In this document: positions 1 to 64,000 of the stretch, piece after piece
Layout of the letters: each line of letters starts with the position of its first letter
How positions within the stretch are numbered: position 1 is the first letter of the stretch
The notes under the pieces: generated by a model
Database searches by the model: none
What the model was told of the DNA's origin: nothing
The model's input: only the letters and a program-made list of their open reading frames with translations
Made by a program: the position numbers and the translations under genes
From: Tribonema minus
Taxonomy: Eukaryota; Sar; Xanthophyceae; Tribonematales; Tribonemataceae
Reading direction: 5' to 3'
NCBI GenBank assembly: GCA_017506865.1
Contig: JAFCMP010000062.1
Coordinates: forward strand, 62,001-126,000
Length of the DNA stretch: 64,000 nt

Positions 1-4
1 TGGC

Positions 5-480
5 TTGGGCTACGCGAACGCGGTGCAAGACGTCGATGGAGAGGATGTGGATCTAGGTTTTTGACCCTCGCCTTAGTTTGACCACTTGCCTGGAGCCTGA
101 CCTCCTCGCTTTCAGGTCCTGGGTTACGTAAAGGCGGTGCAAGACATTGTGGCGGAGGATGCGAGCCCCAACGCAGACCTGGCCATAGCCCGCGACCCTG
201 TCCCTAATCTCCATCCCCCTTACTCAAGCTGTTACCCAAACTCGTTCTTCTTCGTCACACGGCGTAAGCCTTGCTCGCGTTCCCCATTGCATTTTCCTCG
301 ATCTCCATACACGAAGGCCGCGCAAGACGTCGTTGCAGAGGACGTTGACCCCAACCCAGACCTGACCCCTACCCCGCAACCGTAGCCCTCATCTCAACCC
401 CCCAACCCTAACCCCACACCACTTTTCCAGATCCTGGGGTACGCGAAGGCGGTGCAGGACGCCGTTGCGGAGGATCTGGA
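5..480 (+). repeat. Four decayed copies of the 5' edge of chorismate synthase exon 594-719
   Basis: Copies begin near 5, 116, 311 and 431, and the intact exon starts at 594. Each holds the segment coding GYxKAVQDxVAED; the copies at 116 and 431 also keep the CAG acceptor in front. After the conserved 40-50 bases they diverge or meet stops. They sit in the upstream intron, so they act as potential decoy acceptors. Confidence 0.85.
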
Positions 481-593
481 CCTAACCTAATCCCAAAACC
501 TATCCCAACCCAGACGTGACCCCTTGCCCGCAACCGTAGCAGCCTTGAAGTCAACTTCCTGACCGTAACCCTAACCCTACACTACTTGTTCAG

Positions 594-2484
594 GTCCTGG
601 GGTACGTGAAGGCGGTGCAAGACGTGGTTGCGGAGGATGTGGACCCCAACACCTTTACGAGGGACCAGGTGGAGGACAGCCTGGTGCGGTGTCCCCAGCC
701 GGATGCCTCCAACGCGATGGTGAGCACTGACTTGCTGAGCATCATCGATGAGCACTCATAGGCAGTCATTGCTGAGCGCTGCTTCATATCGGGCGGAGGG
801 GGGGGGGTATGTAGCCCAGCCGGACGCCTCCGACGCCATGGTGAGCGCTGACTTGCTGAGCATCATCGATGAGCACTCGCCGGCAAAAATTATTGGTGAG
901 CGCTGCTTCATACCATTTGGTGGTGCGGTGTCCCCAAACATTGTGGAATCCGCCGTATCACAGTACTTTCATGATGTGACTGTATGTATACCTACATAGA
1001 AGTACCTTTTTTCCAGCTATGGTGTTACCGCATGAGCGCCCTCTGTGACGGCCGCATGCTGATCATCACCACCAGGTTTAGTGCATCAACACTGTCTGCT
1101 GTCAAACTGTCGCAGCATGCGCTGAGCAATGTGCTGTCAGTGGAAGCTGACATGGTGTCCTCTAGCTGTACGCGTATTTTGACCGCGCAGACTCACACAC
1201 ACGTGAATTGACCATATGCGCACTGATTCTCACCGCATCGACACTGCCTGCTGTGAAACTGTCGCAACATTTACTGAGCATTTCGCTATTAGTGACAGCT
1301 GACCAGGTCATGGTGTCCTCTAGCTGTATGCATGTTTTGCCCACACACACTCAGACACACATATGACTTTACCGTACGCGCACTGACTCCCACCACTACC
1401 AGAGCGCATGCTCTGACCACACACTCTCTGTAACTGCCGCATGCTGATCATCACCACCACCATCAGATTGAGCGCATCGACGCCATCCGCAAGACGGGCA
1501 ACTCCATCGGCGGCGTGGTGGAGTGCGTCGCGCGCAATGTGCCGGTCAGTCAACGTCAATATATAAAGTTGAAGTTGAAGTTCATGTGCCAAGTTTGTCA
1601 CTTAATCTCTCTTTACTTGGTCTCGCTTCAGGCACGCGCAACGTGCCGGTGAGTCAACTTCAATTTATGAAATTGATTATGAAATTGAAGTTGAAGCTCG
1701 TATGCCAAGTTTGTCGCTCGAGCTCTCCTTACTTGGTCTCGCTTGGCGCACGCAAAGACTGAGATGATGAACATCGCGCTTCCTGCAGCAGATGTCGATG
1801 TTTTGGTTCAAAATCACGCTACCTATCACCAATGATATAATTGCACGTATATATGTGGTCTGTGCTGCTGCTGCACTTGTGTGTCTCGTCATCAGAGTTC
1901 GTATTCATGAGTCATTCTGTCGGAAGACTATTCACATCGCACAAGCTATGCAATTTTCAGATGCATCTGCTGATGAAAAACGGATGAAAAACGGTCGTTG
2001 AGTACATTAATGTAAGACGGTAATCAATGTGTGTGATTGGTCAACGCGATGCGGGGCATGCGAATCTAGTTGCACGCAATCATACTTTTGCTTTTTGTTC
2101 ATGTAGTAGCGCTTGCTCTTCGGCATAACTCCATTGATTGTCTTGAAATCACATGCATTCCACAGCGCCAGCAAGGCTGCTGCACACAAGCAGGGCATGC
2201 ATTTGGCAGAAGGCGTGCAAATACAACGCCTGTGTGTGTTTGTCTTCAAGAAGCAAAATGCTTCGAGTCATGCACCACTCACTCCAACTGCCGCGTAACT
2301 CATTGGCCTCATCTTACGCTCGCTGCTGCTGCTGCTGCTGCTGCTACTCCCGCTGCTGCTGCCGCCACTGCCGCCGCCGCCGCCGCTGCTGCCGTCGCTG
2401 CTGCTGCTGCTGGTGCTCACTCCACTTGATGAATCTGATGTACCACGCTTGTCTCACGCACACTGCTGCTTCCGCCGCCGCCGC

Positions 2485-2516
<32 letters not shown>

Positions 2517-5500
2517 ATCACTGCTGCAGTCTGGCCTGGGGTCACCTGTGTTTGACAAGCTGGAGGCGGACCTGGCCAAGGCCTGCATGAGCTTGCCAGC
2601 CAGCAAGGGATTCGAGGTACATTGATCCCCAATCAAACCGTAAGAATAGTGCAACCCTAAATTCATCTTGAACTTAACGTGCACGAGGCAACCCGCTGGT
2701 CGGGCTATGCGTGCGCCCAAGCCGTTGTGCGACGCCACCGTCATTCAAGGCGTAGCCCGTGATCTTGGCCAAGCATGCATGAGCTTGCCAGCCAACAAGG
2801 GATTCGAGGTTCGTTGATGCCACATAAAACCCCAACTTCAAATTCAATTTGACGGCTAGGGGTAAATTACCCTCACTGTAATCTGAGCGAGGAGCGTCTG
2901 TCCTCAGCTTGCGCTCTGCTCTGCCTGCAACAACTGCACCTGTTGCTTGCCAGGAGGGCATATTGCATCAACACAAGCTTAATTACGACCCTTACCTCAT
3001 CTAGCATTGCAATGGCTTGGTGTTCCACATCTCCGATGATCACATTCGTGCCTATCGCTCCAGTCAGGACATGCTGACACGCATGAGAAACGGGTTCGTG
3101 TTTTTGTCTCTAACCCTAACCCTAAGCCCCTAACCCTAACACACAGGAGGGCATCTCGCATCAACACAAGGCAATCACGACCCTCTCGTGCTCTAGCGAT
3201 GCAATGGTTTTGTCCTGTGCATGTGTGCATCTCCGATGATTACGTACATGCCTACAGCTCCGGTCAGCACGTGCGAAAACGCATGAGAAACGGGTTTGTG
3301 TCTCTTAAAGCGCGACGCGCATTCCGCATGCTCACACCACTTCCTCAGGATTAGGGGTAGGATGGGGTCAGGTGTGCCCTGAAGCCGAAACGCATGAGAA
3401 TAGGGTGTGCATCTCGGGGTCATGCAGCGCGCAATGCACACTTTTCGCACGCTCACACACCTTCCTTAGGGTTAGGAGCAGGGTTAGGGTTAGGTGCCCT
3501 GGCCTCGTCATGTCTAGTAAACAGAGCAACGCACACGCGCTCCAGGGTCAGGGCTAAGGTTAGGGTGGGGAATTAGGGTTAGGGTTGGGGCAGGGATTAA
3601 GAGTAAGGTAGGGTGAACCTTCAGTACCTTCCCTGTCGCGCATGAATGACTGTTTTGTTGGATGCAGAGAGCGCAGCGCAAGGGCAAGTATGTATGCCTG
3701 CACTACGGGGTCGCTGTCCGTCACAAACGCGTTGATGAACACCCGCAGAATGATAAGTGTTGCTGCACATGTTTGCACAGGTCACTGGTAAGGACCAGTG
3801 GCCTCATCAGAGTTAGCGCCCATGCCGGACAGCTGCCAGGGCCTCTTTTGCTGATGCTGGCCCTGATCGTGTACCAAACGGTCTATTGTATATCAAGCCG
3901 TCGATATGTCTGCCTGCTGCGCCCGTACCTGACTTTGCGGATGGGACTGCTGCGCTAACCCTAACGCTAACCCTCACCTTGCAATTATGCGCTTGGGGTT
4001 TGGACTGAGTCTTGCTCAAAGCGCGGGTGAAGGTGCCTCAGGCTCTAAACAGTGCTGCTGCCTGCTGCAATTCATTTTGAACTTCAATAGGTCGGCAGCG
4101 GCTTTGCGGGGACACTGCTCACGGGGCGCCAGCACAACGACGAGTTCTACATTGACGAGGATGGTGCGTCGCCTTTGAAGTACATGTTGAAGTGTATGTT
4201 GAAGTTGGTACTGAAGCGGGTTTGAAATTTGTCGCTATTCTTCAGCAGGGTACATGAAGTGGTTGCTGCCAACGATGACCTCACCGCCCAGGCCATACAA
4301 GTAAGTTGCGTCTTCAGTGGCGCACTCTTCTTGATTGCCGTGCCGCATACTATGCCGCAACTGCTTCTCGCATATCTTAGGGTTCGTGTTAGGTCAGGAC
4401 AGGGTCTATCGGTAGCCCATCCTGAAAGCACTGTGTTGTACATGACTACGTCATGACTATGTGGAACACCCAGATGCAGTACCTCTGAAATTGCCATCTC
4501 CGCATACCTCTGCTCGTTACCAATCCCAAAGTATTTGCTCACTCTGTGCCTACCTGTTCTCTCCGTATCCCTACCTGCTCTCCTTGTACAAACGTGTATC
4601 GTGCTTCTCTCCTTGCCCTGCTCTCCCTACACCTGTTCTGTTCTTCAGATCCCCACTGCTTTCCCATGCACCTTCATTTCCAGCTCTGTGCATCACCTGC
4701 CTGCCCTTCATACATCTGCCTGCCTGCTCTCTTTATACCTTGCCTGCTTTCAAAATACGTACCCAATGTCATCATACATAGATACCTGTCATGTTCCCTG
4801 TACCTACCTGCCCACATGCGCATGCGCACGCACGCTTGAGCCGCGCCACCTCATACCTGCATACCCTGTCATGTTCTTTATACGTACCTGCTTGCACGCA
4901 GGCCGTACGCATACGTGCGCGATTCGCTCCCGCTCATAGAAGTACATGCATACCCTGTCGTATTTCTAATACTTCGAAGTACCTACCTGCCCGCATGCAA
5001 GCCGCACGTGAACACGCACGAACCGCTCCACCTCATAGAACGCTACGGATAGCTCGTGCTAAACAACCTGGAGCCGTTATGTCGCCGCATGGATTGGTTC
5101 AAAACCCGCTCATCACCTTCTGCACTACGCGCATTCAAGAGCGCTGTCACTAGCTGCTGAACCTCTGTGTTGGGCTGCCGGCTGGAGCTGGCCTACCGAA
5201 CACGTGAGACCTGTCCATACTGAACACCCATGCCTCGAACGCTAAAAAGCTTGCGCACAGAAGTCTTTTTGCCTACTGTGGTTATGGTGGCACTGTTTGA
5301 CTTGTGGCCAATGACTGCAGCAGCGGCGACCACGGTTATTGGTGGGAGGCACTTGCGGCTAACCATCCCTTGTCACCTAGAGCTCAACGATCTTTTTGAT
5401 TCGTTCTTCATACATACCCTGGCATGTTCCTTATACGTACCTGCCCGCATGCAGGCCGCATGCGCACGCGCACAAATCGCTCCAGCTCGTACATACATAC

Positions 5501-8036
5501 CCCATTGTGCTCCAGCTCATACATACCTACCCTGTCGTGTTCCAAATACCTACCTGCCCGCACGCAGGCCGCACGCGCACGAACCTCTCTAGCTCGTACA
5601 TACATATCTGCTCCAGCTCATACATACGTATCTGTCGTGTTCCCAATACCTACCTGCCCACATACAGGCCGCACTCGCACGCGCACCAACCGCTCCGGTG
5701 GCATCCAGGGAGGCATCAGCAATGGCGAGACTATCATCATTCGCGTGGCGTTCAAGCCCACGAGCACCATCGGGCAGGAGCAGGAGACGGTGAGTGGCAG
5801 TTACATTTGTAGAAACCATGTGTTGTACTGCAAGAATGTCATCATTTGCGTGGCGTTCAAGCCCATTAGCACCAGAGGGCAGAAGCAGGAGACGGTGAGC
5901 ACCAGTTGCGCTTCATGAAACCGCCATCATACATATTTTCAAAGTTGACACTTTGGCTGTTCACACAGGACATCATCGTCATCGCGTGGGACAATGTTCG
6001 TATTGCGAAGGTGGTGTTGCTGAATGACGCTGCTGCAGAATGTGCGAGCAGAATTCTGGTTTTTGCAGCAGCCAGCCGTCTAGCTTCTAAGAAAGGCACA
6101 CACTTCCATGACATACACCATATACGTACATCAACATGATTGACTCAGGCTGCCATGCTCCACATGGCATACTTTTTACGGGTCATGACCCTCCCAGTTC
6201 AGTCAACGAGGAGGTGCGGCTGTCGTCATATCAGGGGTGCCGTAGTGTTGTGATGTTTAGCGTGCTGCAGCGTTATATGGGTAGCCTTGAACACCGTCTA
6301 ACCTAAGCCAAGATGGCCTTCATTATGTGGGCCTGTTTGCGCCCTCTGAGAGAAAGAACACACTCTACGGAGCTCCTTCTACGCGCTGTCATTCAGTCGC
6401 TTAGGATTTGGGTTAGGATTAGGGATAGCTGCTGCGCACTGCCATGCAACACACGCGGCTGTGCCCTTTCTCTAGTGTTTTTGTCAATGCTCGCACACAC
6501 CATGAGGCAAATGTCTACCGCCTGGGCTGTACTCCGCGCCAGAAGTAGACATGCACAACCAGCAGGCCAAAGCCAACTTGCGTACTGCCAAAGAAGTGTT
6601 CAGCACAATTTTTTGTAACTGCCAGCATGCAATGGCACTGAGCCTGTACATGACGGCTGAATCTGCCATCAGCCTCCAACTCTCTATGCGGCGACTGACG
6701 CTTTTGCTGCTGGTGCTGTGGGGACGTGTGACCCTGTGGCGGCAGGTGACGCGGGAGGGGGTGGAGACCAAGATGCGTGGAAAGGGGCGGCACGACCCCT
6801 GCGTGCTGCCGCGCGCTGTGCCCATGGTGAGCGCTGCACAAGTTGAAGTATTGCTTGAAGCTATCGAAATGGGCACCTGTGTAGCGTAACTTCCGAGTAC
6901 CGCCTCACTTGAAGAATTTATTGAGGTGGTTTTTCCCAGCAGTGAAGCAATTTTCTTGCGTGCTGCCGCGCGCGAGCGCTGTACAAGTCGAAGTATCGCT
7001 TGAAGCTAACTGCGGATGGGCACCAGTGTGCTCGTATGCCAGCAATTTTTCTGAATGTGTCACTTTCGAGTACCCCACCTCACTTGTAACTTTGAAGTAG
7101 TAGTTGTTGAGGTGATTTGATGTGAGTGAAGCGGTTTTTCTGCGTGCTGCAGCGCGCGCTGTGAGCGCTGCACAAGTTGAAGTATTGGATTGAAGTTCGT
7201 ACAGTTGCAGTAGACCTACAGTGTCCTTTTGTTTGTACGCAAGTGTGGATCATTGGCGGTCTGCGCAGTGAATGTTGCGCAGCAGCACTGCAAAACCCCT
7301 GCTTGCTGCCACACCAGCGCCCACTGATGAGCGTGCTGCAGTTGAAGTAGCACTTCAAGTGAAATTTGCCGATTGTTTGCAACTGTCCACGCAAGCATCA
7401 TAACAGTTCAAACTGTTGCTTATCCTCTCCACTCGGCTGTATTCTTGTCGGCCGTGTCTGTTACTACAGCAGCTCAAACCATTGCTTATCCGCTCCACCC
7501 GCAATTTGTCGGCCGAGCCCTTGTCGGCTGTGTCCGTTACTTTCTGCAACCTGGTGGAGGTCATGATGGCGCTCGTCCTTACGGCTGCCATGGCGCACGC
7601 CGCGCAGTGCCAGCTGTTCCCCTTCAAACTGATTCAATCAAATTATTGACTCCAACACTTGGCTCGTACTCAATCAGGTGGCCATGATGGCGCTCGTCCT
7701 CGATTCAATTGACTCATTGACTTATTCACTCACTGACTTGACTCATCGACTCGTACTCATTCAGGTGGAGGCCATGATGGCGCTCGTCCTCGTGGACGCC
7801 CTCATGACGCGCGCCAATTCTTCTTATCCAATTGACTCAATGATTCGTTGACTTGACTCACTGACTTGCCTCATTGACTTGCCCTCATTCAGGTTGAGGC
7901 CATGATGGCGCTTGTCCTTGCGGACGCTCTCATGGCGCACGCCGCGCAGTGCCAGCTCTTCCCTGCGGGAGCCCTCGACAGCGTCGACGCAAACCCCCTG
8001 GGCAAGAAGCTCGAGGGGCTGGGGGCCTCCGTTTAG
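594..8036 (+). CDS. Chorismate synthase, C-terminal seven exons (5' part lies before the window)
   Basis: Last enzyme of the shikimate pathway; it converts 5-enolpyruvylshikimate 3-phosphate to chorismate using reduced FMN, in plastids of plants and algae. Exons read as 594-719, 1467-1544, 2530-2616, 4091-4163, 5668-5789, 6746-6826 and 7893-8036. Their phases agree throughout and they give 236 codons ending in TAG. Conserved family blocks appear in order: [57 protein letters not shown] then [45 protein letters not shown] and [16 protein letters not shown]. The family is usually about 360-430 residues, so the N-terminal third (transit peptide and first FMN-site residues) lies to the left. The splice donors seen are GT. 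Every intron carries decayed copies of neighbouring exon edges. The join is inferred from phase and family conservation. Confidence 0.93.
812..925 (+). repeat. Decayed copy of the 3' edge of exon 594-719 with its donor
   Basis: The stretch around 690-790 (end of the exon, its GTGAGC donor and about 60 bases of intron) is repeated here. The copy carries the codons for PDASDAM, a GTGAGC donor and the shared downstream text about GACTTGCTGAGCATCATC. It lies just downstream of the true exon. Confidence 0.85.
1047..1300 (+). repeat. Partial copies of the 5' edge of exon 1467-1544
   Basis: Two diverged copies, around 1047-1110 and 1210-1290, resemble the sequence around the acceptor at 1461-1466 and the exon start (GCATGCTGATCATCACCACC and the ATTGAGCGCATCGACGCC-like part). 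They are mixed with a local duplication of about 180 bases. Confidence 0.6.
1632..1746 (+). repeat. Tandem copy of the 3' edge of exon 1467-1544 plus intron
   Basis: The bases 1528-1631 (last codons for ARNVP, donor GTCAGT and the intron up to TTACTTGGTCTCGCTT) recur immediately as 1632-1746, with codons for ARNVP and donor GTGAGT. It is a clean head-to-tail duplication whose unit starts inside the exon. Confidence 0.88.
2318..2516 (+). repeat. CTG/CCG trinucleotide-rich stretches in a chorismate synthase intron
   Basis: Runs of CTG, CCG and GCC repeats at about 2318-2345, 2358-2412 and 2470-2516 lead into the CTGCAG acceptor of the exon at 2530. The open frames for poly-Cys, poly-Ala or poly-Ser here are a by-product of the repeats and are not called as genes. 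Confidence 0.8.
2751..2812 (+). repeat. Decayed copy of the 3' edge of exon 2530-2616
   Basis: Bases 2762-2808 repeat the end of the exon (codons for [13 protein letters not shown] in one frame), followed by a GT at 2809 as in the true donor. The copy lies in the downstream intron and is clearly diverged before 2762. Confidence 0.82.
4804..5605 (+). repeat. Array of copies of the 5' edge of exon 5668-5789
   Basis: The text TACCTGCCCGCATGCAG followed by a start resembling GCCGCACGCGCACGCGC and then AACCGCTCC recurs near 4804, 4880, 4990, 5445 and 5553. The functional copy has its acceptor at 5665-5667. Each carries the intron end, an AG and 25-35 bases of exon (TRTNRS). Copies are about 75-110 bases apart, apart from the gap that holds the dispersed repeat at 5291. 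Confidence 0.85.
5291..5407 (+). mobile_element. Dispersed short repeat, copy 1 (SINE- or MITE-like)
   Basis: About 120 bases shared with 13197-13322 (same strand) and 53477-53600 (opposite strand). The core is TTTGACTYGTGGCCAATKRC, then GCAGCAGCGGCGACCACGGT, TTGGTGGRAGGC, CACCTAGAGCTC and a TTGATTCGTT end. All three copies sit in introns of different genes. No coding capacity and no poly-A tail are obvious, so the class is open. Confidence 0.75.
5832..5894 (+). repeat. Decayed copy of the 3' edge of exon 5668-5789
   Basis: It repeats the codons for [17 protein letters not shown] with the donor GTGAGC directly after, 105 bases downstream of the true exon end. Compared with the exon it has several substitutions ([16 protein letters not shown] in the true copy). 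Confidence 0.87.
6955..7195 (+). repeat. Two decayed copies of the 3' edge of exon 6746-6826
   Basis: The exon end and following intron (TGCGTGCTGCCGCGCGC, then GAGCGCTG, ACAAGTTGAAGTATTGCTTG) recur at about 6955-7010 and 7138-7195. Both lie downstream of the exon and keep the text around the donor, although the coding part is short. Confidence 0.78.
7553..7812 (+). repeat. Three copies of the 5' edge of the last chorismate synthase exon
   Basis: Copies at 7553-7622, 7677-7705 and 7764-7812 carry codons like VExMMALVLxxAxMxHA, and two have an AG-containing acceptor (TTCAGGTGG). The true exon starts at 7893. The first copy extends to AAQCQLFP, so about 70 bases of exon were copied. They lie in the preceding intron among GACTCATTGACT repeats. 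Confidence 0.88.
7706..7892 (+). repeat. Irregular GACTCATTGACTT repeats before the last exon
   Basis: Variants of TTGACTCATTGACTT occur about ten times between the copied exon edges (for example 7718-7760, 7830-7890). They probably grew together with the exon-edge copies. Confidence 0.7.
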
Positions 8037-9776
8037 AGCCCTGAGCATTGCTGCAGCGGGGGCCGCGCTGCGTTGATACCAGTGCACGGCAGTACAGAGT
8101 ACTCCTTCTGCTCCTTGTGGCTCCCGGCTGCGCCTGTGGCTCCAGTTTAGGGTTGGTTAGAACTAGGGGTAGGGTGAGACTGGGCCCTGACCTATACCAC
8201 CTCTTCGTTACCATGTGGAGAGGGGCGGTGGCTTGAAGGCTGCTCAGAGCTGAACAGCGCTCTGCGGATTTGCTCGGATGGCACTGTAGCAGTGAGGGTT
8301 GCACGTTCGGGTGCGGGTGCAAGAGTGAGAGCGCCGTGGCGTGTGCAAGCGGCAGAGCAACGGCCGTTGGCTTTGAGAAATGAGCAATGCAGGGGGTAAA
8401 GAGGGAGGGGGGAGTGGGCTAGTATTGGCGGCAGTTAGAGAACTTGCTGCGTACAGCATGGTTGGCGCGGTTGCATCTGCGCAGCATGTGCGCCTCTTGG
8501 TGCATTGCGTCGCCCACTGCATTGCTTCGGGTGGGGCAAGCGTTGTCCAGCACTGGCTCCGCTGGTGTCATTAATTCTACTGATCACACACATACATGAC
8601 TGCGGCTTGCACACGTTGGCTTTTTCTGTTCCTCTTGCCTGATCTGCACAGCTGCCACACATGCGCCTTGCGCGTGTTGCAGATCCACATAATGCATGAA
8701 TTGATGTTTGCTCTGAATCAATCCTATGCCCGAGCCTGGCAGCATTTGTTGAGAGGCGTTGCAGTTGCAACGCAGTGTCCACGCTCTTGGGGCGCAGTGC
8801 AGACTAGGTTCCTGCAAAGGAGCAAGCCCTAGGAATGCATAGGATACCCGCCCCCCCCAGGGCCTTGACATGTTTAAGTCCACAAGTACACTGAAGCAAA
8901 ATCTGCATGATTGAAAGCATACATTGGAGCAACATGCTGCTGAAATTGTACACAGGGTAGTGTCGAACACTGCAGAGGCACGCGTGCTGTTACACTAGAG
9001 GCTGCTTCGCCTGTGGCGGCATATCACGGCAATGAGCGAAACACACAGATACAGGCACTGGTCACACTTTCAAAGCAGAACTATCCAGTTGTGTTGTGTT
9101 GTTGGATTGGGTGGTGGCATGAGCTGATAGCAAGTCACTGAGGGGAAAAGCCCAATAATTTCAGACAACCTCACCAGTGATGCGGGCGGGTTGAATGGCA
9201 TGAGCTCTTTTGGGGTTGTGTGCCACATACTTCAAGTGTTGCGCATGCGCCAGCGTCCAAGAAGCAAGCGCGCTGCTCTGCGGCCGCATTGCACGACGCA
9301 ATCAAGTGCATTTCCGCAAGAGGTGCCCATGCCCCCCCCCGCCCTCCCACCCCCCCCCCCCCCCCGCCCCTTTTCTATCTCATTGTGATGCATGACTGGA
9401 GCGTGGTATACTGCGCCGGTGGAATGGACATGCGGTGTGCTGCAGCATGCTGGAATTATTTACAACGTTTGTGACTTTGGCAGCCTGCATGACTTGTGTC
9501 CACAGACACTGCCTGCACAAACTAGGGGCACACCTGTAGGGAGAAGGGGGGGTATCGAGCCCCTGACTTGCAGTGATGGGGGGTGTTTGTGGCCACCACT
9601 AAGAGTAAAGTGGAAGCCCCCCCCCCCCCAACCCCCGCTCCCCCACTTGTGCCACTCATCTGTGCAAAAAAACTTACCCAAACTGAGACTGCTCTGTAGA
9701 AACAAACCTGGCCCATAGAGCAACCGTGCCATTGTGTCCGGTTGCTCATGCACAGTTGAAGAGGCGTCGCCGCGGC
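8037..9776. other. Spacer between two converging genes, no gene seen
   Basis: Between the stop of chorismate synthase (+) and the stop of the Hikeshi-like gene (-) lie about 1.7 kb with no recognisable exon. It holds cytosine runs at about 9331-9365 and 9617-9632 and a short TAGGGTTGGTTAG-type remnant near 8150. Open frames up to 130 codons are present but none resembles a family or has good exon boundaries. Both polyadenylation regions should be here. Confidence 0.6.
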
Positions 9777-12700
9777 TCAGTCTGCAGGTTTAAAGATGAA
9801 GTTGGGGTCCCGTGCATACTTGGCTTCAAACCGCGCTATCCACCTGCCGCACAGAAAGATCAAAGTAAACGGCTTCAGCACACTTGGTGGTATGTTGACC
9901 AAACGATTGAGCTGGTGAATGTTCCTCCTTTCTCGTGCTGACAACAAGGTGTTGTCGCCATTGATTGTGTTTGCCAGCACTTACTGAGCGGTGCTTTCGA
10001 CTTACGCTGAGGGCGCAAACGCCAAGATGATTAAAATGCTTTGACGTACCTATGACGCTTGGTACAAGGTGTCTATGCCTTGATGTAAAATCAGACAACG
10101 TTGAAACAAGCTAGGTACTTGAAGCAGGGGTGCTCAACACTCTACCAGCTGAAGTACAACATGCCATTTGGCGGCGGCGGCGTTGGAGTGGTTGTCATTG
10201 AGATAATTTCAGACTGTCACACGACATAGCGATTCCATACAACAAGGTTCAAGTTCGGTGCCATTAATCTGGGCTTTTTCGCGACTTGAGCGAGAATTCA
10301 TAAAAAGTACAACAAGTACTTCAAAGTACGTAGGAACCGCAACCACAGAACTTCACATGCCTTCCAGATAGCAAACATCAGGCAGCAATCAATGCCACTT
10401 GTGGCTGTCTGCAAATGCTCACCTGTCGTGCAAGTTGGCAGGTAACCACAACGTCTCAAGCGCTTTGTGCCCTTTTTGTGCGCGTGTTGCCGGCGCGTTG
10501 AGCGCATTATGTACATCGACCCAGGGCTGCAATTCAATGTATAATTCAAGTATGTATGCATGAATTTGAAAGGATATCTCGCATTGATACCAGAGAGCAA
10601 CTGCGAAGTAGTGGCCAATAAGGTTCAGCCAATGAGGCTCCTTAATGTACATTATAGCCCAATGAGGTTCGTTATTGTAGCCAATGAGGTTTCTTACCTA
10701 TCCAGCACGTTAGCAGGCGCTACCAGCAGCTCCTGTTCGCCTGTGTTCTGCGTCGTGCTGAAGGACGATATGAAGCGGAACAGATCACGCGCTACCTGTC
10801 ACAATGGCAGCACGAAACGACGCAGACGCCATAACAAGTTCAACAAATACTTGAAGTAGAAAACTTGGTGTGCGAATATAGTGTGCCTGTGTTTTGCGTC
10901 TTGCTGAGGAAGAGAGGAAGCGGAAAGAGATCACGTGCCACCTGTCACGATGGCAGCACATACCAACACCATGATAATATGAGGTCAACACAATACAACA
11001 CTTCAACAAGCTCAGAAAACTTCAACAAGCCCAGTGGAAGTGAATTGGTTTTACAGCTGTCCACGCCATGCGCCTTGTACATTCTGCTAAACCTTTGTGT
11101 CAAACACCAACTATGATGGCAGCATGAAGCGACGCAGACGCCGTGATAAGTTCAATAAATAGAGCACTTCAGCAAATTATTGTGCGCGCGTTGTGCGTCG
11201 TGCTGAAGGGTGATATGAAGCGGAAGAGATCGCGCGCCACCTGTAACGATGGCGGCACGAAACAACGCCATGATGATATGAGTTCAACACAATGCAAAAT
11301 GTTTCGCCGATTTGCCCGTTCTGCAACATGCCATAGTAAGCATGTTATGCGCGCCTGCTGAAGCTCTGCAGCAGAAATGAGCCAGCTTTTGTTATCACAG
11401 GCACCCGCCCGTTACTCAGGCTGCTAAGTTTGCATGGGGACTGAGCTAGTATTTTTCGGCACATGCCCTCACTCGTTGTGCATGATGCTCAACAGTAACA
11501 CAGTTGCTTGCTGCGTCCTCTCCCCTGTTGCCGGGTGCGGTGTTTTTGCCTGGTTCGCTTGACAGATGGCTCACTTGAGAGTCCCACAGAAACCGCGCAC
11601 CAACTGATGCCCGCCCATGCTGTACTTCTTTGAAGTTCAAGAGCAGCAGCGCTCGTGCAGCACAGCGACAATGTCCACGCACCCATACTTCAAGGTGAAC
11701 TTCACCAGCGCCCAGCTACAAGACTTACAGGAACTGCGCACCAGCTAGTAATGCCCCCCCCATGCAGGGTGTGCTGCACTTCATGAAACTTCAAGAGCAG
11801 CAGCGCTCACCTGCAGTGCCGGCTGAAGCACAGCGACAATGTACATGTCCGATCCACGCACCCATACTTCAAGGTGAAACTTCAATGTGAACTTCACCAG
11901 CGCCCAGCTGGAATTGCCTGATGGCAGAAGAGTGGTACATACATGCAGTGACAGGCGAGCTGTACAGATGCACACACCACCTGGAGCTGGCATTGAGCTT
12001 CAACATTAGATTCAACTTCAGTTCAACTTCAACTGCAGAGAAGCACCGTTCTCCGTTGCAGCCCCTGCCCTCCCCTCAGGCGCTGAGGCCATCTGATCTT
12101 GAACCTGATGAACTTGAAGTTGATGAAGTTGAACCTGCTGACTTGATGTTGCCCCTTGATGTAAGCAGTACACCCCCCCTCCCCCCCCCCCCGCAGCCCC
12201 CTCTAAGCCACTGTGAGGCGGTCTGAGCTCTGAACTGTCCACATAGAATTAACGGTCACAGTCCAGCCACAGGCCCTGTTGTTGTCTACTTCAAGGTGAA
12301 GTACCTGCAGTGCAAAGAAGCGCCGGTCGCCGTCTCGAGAGCCAGCTGCCTTGAGATTGTTGATGGTGTCCAGGCTCTCAATGGACACGCCCAATTGCAC
12401 CATGGGACATTGCTGCAACGCGCAACAAATTCAAAAGGAATATGTGACAAATTGTTTAGAGACAGCAACAGAATGGAGAGGTATATGAGCTGCAGCTTGC
12501 CGGGTTGCTCGAAGCAGTCAAAAATAGTCATCGCACACGAGGTAAGTTACTTGGGCATACCCCTGTGATGTACATAGGGTTACGGTTAACCCTACCAACT
12601 AATTTTAAACCCAACACACGAGCCGCAGTACTGCCATCAGACAATTACTCAAGTCCTTGCAGAGGCCAGAACTGCCATCCAGCGGTAGCGCTACACAAAC

Positions 12701-14316
12701 CCAGTTTGCACTTTACATCTAGAGGTTGACTTCTACATTGCTGTATACTTATACTGCACTACAAAGTTCAAGCAACAACATTTCTTTGCTTGAAGACCTG
12801 ATTGATTGAAAGTCGGTTCGATTGCTGTCACACTCACTCGTTTTCACAACATCCTTTGGTCTATCAAGACAAGACAATGCCAATTGCTGAGTTCTCCTTG
12901 CGGTAACAACGATCGCCAACATCCCTACAGTCCGGTACAGTCTGGTAGCGTCCGTGCGTCAACGACAGTTACAACCTTCACGCTACTGCTGCAACGCTAT
13001 TAAGCCAGGTATAAACTCTAAACTCTGCCAGGGTCAAGGCGAGGAGAGTCGCCTGCAGGGCCTCGATAATCGGGCGACAAAATCAGGCAACGAGCCTTCG
13101 ACACAAACAGGAAGAGAACTGCAGACGTTGCGAGGGCGTAGGCTCAATACCATGACGCTCGATCCTTTCTGCAAGGCAAGTTTTGATCTCTACAACATAC
13201 TATTTGACTCGTGGCCAATTGCTGCAGCAGCGGCGACCACGGTTGTTGGTGGAAGGCGTTCAGTTGGACGGCCCACCACACCTTATCACCTAGAGCTCTC
13301 AGATCTGTTGATTCGTTTTCATACTTGGAATAAAAAAACTGGATAAAACATGAGGAGACCCACCTGTAGGGCCTCGTCAGTGGGCCAGCCGGTCCTGAGA
13401 ATGGCACTGGGCGCCGCTGGTTCCTGGAACGTTCCAGGAACGAGGAGCAGGCACGGTCAGTTCCTGGGAACGCTCTGAGGCTGGGGAGCAGGCGATGATG
13501 GTCAGCGCAGTTAATGGGAGCGGAGTGCTGCATATGGCAGTTACGTGGCAGTTATGTGGCAGTTACTGCAGCAGCGGGCTACTGAAAGGGAGAGTCACTG
13601 CATTGCGCGACAGAGAGTGCAAGGCTGAGCAGTACACCATGTCTCACAAGGTCGATGTAACCCTACCAAGAGGGTAACCTACCCCCAGCCTAACCCTAAC
13701 CCTAAACCTAATGCTGAGCAACACTGCGTCTCACAAGAGGGCTGTTGAAGTCAAAACCGACTGGATGCCGATGGCACCGTCCTGTAAGCCATTGTTGTCC
13801 TGACCCTTACTCGAAACAAAATTGTCGCGATCAGCTACTTGCACTTATTGCTGGTAAGTAGACTCTACCGCTGGTAATTAATACTTCGAAGTAGTATTTC
13901 TAGAAGTACCTGTTCATTGAGCGAATGTTTCTACTGTTAAGTACCGCACGCACTCACCACTGCGCCAATGTATTCCCAGTTCTGAAACGGCGGCGCGCTG
14001 TAGTAGAGCGCCACGCCCGTGCCGGGTGGCAGCGGCGATGTCGGCAGCAAAAAGTTGTTCATAATCGTACCTGTGCTGTTGCTAAAACTACAAATCTATA
14101 AATAAGTCAAAGTGTTTCATAATCTTCTTGGGTGTGATATCGCACGCACTCACCACTGCCCCGATGTACTCCCAGTTTTGAAACCGCGGCGCGCTGTAGT
14201 AGAGCGCCGCGCCCGTGCCAGGCGGCAGCGGCGATGTCGGCAGCAGAAAGAAAACCAGCTCCGCAACCTGCACCGGGTACTGCACTTCAACCGCCGCTTT
14301 CGTGGCGTCCACTACC
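9777..14316 (-). CDS. Hikeshi/OPI10-family protein (Hsp70 nuclear import carrier), first exon missing
   Basis: Hikeshi carries Hsp70 into the nucleus during heat stress and binds FG nucleoporins. Exons on the minus strand read as 14316-14154, 13423-13364, 12412-12305, 10795-10698 and 9843-9777, all with agreeing phases and ending in TGA. They give 164 codons; the human protein has 197, so about 30 N-terminal residues are not placed. Blocks in family order are PLPPGTGAALYYS with NWEYIGAV, APSAILRTGW, MVQLGVSIESLD, ARDLFRFISSFS, APANVLDRW and FEAKYARDPNFIFKP. These match the family's beta-sandwich, the helical segment and the C-terminal tryptophan/NP-F region. The GTAAGA donor at 10697 and the acceptor before 9843 restore the Arg-Trp junction. 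A start exon was looked for to about 15750 without success. Joining is inferred. Confidence 0.82.
10157..10312 (-). repeat. Repeat shared with 14336-14565
   Basis: This stretch (CATTTGGCGGCGGCGGCGTT, GACTGTCAYACGACAT, CTGGGCTTTTTCGCG, GAGCGAGAATTMATAAAAAG) recurs in the same gene at 14336-14478 and again, in tandem, at 14479-14565. It lies in introns of the Hikeshi-like gene and has no clear coding frame. Confidence 0.75.
10610..10697 (-). repeat. CCAATGAGGTTC short tandem repeats
   Basis: About four units of roughly 20-25 bases around CCAATGAGGTTC(N)TTA run up to the GTAAGA donor of exon 10795-10698. On the minus strand they repeat the donor-side text, so they are a very short form of the exon-edge copies. 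Confidence 0.6.
10860..11295 (-). repeat. Copies of the 5' edge of Hikeshi exon 10795-10698
   Basis: The segment 10738-10860 (plus strand: TTCTGCGTCGTGCTGAAG, GATATGAAGCGGAA, CACCTGTCACRATGGCAGCA) is repeated at about 10887-10985 and 11188-11290, with a further part copy at 11095-11160. On the minus strand each carries the CAG acceptor region and codons close to ARDLFRFISS. They lie upstream of the true exon on that strand. Confidence 0.85.
11630..11912 (-). repeat. Duplicated segment in a Hikeshi intron
   Basis: About 90-125 bases (plus strand: TTCAAGAGCAGCAGCGCTC ... CACGCACCCATACTTCAAG ... CACCAGCGCCCAGCT) occur at 11630-11720 and 11786-11912. On the minus strand a frame ends in VAVLQPALQ before GTGAGC, so one copy could be an exon edge, but the Hikeshi frame does not need it. 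Confidence 0.65.
13197..13322 (+). mobile_element. Dispersed short repeat, copy 2
   Basis: Same element as 5291-5407, with the shared core of about 125 bases and the GATTCGTT end. It lies in the Hikeshi intron just 5' (plus-strand sense) of exon 13364-13423. Confidence 0.75.
13943..14060 (-). repeat. Copy of the 3' edge of Hikeshi exon 14316-14154
   Basis: On the minus strand this repeats codons for LLPTSPLPPGTG(V)ALYYSAP with NWEYIGAV and the GTGAGTGCG donor. It differs from the true exon by a few substitutions. It lies downstream of the exon on that strand, as the echo rule predicts. Confidence 0.88.
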
Positions 14317-14335
14317 CTGCTCGGTAAGAGAAGTA

Positions 14336-14710
14336 CAAGCCATTTGGCGGCGGCGGCGTTTGAGTGGTTGTCGTTACGACACCTTCAGACTGTCATACGA
14401 CATGTAGATTCCGTACAGCTAGATGCCATTCATCTGGGCTTTTTCGCGCCCTGAGCGAGAATTAATAAAAAGTACAAGGATGTAGATTCCGTACAGCAAG
14501 CTGAGATACCATTCATCTGGGCTTTTTCGCGCCCTGAGCGAGAATCAATAAAAAGTACAAGGATCACACGGTTGGTGCTAGGGATACTTGGCGAGACAAG
14601 TACAAGGATCACACAATTGGTTTTGGGGACACTGGCGAGAGAAGTAAAAGGATTATGCGATTGGTTTTGGGCATGTGATGTGATAACCAAAATGCCTGGG
14701 TGCAGCCGCT
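14336..14710 (-). repeat. Tandem repeats upstream of the Hikeshi exon
   Basis: 14403-14478 and 14479-14563 are two copies of an 80-base unit (GTAGATTCCGTACAGC ... CTGGGCTTTTTCGCGCCC ... AATAAAAAGTACAAGGAT). They are followed by about three 40-45-base units around GGATCACACRRTTGGT to 14670. The first part matches 10157-10312. Confidence 0.8.
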
Positions 14711-14816
14711 ACGGTGGAGATACAACAAAAAAGAACACTAGCTCCGCCACCTGCACCGGATACTGCACTTCAACTGTCGCTTTAGTGGCGTCCACCACCC
14801 TGCTTGGCACGGTATA
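14711..14816 (-). repeat. Copy of the 5' edge of Hikeshi exon 14316-14154
   Basis: On the minus strand it contains an AGCAG acceptor followed by codons for VVDATKATVEVQYPVQVAEL, then diverges. Only a few bases differ from the exon. It is upstream of the exon on that strand. Confidence 0.88.
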
Positions 14817-16255
14817 GGGATTCTACGGTTAGTTTTCAGTATATTTGAGAGGTGTGATGCGACGGACAAGCACCCTCATCACAGCTGCTGTGGTGGAGAT
14901 GCAAGCCTCGCGAGAGAGGGATGGAGTGCAACGTGTGTGGGCTTGATGGTGCAGCTTGATTCGGCACTTTGCGGCATCAACGTCAGCAAGCAACGATGCT
15001 CGTGCGAACGCCATCATGAATTGCACACTCTTGACCACTTGAGGAGCTGAGCGCACTTCATGATCGTGCTGCTGCATTTTGTGCAGTGTGCATTTGCAGT
15101 CGTACGACATGTTGGATTGACAGCAGCTACAGCAAGCGTCATGAGGCACTGTATAATCGAAATGGACAATGTGTGACTGTTTCTGAACCTCGTACTCACG
15201 TGTACACACAGAGTCGCTGAAAGGTTTTCACCTAAGGTTGGCTTGACTGACGTAAGACTGGCTCAGCACAGACGGGGAAAAATTTGTGCTGGAAGGCTCG
15301 CTTGCTTAAGGTACAGAAGGTGGACCCTCGCTATAGCCTTGTGCAAATTCATTTCTTGTGCAATTCATTTATTGGCAGAGCAAAGGATTCGAGATCAGGC
15401 ATGATCGTGATTGAATTGCTTCACCTCTCACCTGAACTCGGATATAAGAGGCCGCCCCTCAATGACGATGCCGAATGGCACCACTGGCGTTTGCGCCATG
15501 CCGTGTGGCGTTGCTTCTTCTTTTCTTTTTTGCTTTTTCTCGCGCAGACTTCAACAGTGAACTTCAACTTTACTGCTGATGCTTCTGCTGCTGCTGGATC
15601 AACACTTGGAACTATGCATTGTACGCCCGCGGCAGGCCGCGAAGGCCCCTGTGCTGGTGTCACTATGTCACTGAAGGTTGTCTCTCGAAGCTCACGTTCA
15701 AGTTGATGTTGAAGTTCAAGTTTTGCCTGCTGTAGCGTATACAACAGCATGCAAAGCGTTCATGTACGTCTGCAGTGCGCAGTTACACCATAACACGACT
15801 GACATGTGCAACCTCGCTGCAATGAGAGTCCGGTCATGAGGCACTGACGTGTGACGGTCACTCATGAGTCTAGTGCTTGCAAACCTGCTGCAGTCCACCA
15901 CGCAAGAAGGCAGCAGCCAGCGCATGAGTATCCAAGAGCAGCACAAGATACACCACCATTTGTTTCACCGCCATTATGCGCATCACAACTGAATTGCCAA
16001 AACCACAACTAGCGCATGGTAGACGAGGCCAATGCGATGCGCGTTGTAGACGCTGCAAAGCTAACGCGCCGACAGCTCCCGGTAGAAATGAGCGATGGCC
16101 TACACGCATGCTGCAACTGACTGATCCACGAGTGATGGTCACCACGCTCGCCAGGCAGCCCTGTGCCCCTCTGTTTTGCCAAGTACTGGTCGAAACGAAT
16201 TGACTGTGCAGCAGGCCCTATGATTGCTCATCAAACTATATGAATATTCTACCCG
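14817..16255. other. Spacer or introns, no supported exon
   Basis: The missing first exon of the Hikeshi-like gene should lie here or to about 15750. Several short frames exist (for example minus strand near 15650 with repeated Ala/Pro), but none matches the expected N-terminus. Confidence 0.5.
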
Positions 16256-18871
16256 TCAATCACCTTGAAGCTTCTTGCGGCCTGCCAGCCTTGCCAGCGT
16301 CTTGGCGTGGTCGTAATTGAATTCGCTTCTCGCTTTTGCTTCCCTCGTCAGTGGCACTCTCTTGTTCGCCTTCTCCAGCATCTTGGGATTCCAGGTTTTT
16401 GGCTTTTTCGCTGCAAGGAGCAACGGCATGCACAGGAAGACACCAGTCTAAGCTTGTGCCACACATCACGGCAAGATGCAACTGTACCAAATGGAGCTTA
16501 GAGCCAAGTCAATACACAAACTTCAACTTGATATGCTAGCAAGCGCAGTTCAGTTCAATTGCGTACAACTGCATCCTTGACCATAGGAGAGAAGAACAGC
16601 AAGTCATGCCCCCGCGCTCTAAGACTCATTCCAAATGTATGCGTTGGCGCCAATGGCAAACACTTGTACCATTCAATACATGAACTTCAACTTGATCTGC
16701 TACCAGGGCTTGCATGCGCAGGCTCTTTCTGCACCCTCTTCAACTGCCTTGTATGAATGCTGTCATTATGGGGTCGATTTCGTCATTGAGGTGAAAAATA
16801 TACAAGTGCCGCCGCCGCCGTCGCCGCGTGCCACAGTCAGTCATGCCCACGCTCTCATAACAACCGTTTGCGTTGGCGCCAATGGCAAACACTTGCACCA
16901 AGTGCATCACGGCTCGGGCACGATCTTATACTTGCTGATAGCAAGGACTCTGGTGCAGCCAATTGGCATGCCAACTTCAAGCGTTGATAATAACTCAAAA
17001 GCGTGTCAACTTCAAGTGCTTGTGATGACGTTTGCAAGTGCCACCACAGCTTGCATGCGCAGACTCTTTCTGCACTCTCTTCAACTGGCGTGCATGAACG
17101 CAATGAGGTCAATGTTGTCGTTCAGCTGTGCACATGCACCCAAGTGCCGCCGCCGCACGACGTGCAAAGTCTCAGTGCCCACCCAAACCTGCAGCCCCTG
17201 GCTGATGATGTGAAAGGGGCACTTAAACTTCAACAAGTTCCACACGCTGCAAATGCCATGTGAGACGACCACCGCTGATGACAACTTCAACTGCTATGCG
17301 AGATCGCGCGCGTGCTGGCAGTTGGCTCCTGTCAGCACCCCGCCGCGCGCACAAGCATGCCTCGTCGCTTGCTGCAGTGGCGGGATATGCAAACAGGTGC
17401 TGAGAGCTGCTGCTTGTGCGGGACAAGCCGGCGACAGCGCGTGTTGAGCACTGCTGCAGATGGCGTGCAACAGCGCTGAGCAAGGTGCAGATCGATTCAG
17501 CCGGCACCTGATTCAAATTGACATCAGCGACGCATCAGTGCTCAGCCACGTACCTGACAACACACTATCATCGGTCTTCTTGGCCGCAGCGCGCCGGGCT
17601 CCATCCCCCTCAAGCCCCGCCAGCGCAGCCTCGTGGTCCTTGTACGTGGCGCTGGTGCCGTCCTCCAGTATGCGTGTCTTGGCTGCGGGCACCCAAGAAC
17701 GAGGTTGAGAGAGAGAGAGTGAGAAGCGCACCGCGGCGGTGCGCTTGCGTTCAGGTGCCCCTTGCGGTTGGCGCAACCATGTCAACTCAAGCCATCTCAG
17801 AGTGCAAAAACACATGCGCCGTGAGGGGCACGCGACAACTGCCCTTCTGTGTGTGCCTGATGGTCTTATAAGAGGCACGGGTCAGCAGTCTTTCTTTTGT
17901 GGGCTTGACCTACACGCCATCAACCGCGAAGCGATTGCAGTTGAACTTCAACTTCAAGTGCAAGTCAAGACGAGCAGCGCGACTCAAGACGATCCATCAT
18001 TGGGGCAAGAGTTCTCGTATCACTGACGACTCATCCTTCCAACACTTGAGAGTCTTGAACGGCCACTCAAATGACGTGCACCAGCAATCCGGTGGCCGCA
18101 GGCATGCCGCGGATCCGTCCTCAAGCATGCCGTCGCCAGACAATACATGAACATCAGCGATGCATCGCTGACAGGCGCTCACCTGCCACGACACAGTCCT
18201 TGAGGTGAGCATGGTCGTCGCAGATGCAGTGCTCATCCGACCAGTGGCACGCGCAGCCGGGCTCATGGCAGCCATTAGTTGTGAGAGACGCACAACATGG
18301 GCACGGCCAGTGGGTCAGTATGACGAGTTTGTGTGCCAGCAACAGATGTTTCTAGCACAGCACGCGCAGTGGGGCGCCGCAAGTGATAGGTACATCAACA
18401 AGTGCCATGCGCTGAAGATAGTGGCGTGCCGTGCACTCTGTGAATTGGACATGTCACACGCGCTGCGACTGGCATAACAAGAACATTGCAATACACACCT
18501 CTACATAGGGGAACATGAGAACACATGCGAGGTGGTGCGAAAGAGGTACGCTGCATTACACCGCTACCCTTCTTGAGCAACCCCGCAGAATGCACAGCCG
18601 CCTTGCGATCAAGTGTCTGTGACCGCTCAGCGGTGCCGCTTGACGTTGCATGCGTCATTGCTCACCTCCACGCACGCACTGCTCCCAGGTGAAAAAAAAA
18701 GGCAGCTCGACCCCCTGGTCGACAGGGTGGAAGAGCTCGGCCGCCTCCGCAGGGTTCAGCGGCGCCGCTGGTGGGGGATGCACCCGCGCGTGTTCTTGGC
18801 CTAGGAGATCGACCAGCCGCGGCATCGGGTGTCGGGAATCCACCTCCACGAGCACGGTCACCGCAGGGGTT
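16256..18871 (-). CDS. Unrecognised multi-exon gene, partial
   Basis: Four stretches on the minus strand look like real exons by codon content and splice sites. 18871-18666 reads TPAVTVLVEVDSRHPMPRLV and ends LPFFFTWEQCVRG before GTGAGC. About 18350-18183 is Cys/His-rich (CPCC, GCHEPGCACHW, CICDDHAH) before GTGAGC. 17682-17554 is KTRILEDGTSATYKDHEAAL and onward before GTACGT. 16410-16256 is a basic C-terminus starting AKKPKTWNPKMLEKANKR and ending LARLAGRKKLQGD with TGA. Further possible exons (HLNDEIDPIMTAF near 16760, QLNDNIDLIAFMHA near 17110) are duplicated copies of each other. I do not know the family, and I cannot show that all pieces belong to one transcript. The Cys/His segment could bind zinc. 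Confidence 0.45.
16559..17130 (-). repeat. Duplicated exon-containing segment
   Basis: About 250 bases at 16620-16830 (TGCGTTGGCGCCAATGGCAA ... CTTGCATGCGCAGGCTCTTTC ... GTGCCGCCGCCG) recur at 16865-17155. On the minus strand both copies carry a frame with HLNDEID or QLNDNID, so an exon and its surroundings were duplicated and have since diverged. Confidence 0.75.
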
Positions 18872-19532
18872 CTGAACACCCCACCTTTGGAATAAAAAAG
18901 GCCCTCTACTATCTTGCTGGTGCTAGTGCAGCAGCAACAGTATGAGTCACTTTCAAGAAATGCACATGCGACCAAAACGAGAATAAACGCACAAGTGTAG
19001 CTGACTTTACTGCTTTGACGATTCCCTGCAGATCTATGAGCTCCTTGAAGCATTCTCAGCCGGGCCTTGGCTCTTTCTCAGCTGCCACCTCGTCGCATCA
19101 CCTGTGGCATGACACGGCGCTTCTTGTGGGTCGTGTTGACTTCTTGCTGCTCTGGACAGGGCTTGCGGATTCAATTTGTATCATATCATCTGCCTTGAAG
19201 TTGACGCGTGCCGGCCTGAGACTGAGTGCACCATCATGATCATCATCATGGTGCTTGGCAGATCCATGCAGTGCATGGCAGCGCCATTGCAACTCAGGCT
19301 GCCGCCAGGCGATTTGCTGCACAGGCTGCAGTGTGCCGCCTGCTGCGCCATTTAAAATTCCTAAGGACTCGGAGCACTGAGTCAACACCAGAGGCAATTC
19401 CATTATATTGAATGTCACAATTGTCTGGTACGTACTACAGAACATAGGCACGTTGTGATAAATGTCGCATGATGCCATGCCGATGGTCCGGAGTCTAGGA
19501 GTGCATGTGGCGCGGCGCTGCGACCACGGTGC
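18872..19532. other. No supported gene
   Basis: This is probably a 5' intron or the upstream region of the preceding minus-strand gene. Only short frames are seen. Confidence 0.4.
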
Positions 19533-19979
19533 CTCCGAGAGGATTGAATTGCGAAAAACGGGACCTGAATTGGAAAACGGGACCCAGCATCAAACCACTT
19601 TGGCGAAGTCTGGTTGAACCCTGCCAGCGTTCGCTGCTGAATTTCAACATGATGTTGAAGTTATTAGGTGGAGGGACCAGTGTTGAAGTTGGTCAGGATG
19701 CCATGATGAGCACTGAGCACATTTCAAACTTCAATATGGAATTGAACTTCTGTACTTAGCCAAACTTCACAGTTAAAGTTAAAGTTCAAGTCCAAGTTCA
19801 ACATGGTATATCTCAAGATCCTGAGCGCAAAAAAAAATCTTTCTTCCATTTATTTATTTCTAAGGCATGAATATTACACCCACGTCATCACAATTGAGAG
19901 AAGTCCATTTGCAGAGTTCACCCCTGTGGGTCCCGTTTTGAAATCAGGTCCCGTTTTTCGCAATTCAAACCTAGAGGAG
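19533..19979. mobile_element. Inverted-repeat element of about 450 bases
   Basis: Left arm 19533-19585 and right arm 19928-19979 are near-perfect inverted copies of about 52 bases (shared core GAATTGCGAAAAACGGGACC, then AAAACGGGACCC). The 340 bases between them have no protein frame of note and contain GAAGTT repeats. This looks like a MITE or foldback element. The outer flanks CTCC/GGAG are part of the arms, and a target-site duplication was not found by eye. Confidence 0.7.
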
Positions 19980-20608
19980 TCCGAGTCAGTGACTGCGGGA
20001 ATTGGGCAAGGTTCAGTGCTTGCATGCGCTGCGTGCCCAACGGCAAATTGAGATGTTGCAGGTCCACTTCAACCTTAACTGCAAGCCGGTGCGACGGCAT
20101 CTGCAAGCACACTGTGGCACTTTGGGTGTGTGGGGCCTCGGCTCCGAGTCCAGTGCAACGTAAAATTTAGTACCGCAGCATGCAATTGTTTGAAGCATTC
20201 ATACGCATACATGTATACGTTTTTCAACACACTTTTTTGTGCATGTAGGCGATGTAGGCCATACTACAACAGTTGCTACGGCCCCGACTGCATGTAGGCG
20301 ATACTACAACTGCTGCTACGGCGGCCCCGACTGCTGGCCCGGCCTGCTTTCATCAACTTGAGTGCACCATATACCGACTGCTCTCACTTCCTTCAGGCTG
20401 TTCTCGGGGGTCACCATCGAGGTCCCTTTGGACTGCCGCAGTGCTTTCTTGCTTCAAGTTGTTGGGTGATCTGTTGTGATGAGTGGTGACTGCAGAGGTC
20501 AAGACCTCGGTCATGACACGGCGGGTCAAGACCTCGGTCTTCTTCCTGTCACTGAGCTGCAGGCATGTCCATGCAGCAGCAAAGCAAAGCAAGCAACAAG
20601 CTTCTCCC

Positions 20609-20662
20609 GGAAGTTTTCCTGAATGCGGAAGTTTTCCTGAATGCGGAAGTTTCCCTGAATGC
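20609..20662. repeat. Three tandem 18-base repeats
   Basis: The unit GGAAGTTTTCCTGAATGC repeats at 20609, 20627 and 20645, with one substitution in the third. In one frame it codes SFPECG repeats, but no gene is called here. Confidence 0.9.
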
Positions 20663-21053
20663 GCAAGAATCTAAATAATTTAAATTGCATACTTCACTTG
20701 CATACTTCAACTTCCTTGCACGAAGCAAATAATTTATTTGTTTACAAAAAAATTTGCAACTCCGTGAGTTAACCCGAACGTCAACCCCCCGAACGGTCGT
20801 GCATGTTGATCTGCCATGCTCTTGATCTGGCTAGCTCAAGGCATGCCAGGCACGACGGTAATTCTCAGTAATTCATTATTGCAGGCACGCTGCATCTGGC
20901 AAGCCTCAAAGTTGGTGGATGCAGTTTGTTTCTCGCAACAGCCTGAGAGCTGAGCTCGTAACACGGCGGCGAAAAGGCCTCGGCAGCGGCGACACCTACA
21001 CCTCCTGTCCCATTGTCCTACCTCACGCGCCCTAGTCACCAGCTTCCTACGAG

Positions 21054-24000
21054 ATGGGCCTCCTCAGCGGTTTTATCGTCGCGCTAAGCCTCTTGCTGTG
21101 CACATCTAGCAGCGCCGACGTCGTGCCAAGCCCTCACGCCGCCGAGCCCAAGGCTGTCGCCGAGGTCCGATCTGGTGCGGACGTCCACTTCAACCAGCTC
21201 TCAGCGCTGGGTGACAGGTACTTGCAGATAAACTAAGGTTGAACGGCATTACTCATATGTGTACATTGCGACACCGAGGCTCTTGCGCGCTAAGCATCCA
21301 CCTGGCAGTGCGAGCACTAGCTTTTGCTGAGGCCTCGCCAAATGCACTGGCAGTGCCACCCCGCACTTCGCCCAGCAGGGTTGAAAACCGCTCTCACCTA
21401 CACAACACATGCAGGTTTGCCTATCTGCATTTTTTGATGTGCGGCCACTGATGCTGTAACCAACACTCCCCAATAACCAACCAACGCTCCCCAAGAATCA
21501 AAGGGGGGTGCGCTAAGCCTTGCCGCGACGCGTTTCTGAATCACTCGGATGTAGTTTTCATTTAAAAAATTGCCGCTCAGGGCGCCAAAACCCCCAAATG
21601 ATTGATGTCAAGCCTGGCAGAATCTACACGTGTCACGTGGCACTTTGTAAGTGTCTCCATGACAACCACTGCTGAACGAGTCGGACGTCGTCAAATTTTA
21701 AAGGTTAATATATTATACGTATACGTTTTTCCAAGTAGTACCGTGTTCAGGGAGGCCCTGGGGCCTCGGGGGAGGCAGATGTGTTGCGCAAGGCCAGGCT
21801 AGCTAAGCGTCAAATCCTCATTGTCAATGACGGTCAACCGAGCATGCCCGAGTTGTGGCGCGGGTCCCGGAGTTGGCGGAGCGCATCATGGCGTACATAC
21901 GCGGAGCGCGAATGCTGGGCTGTGTTGCAGCGCCGGTATCCAAGCTCCTAGGGCGCAGTGCAGACTAAGCTGCTGGCAGCAGTGCGTTGACACACTTTTC
22001 TCGATTGCATATGCAAACCGGCCTCCCTTGGGCTTTTATAATAATGTTTGTTAACAAGACTTAGGCCACAAGTACTACTATAGTATAAGTCGGATCCAGT
22101 CCGGTTACTAATACTAGTAGCTCAAGCTCACCTTTCGGGTTGTAAGGTGCTTGTCAACTTGAATGAACACAACGGCAGGTCTCAATTACAGCAGCATCAT
22201 CTGATTCAGCAGCAACTTGAAGTTCAGCACCGCAACAAGAAATTGAAATCTGCCGGTGGTCGACCGTCATTCGCGAGCTCGAGCATTGCAGAATTCAAGT
22301 TTGAAGAAGGCGCATGACTCGGAGCTCAGACTAATCTAGCACATTTTTTTAAGTAGCAACGACAGCAGTTCTGCTCAGGGCCGTTCTGAGCTGAGGCTTG
22401 TTGCGTGAATATGGATGGAAAATACGTGAATGTTGTGGCATATTGCAGATGGATTCACAGCGCCCTTTGCAGGCCCGGGGCCGTGAAGAACTTCATTGAA
22501 CAATAAAGTGAATGAACAGGAAACCAGCCAATCAGATCGCTCCCAGCTGGTGATGAGGGTCGCTGGCCGTGCGTCACTCAGCACGGCGTCGCCCAGGCAT
22601 GGCGAGAGTGGCTGTGCTGCGCCATGACTACTAGATACCGAGCCGCTGCTGCCTGCGCCACGAGCGGTGTGCTGAAGGGCTGTACCTGCGCTGGTCGCTA
22701 GCGCTGCGGGTGACGTCGCGTGGCCACGTAGTGAAAAACTAGGGCGCTGTACAGAACGCGGGCTAGAATTCACACAAGGTGCAGTTTTCATTTGTGAACA
22801 CTGGACACCGAGCGCTTAGCCTGGTCGATGATCTGCCATGTTGTATTGAATGTAATATCGAAAATAAGACGCATTGATCATTTGACTCTCAGACTGTCTC
22901 TGGGAAAAGAAGCCCACCATTCATGCTTCACAAAGTAGACCGTCTGAGACCTGCCAGTGCTGCTGCTCGAGGGGGACAGGTCTGCTACCATAATGTGCCA
23001 CATTACTAATAGGCCTGTCGGTCAAACGTTTAGCATGATGGCCAGAAAGAGCACTCAGACACTGAATGAGGATCACGCAAAAAATGCACCAGGCGCAATT
23101 AGGACAGGACCCTATGATAGTATACGCTCAAAACACCTTCAAATGGGCACCATACGGCCGTCAGCAGGACATGCAGTCATGTGTCTGCTTCTGCCAGTGT
23201 CTCCTCTGTTGAACCGAATAACTCAGGCTTCTTGAAGTTGCTGTAAAAAAAGGCGACCACTTCTCACACACTACGTAATGGGTCTTAAACAGAAGGCGAT
23301 GAGATGAGGCCAAGCAGGCTGCAGCCAGGCACCCAAGACAGACCAGGGTGCAGATGGAGGTGTGCATCTGTGCAAGGGCACCTGTCAACTGCTTGCATGC
23401 TGTGATGGAGGTGTGCATCTGTGCAAGGGCACCTGTCAACTGCTTGCATACTGTGCTTCGTGTGCCTCCCCAGTAGCACATGAATCAGATGTGAATGCCA
23501 TAATAGGGTGACTACGAAAAAGTGCCACCAGGCCTTAACCGGAACGCATCATAAAACACCCAGGCCTATTTGGGATCGGTGCTCGGTGCGCTCCTAATTT
23601 GTGACTGACCGGCCTATTTTGGCACATGACGGTACTACCTTTGACTCTCAGACTTGTGATGTACGATATATGCCCCTTACAACTGTGCCCACAAGGCGAA
23701 TTTCAACCGTTGCGGATCTGGTGAATCTCATGATATGCCATAGCAGACTAATTGTATGCTCATGAGCCAGGTGTCAGCCGAGCCTGAGGACCTGCCAGTA
23801 CTAGTAGTGTCAAATTTTGACCAACACAATTACTGACAACTCAGTAGCCGCACAGTCGGCGGTCACATTGCAGCGCTCGTTGATTCAAGTTGGACATGTA
23901 CCGATGTATGTTTGATTGGTGAATCTTGTAGCCAGTAACAGTTACTGTTGCTGTTTTTGAACCTCTGAGTCATCAGCTCAGCTGCCCCCTAAAGGCTGTT

Positions 24001-25316
24001 TTACGCTGAAGCACAATGATTATCCCAATTAGAATTTTTATGTGCAGACTCAGTAGGCTACCGGACCTACAGATGACATTGCATTGCACTAAGAGAGCCA
24101 CCGTGACTGCCCAAAAAAGTTCTGTTGAGTGCCAAACAGCCGGCCTGCCGCAGCCTCGTGCAGGGTACACGTATATGGACATGCATGATGGAAACATCTA
24201 GCTGTCCGACCGTCAGTGACTGCTATTATAGTCAGAATCGTTGATCCAAGACTTGCAGACGCCAGACACACTGTTAGTTACTAGTAACTCACTACAACTA
24301 AATTATGACTTGGAGGGGCTTCCATGCACTGCATCATGGTCACCGGGAGGCAACAATGTGCAGCTGCCAGCGTTGTCTGGATAAAATGGATCTTTGGAGT
24401 ACATAACTTCAACACACATGTGCTGCAGCAATTACAAACACCATCATGATCATCTCTATGTATGCACTGAATCATCATTGGCTGAGTTCCTGTCCGCATG
24501 CACACGGTTTTGCACACCTGTAGGTATGAGAACACCAGCAAGGGCATGTACGTGAGCATTGAGAAAGGAGACGTTAACGGCTCCAACATCTGCAGCGGCA
24601 AGTTTGTGGCAATGAGCATTCAATTGGACCTTTTCAGCTACAAAAGTAACGTGCCAGATGACGACTTCTCTTTCAACGCGATTTATGTCAATTACAAGAA
24701 GGGGAAGTATCGCAACTGCAAACCTGACGAGCTGACTTCAACCAGCAGCGCTGTCTCCAGCTCCAATTCCTGCTGCAGCGACTCCACGTCGCTCTATGGA
24801 TCCGTGGAGGACATCAGTTCTGAGGTGGGCACGTTCACGCTTGGCTTAAAAAAGGATTCCGAGCTCATTACCGCATTCGCCAAGGTCAGAGTCCCGCTGT
24901 ACGACTCGTCCTCAACCTCGTCGTCTCACGATGAAGCGCCTCCAGCTCTCGCTGCCACTGGCAGCAGTTCCATGGCACTGGTGACGCTCAAGATGGACTG
25001 CACCAACGTCCTCAATCGGCACGTCACCAAGGCCGGAGACCTCTGCACCCGCGGCGAGTGCATTCACAGCAGCGGCCAGGAAGACAAGTACTGGTGCACC
25101 ACCAAGTGGGACGACGCCGCCCTCAGCGGCACCTTCGAGGTCGCGGTGAAGTTCGACCCCAGCCGGGGCCAGTCAAAGATCAACCTGGCGAAACTGCCCC
25201 CTGGCTATACCTTGCGCGCGCGCGCGCAGACCTTTACAAAGAGGAGGGCAAGACATCTGCTTAAGCGTTCCGAGGCGGTGCGCGTGCACTGTGGGCAGGA
25301 TGCAGTGCCAGACTGA
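21054..25316 (+). CDS. Secreted protein of unknown function, two exons
   Basis: Exon 1 is 21054-21217 and exon 2 is 24524-25316, split by a 3306-base intron with donor GTACTT and acceptor TGTAG. Joining restores Asp-Arg-Tyr-Glu and gives 318 residues. Residues 1 to about 21 are a clear signal peptide (MGLLSGFIVALSLLLCTSSSA), so the product is secreted or enters the plastid or secretory route. The mature part has an acidic start, a beta-rich-looking stretch (KGMYVSIEKGDVNGS, SIQLDLFSYKSN, AIYVNYKKGKYRN), a Ser-rich linker with a CC pair, a second stretch ending SMALVTLKMDCTN, and a Cys-bearing region (LCTRGECIH, YWCTTKWDD). The tail is basic. Cysteines suggest disulphide bonds. I recognise no domain. 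The start ATG is preceded by an A at -3 (CGAGATGG). The gene stands alone. Confidence 0.8.
23353..23454. repeat. 51-base tandem duplication inside the intron
   Basis: The unit from GATGGAGGTGTGCATCTG to TGCTTGCATGCTGT is present twice, at 23353-23403 and 23404-23454, almost identical. It does not touch an exon, so simple tandem duplication also happens away from exon edges here. Confidence 0.92.
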
Positions 25317-26879
25317 GTGTCTGCACATTCAAGTTGCTTGCTGCCGGTGGCGCGCCGAACTAGACTAGCTTGATGCAGCCTCTTCTGACTGCAACCGCAC
25401 ACATCTAGTGCACAGATAGGATGCAGATTCAATTGGTGTCATTTAGATGTGTTCTGCCGGTGATGTGCGCTCCTTGGGAGCGTGTGGCTCACGCGCGTTA
25501 CGCAGCAGCTACTTGTAAGGTATTTTAAGTGCCCATGTTACCTCCAATTCCATGCATGTCAATTCAGCAATGCGCGCCCATTGTATGTGGGCGATCGCAC
25601 GTTTCTTTCATGCTAGGGACTCCAAGCCGGTGCAGCCGTTGGCGGCAAGCGCGCATCTTTCAAAGCGGCCGGACGATTAGATTCATTGTTTGCCTTGAGC
25701 ATGAGGAAACTGCCGTGAGCGTGTGTATGTGAGAGCACATCAACCAACTTGCTCGACTCTGACATTTCTTACGTTTTCAATGGCCCTGCAGGGTCGTAAT
25801 GCCGCTGAAAGCCTTACTGACATCATTCACTGCTGCCTTTGAGATTGAAGGTTCAAATTGTAGGACATATGTCAGACACCTGGTCAGTGACCTGTTGCAA
25901 GTCATAATAGATGCATGCCACACCTGTACAACATGCTTTGTGTGCATGATTTCTTGGCTGCTGTGCTGCTCATGCTTTTCAATGATTGCTCATTGCTGGC
26001 AAATGGCACTGATCATGATATGCTCATGATCATGCTCAGGCTGCAGCTGTTTGTAATACTGGCACTGCACCACCGTGACTGCAGTGTCATCAGACGCCAA
26101 AAGCATCAAGAAAAGCTTCAAGTCATGTGCTGTGCTGTTTGCACGCCAGTGCGCACGTTTGATTAAAGCCACCTGTAATCACGCGCAATGCCACGTGGAC
26201 TGTCAGACACAGCATATTGGTACAGCCGCTTCAAGTTGATGCGCCTGCAGTGCAGCCTGACTTTGCTGACCTTGCTCGCAAGCAGTTGAGTTGGCACTCA
26301 GTCTTGAACTTTGGGCTCGGGCTTGACTATGTATGCAGTTTCATTAATGCCCCGTCATAAATTGCCAGTAAAGTTTGTGTGCCTGAGAATTCTCATGAGG
26401 CTTAGTTACTGTGTTTGATGGGCCAGAATACTTTTCGCAGCATACCATAAGTGGAGTCTCAAGGCAATTGCATTACACAAATGCAGCACTCTGCACTTCT
26501 GCTGAGAACGCCCCCCCGTTTGTTTATGATTATCTGGCGTTCATCGCGTACTCAGCACGTTTCTGTAGGCAGTATGGCAACGTTGTGTAGCTAATCTGAA
26601 GCATCTTGTCCCTTACAATAGAGAGCTAGACTTCTGTTTTCCTCTTGCTCAGGACATCAGACGATTGATGTCAGAGCTTGCAGTACAGAACCTACATAGG
26701 TGTCAGAAAGCATCTCAACGACAACCACTTGTGAACGACACCGACTCCAGGTTGTGGCAGCAGCATAATGGCTGCAAATTCATTTAGAGGGTTTCTTGCA
26801 CGACTCCCTGAAAGCACCCGGCGTGAACATGCGCCGCCTGGAAAATGAATAAAGAACTCTCATTATTTTTTCAACTTCC
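25317..26879. other. Spacer without a supported gene
   Basis: Between the secreted-protein gene and the retroelement fragment no exon with good boundaries is seen. Repeated ATCATGAT motifs occur near 26010-26030. Open frames are under 85 codons. Confidence 0.5.
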
Positions 26880-27800
26880 GAGCGCCCCGCCTCCGCTGCG
26901 CGCGGTGCCCCAAGTGCTATAAACCAGTGGACTCAGGTGCCCACCTGCGCCGCTGCACACAAGGGCTTAACGCCACGCGACACAACTTGTTCGCAGACGC
27001 GCTCTTTCAGCTGCTCAAGCAGGTGGCCCACCTCCGCGGTTTCGACCGGGACACTACGGCACCCTTGCCCCCTTCCGCCGCTACGCGGCGCGCCACGGGT
27101 TCAACAAGTTCATGGACATCGTCTTCGGCAGCAACCAGATCTGCCTTCTAGTCCCTAAAGTGCAGCCGAGCGCCGACGCGGTAGCGGCAGGCCGGTGCAC
27201 TAAACTGCGCGGCGGCTTTGAAGTAGCTTGTTGCATAGACGTCACCATACGTGACAGCTCATGTCCCTCCCGCCTCCGTCAGGCTCAGGGGGGCGCGCGC
27301 GATGTGCAGCGCGTGCTTGATTCGGCTTCGCAGGAAAAGATAGACACACACGTAGTCTCAAAGGCCCTGGACCCCACTACACACACCCTATTTCCCGCAG
27401 CCTTTGACCACTTTGGCGCTATGTCACGCGACACCCAAGCGCTGCTACACGCACTCGCCGAGCAGAGCTCGCAGGGCAGCTACAATCTCGCGCAGCGCGT
27501 TGCCTTCTGGCGCCGTTGACGTCCCTCGCGCTACAGCGCGCGCTCACACGCGTCGTGATCGACAACTGGAACGCAGTCATCGCCCCTGATGGCGACGTCA
27601 GCGCTTACCGCCGCATCGCACTGTTGCAAGTGCCGCGGCCCTCGCCGGCCAGCGCCGAACCGCCGGCCCCTCCGTAGATTTAGTTATTGCCCGATTTATC
27701 GTGCGCTCAATACAACTTCCGATGTTTGTGAAGAGAGAGTCCCTGTCAAGAACTTCAACATGCGGTCCAGGACATACTATACAACTTCAACAGACAGACC
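26880..27800 (+). pseudogene. 5'-truncated retroelement 3' end, copy A (Cys/His knuckle plus probable endonuclease)
   Basis: The coding remnant runs to TAG at 27675-27677 with at least two frameshifts (near 27055 and 27515). In order it shows a Cys-x2-Cys...His-x4-Cys knuckle (CPKCYK, HLRRCTQG), a conserved helix (LLKQVAHLRGF), then ACCIDVTIRDS and FDHFGAMSRDTQALLHAL. This layout, a zinc knuckle after the reverse transcriptase followed by an endonuclease-like region, is known from non-LTR retrotransposons with a restriction-like endonuclease. No reverse transcriptase remains. The sequence starts abruptly at about 26880, as with 5' truncation. The 3' tail at 27719-27800 (CATGCGGTCCAGGACATA, TATACAACTTCAA) matches the tail of copy B at 34014-35105. 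It is called as this class by layout only. Confidence 0.7.
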
Positions 27801-27937
27801 ACCTCAGAATAAACTCACAGTAAGTAACCTTCGGTGCAGCAGTAGCACTCTTTTGACGACTCCCTGTACTCTCTTCGGCGTCTGTTGCAAGCTTCCTTGA
27901 GGCGTTCCTAGCCGCACGGCTCCCCCTAACTGGGCAG

Positions 27938-30900
27938 ACGCCAGCTTCGGTGGTGACGACGGCAGCGGCGGCGATAGCTCTGAGAGTATACAGCAGCAGA
28001 TTTCCAGAGTAGAGGAGGCCATCTGCGCTGTGGAGAATGAGATCAAGGATGTAAATGCCCAGATTGAACTCATAGAAAATGTTCTTAGCGGTGGCAAGGA
28101 TGCAGCTGGCAATGACGCGGTGTATTTGACCTTGAAATCGGGCGACCTGCGGGCTTGACCACCTCGTGGCGCTGATGAACAAGAAGAAGGACCTGCACAA
28201 TGATGAGGCGCGGCTGGTTGAGGATAAGCAGGGGCTGCGGAATCAACAGCAACTCGTCGCAAAGCAGGGTGAGTCTCCGGTGTCATGCGAGCTTGCTTTG
28301 TTGCACTTGCCAACTCTTGCAAGAGCATAGTGGTGTCGCCTTCTTCCGCGGCGAATGGTGTGATTGGATCGAGCGTTAAAAGGTCTGCGAAACCTGCATT
28401 GTCCACGCCGATTTGAAACGCGATGTCGTGAATGGGGTGTGTGCCACAATCGCACAGCTTACACCGCCATGTATGCAGTGCTGCCTCTGCGTGCAAGTGT
28501 TTAACACTGCTGGCGAAGTACATGAGGTGCCCAACAAAATTGATGTGAACCAACACTCGTCCAGGGCATTTTGACAAGGCGATGCCTCATGCTGACTTCA
28601 ATTTCAAAACAGCGTAGAAGCGCACTTCAGCGCTTTCATACCGCATCGGTGCGCCTGCCTTTTTTGATTCAGGAGTGTCGCATGAACAAGTCATGTAGCG
28701 CTGAGGTGTGGTTGGGGATTCAGACACGTGTGTTGAATCACTGTTGAGCCAGCAGCATGCATTCGTCCCAAGTGCGCCACTTCATTGGCGTTCGCAGTCT
28801 GAATTAAGAAAAGCTCTGTGAAGTGTTGCTCGCAATGTACCACATCTTTGTGCTACACAGCATTGATGTCAACGCAACAAACAGGCAGCCAGCTGTCCAC
28901 ATAGGAATAGGCTGCTTGTCGTCTGCTACACATACTTAGGCGTGTGTGTTTCTCACCAAAATGATTGGCAATATCGCCATCCCATGCACATGCGTTTCCC
29001 ATCATATCAGTGTAGCTGCACGATGATGCTTAACTGCTCCTCTCTCACAAGTAGGCATTTACGCCAAATATCGTGCCGCTATCTCCTTGTCAATCATGGA
29101 TTGTCGAGGTGTTTATGGTGTCATGCCTGACTGAGTCGGGCTTTGTACCAGCAAGCACGGCGGTGCGAATGCATTCCGTTCATGTGCCTAGTAGCAATTG
29201 CAGCCTACATGTGAGCAGGAGCACCAACTATCACCAGCAATCTCGCACCTGGAAGCCCGTTGTTGCTTTACATAGTCTTTGCATCAGGGGCGAGCTCACT
29301 ATGTGCTTGCAGTTGCTCTGATAGCTGCAGTGCTGTATTCATATTTGACACGTACTGCGAAGTATGGCATCATTCACGCTCTCTCCACCACGGGCATCAT
29401 CACTGATTCACTGCCCCCCCTGCGTGTGCGCCATGCCTTGCTGGATAGGCACAACGTCATTGAGCGCCATAATTCAGGCACCATTGGCGGGTATGTCAGG
29501 TAAGCAACAATCCCTCAAATAAAGTTTGACCGGTGCCTTGCTCACTCACGTGTGGTTTACTGTAGTACGCAAGCAGCACGTACGCATTAATTTCGGGCTC
29601 CCTCTTTTGCCTGCGCGATGCCGACTTCTCCCAAATTTCAGCGTGGGCTGCAGCATGCTCATCCACCCCTTCTTTGCATGCGGGCCATGTTTTGCGCATG
29701 AAGCGCATCTGTAGCGATGCCATTATGGACTGACACACAAAGTCACACACACACAGACACGCACACACCACCGTACTGTATGGTATACTTCTATGTATAT
29801 GTATATACTGAAGCCCATGGGGTGAGTTCTTCTGTGAGTTAGATAAGCGCCGCCCCACCCTGTCTAAGACTTGGCGCTCACAGAAAATATGCCTGATCCG
29901 GGATCCCACTGTACAAGCAAGCATGTGGTGTGCTGTGTTTGCACGTGCACTGTTCTACAGTAAAACATGCGCGAAAAATAGCATGAGGCATCAGTTGAGT
30001 GTAGATGTTTGAGCATAAGCCTCGCAGTAGTGACGTCTAGTATTTGCTCAACGCACGGAACATCAACGTCGTCAACAAGTGCTGAGCCGGAAAACTGTGC
30101 TAGTGTATTTTGCTGCTCGTTGGTGGTGCTGCTGAAATGGCCTCACACTGTCCAGAAAATGCATGCTGCGTTGGACTTCTTGACGTACATTATACTTCGT
30201 GAAGTACCGTATTTGCCTTGCTGCACCTTGCACAAAGTAGTGTTTTTCTGCTGTTTGTTGGTGCCGTTCAAATGGCCTCGCCGTTCAGAAAATGCATTAT
30301 GATAGCATGCATATACTTCTTGAAGTGCGTTATACTTCTTTTTAAGTGCCTTATTTGCCTTGCTGTACCTCGCACAAACATTAACGTTAGGGTTAGGGTT
30401 AGGATTAGGCCGCGCCGTACGCCACCATCGCCATACAGCAACAACAATGCTTCTGCGTCACCCCCTTCTCAGGGGTCCTACGGCAGCATCAATGGCACGA
30501 GTACCATGCCCTGTAGTAAGCGGCAGCGCGGCATGCCAATCAGGTCTGGTCTGAACATGCCTAGTCTAAACATAGCATCCTGTTTTCAGAGTAGAGCAAC
30601 TACAAAAGAGCGCCCCACCCCCCTTTGCTTCGCCCTGAACAAAAATGTCATCCGATGGCACAAGTCATTGGTCATGCGGTGCACGTACGCGCACGTTTGC
30701 ACGCGCATTCATGTGCATACTCATTGTGAACGCCTCTGATGCTGTAGGTCACGCTGGCTGCTTATGTCTCCTGCTTGCAGCGGGTCCACCAGCGTTTTCC
30801 ACACTAACTGACGGAATGTCCAGGCGCGCGTATCATGGCGTCTACACTGCGCGCGAAGCAACCTGCAAACGCCTTCTGGAGCTGTTATTGATGGAGCATG

Positions 30901-33842
30901 TAGTGCTCATAAGGCCCCCCCCTCAGTCGCGGAAGACCAGCCTCCTGCAGCTGTTTCACACCTACCTGCAACAGCTGGGCGATGTACGAGTTGTCAGCGT
31001 GTCACTCAGTCGAATGACCCAGCAGCCTCACCAGTTCAGCTTCGATCAGGTGCTGCGCCCTGCGCTGCATCTGCCAGCGGCTGTGGACCCTATCACGTAC
31101 ATGCTCGAAGGCAAGTCATACTATCATGTCTATGCTCCATTCCGGGCATTGCGTATGGACGGTTGTGGTGTGCATTCGTAAGGTGACTGAGCAGTGGGGC
31201 TGCAGCAGCGAAGATGCGCTGCTGAGATACCCTCGTTAGACTTGTCATACCCTACTCAGACTTGTTGTAATCCTTCTTGCCGCCTGAGTGTCAATCGTTA
31301 CTCACTGCAATGCACATGCCGTTACCTTGCAACTCGGATGTCTGTGAGTGAGCCTGATTTGACAATTGCTTCATCTGACCTGACTTATTTCAGGTCCTGC
31401 TTGCACCTGCTTCTAAATCCCACCTACACCGTGATGCACACGCTATGGCCCTGAAATATGAATGTCTGACCCATGCATGCGTTGTGCTTTTTGATTGCAG
31501 GTTCACAGACGACCATCCTGCTGGTCGATGACGCACAAAAGCTATATGACGAACAACGCAGCGGCAGCGCACACTTCTGACCAAACTTGCGTGTGTTGTG
31601 CTTTTTTATTCCAGGTTCACATGCAACCATCCTATTGGTCGACGAGGCACAGATGCTATATGATCAACATCGCAGCGGAAGCGCACACTTCTGGCGAACC
31701 CTCAAGTACCTTCAGAGTATCGAACATCGTCCTGGCGGTCCTTTGCAGCAGCCAGAGCCGAAGCTGCGTGTTGTCCTTGCGGCAGCATATGGCAAACAGT
31801 GCTCAACAGACCCTAATCCTGACAGTTTGCGACTCGGACCCACTGGCATGGTGATCCCAATAAGACTGGAAGGGCGCGCAGATGTCACGGTATTTGGGCC
31901 ACCGCAACTGGGGGGCGTCAGTTTGCGGCTGGATCAGGACGAGTGGAATGAGGTGTGGGGGAGATTCACGCAGAAGCAGGAACTGGACTCAATGGTAAAG
32001 GACTACATCTACCAGTCGTGCGGTGGTCAGGTGCGCGCACTACAGACGTGTTGCTTGCCATACCAACTTTTATGTCTGGTGGTCGAGTGCGTTCACTGCA
32101 GCTGTCTAGACCCTCTGCTTAAGCAATTGCCATACCAAATGTGATGAAACCGTGTATATATCCCTTATTTGACGAAGTGGTGTCTGTCACAGCATTCCCT
32201 CGAGCAATCCGCTTGCTTGCTTCGATTGGATGAGGTTGTGTGGACTACCGTGTGACAACACCACTTTACTGAGCGCCTCACTTCCTTCCACTTCAACTCA
32301 ATACACAACATCACTTTAACTCGGACCATAGTCTTCCCAGAATGGTCGTTGCTGACCAAAGAGGTTGCATAGATGCCAGCAGCCTGGACTGATCATCGCC
32401 CCTGCTGCTGCATTCGCACTGCCGTTCAGGTTGGCCTCATGATGCACTGCCTGGACTACCTCAAGTCAGAACTCGCAAACTTCAAGGAGGCCCAAGGCTC
32501 TCAAGCCGATGCGTGTGCCATGTAGGTGCCGCTGCTTTCTACTTTGACGTTGGCCACACCATGCTATGCGTGTGTTCATGAACACAGCCGCTTGCTAAAC
32601 TGCCATTGCCTGGGCTACCTCAGGTCAGAGCTGGCAAATATTAAGGGGTCCTGGGGCTCCGAGAAGATGCGCATGCCATGTAGGTGCTCTACTTCATTTT
32701 CAAGTTTGCCACCATATGTGCTGTGACCTGCTTTATTTGTTTTTTTACCACAGTCGCTTGCTCAACTTTTGCCATGCAGTGTGCTTCTCAAAATGGCGCG
32801 CATGTGGTGATGCCCGTGCCACTGATGTCCTTTGCCCTGCTGCTTTCTAATTTAAAGTATGCCACACCGTGTGACCCTAGCTCGAAGTATGCCACACCTT
32901 ACTTCGCGCATGATTTGACCACAGCAGCTTGCACAACTGCCACGCAGTGTGCTCTTTAAAAGGGTGCACATGTGATGATGCCTGTGCCAACGTCCCCTGG
33001 GCCCCTCCCCTTCCCCTCTTTAGCCCCTGTGTGGGGTATGTAGAGGGCCCGGGGGTATGCCAGGGGACAACCTGTGTCACTGACATCCTTTTTGCCCCTC
33101 CGCTACCGCAGGTCCATGCTGATGTCAGGCGCATTCTTCACGAATCTGCGCCAGGTCCGCTCATTCCCCAGCCTCGACAGCATCAGAGCAGTGCCCGGCG
33201 ATATGGAGCTGCTGCGCCGTCTGCACTGGGCAAACTTCATCACTGTGGACTTGGATGCGGAGACCACTGAGGCGCGAGCTACCCGCTGGCTCCATGTTCA
33301 TAGCGTGGTGGCTTTGGGACGTGCTTTCCGTGAAAATTGGTAAGTTCAATTGCAAACTGCTGCAGCTTTGTATGAAAGTTCACCTTTGAGTTGGCCCTGA
33401 CTAGGTCAACGCGGCGCATAGGCTTTGCTGCTACTGATGGATCCTAAAGTTGGCTTTGAATGTGCTCTATGCCATGATGATTGTCACAATTTGTGTGTTT
33501 TGGAACACACATAGTCTCACATGACTCGTTTGCTCGTGTCTTGCTTGCCTTCCTGGTCGTCTGCCGCGCAGCGTGCGCTTCACCAGCCCGCTGCACAGGC
33601 TCAAGTTCACACGAGCCTGTTACAGCAGTTACCCTCCAGCTGACGTTAGCCACGACGCACGAGCTCTCATCACCCGTATGCTGGAGCGAATGGACCCGAA
33701 AGTGCTGGCTGAGTTCAGGAGCATCGGCAAGAACTTCAAGTTGAACAAGGAAGCACACCCCCCTCCTGAAGGAATGGGGGGCGAGCGACACAGAAACAGA
33801 CAGCCTCTTTTGTCATTTGCCATCACCTCAACGCTTGCTTGA
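27938..33842 (+). CDS. Crinkler-like protein: coiled coil and P-loop NTPase, probably inactive or truncated
   Basis: Crinkler-type proteins, best known as oomycete effectors and widespread in protists and fungi, join an N-terminal part to an NTPase and often a nuclease domain. Exons read: 27938-28268 (long coiled coil; a one-base frameshift near 28150), 30781-31110 (Walker A region), 31615-32030 (Walker B ILLVDEAQML, then a sensor-like VVLAAAYG), 32430-32521, 33112-33339 and 33572-33842. Phases agree at every join. The Walker A is changed: RPPPQSRKTS instead of GxxxxGK(S/T), keeping Lys-Thr. The family block CVRFTSPLH is present. The intron after 31110 starts GC (GCAAGT). The last exon ends in TGA soon after NKEAHPPPEG, where related proteins continue, so the C-terminal domain is missing. 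Start exon not found. Two inverted retroelement copies flank the gene. Confidence 0.72.
31478..31578 (+). repeat. Copy of the 5' edge of the Walker B exon
   Basis: TGCGTTGTGCTTTTTGATTGCAG and the following codons for TTILLVDDAQKLYDEQRSGS repeat the true acceptor and exon start at 31592-31680. The copy meets TGA straight after SAHF. It lies about 117 bases upstream of the exon, in the intron. Confidence 0.92.
32598..32692 (+). repeat. Copy of the 3' edge of exon 32430-32521
   Basis: It repeats codons for HCLxYLxSELANxK and the end GCCATGTAGGTGC with the GTAGGT donor. It lies downstream of the exon. Confidence 0.88.
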
Positions 33843-34013
33843 AGCTGAAACATGTGCATTACCTCATGTTTTCTGTTGCATTGAGATCACATTATGCGCA
33901 TGCTACGGGATTGCATCTGCATTGCCGTCAAGCCGTCCTGCCACGCTTAGCACATCAACACCACCACTCAGCGATCAGCGCCCCTAACCCTACGACAGGG
34001 TTGGTGCCTCAGG

Positions 34014-35105
34014 AAGTGAAGTTGTATATTATGTCTTGGACCGCATGGGCTGAGCACACGATTAATCGGGCTTGCAATGACTAAATCTACGGAGGGGCCG
34101 GCGGTTCGGCGCTGGCCGGCGGGGGCCGCGGCACGTGCAACAGTGCGATGCGGCGGTAAGCGCTGACGTCGCCATCAGGGGCAATGACTGCATTCCAGTT
34201 GTCGATCACGACACGGGTGACCGCGCGCTGTAGCGCGAGGGACGTGCGGCGGCGCCAGAAGGCAACGCGCTGCGCGAGATTGTAGCTGCCCTGCGAGCTC
34301 TGCTCGGCGAGTGCGTGTAGCAGCGCTTGGGTGTTGCATGACATGGCGCCGAAGTGGTCAAAGGCTGCGGAAAATAGGGTGTGTGTAGTGGGGTCCAGAG
34401 CCCCTGAGACTACGTTCGTGTCTATCTTTTCCTGCGACGCCGATTCACGCACGCGCTGCACATCGCGCACGCCCCCCTGAGCCTGACGGAGGCGGGAGGG
34501 GCATGAGCTGTCACGTATGATGACGTCTATGCAACAAGCTACTTCAAAGCCGCCGCGCAGTTTAGTGCACCAGCCCGCTACCGCTTCTGCGCTCGGCTGT
34601 ACTTTTGGGACCGGAAGGCAAATCTGGTTGCTGCAGAGGACGATGTCCATGAACTTGTTGACCCCGTGGCGTGCCGCGTAGCGGAGGAGGGGGGCAAGGG
34701 AGACCGCGGAGGTGGGCCACCTGCTTGAGCAGCTGAAAGTGCGCGTCCGCGAGCAAGTTGTGTCGATCGAGTGACGTCAAGTCCTTGTGCGCAGCAGCGC
34801 AGGTGCGCACCTGAGTCCAGTGGTTTATGGCACTTGGGGCACCGCGCGGCAACGGGGGCGGGGCGCTCTACGCCCAGCAGCGTCTTGCGGAATGTCTCCA
34901 CTGGGTCAGTGCTCGGCAATTGCGCCAAGAAACCCCATGCCCCCCTTAGAGGCGCCGTTGCGCCACGCCGCGACTGCTCCAGCGCATTTGCTGCTTCAAG
35001 CCGGCGCAGCTGTGTGGGCGAGTGCGACGCACCCGCGATAACCCGATAGCGCGCTTGAAGTTGTATATTATCTCCTGGACCGCATGGGCTTAGCACACGA
35101 TTGAA
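34014..35105 (-). pseudogene. Retroelement 3' end, copy B, inverted relative to copy A
   Basis: It codes the same protein as 26880-27677 but reaches further upstream. From 35096 downward the frame reads LSPCGPGDNIQLQARYRV, SPTQLRRLEAANALEQSRR, LAQLPSTDPVETFRKTLLG, CPKCHKPLDSGAHLRCCAQG, then after a frameshift near 34660 continues to TAG at 34087-34089 with ACCIDVIIRDS, FDHFGAMSCNTQALLHAL and FWRRRTSLALQRAV. At both ends, about 34014-34062 and 35055-35100 (plus strand), lies a 45-base near-copy (GAAGTTGTATATTAT ... GACCGCATGGGCT ... AGCACACGATT). The 3' one is also present in the tail of copy A. The repeat may be an element end copied twice or a long target duplication. No reverse transcriptase is present. 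Confidence 0.72.
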
Positions 35106-35390
35106 GTTGAAGTTGGGAACGAATTTGGTGTGTTGCCTCTCCTGGTATCTCTTTTAAATGATGATGATTTTAGTTTGGTGCGGTCTGGCCAGGTTTTTCC
35201 CCTCGGCTTGGACCCGAGCGGCAGTCGCCCTAACGTCAGTTACACTCTGACAAAGAAACTCGTCCAGTACGTCAGCCACCGTGCAGTACGCACCCGTTCC
35301 TGTTCCGGAATCCTGGGCCACCCACAGCTGGCTGTCTCAGTGCGGTGCCCTCCTCTGGTGCCCATCCCTCCAGCGACGTCGTACATTTGA

Positions 35391-36272
35391 ATGACGATGA
35401 ATGGCAAAACCGAAGCGGAGTGGCGCGCTGAAGCCGCGCTAGCGTTTGCGAACGCTGAGGAGTGCAAGCAGCAGAATACTTCCCGCAGTTTTGACACGCG
35501 CAAAAGTACTGCTAAATGCAGGTATGACACCGCCAACGGTCGCCGCAAGCATGGCGATGACGGCATCGGCGCTGCGTCCAAATCTGGCGGCAGCGACAGG
35601 CTAGGCCCCGCAAACCGGCGTGCATATGGCAAAGACAACGGAAGCGCCGCAGGCACATGTCAGAAGCGGTTGGCGGCCGCAAGGAGAACAAGCGCGCATG
35701 TGGCGGCGCCAACCCGCAAGCCGGCGCGTCCAACTCCTCCGCTCACAAAAATTCTTGGCGCAAGATCTCCGGAGCAGCGGCGAAAGCGGGTCTCCGGAAG
35801 GCTGTCGTCAACGACGCCAACGCAACGTTGTTCAGCTCCCCGACCAATCGCGCCTGCAAGCTGGGTGGTGACGAGTCGGGCCTGTTTTGCGCCGCTGCAT
35901 CGCCCGTCTCCGGCGCCGTCAACAAATGCGGCAGCCACCGTGACGATGACGGCTATGACAGTCACGATGACGGCTACGACGCCGTTACTTCAGCGACAGC
36001 GGCGGCCATGGAGCCGCTCGGAACGGCGGAAATTTGCTTGCGCATGCGGCTACATTGGCGGCGGCAGCGGCGGCGGCGACCGCAGAGGCGGTGGCGGCGG
36101 CGACAGCGGCGGCGACCGCAGAGGCAGCGGCGGCAGCGATGGCGGCGACAGCGGCGGCGACCGCAGAGGCGGCGGCGGCAAAGGCGGCGGCAGAGGCGGC
36201 GGCAGCGGCGGCGGCAGCAGCAGCGGCGGCAGCAGCGGCAGCGGGCACCGCGCGTGCGTGTGTGCGTGCTGA
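35391..36272 (+). CDS. Open frame of 293 codons, low complexity, unknown
   Basis: Starts MTMNGKTEAEWRAEAALAFA and is followed by a Lys/Arg/Ala-rich region, then a Gly/Asp/Arg part created by a GGC-type repeat at about 36060-36240. The N-terminal 60 codons look like ordinary protein; the rest overlaps two other open frames (35657-36367 and 36034-36885). One original gene with a frameshift, running from 35391 to 36885, would explain all three. It could be a retroelement ORF1. No homology is recognised. Confidence 0.35.
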   Translation: MTMNGKTEAEWRAEAALAFANAEECKQQNTSRSFDTRKSTAKCRYDTANGRRKHGDDGIGAASKSGGSDRLGPANRRAYGKDNGSAAGTCQKRLAAARRTSAHVAAPTRKPARPTPPLTKILGARSPEQRRKRVSGRLSSTTPTQRCSAPRPIAPASWVVTSRACFAPLHRPSPAPSTNAAATVTMTAMTVTMTATTPLLQRQRRPWSRSERRKFACACGYIGGGSGGGDRRGGGGGDSGGDRRGSGGSDGGDSGGDRRGGGGKGGGRGGGSGGGSSSGGSSGSGHRACVCAC

Positions 36273-36885
36273 ACCTGCGCACGCGCCTGCACGTGCCCGC
36301 GCGCGTGGCGATGCGGCTGAGCGTGCGCGCGGGGCTGTGCGTGCGCCGCCGGTCCCTGCGCGTGTGACTGCGACGGCTTCGCTTGACGACGAACACAGCC
36401 ACGTCAGCATCAGCGATAGTGAGGACGACGATGACAGCGACGACTCCCTGCGCTCTACCAGTATTAGTATGCCTTCAATGCGTGCGCGTGCGCCCACCGC
36501 GCCTGCGCGTGCTCCTGTAGCGCCTGCGCGAGCTGCGCCTGCGCGTGCGCTCGATGACGATGACAGTGACAATGCGGACAAGGCAGGCAAGCCTTTCAAT
36601 TTACGGGTACACAAGAACGCAATTTGTAGGGCTGCGGCATGTACGCCCAACGAGGCAGCCATCCGGCTCCGCGGCCAGGGGTACATCGCCGGCAGTCCTA
36701 CCGGGCAGGGCACGCTCATCTGCACTCGCTGCAGGGGTAACAAGGCGCGTCATGCCCTCATGTGCGATGCGTGTCGTCGGGAAGTGCAGCCGCCCCAGTT
36801 GCACTACCAATGCAAGCAGTGCCATTTGCCGAAACTAGTGTCAAGAAAGGGGTGCAGGTGCCAAACATGCAGGGGAGGCGGCTAG
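36034..36885 (+). CDS. Open frame of 283 codons: Ala repeat, acidic middle, Cys-rich end
   Basis: Residues about 5-70 are Ala with Thr/Glu from a GCG repeat. Residues 71-190 have Ala-Arg-Ala-Pro repeats and two acidic stretches (SISDSEDDDDSDD and DDDDSDNADKAGK). The last 75 residues carry a metal-site pattern with pairs C-x2-C (CTRC, CDAC, CKQC, CQTC) in HALMCDACRREVQPPQLHYQ and following. That spacing suggests two zinc sites of a zinc-ribbon type. Function is unknown; nucleic-acid binding is a guess. The Ala part is an artefact-prone repeat, so the true start may lie elsewhere, probably upstream in the frame starting at 35391. Confidence 0.45.
   Translation: MLAHAATLAAAAAAATAEAVAAATAAATAEAAAAAMAATAAATAEAAAAKAAAEAAAAAAAAAAAAAAAAGTARACVRAEPAHAPARARARGDAAERARGAVRAPPVPARVTATASLDDEHSHVSISDSEDDDDSDDSLRSTSISMPSMRARAPTAPARAPVAPARAAPARALDDDDSDNADKAGKPFNLRVHKNAICRAAACTPNEAAIRLRGQGYIAGSPTGQGTLICTRCRGNKARHALMCDACRREVQPPQLHYQCKQCHLPKLVSRKGCRCQTCRGGG
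36050..36245. repeat. GCG/GCA trinucleotide repeat, open in several frames
   Basis: About 190 bases of GGCGGCAGC, GCGACC and related units. It lacks stops in all plus-strand frames (Ala, Gly/Asp/Arg or Arg/Gln) and also on the minus strand, which explains four overlapping open frames here. Confidence 0.9.
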
Positions 36886-37477
36886 CGCAGAAGGGTAGCC
36901 GGCAGGCGCGAGCGCTCTAGAATTCGACTTCTTTGTTTGTGACGACGCGCATGCAAACATGCCATCTCCATCTGCCTGCTGCGCTTTGGGTTCTGCTTGC
37001 ACTGTTGCATGACCATGAACCGCTCGAGCGTCTCCGCGTTGTGATTCGCTCGCACGCTGCATGATCATGCACATCCTGATTCATGTTTGATGTGACGTCG
37101 CTGGGCTCACGTGCGAGCGCGTCAGCATAATGATGAGCGCCTTGAGGTACTTGCGCATCTCGCTGTGCAGCAGTCGTCGTGCTGCGACGTCCTTGCTCAG
37201 CATGTGTAGCAGCGCGCTGCTCATGGCGCCAGTGAATTCGCGCTGAGACTGGTCGTAGCCGGCCGCGCTGGTCATAGCCCTGCACCCCAAGACCAACATG
37301 ATTCTCCCAGGCAATGCGCTGCATGCACGTGACGACGACGACCGTCGGACGCCAAACGTGTAGGTCTGGTTACAGAGGACACCTGCGGGCGCAGGTTGAA
37401 ATGCTTCAACTGCTGCCTCTGCCGGTTGTCGGGGACGATGCTCCCGGTGCAGTAATACTGGTAGTACTTCGAAGTAG
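36886..37477 (-). other. Spacer with a minus-strand frame of uncertain nature
   Basis: A minus-strand frame of 134 codons (37485-37081) contains a helical-looking stretch, SALLHMLSKDVAARRLLHSE then MRKYLKALIIML. It is broken by a stop at 37084 and has no family I know. It may be an older transposon remnant cut by the LTR element inserted at 37478. Confidence 0.3.
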
Positions 37478-37850
37478 TGATACAAGTTCTCCGTTTTATG
37501 CTACAAGCAGCATGAAATGCCAGGAGCTCTGGAAGAAGAAGACCGTTTCCTGAACCGGTACTTCAACTTCAAGAACCTGTGCCAGCACAGGAGGATCAAG
37601 GCTTTTTTTTGCTCACACACAGTGTCCTAGACACCTGAGCAAGCTACAAGAGACCATCCTAGCTGGGGGACAGCAAGCCTTCTGGAGCTCATACTCTGGG
37701 CTCATTCCCCTTCTCCAGCCATGTCCACAGAGGTGTGTCTTTGCTTGCTTCACTGATGTTGCTCTGCAAGTTTGGCTGCTCTTTGATGTCACCAGCAGTT
37801 CAGCAGCTCTACTGCTCAAGGCATAGATTCCAGGCTGCTTTGCTGTATCA
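37478..37850 (+). repeat. 5' long terminal repeat
   Basis: 373 bases, starts TGATACAAGTTCTCC and ends GCTTTGCTGTATCA. It matches 46655-47035 almost throughout. The A8-T8 run TTTTTTTT near 37604 and the sequence after it (GCTCACACACAGTGTCC) are the same in both. Confidence 0.97.
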
Positions 37851-37868
37851 TGGCTCAGCTCCAACTTG
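37851..37868 (+). promoter_or_regulatory. Candidate primer binding site
   Basis: TGGCTCAGCTCCAACTTG begins directly after the 5' LTR. A start of TGG is the complement of a tRNA CCA end. The donor tRNA cannot be named from the sequence. Confidence 0.75.
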
Positions 37869-38293
37869 CCGACGACGACATCGGTGCTAGACCTCGATAA
37901 CTTGGTTTGTCTTATACTCCGACAAACACCGTGCACTTGATGTTCTAGCACGAACGTGTTCTAGTGCTGCGTCCGCGACGGGGTCGCGATGGCGGTGCGA
38001 CAAACACATAGGGACACTGTCATGTACTAAGACTGCCCAGCGTCTATCAGTTGCTTGCATGCCATGGCAAGTTCGTGTTGTTAGTCCCAACAGGCAACGA
38101 CATGCAGCAACGGCAACTCATGGGTTTCCCTTCCAGCACACGGCTGCTAGGCACGACTGGCAAAATTGCCGGGCTTGGTGCTCCAGCTACTTTGAGGAAT
38201 TTGTGAGCATGGACATGCGATCATGCAACAGCGATTTCCGTCAGTTGGTGTGAGCGCCGCCAACTGATTCGTGCATCTTGGCACAACGCGTCA

Positions 38294-39228
38294 ATGCGCC
38301 CAGCCACGACCACAAGCCTCGACCCTGCAATCCTCTTTAGCGCTCAGCCTGGCCGCATCACGACTTCGCGCGTCGCCGCGCCGACTCCTCCTCAAGATGT
38401 TGAGCGCGTCGTGCACGATATCGAGGCCGAGCTCGATTCGCGCATCACTTAAGACGATGCTGCTCGCGGCGAAGCCCTGCGTGACACTCGAGCTGCAGAC
38501 GCCACGATCAAGGAGCTTTACAAGGAGCGCGAGCGGCGTCTGCGCCCTACTGCTTTGCTACCTCGCTGCGACTGGCGCTCGCGCACCGAGGCGGAGCGTC
38601 ACCGCCGCGCCTTACGCGCGTCAGACCTGTGGCGTCACGCGGACCGCGCTGAGCGATGCCCCCGCATCCGCGACTACTTCAATGTGGCACGCCGCGCCGG
38701 GTCGGCAGCGATGGCGCACTTCGTCAACTTTATTGCGCCAACGCTCTTTGCCGAAGCCGCCCAGCGCACCCAGGAAGATCAGCTTCGCGCCGCGCCGACG
38801 GGCTACCTCGAAGCAGACATGCTTGCGCCCATCGACGGCCGTAGCTATGCCCCCACGCCTACCAGCAGCAGCAGCGGCCTTCTCGCGAACGTCATCAACG
38901 CTGCGCGCGCGCCGTTCGAGGGCACGCTCGCCGCGCCTGCGGCAGCCGCTGCCACAAGCACCAGCCACCATGAAGACGTGGGTTGGCAAGCTCCTGTCAA
39001 GCCTGCCAAGCAGCCGGCCAAGCTCAAGAGCGACAAGACCAAGACTGCCGGCAATGACCGGTGCTTCGGGTGCCACAAGCGCTTCTGCTAGAGAGGGCAA
39101 GATCCGTGAGCACTGCCAAGAGTGCCCGGAATGGTTCGAGCACCGCATCGAGCGCCTGACGGCCGCCAAGAGGCCTCGTGACAAGCTGGAGAAGCGCCGC
39201 GACGAGCTGCGCGCCAAGCGCGCCAAGA
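38294..39228 (+). pseudogene. gag remnant
   Basis: The most protein-like frame starts MRPATTTSLDPAILFSAQPG at 38294, meets TAA at 38450, and continues in the same frame with AADATIKELYKERERRLRPT and FVNFIAPTLFAEAAQRTQED up to CFGCHKRFC at 39085. There it ends in TAG and the frame shifts to REHCQECPEWFEHRIERL and a basic Lys/Arg tail. The Cys/His cluster C-x2-C-H...H-C-x2-C spanning the shift could be the zinc-binding end of gag. A longer frame over this stretch (38271-39548) is a shadow for its first 270 codons. Capsid homology was not tested. Confidence 0.6.
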
Positions 39229-39465
39229 CGAGTGTATATTCACTCAACGCTTTCCACACCTTGCCTAGTGCACTCATGGACGGTGACGCGCCAGTGCAAC
39301 TTGGGCACAGCGGTCATTGCACTAGCTCCACGCAAGATGTGCTAGGAGCGCCAGATGTGCAACCAGCGGCGACTGAGGCCGGCACACAAGTCACTACACG
39401 CATGCTTGACAAGACTGTCGACACTTATATGCTAGCCACACTCTTGTATGCGCATAGTGAACCAG

Positions 39466-39600
39466 CAGTACGCGCGCTTGACACTAGCGCACCTTTGACT
39501 GCTCCAGATGCTAGCAATACTCCAGCAGTACGCGCACTTGATACTTAGTCTAGCGCACCTTTGACTGCTCCGGATGCTAGTGACACATCCAGTTGCGCAC
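39466..39600 (+). repeat. Two tandem 66-base repeats near the end of gag
   Basis: The unit from CAGTACGCGCRCTTGA through GCGCACCTTTGACTGCTCC to GATGCTAG occurs twice. It codes AVRALDTSAPLTAPDAS-like repeats; the second copy carries a TAG (39546). Confidence 0.85.
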
Positions 39601-39764
39601 CGCTTGCAGCGCAAGATGTCACTCATGATGTTGCTACTCCGCAGCAAGGTGAGACCAACATTACTGACTCTGACCCCAGATGCGTTGCACCTACATAATT
39701 CAACCACTTCGCTCGTGTCATGTCCGCAGACTAAGGAGGCGTCCAATGCCGACGCGGGGCGTTC

Positions 39765-40610
39765 GGACAGAGGGCGGCTGCGGGTGGCAGAGTTGTGCTG
39801 TGGAGTAGGGGGTGTACATAGGGGGCTGCAGGAGATTTGCGCGTGCAACAGGTGAAAACTGTGTTGAGCGTGCAGGTGGTCTTAGCGGTAGACAACTGCA
39901 AGCGTACATGTGAAGAGTACAGCAAAATCTTCCCAGGCACTCAAGTCATGTGCGCAGATGTATCTAGCCCCAAGCTCTAGTCATCAACGAAAATGTGCCT
40001 AGGATACTCCTATTAAGCTCATGGCGCGTCTTTTGCCGCGTCGTGGGTACAAAGGGGTGCTCTACCTATGAGGTGCAGTTTCGTGGGACCGACGTTAATG
40101 GTGCATCTTCACGCGAGCGCATCTATACTGAGTCAGCCGCGAGCGCTGCTCGGTCGCCTCAATGAATTGCACGCTTGAATGCAATTCTCAATGAGAGCTT
40201 TCGCACCAGCGAGCCGTGTACGGTCCGCGAGCAGCTTGGTTGCTCCCATGACACGTTTCATTGGGACCCTAGGCAACCCACGACGCAAGGCGTGCTGTCT
40301 ACCGACATGCCGCTCCCTAGCCCTGCTACTCGTCAACTTGGGCGACACCCCTGCTCATCTTATCAGCCGAGTGAAAAAGATGCAGGACCAGCCAGTAAAG
40401 CTTTTCTGTTGAGCCCTTGGTCAAGTCATGTCCTTGCTTGGCTACAGCGAACGTCACCCTGAAGGAACGCGCACCCAGAAGAAGGGCTGGGCTGCAACTT
40501 AGTGCAACCCAACTGCGTGTCAGCGCTCATGCTTGCTTTGCGCGCGGTGGCCGGAGAGTGGCCAAGCCCTCGCGATGCTACCGGCGTCTCATCAGGTGAG
40601 ATTGTGGTAT
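39765..40610 (+). pseudogene. Cytosine-5 DNA methyltransferase remnant inside the retrotransposon
   Basis: C5 methyltransferases add methyl to cytosine with S-adenosylmethionine. Motif I is clear: RLRVAELCCGVGGVHRGLQE (39773-39832). After a frame break, VVLAVDNCKRTCEEYSKIFP with GTQVMCADVSS gives motifs II and III (39878-39968). Then VINENVPRIL (39982-40011) carries the ENV of motif VI, and TYEVQFRGTDVNGASSRERI (40065-40124) fits motif VIII. A last block, LGCNLVQPNCVSALMLALRA (near 40490-40550), may be motif X. The catalytic Pro-Cys motif IV, which should lie between motifs III and VI, is absent: only about a dozen bases separate them, so a deletion has removed it. Several frameshifts remain. 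The copy is dead, but it shows that the family carried a methyltransferase between gag and protease. Confidence 0.82.
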
Positions 40611-40963
40611 ATGACCACACCTCTCCCCCTCCTGAAGGCTGATGGAGTCTAGCCTTCAACAGCCTGCAACGCTGCGTCTAGCTAGTGCTTGCGTGATAAA
40701 TTCTTACCAGTTCACACGCAATGCAGGGCGCATGCTGCTTGCCACGCTAACTTCCAGAAGTGACGTGCCAACTTCAAAAACTGCCTGGGTGTACGGTGAG
40801 GATGAAGAAGAGCCTGCTGCTTCTGATTCCTGCAAGACATTGAACACGCCTTGTTGAAGTACCACTTGACGCCACGAGCAGTACGGACAACGACTCAGAT
40901 GCTCAGCGGTCTGATGCTCAGCAACCCGGTCTGAGCGCTGTCGCTACTGACGCGTACAAAGCC

Positions 40964-41425
40964 GTGCCCAGATGGCAAGCACGTCACAAACCTCCTATAA
41001 CCTTGCAGAGAGCGCATGTAATTGGCAAACTCAAGAAGGACAGCTCTGTGCACATGCCAATACGCACACGAGTGGGTGATGGCATACAAGAACTGGTACT
41101 TGACGCGTTAGTGGACAACGGCGCCGAGGCCAAATTCATCAACACAGAACGCGCGCACCAGGTGCCACCAAGTTCTATTTGCCCGCTCTCTGATGGTGAT
41201 TTTATCACGGTTGAACTAGCAGATGCCAAGAGATCTGTGCCAATTTCAGGTGTTGTGCACGCCCCAGGTGCGCTTCAAAGACACCATTTTCATGCATGTT
41301 TTTTATGTGGTGGATATGCCCTATGAGGCCACTCTGGGGTCTAGCTTCTTTGGCAAGTTTGGCTCATCCATCACGTATGAGCACAGGATGCGCTTCCATC
41401 CTGCTGGCTCTGCTGGAGCTGTTGT
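40964..41425 (+). pseudogene. Aspartic protease remnant
   Basis: Frame 40964-41326 has ELVLDALVDNGAEAKFI, in which DNGA stands for the active-site D(S/T)GA, followed by strands and VELADAKRSVPISGVV. After a one-base shift near 41265 the frame continues FKDTIFMHVFYVVDMPYEA then TLGSSFFGKFGSSITYEH, where the usual second half has LG(M)xW or LGxxFL. The Asn in place of Ser/Thr may reduce activity, or it may be decay. Confidence 0.75.
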
Positions 41426-41849
41426 GCCATGCATGAACAAGCTAAGTTGGGGACTCTCAGACTGGACCCCCCAGCTGCCAACACGATCAAGGTGGGTGTT
41501 ACAAGAGCCAAGTCTTCTCAGAAGCCCACTTTGCCTAGTCGCACTTATTTGCTACGCACAACGTGTGACCAGGTGCTTAAAGCTGACACCGCCAGAACCA
41601 TTGAGGTAGTGTCACCTCCGCCAGTACAGTGCACAGGCCCAGTTGAACTTGAAGTGCTACTCGAGTCCGACGCGCCAGAGGCGCCAGCCTGAGTGAAGGC
41701 AAACAAGCTGGCCACCAGAGGTGCTATTATCATGGATACGGTGGAGTTTGTAGCACCTAATAAGCCACTTGGGTGTTAGTCGATAATACTTCTACTGCGC
41801 CAATGTTTGTGCCTAGAGGTGCAGTGCTGGGCATCATCAAGGCCCTGAC

Positions 41850-43640
41850 ATGGTCTACGACCTAGACATTGGCAAAGTCAAGCTTGTGACTAACTTGACA
41901 AGAATTGCGTTGAGGCACCTTGGGCAAAACGCACCAGACACACCTGCTGTAAACAGATCAAGACCTGTGCAGCAGCCAGACCCCTCGTGTGTGCCAGAAC
42001 ACGACACGCCTAGACTAGACCCTGTCACGCAAGCTGAGGCAGAACGAGCTGCATTCAGACACAAGGTGGCAGAGGAACACAATGCCTCGCTAGGAACTTG
42101 CACGGACGAGGACCTTCGTGAAGTGCTGCGCGACAAGAACGGCGAGGCCTGCAACATTCTCAAGCAACGCGACCGTTACGGCGTCACCTACTATGACGCG
42201 TTGTGGAGGTGCTTCGCCGACGACGAGGCGCCTTTGCCAAGGACCCCAAGAACCCCAAGGTGACGGACCGTTTCGGCGTTGACTTTGACACAGGCGACGC
42301 GACGCCCATCGCCGACAGGGCACGCAGGTGGGCTGAACGCGAAGCTAAAATCATATTTGAAGCCATTGAAAATGAGCGCAAACGCGGACAGATCAGACCT
42401 GCCAATGGTCCTTGGGCTAGCAACCCAGTGCTATTTACTCAGAAGGACAAGGTTGAGGTCAGTTCCTGCGTTGACTATAGGCCGCTCAACAGAGTTACAC
42501 GCCGTGATGAGTATGGGCTTGGCAATATGGACGACTTGGTTCAAACATGCTTGGGCTCACGCATATTCTCGGCACTAGACTTTGCTTCTGGTCATAGGCA
42601 AATACCCGTGACCAGAGAATCAATTCCGGGCACCTGATGGCTCGCTCTGGGAGTACAAGGTTGCGCCGTTTGGGTTGGTGTGCTTGCCAAGTATATTCAC
42701 CAGATGCATGCATGAGCTCCTAGGCTCAGCCAGGCAAACGCATGCGTGTGTGTACGTTGATGATGTGCTCGTACACAGCAAGAATCTAGAAGACCATATA
42801 GCTCACTTGGACGATGTGCTTCGACGTGTGGAAGAGTACGGCATGAGTGTGTCTAGACACAAGTGCCAACTCTTTGCCGAAGAAGTTGCATACCTAGGCC
42901 ACAAGGTGGGCAAGTACGGAATCAAGCCATGTGAGGACAAAGTAAAACCATGGTCGACATGATGCCACCCGTAGGCAAGGACGGCAAGGTAGATAAACGG
43001 CTGATGCAAGACCTCATGGGATGCTTCAACTACTATAGGCGCTGCATATACCGCTTCGCGCATATTGCAGCTCCCCTAGTCGAGTGTACGCGTGATGGCG
43101 CTGACATGTCGTGGACCAAACGCCGCCAAGAGGCGCTGGCCAAACTCAAGCACGCCATGTCAAACGCTCCTGTGATCATGCACCCAGACTTTGGCTACCT
43201 TTTATAGTACATACAGACGCAAGCAAGCTAGCCGTTGCTGGCGTTCTATCTCAATTCGTGCCACTAGACAAACTACGTGAACGGCACAAGGACTTCCCCT
43301 GGGCCAGCACGCGCCGTGTCAACACAGTTTACGGCAAACCTGCCAGAGAGGTAGTTGTGGCATTTTTCAACAAGATTAACTCAGTGCAGGACGCAAAACT
43401 AGGTGCTACTGCGCTAGAGTGTCTGGCTGTGGTGCTAGCTTTGAACAACTTCCGCGGTTACATTTGGGCAGACTGCAACCGTCGTAACCGACGCGTCTGC
43501 GCTTCGCTGGCTCTTGACCTTGAACAATCACAAATAGCAAGCTGCTACATTGGGCCATGCGTCTCCAGGAATACGACATCATGGTCGTATACAGGCCTGG
43601 TAAAGACAATGGCAATGCAGACTGCCCTTCACGCATGCCT
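41850..43640 (+). pseudogene. Reverse transcriptase and RNase H remnant
   Basis: RT blocks in order: AERERKAKI-like linker then GPWASNPVLFTQKD and SCVDYRPLNRVTRRDEYGL (42400-42525), SRIFSALDFASGHRQIPV (42560-42612), YKVAPFGLVCLPSIFTRCMH, CVYVDDVLVHSKNLEDHIAH with the catalytic YVDD at 42753-42764, and ECxxLGHKVGKYGIKPC. The connection and RNase H follow with FNYYRRCIYRFAHIAAPLVE, VHTDASKLAVAGVLSQF, the Glu-bearing TALECLAVVLALNNFRGY and VVYRPGKDNGNADCPSRMP. Frameshifts are seen near 42235, 42615, 42950, 43205 and 43480. All catalytic Asp residues that I can place remain. The frame upstream (41850-42263) is the protease-RT linker. Confidence 0.92.
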
Positions 43641-43942
43641 CAGATGACGGAGATCATCGGACCTAGGCAGTACGAGCACGCTGACGAGCAGTGGCCCGAC
43701 TGCACCGATGCTGGACCTGCACCTCCGTCTGGGGTGCGTTTTGAAGATGAAAAACTGCAAGACTCACCAGCATTGCTAGGCCGCATAGGTGCTTACACGG
43801 CATGCCGGGAGCACGGCTTTTCAATTTAACAAACTTGCACAAGTGTCTACAAACTGAGCAGCTGCATGGGTACATTGACACCCCAAGAGGTACATGACCT
43901 CAGTGATACCATGCACGAGAGCGCGTGCGTAGACACCGCGCT

Positions 43943-43958
43943 TTTCAAAGAAGAGGGA
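43943..43958 (+). promoter_or_regulatory. Internal copy of the polypurine tract
   Basis: The 16 bases TTTCAAAGAAGAGGGA are identical to those directly before the 3' LTR (46639-46654). The position between RNase H and integrase, near the middle of the element, resembles a central polypurine tract. Confidence 0.6.
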
Positions 43959-43963
43959 GGTGA

Positions 43964-44179
43964 ACCAGAACCAGAAAGCACTCCCCTCGCTTCTATGCTT
44001 TGCAACATGAAACTAGGCTCGTATTCGGAGCACATTTGGGACAGCTGCGCTGCGATGCTCTCGCCGCTTAGACCAGAACCAGAAACCACTCCCCTCGTTT
44101 CTATGCTTTGCAACATGAAACTAGGCTCGTATTCGGAGCACATTTGGGACAGCTGCGCTGCGATGCTCTCGCCGCTTAG
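43964..44179 (+). repeat. Two tandem 108-base repeats before the integrase
   Basis: 43964-44071 and 44072-44179 are nearly identical, in frame, and code twice a 36-residue unit that starts PEPESTPLASMLCNMKLGSY and continues to AAMLSPLR. The high identity points to a recent duplication. Confidence 0.95.
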
Positions 44180-45004
44180 AGATGCAACTGCTCCAACCGA
44201 GACTAGCTGAACCACTGACCCTTGACCCTAGCCTTGCCAAATTTGTTAGCCAGAACCAAGAGTTTTTCACCGTTGAACCTGACGGTTTGCTTGTACACTT
44301 CATGGCAAGTCGGTCCATTGGCAAGAAGGGCTCCCTAATTACTCAGTGGGTGGTCCCCGACGCTTTGAAGCCACTTTACTCCGTCTTTGATATGATGATG
44401 GCAGTGCTCAGCACCCCTCGACTGCTGCCACGCACGCCAAGGTGCTGGAACGCATGTATTGGAGAGGGTTAGGCGCTGACGTCCGAGACTACGTACGCTC
44501 GTGCGTCCCTTGTCAGTAAACCAAGCCACAGCCTACTGCCAAGTACAAGCAAGCACTGATGCCATCTACACACATGTGGCAACGCTTGCATGTGGACTAC
44601 ACCGAAGTCGGCGTCCTTTCCTCAGAAGGGCATCGATACTTGCTCATCATCACCGAAGCTAGGTCAGGCTACTGTTGGCTTTTCCCTGTAAAGACACTAT
44701 CGGCAGCTGAGGCCGCACCCCTACTAGCAAGAGTACTCTTTGAGTGCGGCGCGCTAGTGGAAGAGCTAGAGTCTGACAGAGCCGCAGAGTTCATGAGTGC
44801 GCTGATAGCCACGCTCTGCACCTTCTTTAAGGTGCACAAGATTGAAACCAGCGCATATCACCCCCAGTCTAACGGCGTCGTTGAGAACATGAATGGGCGC
44901 GTCAAGAGAGCGCTTGCTGGACTCTGTTCTCACTACCAGGCACGCTGGCATGTATACCTTGATGCCGTGCAATTTGCGCTCAGGAACACGCAGAGACGGG
45001 TCTG
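44180..45004 (+). pseudogene. Integrase: zinc-binding and catalytic core
   Basis: The HHCC zinc module is at 44411-44517 (HPSTAATHAKVLERMYWRGL, then SCVPC), ending in TAA at 44518. The catalytic core follows from 44559: HVDYTEVGVLSSEGHRYL (first Asp), VEELESDRAAEFMSALI (second Asp) and HPQSNGVVENMNGRVKRAL (Glu), so the DDE triad is intact. The frame stops at 45003, and a further shift leads into the C-terminal part at 45069. Confidence 0.92.
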
Positions 45005-45068
45005 ACCCCATTCTTCTGTGTTTACGGTCGCAAAGCACGCTTCCCTGTTGATGCTTTGACCTCTGAGA

Positions 45069-46250
45069 TTGCAAGCTCACAAGACCTATCTACATGTTGA
45101 GGTGAAACGTCTGCAAGAAAATCTCAAGCTTGCTGAGGAAGCGGTCGGCGAGGCGCTGCAGCAACGTGCTGAGCGCATTCAAGCTCGCAATGACCAAATC
45201 CAACGCACTGTGCACTTGGAGGTCTGTGACTATGTGTGGATCAAGAAACCACCTTCACGCGGCCGTGCAAGTGCCATTGAGGAGCATTTCACTGGCCCCT
45301 GGAAGCTAGTGGCTCCGTACGGTGACTCAGGGCTTTCTTATCAATGCCAACTCATGGGCACGCGCATGCGCGAGACCACCGCGCATGTTGAAAACATGAA
45401 GACATATCACCCCAGACCTGCGCGACTTGACATTGAGGGAGTACATGCCCTCCTGGACTCCGCGCAACTGCAACAGCTGGACCCTGACCAGCGATGGTGC
45501 CAGATACTAGACCGCAAAGCTGATGAGGACGGCGGCTGGTCATACAATTGGCTGGCGCGCGATGGCACTACTTCAGAGTGGGTGCGCGAGAAAGAGCTTG
45601 TAGAACTGTTGTTCATACCACCATGGGTGCTGGACACTTTTCATGCTTTGTATGAGCTCAAGCACCAAGGCAACGTTCCCTCATACGCTGAGCGTCACCT
45701 TCCTCGCGAAGATCGCACGCTGTCCAAAGATGCTGCATTGCTGCGATACCCTTGCGGCACGCAAGTGGTCCGGCAACTCAATGATGTGCCGAACTCGACC
45801 GACTACTTGTGGGGCCAGGTACGTGACTTCGCGCAGTCCCGCTGGCGTGTACGCTACTCTGACGGCACGTGGGAGGACTTGACGTCTTCTCAGGTACCAG
45901 CCGCTAAGCTCATGGCCGAAGGCGTGCGCGACAGACTGCATAGGTTAGCGCGTCAACGCAACGAGCCAGAACCTACCTTTGACTCCAGCCTTACGGCTGA
46001 CCCGCCTGCTAATGCAAGAGTGACTGTGAGTCCATGCTTGCCAACTGACTTGGGACCACTCTACCTTGGCCAAGTTCTCCGCTATCGGTTCCCTTCTGGA
46101 TGGAGCCGCGGCGTCTTGCTTAGGCTTGTGTCCGCCAAGCGCGATCGTGGTGAATTCATTTTCGATGTGGAATTCCCCAACACGCGAGGAGAAAAGCCTC
46201 TAAAGAAGCGTCTGAAGCTCAGAGCCGAATATTACCGTATGGTCACGTGA
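45069..46250 (+). CDS. Integrase C-terminal region with chromodomain-like and Tudor-like segments
   Basis: 393 codons, intact. Residues about 1-60 are helical and basic. Residues 70-115 resemble the GPY/F-type module (HFTGPWKLVAPYGDSGLSYQ, then AHVENMKTYHPRP). Residues about 140-180 look like a chromodomain (WCQILDRKADEDGGWSYNWL, then TSEWVREKELVEL). Residues about 228-280 look like a Tudor-type fold (VRQLNDV, DYLWGQVRDFAQSRWRVRYS, DGTWEDLTSSQV). Residues about 325-390 are a second SH3/Tudor-like piece (LGQVLRYRFPSGWSRGVLLR, FIFDVEF). In chromoviruses such modules tether integration to marked chromatin; two extra reader-like modules beyond the chromodomain are unusual. Domain names rest on pattern only. 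The ATG may not be the real start, since in the element it continues the integrase after a frameshift. Confidence 0.75.
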   Translation: MQAHKTYLHVEVKRLQENLKLAEEAVGEALQQRAERIQARNDQIQRTVHLEVCDYVWIKKPPSRGRASAIEEHFTGPWKLVAPYGDSGLSYQCQLMGTRMRETTAHVENMKTYHPRPARLDIEGVHALLDSAQLQQLDPDQRWCQILDRKADEDGGWSYNWLARDGTTSEWVREKELVELLFIPPWVLDTFHALYELKHQGNVPSYAERHLPREDRTLSKDAALLRYPCGTQVVRQLNDVPNSTDYLWGQVRDFAQSRWRVRYSDGTWEDLTSSQVPAAKLMAEGVRDRLHRLARQRNEPEPTFDSSLTADPPANARVTVSPCLPTDLGPLYLGQVLRYRFPSGWSRGVLLRLVSAKRDRGEFIFDVEFPNTRGEKPLKKRLKLRAEYYRMVT

Positions 46251-46403
46251 TGACGCTCGAGCTGAACCTTCATCCTGGAATCACATGCTGGCACGCGAGC
46301 TCGCCGAGGAGCCGCTCGAGGCCGACATGCAAATTGATTTGCGACCTGCAAGTCACAAGACCGGGGATACTAGACCCCAAAAACGCCTGCTCAAATGTTA
46401 AAT

Positions 46404-46508
46404 CGCGTTGAACTCGCACACGTGGTGCGAAGGAGCGGTGAAACATTGGTGTTGTCCCTGGAGCCGTGTTGAGCTCACGTGCCTGGCGTGAAGGAACGGT
46501 GAACGGTA
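46404..46508 (+). repeat. Imperfect direct repeat in the untranslated 3' part of the element
   Basis: GCGTTGAACTCGCACACGTG ... GCGAAGGAGCGGTGAA is partly repeated 58 bases later as GTGTTGAGCTCACGTGCC ... GCGTGAAGGAACGGTGAA. It could form part of a structured RNA region. Confidence 0.55.
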
Positions 46509-46638
46509 ACGCACCCTAGACCTAGACAAGACAAGAACCTGGCTGTGATGCGACAGAGCAGACGCCTTGCTGAATATCAAGTGTCATAAAACGTCGACTT
46601 CCGCGCACCAGTCTAGTGGGCGCCGCGGACGGCGGCCC

Positions 46639-46654
46639 TTTCAAAGAAGAGGGA
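46639..46654 (+). promoter_or_regulatory. Polypurine tract
   Basis: TTTCAAAGAAGAGGGA lies immediately before the 3' LTR, the usual place for the plus-strand primer in reverse transcription. Confidence 0.85.
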
Positions 46655-47035
46655 TGATACAAGTTCTCCGTTTTATGCTACAAGCAGCATGAAATGCCAG
46701 GAGCTCTAGAAGAAGAAGATCGTTCCCTGAGCCGATACTTCAACTTCAAGAACCTGTGCCAGCACAAGAGGATCAAGGCTTTTTTTTGCTCACACACAGT
46801 GTCCTAGACACCTGAGCAAGCTACAAGAGACCATCCTAGCTGGGGACAGCAAGCCTTCTGGAGCTGAGCCATATCATACTCTGGGCTCATTCCCCTCCTC
46901 CAGCCATGTCCACAGAGGTGTGTCTTTGCTTGCTTCACTGATGTTGCTCTGCAAGTTTGGCTGCTCTTTGATGTCACCAGCAGTTCAGCAGCTCTACTGC
47001 TCAAGGCATAGATTCCAGGCTGCTTTGCTGTATCA
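46655..47035 (+). repeat. 3' long terminal repeat
   Basis: 381 bases, TGATAC...GTATCA. Compared with the 5' LTR it has GAGCCATAT inserted before CATACTCTGGG, lacks one G in TAGCTGGGGGACAG, and has several substitutions. It is followed by GTAG, the same four bases that precede the 5' LTR. Confidence 0.97.
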
Positions 47036-47396
47036 GTAGTACCCAGTCATGATCATCATCTGCAAATTCTATGCATTGTATGTTTATGCGTTCATGCTTC
47101 AAGAAATCACAATGAAACAATCTTTTCTGTCAACATAGCTGGGTCAGGTGGTGCTGAGAGTGCAGCAGCATTGATCGCTGCTACCAGACCCACAATGAGC
47201 ACAGACATTGAGCATGACCAGCTGGTGACACACTTCAATAAACGAACCGTTGCATATGCGCATTACCTACACCGTTCAAATTGCTTGCACTGCGTTGGTG
47301 AACAACTTGTTTTGTGCATTTATGCAACTACTGGAATACATTGTGAGACACTCGCTGTCGTCAACCAAGTCGGGCTGTTAAGCTTTGGTTCCTCAG
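47036..47396. other. Short spacer or intron
   Basis: Between the LTR element and the possible exon at 47397 nothing is recognised. Confidence 0.5.
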
Positions 47397-47694
47397 GGCT
47401 GACTACTTTGCCACCTACTACGCATTACCAGAGCGCTTGCGTTACTTTGCGTATGCCTACTTTGCGTATGCCAAGGCGTGCATCCTTGTCTACCCTCTGG
47501 GGACACCGGCTCTTCAAGCCGTGCTGCTGCACTACAAGCGGCAGGGCGGTGGCGCCTTGCTGAGAAAGTCCCTCGGATACCAGCACCGCCTAGGGGCATA
47601 CCTATTGCGCACTGCTGGCGAGTCATCCCGGGCCCTAGGGTTAGGATTAGGGATTAGGTTGGTTGGGGTTAGCCGGGCAGCGCCGTCAGGCTGA
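47397..47694 (+). CDS. Possible exon of a membrane protein
   Basis: After a TTCCTCAG acceptor, the frame reads ADYFATYYALPERLRYFAYA, YFAYAKACILVYPLGTPALQ, then AVLLHYKRQGGGALLRKS and onward to TGA at 47692. A hydrophobic stretch around CILVYPLGTPALQAVLL could cross a membrane; YPxGxP followed by a basic segment is seen in several large algal membrane proteins. YFAYA is doubled by a 15-base tandem repeat (TACTTTGCGTATGCC twice, 47442-47471). The end runs into TTAGGG-like sequence, so the true exon end is probably earlier. Family not recognised. Confidence 0.4.
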
Positions 47695-49689
47695 TCAGCC
47701 CCCCGCCAGCTCATTTGTAACAGAAGAGTGGTTGTGCACCAAGTAGCGTGCGACTGCAGCGCCGATCGTGGGAGCTTGGGCACTGTGCACGTTACGCTGC
47801 CCTCGCTCGTGGCTGCCTCGGCTTCCCTATGGGACCAGTATGCACGGATGGGCAACCCTTAGTAGGGGGTTGGTTGTGGGGTGTCGGAGGTAGTGTGAAG
47901 AGGGAAGCCTGTTTACATTTGAGTCTCTCGATTGGAGAAGGAGTGTTGCATTGAGTGCACATGCACTCCATGAAGAGAGGCTTTAAGCGCAATCAATCTA
48001 AGGACACGCCTCAATAAAAAGTACACGCCTCAGAGGCAACTGCTGCGAGCTTGCGGAGTCATCAGCACGAAGCTGGGCGTTGCCGCCCTTCAGCACAGAA
48101 AGGGATCACCACCAAGACCAGGTTGCCTCAGTCGACGCTCATTGTACAACGCGCTGTTGAACCGCTGCTGTAGCAGGCAAGAACTGGGCATATTCACAGA
48201 CCCAGTTTCAGGCTGACTGCCTGTGCCTCGTACTTGACGATCAATGCTGCACCGCGTGTGCGGCTGATGCGCGCTGCCCAGATGTGTAGGACAAACCGCA
48301 CGTAAAGAGATATGTGCACTGCATGCGTGTTCGCTGGCGGTGCACGGAGGGCGCTTACCCTAACCCTAACCCTGACCTATCGCACCGCTCTGTGGACGCG
48401 CCTGCGCCGTGCGTACGGCAGCGTATGGTGCACAAAGAACTCAGAGACATGTCAGAGCACAGGCAGACACGAGTGGAAACACAGAGGCTGTTTTTTTCAA
48501 AAGACCACCACACAACAGTAGCATTAACGGCAAAGGCGAAAGAAGTACCAGACAGGGCCTGCCCGCAGCTGACTCTGAGAACAGGGCCCTTTCAAACGGT
48601 TTGCGCCACAGGTGCGTGTGTGCGCTGTGCCTTTGAGACATGACCGACGAAGGGCGGGGGGGGGGAGGAGGGGTGGGGGGGGAAGAGAGGTGGAACAACA
48701 GCACGCCGCGCCAACTCAGGCTGCAGACGAAACTGTTGCAATGCCAGTGCAGTTAAACAGGGGGAAGCAGCCCCCTGTGTGCACTAACATTGCCGCCTCT
48801 TCTCCCCTCCAACTCTTTGACCCTACCAGCCCTGAGCGAGTAGTGCCGCAGCAGCAGAAAACCTCAAGAAAACAGGGGTGATGGTAACGAGCCAATGAGC
48901 GGTGTGTGTGTGCGTGAGGGGAGAGCGCATGGGGGGGGGGGAGGCGAGGCAAAATGGCACTGGAAATGTAGGGCCACTTTTATGACTGCTGCGGAGCCAG
49001 CGCCTTGCGCCGCAGTGCAAGCCAGCCCTTCTACCGCCGCTGCAGTCGCTGTGCCAGAGATCAAAGAGAGGTGCCTGGCTGCAGAGATGCCAGGGCAGCT
49101 GTTTGCGTCTACACGTCTCAAAAGGCCGTTGTTGCCAGCGAAATGGGTGACTCATGCACTGGCGCTGCGGTGTGATGTCGTTGCCAGCGGTGAGCTGTGG
49201 GCTCCCTTTTAAGCTGTAAGAAGGAGTGCAGACATGCAGCGCAGTAAGGGGGAAAGGGGGGTTTCGGTTGAGCAGTGTCACTTGACTGGCGCGTAACAAT
49301 GACGTTGCAATTGAGATATGTCGACTACACAGCAGTTGGTGTCAATCATACACGGGCCGCAAATAGGAATTGGTGCTCGCACTTTGCGAACGAGCACACG
49401 GTCATTCTGACACTGCGGCGTCGCGTAGCGATGTGTTGCACAACTCACGTAATTGAGCAATATGTATTGACAACGCACATGTGCGTGCATTGCGTGTCTG
49501 TTTTGTCGCGTGCAGCAGCGCTGTCGCTCAAGGCTGCACGTCGTGCACATGCACATGCGCATACGCACATACATACATTCTGAGGTGCAGCACACTGGAC
49601 TTTGGACAAGTTCATAAAGGGCACCAAGGTTCCCGTCTCACACTTCAACTATAAGAAGCTTCAACTATGCACCGACTGAAGTGAAGTGC
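47695..49689. other. Spacer with guanine runs and telomere-like repeats
   Basis: About 2 kb without a supported exon. It holds CCCTAACCCTAACCCT at 48357-48373, G-rich runs near 48655-48688 and 48930-48942, and CATGCGCATACGCACATACA near 49550. Several open frames near 48300-49300 on both strands reflect composition. Confidence 0.5.
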
Positions 49690-50070
49690 TTTGTTGGCAT
49701 GGCGTACCCTGCACAGGCGCGCTTGAAGGCGCAACTAACGGCGCATTGGAGGGTGCATCGGACAATTCTCTCACACTTCAACTACAGTAACCGCGTCAAC
49801 TGTGCACCGACTGACGTGTACTAGTGGTTTGTTGGCATGTACGTAACCTGAACAGGCGCGTTTTGGGGGGCAACTGACGGCGCGTTAGCGGGCTCCTTGG
49901 ACAATTCTCTCGCACTACAAACACAGTAACCACGCCATTGTGCACCGACTGATGTGTAGTAGTGGTTTGCTGGCATGAACGTACCCTGCACGGGCGCGTT
50001 TGAAGGCGCAACTGACGGCGCGTTGGAGGGCGCATTGGGCGGCGCTGCGGCAGGAACTTCAACTATGATT
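49690..50070 (-). repeat. Array of copies of the 3' edge of exon 50243-50119
   Basis: Three further copies of the segment coding APSNAPSVAPSNAPVQ followed by a GGTAC- or GTTACG-type donor lie near 49705-49770, 49851-49908 and 49985-50044, about 140 bases apart. They come with the shared text GTGCACCGACTGANGTG. The copy at 50044-49985 is exactly 60 bases, has a CAG in front and GTACGTT after it, and both ends are phase 1, so it could be spliced in. Confidence 0.85.
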
Positions 50071-53000
50071 AAGATGTCCTTCAACTGTGCAGCGCTTGAA
50101 GTGCGTGCATGTACGCACCTTGAACAGGCGCGTTTGACGGCGCAAGCGACGGCGCGTTGGACGGCGCATCAGACGGTGCTGTAGAAGGCGCAAAGGTGCC
50201 TGCCTCGCACTGTAGCTTCACCTGCTGCCCCCACGAGTCAAACCTGCGGGCACACCAGCGTTACACAAGAAGGGATCGCTAAGCACACGTCTGCATGTAT
50301 ACCTGCAAGGCCACCAGCGTTGCACTAGAAGGAATGCTGAGTATGTGGCTGTGCAAGGGAAGTAACAATGAGCCGTGGCTGGCCATGCATTATGCAGAGC
50401 GAGAGAGAGCAACGCAATCATGAAGTCTAAGACTTTGAGTGGCGCGATGTTGCTTTGATTGCCGTATCGCTGGGAACTTCCAGGGGAAGCAAGCTCATCT
50501 TGATGGAGAGGCGAGTTACGGAGCCCTGCCTCACAACGCCATATTAAAGCGCGACAGCGCTCTGCAGTCATCACCATTCACATACCTACATACCCACATG
50601 GCCATGCGTGCGTGAGTGCCACGCACATCATCATCAACCAACAGTGAGCGTCTCGGCGGGCACGAGCTGACGAGCTCTGCTGCACGCAAGGGCGTGGCGC
50701 CGGCGCCCAACGCGCACGTGCTTGCTGAGCGTTGTTTGCTGCTGGATGAGTGCTGCTGCAAAGCGTTTAAACGCCACTGCCTGAGCAGTGCTACAAGCAC
50801 CCGCACAGGCCCGATTGGTGCCCGTTTGCTGCGTGCCCAGCTCCTGTGAAAGTGCTGAACGCTCGTGATAGCAAGCGATGTTCATACTCAATACCCACCC
50901 AGTCCCCGGCAATTGAGCTAGGGTACGCAAGTACCGCCTCAATTCTCAATGTACCACTCTGAGCACTGCTGCAGTGCTGCTGCAATGCTTGTGTGCCTGT
51001 GCCTGCCTCCTTGTCATTCGCACATAAGTGCATCGCAATTCTGTTGAGAAGTCTTGAGCCGGCATTGTGAGGGATGGTGTTCCTCATTGAGAGGGTTACT
51101 AACGTGTTGTCGCAACCTTGCGTGCCTGCGTCAGTTGTGAGGGTGCTCGCTGTTGACCTCCATGTGAACCATACCGCAAGTACGGCGCCTTCAATATGGG
51201 ACTCTCCCCCTGCATGTAAACCTCATCTGCAGTACACCACCGTCGATATGTTCTTCGATTTGAGACACTCCCCCTCCAAATAAGCCTCCACCTGCAGTAC
51301 ACCAACTTCAATGCGAGACACCCCCCTTACCTGCAGTACAGCAACTCGAGATGAGACTCTACCCCTCCATGTGGTCGCACTCGGTACACCAACTTCAATA
51401 TGAACTTCAATGTCAGACTCTCCGCCCGTCCACGATGTATATCTCACCTGCAGTACAGCAACTTCGATATGAGCCTCTCCCCCTCCACAAAACCTCACCT
51501 GCAGTACACCAAGTTCAATATAAACGTCAATACGAGACTCTCCCCCCTCACCTGCAGTACAGCAACTTCGAGATGAGACTCTCCCCCTCCATGTAGTCAG
51601 CGCACGCGGGCTCCCCCTTGAAGTCTATCTCGTCCCACCAGTTTGTCAGAAGGTCGCAGTCAGCGGCCTTGAGGCTGGGCTTTGGTGGTATGTCGCCCTT
51701 TTTCAGGCACAGGCTGCACACGTCGTCTGCCTTGCACGCTAGCCACTCCTTGCCGCACACCTACACGCAGAAAGAAAGAAGAGTTTTCGCATGAAGCGCA
51801 ATGTTGAGTTTGCGTTTCAACGGCAACAAGCCAGTCTTTTTCAGATTGTAGCGCGCCTCTGTGAGCGTGGTGCAGCTGTTGTCAATCTCTGTGAGTGTGG
51901 CCCATAATGTTCTTAGGGTTAGGCCTAACCCTAACCCTAACCCTAACCCTAACCAAAAATCAAATCAGAGCCCGACGGCGACTGTTGCTGCCGCAGCATG
52001 CCGAGTGAGACCTCAATAACTTTACTTCGGCGGATGTACCTTCCACAAATACATAGATGGTTGCTGAGGAGAAAAGACAACAGGACGTTTTGACGTGTCG
52101 CCATCAACTTACACACACACAATGCTGAAAAGCGCGAAATGACATCACCATGCCGCGTCTCCCCTTCCAGCGTCATCCAGCCTACTTCATCTACTGTACG
52201 CCAGTTACTGAACTTCAACTACTGCGCCCGAGGCGTGTGCTACAGCAAGGGGGCACGCACGTGCGCGTCTGTGAGCCCGCGAATTGAGCGCTGATGCGTT
52301 CAAAAATGCATCTGAGCACAGCTGCAAGAATGCACATGAACCTTTTGTTTCTTGCTGCTGACGCACAGCACTCCCGACCGCGCCAGCTCGTGGCACTGTA
52401 CCTGAAGTACTGCCGCGCTGTGCATGCACTACTGCCGTGCTCTAGCTCTCCCTGACATGCGCCAGCTCATGGATACACAAATATGCAGTGCAGCAGCTTT
52501 TCATTGTTCGGCCGCTGCCTTAGGGTTTAGAGTTAGGGTTAAGGTTAGGGTTAGTTTGTAACACTCCCACCACACTGGCTCAACCACTACTGCAACTCTT
52601 TCTCACCTCAACAGGCAGAAGCTCTGCCATCAGGCCCCCAAACCTGGCTGCATCATACACTTCAACCACTACTGTAACTGTTGTCTCACCTTGATAGGCA
52701 GAACATCGCCAAAAGACGGGTGGCAACCCCAAATCCTGGCCGCATCCTACTTCAACCACTACCGCAACTCTTTCTCACCTTCACAGGCAGAATCTCGCTG
52801 CATCATACTTCAACTGCTGCTTCAACTCTTTCTCACCTTGACAGGCAGAATTTCGTTGCATCATACTTCAACCACTACTTCAACTCTGTCTCACCTTGAC
52901 AGGCAGAATCTCGCCATCAGGCCCCACCAGAGGCGGCTCTGTGGCAGGGGGGTCCTTGGCAGGAGGGTCCACTGCTGGCTTCCCTGCGGCAGGCTTCCCT

Positions 53001-54527
53001 GCGGCAGGCTTTCCTGCGGCAGGCGCCAGAGCCCGCTTCTGCTTCTGCCGCTGTGGTTTGGAGGTTTGCAAGCACGAGAGAGACACCACAGCTGAAGTTG
53101 ATTTGGAGTTGGGGCAGCGATTTGTTTTTACAGAAAAAATTCCATACTTACTCCTTGTTGATTTGAGAAATGAACATGAAATTCAGTGAACGTTGCAGGT
53201 GTTCGAGAACAGCCCATGCAACAGCACAGCAACGTGCCGCTGTGGTTTAGAGGTTTGCGAGCAGGAGAGACACCACAGCTGGAGTTGGGGCAACGATTTG
53301 TTTTTACAGAAATGATCATATTATGATTCATTGTGATATGAGAAACGAATATAAAGTTCAGTGAACGTTGAAGGCGGTCGAGAACAGCCTATGCAACAGC
53401 ACAGCGACATGCCCCTGTGGTTTAGAGGTTTGCAAGCAGGAGAGAGACACCGCAGTTGGAGTTGGGCGACCAATTCTTTTGGAGAAGTGATCATGGACAC
53501 GAATCAAAAAATCGTAGAGCTCTCGGTGACAAGGTGTGGTCAGCCGCAAGTGCCTTCCACCAATAACCGTGGTCGCCGCTGCTGCAGCAATTGGCCATGA
53601 TCATATCATTCCTTGTTGGTTTGAAAAACGAATATAAAGTTCAGTGGGTGTCAAAGGCGGTTGAGAGCAGCCTGCACAACAACATAGCGATGCGCCACAG
53701 GCGCCGGTGGCCTCCTCGTTGGAGCCGTAACATTGGGAGAGGTGCGCGCGCATCCTCGAGAGCCAGTGTCAGGCGGACTTAACCGAGCTCCAAAAACTAA
53801 GCTCAAAAACTGCAATGGTGTGAATGCTGTATGGTGACATGCACTGGCGCAAAAGTCGTGAGGGCAATACATACAAGCTCAGAAACCAGCGCGCAGAGCC
53901 GAGCAGCAGCCTTTACACCAGCAGCACCGCCCCGCTTTCAAAAGGAAAAGCGGTATCGCACCGAAAAACCCTCCGGCCGCCAAAAATAACACTTCAAACG
54001 CATTGCTGCATGGCAATTCGTGAGGGACATTACATACAGGCCTCCGGCCAAGCAGCAGTAGATGGATGGCAGATAGTTCGGCAGGCAGATTTAGATTATG
54101 GTGCATTCGATTTGGCGGCTGATGCACCGCCGCACGCTAGCCGCAACGCGATAAAGCCGCGTGCGTCAAAGATAACGGCAGGCAAGACGATGAGCAATGC
54201 AATTCGACCGCGCCAGCGCGCGTGAAGGCGCGCTGGATTTACCGTTGCCTGCTTTTTTTTCCAAATATTCGAATTGCTCAGTGTAAGGGGGGCGCAGTGC
54301 ACGCTCTCGCTCTGCGATTGAGCTAGGGACATGCAGATCACAAAGGAAGGCACATCAGGTGCAGTCTTGCATCTGCTGACCCCCATCTCTGTGCACAGCA
54401 TCAGGCGCGGGTATTCGTGCGAAAGCAATGACCGAACTCTCACCTGCCCACCGCGCAAGCTCCAAGCCCCACAGTCAGCCGCAAGAGCCAGCAGCACCAG
54501 CGATACCACTGCGCGTCGCATCGCCAT
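49690..54527 (-). CDS. Secreted Cys-rich protein with Lys-Pro-Ala-Ala-Gly and Ala-Pro-Ser repeats
   Basis: Exon 1, 54527-54444, codes a signal peptide (MAMRRAVVSLVLLALAADCG, then AWSLRGGQ). Exon 2, 53050-52895, starts RQKQKRALAPAAGKPAAGKP, has three AAGKP units and ends GPDGEILPVK. Exon 3, 51760-51552, is Cys-rich (VCGKEWLACKADDVCSLCLK, DCDLLTNWWDEIDF, GEPACADYMEGESL). Exon 4, 50243-50119, reads FDSWGQQVKLQCEAGTFAPS and then four APSxAP-like units. Phases agree at all three joins. A further possible mini-exon lies at 50044-49985, and the 3' end is not located; 49690 marks only the last related repeat. The product is probably extracellular or in the cell wall; Ala-Pro-Ser repeats are typical of such linkers. 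Family not known. Every intron holds exon-edge copies. Confidence 0.72.
51227..51547 (-). repeat. About seven copies of the 3' edge of exon 51760-51552
   Basis: On the minus strand the text GAGAGTCTCATCTCGAAGTT followed by GCTGTACTGCAG and a donor (GTGAGG, GTGAGA, GTAAGG, GTGGAG) repeats every 40-70 bases from 51547 down to about 51227. The true exon end is the first of the row. Several copies are fused or shortened. Confidence 0.88.
51915..51954. repeat. Telomere-like array
   Basis: TTAGGGTTAGGCCTAACCCT followed by four more CCCTAA units: an inverted pair of TTAGGG-type repeats meeting head to head at AGGCCT. It is the most regular of the many short arrays in this window. Confidence 0.9.
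52600..52894 (-). repeat. Copies of the 3' edge of exon 53050-52895
   Basis: On the minus strand GATGGCGAGATTCTGCCTGT then CAAGGTGAGA (exon end and donor) recurs near 52840, 52785, 52690 and 52610, each about 55-80 bases apart and more diverged with distance. They are separated by TTCAACCACTACTGCAACTC-type filler. Confidence 0.88.
53100..53700 (-). repeat. Three to four tandem units of about 185 bases upstream of exon 53050-52895
   Basis: The unit runs, on the plus strand, from CGCTGTGGTTTRGAGGTTTG through GAGTTGGGGCARCGATTTGT, GAAAYGAAYATRAARTTCAG to CACAGCRACRTGCC. It starts near 53046, 53230 and 53415, with a further part copy near 53630-53690. On the minus strand each carries the acceptor AACCACAG, so these are 5'-edge copies lying upstream of the exon. 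Confidence 0.85.
53477..53600 (-). mobile_element. Dispersed short repeat, copy 3 (inverted)
   Basis: Reverse complement of the 5291-5407 and 13197-13322 repeats: ACGAATCAAAAAATCGTAGA, GAGCTCTCGGTGACAAGGTG, CACCAATAACCGTGGTCGCC, GCTGCAGCAATTGGCCA. It lies inside the third 185-base unit and is absent from the first two, so it inserted after that unit was copied. Confidence 0.8.
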
Positions 54528-54827
54528 CCTCTATGGTGATCGCTGGGCCTGTGCTGCTGCGGGGCAAAAGAGTATGCCGCAATCAATCCAACAATGCCTC
54601 CGCGGGGTAACCACCGGATAAAGCAAATAACCATATTCTTGCTTCTAAAACAGCCCAAAACTTCAACAATGTTGAGCACTGTGATCTCCACTGATGACCG
54701 GACCGAGTAGAGTCTTGTCCATACGATGGGCGGTCCATACAAACAAAACTCACGTGTGCCGCATATGCAAGTGTGCCACATATGCAATCCTATGACGCGT
54801 GGATAACCCACTGACCCCCTCTAACCC

Positions 54828-55480
54828 TTAGGTGAATAGCCCTAATGATGCAATGGCTGCGGCAATGCACTCTTGCAGCTCGAGCCCCACGTACAGCACA
54901 GCACGGATGCACTGCATGCACTTTGTAACAAAATCCATCATTTGCTGAAATTGGGCTCACAAATGAGACGCATTAGCATCTGCCATGCTGCTGTACAAGC
55001 AATAGTGCGAGACCAAGCGAGTTGCGTTGCCACAGCAAAATACAAGTGTGGGGCTGAAAAGAGAAGCGGCTTGGGCACGATTACGCTGCAGGCTGCCTCT
55101 GTGGCACATGCATCACAGCACACAACCACCAAGAAAGTCTGAGAGTATGTATGTGTGCTGGAGGCAGCGGACGCAAATCACACACACATGTGCTTCTGCT
55201 TACTATTTGTTGTTGGCCTAAAGGCAGAGCCCTGTGCCCATTGCGTTGCCAACCGCCCCGTTATGTGTGAAGTGCGAATGTGCATGCTGCAGGGGAGATT
55301 GATAGCAGCGTGCTCCCGCTGAAGCCGTACGCCAGACACAGTTCACGTCAGTCCTACCATGGGCTGAGAGTAGGCTGACAGCACTGCTTTAACCATCTGG
55401 CTACTTCTGCTGCCATTGCTGACAATGGCAGTGGTAGTGCATCACAACAAGCGCCCCGCTCCCCTCCCCAGCCCAGTATC
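54828..55480. other. Spacer upstream of the secreted gene, in the duplication
   Basis: It holds CCCTTAGGTGAATAGCCCTA and GCAAAATACAAGTGTGGGGC motifs that are also present in copy 2 (57890-58500). It probably contains the promoter of the secreted gene. No TATA element is convincing. Confidence 0.4.
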
Positions 55481-55499
55481 ACACACAGAGATCGCTTCT

Positions 55500-55744
55500 G
55501 CTGCTGCTGCTGCATTTGCTGACACAAGGCGGCGACCTACGCACGCGTCGGCGTAGACTGCTGCTGCTGGTGGTGATGGTAGCTGCTGCTGCTGCTGCTA
55601 AGGCCAGGCGACCTATGACGCATCGGCATAGACTGCTGCTGCTGGTGTTGATGGTAGCGCTGCTGCTGCTGCTGCAGCTGCTGAGGCAAGGCGGCGACCT
55701 ACGCACGCATCGGCATAGACTGCTGCTGCTGGTGGTGGTGATAG

Positions 55745-55780
<36 letters not shown>

Positions 55781-56030
55781 GGCTGCTGCCGCTGCTGCTG
55801 CTGCTGCGCCATCGGAGGCATGCCATAGCCGGCATGCCTCTCCGAGTCACCCTGCGCTTCCCACTGGCCGCTGTGTCCCGAACCCCCCAGGTGGTCACCG
55901 CTGTCCCCCGAGTTTTCCCCATCTACCTCCTCAACGACAGGCAGAGCATGGGATGCCACAGGGGACGGGGGGTGGCTGCGGGGCGTGCCCGCCTGCTGCT
56001 GCTTGTGCGGCGGGGATGTGCTGGCCGCGA
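55500..56030 (-). CDS. Gln-rich exon of the coiled-coil gene or a copy of it (copy 1)
   Basis: On the minus strand, after an acceptor AG near 56028, the frame reads SPPHKQQQAGTPRSHPPSPV, then VVEEVDGENSGDSGDHLGGS, then GYGMPPMAQQ and a long Gln run from CAG repeats, ending HHHQQQQSMPMRA with TAG at 55699-55701 overlapping a GTAGGT donor. Past that the Gln/His part is repeated twice more (to about 55541). It is a low-complexity, hydrophilic segment, likely the end of the coiled-coil protein coded upstream. The same exon appears at 59020-58711. Which copy is used is unknown. Confidence 0.5.
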
Positions 56031-56560
56031 TTGGGGAGCCTGAAGGTCGAGAGGAGTGGTGGAAGTGGTGCGATAGTGAGCGCAGTGCTGGTGTGCAAGA
56101 CGGTGCAAAATCAAGCGCAGTGATAAGTGGTGTTTGAGAGAGCATGTGCCTGTGCGCAGCGCTGCGCAATGCTTGTGCGAGGGGGACGTGCTCACTGCAA
56201 TTGGGGAGCCTGAAGGACGAGAGATGTTGTGAAGGTGGTGCGATAGTGAGCGCGGTGCTGGTGTGCGAGACGGTGCCGAAGAACAAGCGCAGTGATGAAG
56301 ATTGGTGCTCGAGTGAGCGTGGTGCCTGTGTGCAGCGCTGTGCAATCATTGTCCGGCGGGGACGTGCTGACTGCGATTATGGTCAGCCTGAAGGGCGAGA
56401 GAAGTGATGAAGTTGGTGCGATAGTGAGCATGGTGCTGGTGTGCGAGACAGTGCTGCATAACAAGCGTAGTGATGAGAGTTGGTTTCGAAGCAAGCGGTG
56501 CCTGTAAGCAGCTGTGCAGTCGTCATTTGGCGCCTCACCGGCACCGCTGTGCAATCGTCA
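56014..56560 (-). repeat. Three or more units of about 170 bases
   Basis: Units starting near 56014, 56189 and 56362 share GGGGACGTGCTSRCTGCGAT, TTGGGGAGCCTGAAGG, GGTGCGATAGTGAGCGYGG and GCTGGTGTGCGAGACGGTGC. On the minus strand each has an AG acceptor then CACRTCCCCGCCG, that is the 5' edge of the Gln-rich exon, upstream of it. Copy 2 of the large duplication has about two and a half units (59020-59360). Confidence 0.85.
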
Positions 56561-57515
56561 TTTGGCGCCTCTGCAGAACAGGAACTCATAGGTGCATCGA
56601 GCAAAACAGTTGTGCGAACTATATATACATCGGTAGACCGCGAACCATCTGCAAGTTTGGCCCGCTTGGTCATACTAAGGATCAGGGTTTGAGATAGCTA
56701 CCAGACTGAGTGAACCTTGCCCTAACCTCCCCATCTGACAATGCAGCTTGAGTGACCGCCTGCATATCTTTTGCATTTATAAATACGTGTCCACCTCTTT
56801 TGGCTTGAGTGCACTTCAAAGTGAACTGGGCAGCAAGCGAGCGCGGCAATCTGCGCCCCACTGGCCTTTGGAAGAGTGCAATAAGGCTCCATTTCAATGC
56901 CATCAAGGTTGTCCATGAGAAGCATCTGCGTACAAGCACCCTTCCACTCTCAGCTCGCAAGGGACAGTATATCGAGCACTGCGTGCAGCAGCTCATCAGC
57001 TCGTCTGTAATGGTTGTCCACATGTTCCTGTGTGCGTGTGAGTATGGCTCCGAGATGCTAAACACAGCTTCGCGGTTGTGCCGAGAAGCTAAAAGCCTTG
57101 TGCACCAACTTCTGGGGAAGTTCTCCCGCTCGTGATGGTGTGCCATATTGTGATACTACATAGCCTTTGAACGGGGAGTAGCGCTGCAGAATGAGATCCT
57201 TCTCTTCTGTGTCTCATAGGGAAAGCGCACAATGAGACCGCAACGGCTTACCGAGCGGAGTCGCTTGCACCCTGCTACTTAGACTCGGTTCCTGCCATGC
57301 ATGTGCTTTATGACACATACTTTGAAGACATTGGATTATGCATGTCAACATGCGCAGTGCGCACAGACAGGTCATTGGCTTTGAGCAAGAAAGCGCAAGC
57401 AAGACAAACTCCAAAGAATATTGGCGTGATTGAGATTGTGACTCGCCTGGTGGAGTCACTTGCAAGCCAGCAGCCTCGAGTCTGGCGTATTCGTGCGAAA
57501 GCACCGAACTCTCAC

Positions 57516-57597
57516 CTGCCCACCGCAAGCTCCAAGCCCCACAGTCAGCCGCAAGAGCCAGCAGCACCAGCGATGCCACTGCGCGTCGCATCGCCAT
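57516..57597 (-). pseudogene. Second copy of the signal-peptide exon, frameshifted
   Basis: Codes MAMRRAVASLVLLALAADCG like 54527-54444 but lacks two bases (CG) before the donor, so the frame is lost at the junction. It has the same upstream sequence. It may be transcribed but cannot make the same secreted protein. Confidence 0.85.
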
Positions 57598-58710
57598 CCT
57601 CTTTGGTGATCGCTGGGCCTGTGCTGCTGCGGGGCAAAAGAGTATGCCGCATAATCAATCCAACGATGCCTCCACGGGGTAACCCACCGGATAAAGCAAA
57701 TAACCATGTTCTTGCTTTTAAAGCAGCCCAAAAGTTTAACATTGTTGAGCACTGTGATCTCCACGATGACCGGACCGAGTAGAGTCTTGTCCATACGATG
57801 GGCATAAAATACAAACAAAACTCACGTGTGCCGCATATGCAAGTGTGCCACATATGCAACCCTATGACGCGTGGATAACCCACCGACCCCCTCTAACCCT
57901 AGGTGAATAGCCCTAATGATGCGGCTGCGGCAATGCACTCTTGAAGCTCAAGCCCCACGTACAGCACAGCACGGATGCACTGCATGCACTTCATATGTCC
58001 ACTATTGTAGCATAAAATCCATCATTTGCTGAAATTGGGCTCGCAAATGATACGCATTAGCATCTGCCATGCTGCTGTACATGCAAGCAATAGTGCGAGA
58101 CCAAGTGCGTCGCGTTGCCACAGCAAAATACAAGTGTGGGGCTGAAAAGAGAAGCGGCTTGGGCACATTTACGCTGCAGGCTGCCTTTGTGGCACATGCA
58201 TCACAGCACACAACCACCAAGAAACTAGTGTGTATGTATGCTGGAGGCAGCGGACGAAAAACCACACATGTGGCCTTCTGTTACTATTTGATGTTTGCCT
58301 CAAGCGCAGCGCCCTGTGCCAGCCGCCCTTCACGTGTGAAGGCCGGATGTGTATGCTGCAGGGGAGATTGACAGCAGCTTGCTCCCGCTGAAGCTGTACG
58401 CCAAGAACAGTTCACGACAGTCCTAAACCATGGGCTGAGAGTAGGCTGACAGCACTGCTGCAACCATCTGGCTAGCCACTGCTGCTGCCATTGCTGACAA
58501 TGGCGGCGGTAGTGATGGTGCACCACAACAGCCCCGCTCCCTCCCCCAGCCCAGAACCACGCACAGAAATCGCTTCTCCTGCTGCTGCTGCAGTTGCTGC
58601 AGTTGCTGACGTAAGGGAACTAAGCAGGCATAGACTGCTGATGGTGGTGGTTGGTGGTGGTAGCGGTGCTGCTGCTGTTGCTGCTGCAGCTGCTGACGCA
58701 AGGCAGCGGC

Positions 58711-58764
58711 TCAAGCACGCATCGGCATCGACTGCTGATGCTGCTGCTGGTGGTGGTGGTAGCG

Positions 58765-58809
<45 letters not shown>

Positions 58810-59020
58810 CTGCGCCATCGGAGGCATGCCATAGCTGGCACGCCCCTCTGTGTCACCCTGCGCTTCCCACTGGCCGCTGTGTCCCGAACCCCCCAGGTGG
58901 TCACCGCTGTCACCCGAGTTCTCCCCATCCACTTCTTCAACGACGGGCAGAGCGTGGGATGCCACAGGGGAGGGGGGGTGGCTGCGGGGGGTGCCGGTCT
59001 GCTGCTGCTTGTGCGGGGGG
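58711..59020 (-). CDS. Gln-rich exon, copy 2
   Basis: Second copy of the exon at 56030-55500: SPPHKQQQTGTPRSHPPSPV, VVEEVDGENSGDSGDHLGGS, GMPPMAQQHQQQQ and a Gln run, ending SMPMRA. It is nearer to the upstream coiled-coil exons than copy 1 and so is the more likely one to be spliced, but the phase of the join to exon 60053-59967 does not fit directly; another exon must lie between. Confidence 0.5.
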
Positions 59021-59966
59021 GACGTACTGACAACGATTGGGGAGCCTGAAGGACGAGAGAAGTTGTGAAAGTGGTGCGATAGTGAGCGCGGCGCCGGAGT
59101 GCAGGACGTGCAAGCGCAGTGATGAAATTTGGTGCCTAAGTGAGTGTGGTGCCTGTGTGCAGCGCTGTGCAATGCTTGTGCGGCGGGGACGTGCTGACGG
59201 CGATTGGTCAGCCTGAAGGGCGAGAGAAGTGATGACGTTGGTGTGGAAGTGAGCGCGGTGCCGGTGTGCGAGACGGTGCCGAAGAACAAGCGCAGTGATG
59301 AAAGGTGGTTGTGAAGGAAGCCGTGCCTGTGAGCAGCGCTGCGCAGCTGTCATGTGCCGCACCTGCACGACAGAAACACATGACTGCATCAAGTAAAACA
59401 GTTACAATGCCGGCACTGCGTGCGGCAGCTGATCAGCTCGCTTTTGATGGTTGGTTGTGCGTGTACTTCTTGTGTGCGTGTCAGGATAGCTCCAAGATGG
59501 TAAAACGGCTGCCCAGTTCTGCCAATGAGCCGGAACCCATTTGCACCAACTGCCAGGGGGGGAAGTTCTCCCCCTTGTGGTAATGTGCCGTGTCGTAATA
59601 TGTACCACAACGGAGTAAGTAGCCTTCGAGAGGGGGATAGCACTCCAGCATGAGATCCTTCTCTTCTGTGCCTCAGAAGGAGGCAGCGCAAAGCGCCCGC
59701 AGCGGCTTCCCAACTCCCCAAGCGGAGTCGCTTGCACCCTGCTACCTGGGCTCGGTGCCTGCCATGCATGTGCTTTATCACACATGCTTCGGAGCCTTGA
59801 TTGATTCATGTCACCATGATTGTAATTCACGTCCACATGATTTATTCAAGTCAAAGTTCGCCGTCCGCAGAGACAGGTCATTGCGTTCAGCAAGAAAGCG
59901 CAAGCAAGGCAGACTCCAGAAAGAATATTGGCCTTGACTAGATCGCGACTCACCTGGAGGAGTCAC

Positions 59967-62900
59967 TTGCAAGCCAGCAGCCTCGAGTCTGGCTCGAAGG
60001 CGCTCTGTCTCGTTCTCCTGTTCCTCGAGTTGCTGATGCAGCTCCTCTACATCCTGCTCGTCATAATAGCAGAACGATCAGCAGGTTGCATGAGGTGAGG
60101 ACCCAGCTAACAAAGCACTCAGCAGGATTATGTAAAGTCACTACACTGACGTTTCCCGCAAGTGCCAGCACCGGAGCATGTTAAGTTGCACAAGTAAGAG
60201 CACTTGTTGCATTGGGGCAAACGGAATCGTGTGTCATTTCACAGCTCACCCAGAGGATGAAAGCTTCCCCCATTGAAGTACGTGCCTCAAACACTTCGGT
60301 AACTTCAGTTCTCCCGAGGTATAAGTACCAGAACAAAGCTGTCAACAAATACCGCACGCACACTTATCATGTTATGTTCAGCTCCACAGCTCATCGAAAT
60401 AATGAACAGCACCCCATAGAAGGACGTATGCATTCGGAAAACTTATCCCCGGGTGCCGGCAGCACAGCGGACTGCACCATCAGGCATGCGCACGGTCCAT
60501 CTCGATCAATAGGATCTTCGTCAACACACAACTCTAACTGATGGGAGTTTCCCCATGTGCCTCAGAGCGAGACTGCATACGTGACAAACACGTGCTGCAT
60601 GCGTGCGATCGACTTCGATCCACTGCTCATCCACTCCCACAGAACTTCAGTGTGCGGGATTTCTGCCTCCGAGCAAGTTTTGTACACTTCAATGTCAGGT
60701 ATAAACTACGGTTGTCCCGCATGCGCGCGATCAAGTCCAAGAGACTGCGCATCCACTTCCTCTGACTGCTCCAGGATTACACTTGTGCCCAGCAACATGG
60801 GTGAGGTAGCAGTGTTGGCATTCGTACACTGATACCTCTGAATTTCAGAATGACATTTTGAAATAGCAACAACTCTGAACTTCATCACAACGTACCGCGT
60901 GCGCGCGATCAAGTTCAAGAGTCTGCGCATCCAGCTCCTCCGACTGCTCCATCAGCAATCGCACAAGCCGCTGCAGCTTGGATTCAGTGTCAGCGTCACC
61001 GTTGTTGCCATCACCGGCAACAGCAATCTGTGGGCGCAGGGGAGTTACAGTTACAGGCAGTTGTAGGCATACTGAAACCGCTTGCGTGGACTACAATGGC
61101 AAAGTTGTAAAAGACTTTTGAGGCCTGTAGTAGTATGCTGAGAAGTACAAAAACACGCTATAGGCCACATGCACTTGATTCTCAGTGTCACGCTATTGCC
61201 GTCGCCAGCGACAGCAACCTGTGGGCACACAACAGTCACACAACAGCTCAAACAAACCGCTTGTGTGGGCTTCATGACATCCTTGTCCGGAGTTTGAAGC
61301 CTGCAATAGCAAGCTGAGAAGTGCAACAATACATCATACGCCATGGGGACTTGAGTATCGATTGCACCGCCGTTGCCATCGCCAGCAATAACACGACCTG
61401 TGGACGCTGCTAACCCTAACCCTAAGTCACACACACGCAGCTAGTTCAACACGATTGCGTGCACCATCTGTACAGAGCTCAATTACACTTTCGTGCGTGT
61501 GAATTGCTGCTGCACAGACTTGTAGAACACTGCCAAGTACAGTGATACTTTGTATGCCAGATGCGATTGCGCATGGAAGTCTCCCTCCTCACCATTGCCG
61601 GCAATGGTGACCTGTGCATGCCATGGCAAAAGTAGAGAAAAGGTTGAAGTTCTTACTTGGCAGCATTCAAAGATTGCTTTGCGACACCAGAGGACTGTGA
61701 AGTGTTCTATACAGTACAGGGCCAGAAACAAGCTCTGATGGTTAAACGGGCACAGGTTCACATCTTGCTCTTGGCCAAAAACTACATTCAAAGCATCATA
61801 TGAGCAGCTTTGGGGCTGTCCAATGCACTGCAGGAGCTGGGAACAGGGGTGGAGATGGTCAGGCATTCATGCTCGCTTCAGCACGCATTGTTACAGTCGA
61901 CAGCTTGATCCACCCATGGGAGGCGAAACTACGACAACAGGTGTATTGCTCTCTGGCGCATGAATGATGTGGCGTGCTTGCACAGTGTCGCCACATGCAC
62001 GAAGCACTGTTTCTTGCTACATCCATCACTCGGAACATGGAATTGCGGTGGCAGTAGTATTTGCCATCTGTTGGGGCGAGCAAGTAATCCCAAATTGCGA
62101 TACATACATACCATCCTGTGTCCATGCAGTGCATTATATCATCTTGCGCAGCACTCCCTGCGTCCACCGGCACTCTGCTTAGAATCCTAGCCCCGACCCT
62201 AGCCCTAGATATTGTGTCCAATGGCGCCCTGGCGTAAAACTTAACCCTAGACCTAATCCTGCTCCATAGTACATGCATGCGTACATGCTCATACTCCGTG
62301 CTCTCTGCATCCAACAATACAGTCATTGATGCGCGACAGGAAAGGTACCGAAGGTCAATCCTACACACCTTGCCCCTAATCCTAACCCTAAACCCTCACC
62401 CTACCCTAACCCTCACCCTAAACCTAACCCTAAGCAGTCTGGCTCACCTCAAGCTGGTGCATGAGCTGCAATCGCGAGCTGTCGCTATGCGGTCCGTCGC
62501 CTATGACGCCTGCCGGTGCCACAGTGAGGGTTAGGGTTACAGCGTTGCAGAGCGCGTTGAGTCAAACGCCCATACTGTTTCTCAGAGGCGTTTTGAGAAA
62601 GGCGCAGGCATCGTGATATGAGGCTGCCTAGCCATGAGACAGTGATAACCAGCACCTGTCACGGGAAGTTTCACGTGGCTGTTGCCGACAGTTGTAATGC
62701 AAAGCGCCAACATGTAAACCAGAAGCAGTGAGACAACATGCAATATATCTCTTGCCATCGGGGGGCTCAAGTGGCGGTTGTGACGCGCGTTTGCATGGTG
62801 CATCTTGCACGCCCCAAGCAAAATCACTGCAATCCGCTTTTTGTAGCACATGTATGGAGAAAGATGTATTGACAAGAGCGGACGCACAATAGGTGCAGCG

Positions 62901-63727
62901 TATTTGCAGACAGTGAGCACCAGATGTCCATCTGCACATGAACGCAGGCCACAGGTGCTTGCTCGCCATCATTCAAAACCACTCTTTGCAATGTATCAGC
63001 AGCGTAGACGCAAGGAGCATATATGACCGCAACTACGCACTGGCCAGCAGTTTCACACACATTCAACATCTATATTGAAACTTCAAGTGGAGCGTCACAC
63101 CTGAGTTGTGCTCCAATTGGTGCTCGCGCAGCGCCTGAACGGCCGCCACCTGCCATCATATCACATGTGTCACAACAGCCGCAGCAACAGTATCAGCACA
63201 CCAATGAAAGTCACGTGAACTGCCACCTGTCTTATTGCCAGCCTCTGACAGTAATGTGCCACCAATTGAGCCTCACCCTAATCCTAATCCTGACCGTAAC
63301 CCTAACCATCCCTATATGGAGGTGCAGCGCATAAAACCACAGTGGGTTGACAAGTAGCAAAGAGGCTGCAGCGCAGGTGTTGGCAGCCGCTTTGCACGCT
63401 TTGGCTGTCGCAACAGTCGCCGCACTGATTACTTTCGGCGAACTGCGCAACAAAGAGTGAGTGGAGTTCATCATGAAGAGCATCGCAATCAGCACAGGGG
63501 TCACACCATTCACACCATGTCTTCAGGCACGTGCCGTGCAGTGAACCCATAGAGTGCAGCTATTCAGAAGCAGTGTGCGCCGCATGTAACGATGAAGACA
63601 TCCATGGTTTGGCAGAACAGATTGAATATACTTCAAGTACTTGAAGTACACACCTACTACAAGTACTTGAAGTACACACCTGAACCCCGAGCTCGCGCCT
63701 TAGGCTGCCATTCTCCTCCACGAGGAG
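59967..63727 (-). CDS. Coiled-coil protein, partial gene
   Basis: Minus-strand exons: 63727-63680 (LLVEENGSLRRELGVQ), 62509-62448 (VIGDGPHSDSSRLQLMHQLE), 61027-60896 (IAVAGDGNNGDADTESKLQR, LVRLLMEQSEELDAQTLELD, RAHA) and 60053-59967 (DVEELHQQLEEQENETERLR, ARLEAAGLQ). Heptad-like Leu/Ala spacing in all of them predicts a long coiled coil; no other domain is visible. The last three join without phase conflict; at least one exon is missing between the first two. The Gln-rich exon at 59020-58711 or 56030-55500 may be its C-terminal part. The gene starts beyond the right edge of the window or in an exon not found. It could be a cytoskeletal, centriolar or tethering protein; nothing decides. Confidence 0.6.
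60705..60790 (-). repeat. Copy of the 3' edge of exon 61027-60896
   Basis: On the minus strand it reads LEQSEEVDAQSLGLDRAHA, a changed copy of LMEQSEELDAQTLELDRAHA, downstream of the exon. The donor is altered (GGGACAAC). Confidence 0.88.
61188..61625 (-). repeat. Three copies of the 5' edge of exon 61027-60896
   Basis: Near 61190-61222, 61365-61398 and 61590-61615 the minus strand has CACAG or CAG followed by a version of ATTGCTGTTGCCGGTGATGG with CAA and ACTGA-like text. The intron sequence upstream of each (GTGTTTGTACTTCTCAGC, CATATGGCG-type pieces) is also shared. Confidence 0.85.
62360..62440. repeat. Degenerate telomere-like array
   Basis: CCCTAATCCTAACCCTAAAC, CCTCACCCTACCCTAACCCT and CACCCTAAACCTAACCCTAA in a row, next to exon 62509-62448. 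Other short arrays lie near 395-415, 565-580, 3105-3140, 3470-3600, 3955-3975, 13665-13705, 30380-30405, 47638-47665, 48357-48373, 52520-52552, 61412-61424, 62525-62540 and 63278-63305. Confidence 0.9.
63630..63679 (-). repeat. Short copy of the donor side of exon 63727-63680
   Basis: AAGTACTTGAAGTACACACC occurs twice in a row (plus strand), each containing the reverse complement of the GTGTGTACTTC donor region. The copied unit is about 28 bases and does not reach far into the exon. Confidence 0.7.
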
Positions 63728-64000
63728 CTGCACACGCGAGTCAAACACACAAGGCTCCCATGTCAGTGCCTTTAAGTGATGAAGTACCTGACTTGAAGCA
63801 TGTGCTGTGCATGTGTCCAGCACATTGTGAGACCGACACTCGCGGTGACACGCTGTGTTGTGAGTGGCAGCGAGCGTACTACGGTTTACTTTTTGTCTGG
63901 TGGTGCGTGCAAGCACTGGGCTAGACGCGCAAAAACAAACAGTCCCATGACACTTGAAAGGCTGTAACGCGATGAAAACAGACGCTGTACGGTACTTGCA

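Follow-up and report, generated by a model that had tools for sequence, protein, structure and literature searches.

Decayed copies of exon edges in introns of Tribonema minus, probable relics of local head-to-tail duplication

Local direct repeats at the locus

The window analyzed here is a stretch of 64,000 nucleotides of the Tribonema minus genome, in which exon edges were called by a gene finder trained on kinesins of the same genome. The initial annotation had proposed that introns in this DNA contain diverged copies of the adjoining exon edges, hereafter echoes, at nine named pairs of positions and in a row at 51.2-51.6 kb. Self-alignment of the window (blastn, at least 40 bits, copies at most 3 kb apart) yielded 99 direct and 2 inverted local alignments, overlapping and some simple-repeat alignments being counted, vs. 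none in each of three first-order Markov shuffles. Chance similarity as the source of the repeats is ruled out by such shuffles, both here and at the kinesin loci described below. The row and all nine pairs were indeed recovered as local direct repeats. On realignment, six of the nine pairs far exceeded the maximum of 29 seen among 274 random pairs, and the other three, whose query windows overlapped themselves in the realignment, are supported by the blastn self-alignment. Exon edges were set by the gene finder at 594, 1544, 5789, 7893, 14154 and 14316, that is, at six of the named edges, and at none of 31615, 32521 and 61027, so that the exonic nature of these last three is unconfirmed. Repeats whose copies are separated by less than about 50 bases are missed by blastn, which therefore undercounts short units; a 51-base pair detected by the tandem repeat finder, for example, was absent from the self-alignment. 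The window was also searched for RNA families and tRNAs, and none was found.

One set on the forward strand surrounds the predicted functional exon 594-719, both edges of which are duplicated. Four decayed echoes of its start, each consisting of intron tail, AG and exon start, lie at 6-482 (approximately 6-55, 111-172, 313-355 and 350-482) and align at 80-87% to stretches of 504-650; the last of them corresponds to the named pair 431/594 (350-482 vs. 504-645, 113/133 identical). The donor edge at 719 (source 694-788) has an echo at 815-912 (87%). Further downstream on the same strand, donor edges are echoed at 1635-1753 (pair 1648/1544; source 1531-1637, 76%, predicted exon 1467-1544), 2766-2831 (edge 2616; source 2573-2639, 87%, predicted exon 2530-2616, outside the original examples), 5830-5907 (pair 5894/5789; source 5725-5802, 66/78 identical, 85%) and twice within 6957-7195 (edge 6826; source 6799-6882, 74-81%, predicted exon 6746-6826). 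The exon that ends at 5789 is predicted to start at 5668, and this acceptor edge (source 5522-5681) has an echo at 5409-5581 (81.5%). A row of echoes of acceptor edge 7893 (pair 7553/7893) occupies 7553-7815, with copies at approximately 7553-7621, 7663-7702 and 7702-7815, the first and the last being 82.5-86% identical to 7834-7963; the named pair is 86% identical and was realigned at 62/69.

On the reverse strand, exon 14154-14316 has an echo of its donor edge at 13942-14054 (pair 13943/14154; 103/113 identical to 14138-14250, 91%) and one of its acceptor edge at 14730-14807 (pair 14816/14316; 69/78 identical to 14247-14324, 88.5%). Predicted exon 10698-10795, also outside the original examples, has echoes of its acceptor edge at 10885-11297 (76-87% to 10739-10998).

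Copies on the forward strand are also found upstream of a proposed acceptor at 31615 (31465-31579, pair 31491/31615; source 31576-31693, 82%) and downstream of a proposed donor at 32521 (32604-32687, pair 32690/32521; source 32445-32529, 78%), both edges being absent from the model. A young 108-bp head-to-tail duplication (43964-44180, forward strand, 98%) near retrotransposon-like open reading frames shows this process at work where no junction was called. Three features carry no strand: about three copies of an approximately 138-bp unit at 49636-50181, seen by self-alignment and by the tandem repeat finder; the row named in the initial annotation, a decayed multi-copy array at 51179-51601 (71-83%) with spacings from 117 up and tandem-repeat periods of 39, 51 and 120; and a weak direct repeat at 60990-61403 (pair 61190/61027; 60990-61224 vs. 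61182-61403, 68.5%).

Echoes at exon edges of kinesin genes

Kinesin genes of the same genome, with exons defined by homology, served as an independent test set. Third-codon GC is 84%, acceptors have the form GCAG/G (the slash marking the junction), and one of the kinesins has its nearest counterparts in 1sdm and 3h4s, which are calmodulin-binding kinesins (plant KCBP); these traits are suggestive of an alga, without pointing further. Excluded before counting were those introns of the first 20 loci that do not begin with a GT donor (9 of 101, with echoes at 8 of their edges), exons shorter than 30 bases together with their introns and, for the window counts, introns shorter than 250 bases. In 20 kinesin loci there were 248 direct and 6 inverted local alignments, vs. 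none in their shuffled sequence.

A copy on the predicted side in the adjacent intron was found for 45 of the 226 exon edges, whereas wrong-side copies were found for 2/155 edges and copies in introns of other genes for 2/226. The fixed polarity proposed from the window, with copies of exon starts upstream and of exon ends downstream, thus recurs in independent genes. Both violations lie at 4268 of locus L042, and we think that the exon there was mis-called, given the GC donor of the intron preceding it. Boundaries of both kinds are duplicated (22/113 donor and 23/113 acceptor edges), and rows are present, with 81 echoes on 42 edges and up to five per edge. Splice signals are retained in many of them, GT in 34 of the 42 donor and AG in 45 of the 52 acceptor echoes. 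At least one edge echo occurs in 20 of the 33 kinesin genes with usable introns, so the process, suspected earlier to be genome-wide, extends well past the window; the load is very uneven, and 13 of the 33 genes have none.

Origin by local tandem duplication

Four distinct full-unit pairs that are at least 95% identical abut head to tail within 2 bases, as expected from the earlier proposal of head-to-tail duplication in which the outermost functional copy is kept. Kinesin introns hold two of them, a third lies near retrotransposon frames and the fourth outside the called part of a gene, so that none is at a called junction; five short edge alignments of at least 95% identity are not full units. 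The copies are mostly old and decayed, intron-only pairs having a median identity of about 79%.

Duplication, polarity, recurrence across genes and a decay pattern that fits neutrality are all observed here, and we consider it likely that the echoes are relics of neutral local head-to-tail duplications in the introns of intron-rich genes. Local tandem duplications, whose units are mostly 60-300 bp long within the reach of the method, would fall throughout introns. Where a unit crosses a splice junction, the copy attached to the exon body would keep its function, and the fixed polarity would then arise automatically; the other copy, splice site included, would turn into intron and decay neutrally. 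Units that lie inside an exon or hold a whole one would presumably be lost, because the protein would change, and some copies may expand into minisatellite-like rows.

Density at splice junctions

The density of copies at junctions had been regarded as the striking part of the pattern. Raw repeat coverage of the intron is flat, 0.17-0.28 within 60 bp of junctions vs. 0.25 in mid-intron, and since an exon copy changes along a single branch and stays recognizable longer, much of the impression of density is a matter of detectability. The claimed density is partly a bias of seeing, and another part of it persists in comparison with simulations. At score 46, the ratio of edge to interior copies is 1.95 with ten interior windows per intron (gene bootstrap 1.39-2.72) and 1.58 with two, and it climbs from 1.38 to 3.65 with the score threshold. 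In simulations of uniform neutral duplication, the mean ratio is 0.37-0.58 under steady-state models and 0.63-1.19 under older-burst models, taking the 12 settings with the best fit to the interior. Three of the 96 replicates of these 12 settings reach the observed edge frequency, none of them with an interior of at most 0.126. Over all 24 burst settings, the ratio of 1.58 is reached in 41 of 192 replicates and the 2.73 observed at score 70 in 34 of 192. With exons masked, near/mid-intron coverage is 0.75-0.92, vs. simulated means of 0.36-0.55 and single replicates of up to 0.85. Once detectability is allowed for, a residual junction excess of about 1.5-2 fold thus remains, its size depending on the model settings. 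This excess, the shortage of long exon parts given below, the five edge alignments that are not full units and the very uneven load among genes count against the neutral reading favored above.

It is quite possible, although we lean somewhat against it, that duplication is uniform and that junctions look dense solely through the slower decay of exon copies. The rise of the ratio with score threshold is what one-branch vs. two-branch decay predicts, the burst-model means come within about 1.5-2 fold, and 1.58 is reached in 41 of the 192 replicates over all settings; however, the exon-masked comparison keeps an excess over the simulated means, and none of the 96 replicates run under the best-fitting settings agrees with the edges and the interior at once.

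The excess in both comparisons could instead mean that duplications start or end preferentially near junctions, where chromatin, composition steps or structure formed during transcription could favor them, and that junction copies thus arise at about twice the chance rate. The rows of up to five echoes and the shortness of the exon parts, longer than 75 bp in 1/42 edges (3/48 with more genes) vs. 22-50% in simulations, speak for such targeting. Against it stand the flat raw coverage, the position of the four near-identical full-unit pairs away from called junctions, the 41 replicates that reach the two-window ratio by uniform duplication and the derivation of the evidence from one gene family. 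We regard targeting as unlikely. It is equally doubtful that this lineage duplicates DNA about twice as often at junctions as elsewhere in introns, with units that barely enter the exon, and that its introns thereby expand from their edges and accumulate surplus splice sites.

Decay of the echoes

Between functional edges and echoes of the kinesins, mismatches number 99/1194, 89/1180 and 191/1174 at the three codon positions, and between echoes 117/802, 113/787 and 156/785. The pattern, in which echoes decay at every codon position, fits neutrality of the echo, the functional edge being free mainly at third positions. GT or AG is kept in 79/94 echoes, whereas 1458 of 1847 exon dinucleotides are identical (p = 0.26), and copy spacing modulo 3 (14/16/18) has no frame preference. 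The suggestion that echoes could feed alternative splicing finds no support here, since their splice sites decay like adjacent bases and their spacing is without frame bias; they look mostly like neutral debris.

Gene conversion from the functional edge might refresh the echoes, prolonging their life and producing the edge excess. Rows with a near-identical exon boundary in every copy would agree with this, and concerted evolution is described for the lancelet minisatellites known as mirages (PMC3087553), but the identity patterns were reproduced by simulation without conversion. We find conversion improbable. Selection for echoes as working alternative or decoy splice sites is very improbable, for although some hold exon and splice site at 93-98% beside hardly alignable flanking intron (L050 3733-3769, L043 3528-3593), neutral simulations subjected to the same detection yield such cases just as often (10/35 observed, 24-30% simulated), echo splice sites decay like their neighbors, copy spacing disregards frame, and echo-echo differences are just mildly higher at third positions. 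A first comparison without matched detection and filter had made the conserved-exon copies look anomalous (14/37 vs. 4-14%). Exon-only copying or selection, which conserved exon beside unrelated intron had suggested, became unneeded once the simulation used the same detection and filter.

Comparison with known systems

Introner elements are repeats that form dispersed families within the introns of unicellular eukaryotes. The repeats of T. minus likewise lie in introns but are local. Within the sample, approximately 0.2% of the genome, similarity to another locus extends over just 1.45% of intron bases and is confined to 13 of the 129 introns, so that no dispersed transposon or introner was seen.

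The closest counterpart is found in lancelets, where mirages are described as intron/exon-boundary minisatellites in a few genes, among them Adh, troponin C and PGBD5 (PMC3087553, PMC3902484). In these accounts, units of 10-72, 60, 108 and 150-160 bp are arranged head to tail over 5' or 3' exon boundaries, often in several copies per edge, many of which contain AG or GT signals; the authentic edge is retained, and haplotypes differ in length with splicing undisturbed (PMC3087553, PMC3902484). The tandem direct repeats of T. minus resemble them as described there in spanning exon-intron boundaries of both types, in forming rows and in carrying splice signals, and differ in that they belong to a non-lancelet lineage, are mostly old and decayed and occur in 20 of the 33 kinesin genes. 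The kind is thus already known; what is new is its occurrence in this lineage and how many genes it affects.

A reported intron gain involved a tandem duplication with intron tail, acceptor and exon start, in a gene that also has an 83-bp purely intronic duplication (PMC4974935). The unit is composed as in T. minus, but by that account the duplicate edge became spliced and a new intron arose, whereas nothing indicates that the T. minus copies are used. In the AGGT model of Rogers, as outlined in the same source, tandem duplication within a gene likewise supplies extra splice sites; the model duplicates exon only, so that the intron consists of exon copies, whereas units in T. minus hold intron and exon edge (PMC4974935).

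About one in five exon edges of the sampled kinesin genes bears a decayed copy, in a lineage unrelated to lancelets. The contribution of tandem duplication to intron growth, and to the stock of splice sites that go unused, thus becomes measurable. The echoes amount to many natural experiments on how the spliceosome picks the right site among similar ones.

In the unlabelled flanks (approximately 22 kb), repeat load is about 3-4% as summed from rounded rows, with weak labels and differing genes, a figure that hints that flanks may carry less repeat than introns.

Direct repeats in the window

Self-alignment of the window, which represents 64 kb of a 158 Mb eukaryotic assembly, yielded 99 direct and only 2 inverted local alignments, and three shuffles of the same sequence gave none. 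All nine pairs of exon edge and decayed intronic copy (echo) named in the initial annotation are among the direct alignments, as is the row of copies at 51 kb. The weakest pair is 61190/61027 with 68.5% identity, and a second alignment run covered six of the nine. The exonic edges proposed for these pairs stood only in part. A small gene finder trained on the T. minus genome (in-sample base sensitivity approximately 0.87-0.91, precision 0.84-0.88) placed edges exactly at 594, 1544, 5789, 7893, 14154 and 14316, and gave no support to those at 31615, 32521 and 61027. Together with the self-alignment it added further echo-bearing edges at 719, 2616, 5668, 6826 and 10795.

The region 55650-60000 contains a large direct duplication with a spacing of approximately 2.4-2.9 kb and smaller tandem repeats inside; parts of 55659-57486 match parts of 58584-59993 at 72-84%. 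Telomere-like CCCTAA/TTAGGG units form short internal runs at 51924-51954, 52520-52553 and 62374-62433, and AACCCT is also abundant in the intron preceding the exon start at 594.

Polarity of the copies in kinesin genes

Kinesin genes were chosen because their exons can be set by homology and thus not by eye. The first set comprised 20 loci with 101 introns (mean intron 780 bp, mean exon 140 bp), 92 of which have a GT donor, giving 184 edges. Later, 17 loci were added from prior search matches, seven of them assembled from overlapping pieces. The first 20 loci displayed 248 direct and 6 inverted local alignments, and none when each locus was shuffled once. Copies were counted in equal 68-bp test stretches at score 46. 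The fixed polarity claimed for echoes, with acceptor-edge copies upstream and donor-edge copies downstream of their exon, was borne out in these independent genes: the adjacent intron carries a copy on the predicted side at 22/113 donor and 23/113 acceptor edges, as against 2/155 edges with one in the intron across the exon. Copies in an intron of another gene were found for 2/226 edges, and 26/206 interior intron stretches have a copy elsewhere in their own intron. Usable introns are present in 33 of the 37 loci; edge copies occur in 20 of these and are absent from 13.

The repeat load of intron-containing kinesin genes is very uneven, from none up to 30-39% of the locus, without visible reason; the contrast is between loci L047, M268 (C268:51811-57937), M30 (C30:242368-247055) and M550 (L013) on the one hand and L039, L042 and L045 on the other. 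The kinesin motor at L012:1501-2286 is clearly nearest to calmodulin-binding kinesin (matches 1sdm and 3h4s), a plant type, which hints at a lineage of green or other algae. Kinase matches score identically or nearly so on the paired contigs C90/C179 and C144/C223/C278, as if the assembly kept two haplotypes, or two recent duplicates, side by side.

Density of copies at splice junctions

The initial annotation had itself named junction density as its refutation test. Local repeats cover a raw fraction of 0.25 of mid-intron sequence and 0.17-0.28 of the 60 bp next to a junction. Since a junction-crossing repeat is visible on one side only, uniform duplication predicts lower coverage at junctions. 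Our simulation combined duplication with decay, small indels and deletion; the junction copy still joined to the exon body stayed functional and the other became intron, and detection was as in the real data. Mean edge/interior ratios at score 46 were 0.37-0.58 under steady-state models. Models with an older burst gave 0.63-1.19 in the 12 settings, out of 24, with the best fit to the interior, and up to 1.10 in four prior settings. The observed ratio is 1.95 (gene bootstrap 1.39-2.72) with ten interior stretches per intron and 1.58 with two. In the 12 best settings the observed edge frequency was reached in 3 of 96 replicates, and in none together with an interior frequency of at most 0.126. 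Masking the exons removes any help from their conservation. In that test, near-junction coverage (6-66 bp away) divided by mid-intron coverage is 0.77 (bootstrap 0.61-0.95), 0.92 (0.70-1.18) as a per-intron ratio and 0.75 if introns are limited to at most 1000 bp; simulated means are 0.36-0.55 and single replicates reach 0.85.

The striking density at junctions is thus partly a bias of seeing, and an excess of approximately 1.5-2 fold above simulated means stands, also with exons masked, as measured in one gene family and dependent on model settings. That such bias explains the density entirely is a serious possibility, if somewhat short of an even chance: across all 24 settings the ratio of 1.58 was reached in 41/192 replicates, and the 2.73 observed at score 70 in 34/192. 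The same 41 replicates count against duplication that prefers junctions, which we consider unlikely.

Duplication units and their decay

Among 102 full-unit pairs, some counted twice in overlapping loci and obtained by a method that hides short units, unit length peaks at 100-120 bp and is mostly 60-200 bp. The four distinct pairs of at least 95% identity (108, 101, 85 and 60 bp) all abut head to tail; five more such alignments at exon edges each span only part of their spacing. The 108-bp pair (43964-44180) is close to retrotransposon-like frames: reverse-transcriptase RNase H domains occupy 43105-43644, and a search of the protein collection gave 10 relatives for the frame at 45060-46247, three of them with an integrase domain. 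This location suggests that the duplication process does not need splicing.

Structures of this kind are known from a few lancelet genes as "mirages" (PMC3087553, PMC3902484). In a potato gene, a duplication across an intron-exon boundary was turned into a new exon part and an intron (PMC4974935). Our literature search, with subscription papers mostly outside it, found no report of the junction-copy structure in an alga or protist, nor of one over so many genes.

The exon part of the unit exceeds 75 bp at 1/42 kinesin edges (3/48 with more genes), well below the simulated 22-50%. A count by hand from the self-alignment of the window gives 3/8 named pairs above this length, and for two of these three the exon edge lacks support from the gene model. 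The scarcity could be explained by selection, acting either on decoy exons that are long or on units that contain too little intron.

Functional edges and echoes differ by 99, 89 and 191 mismatches at codon positions 1, 2 and 3 (approximately 8, 8 and 16%), and echoes differ from each other by 15, 14 and 20%. Judged from these alignments, the pattern is about what would be expected if the echo decays freely and the functional edge changes mostly silently. GT or AG is retained in 79/94 echoes and exon dinucleotides in 1458/1847 cases (no difference, p = 0.26), and copy spacing modulo 3 is even (14/16/18). Neither the mismatches, the retention nor the spacing gave any sign of use or purging of echoes. 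In 10/35 echoes the exon part and splice site are preserved next to unalignable intron, which at first comparison suggested an anomaly; simulation with a matched filter gave the same share (24-30%) and removed it.
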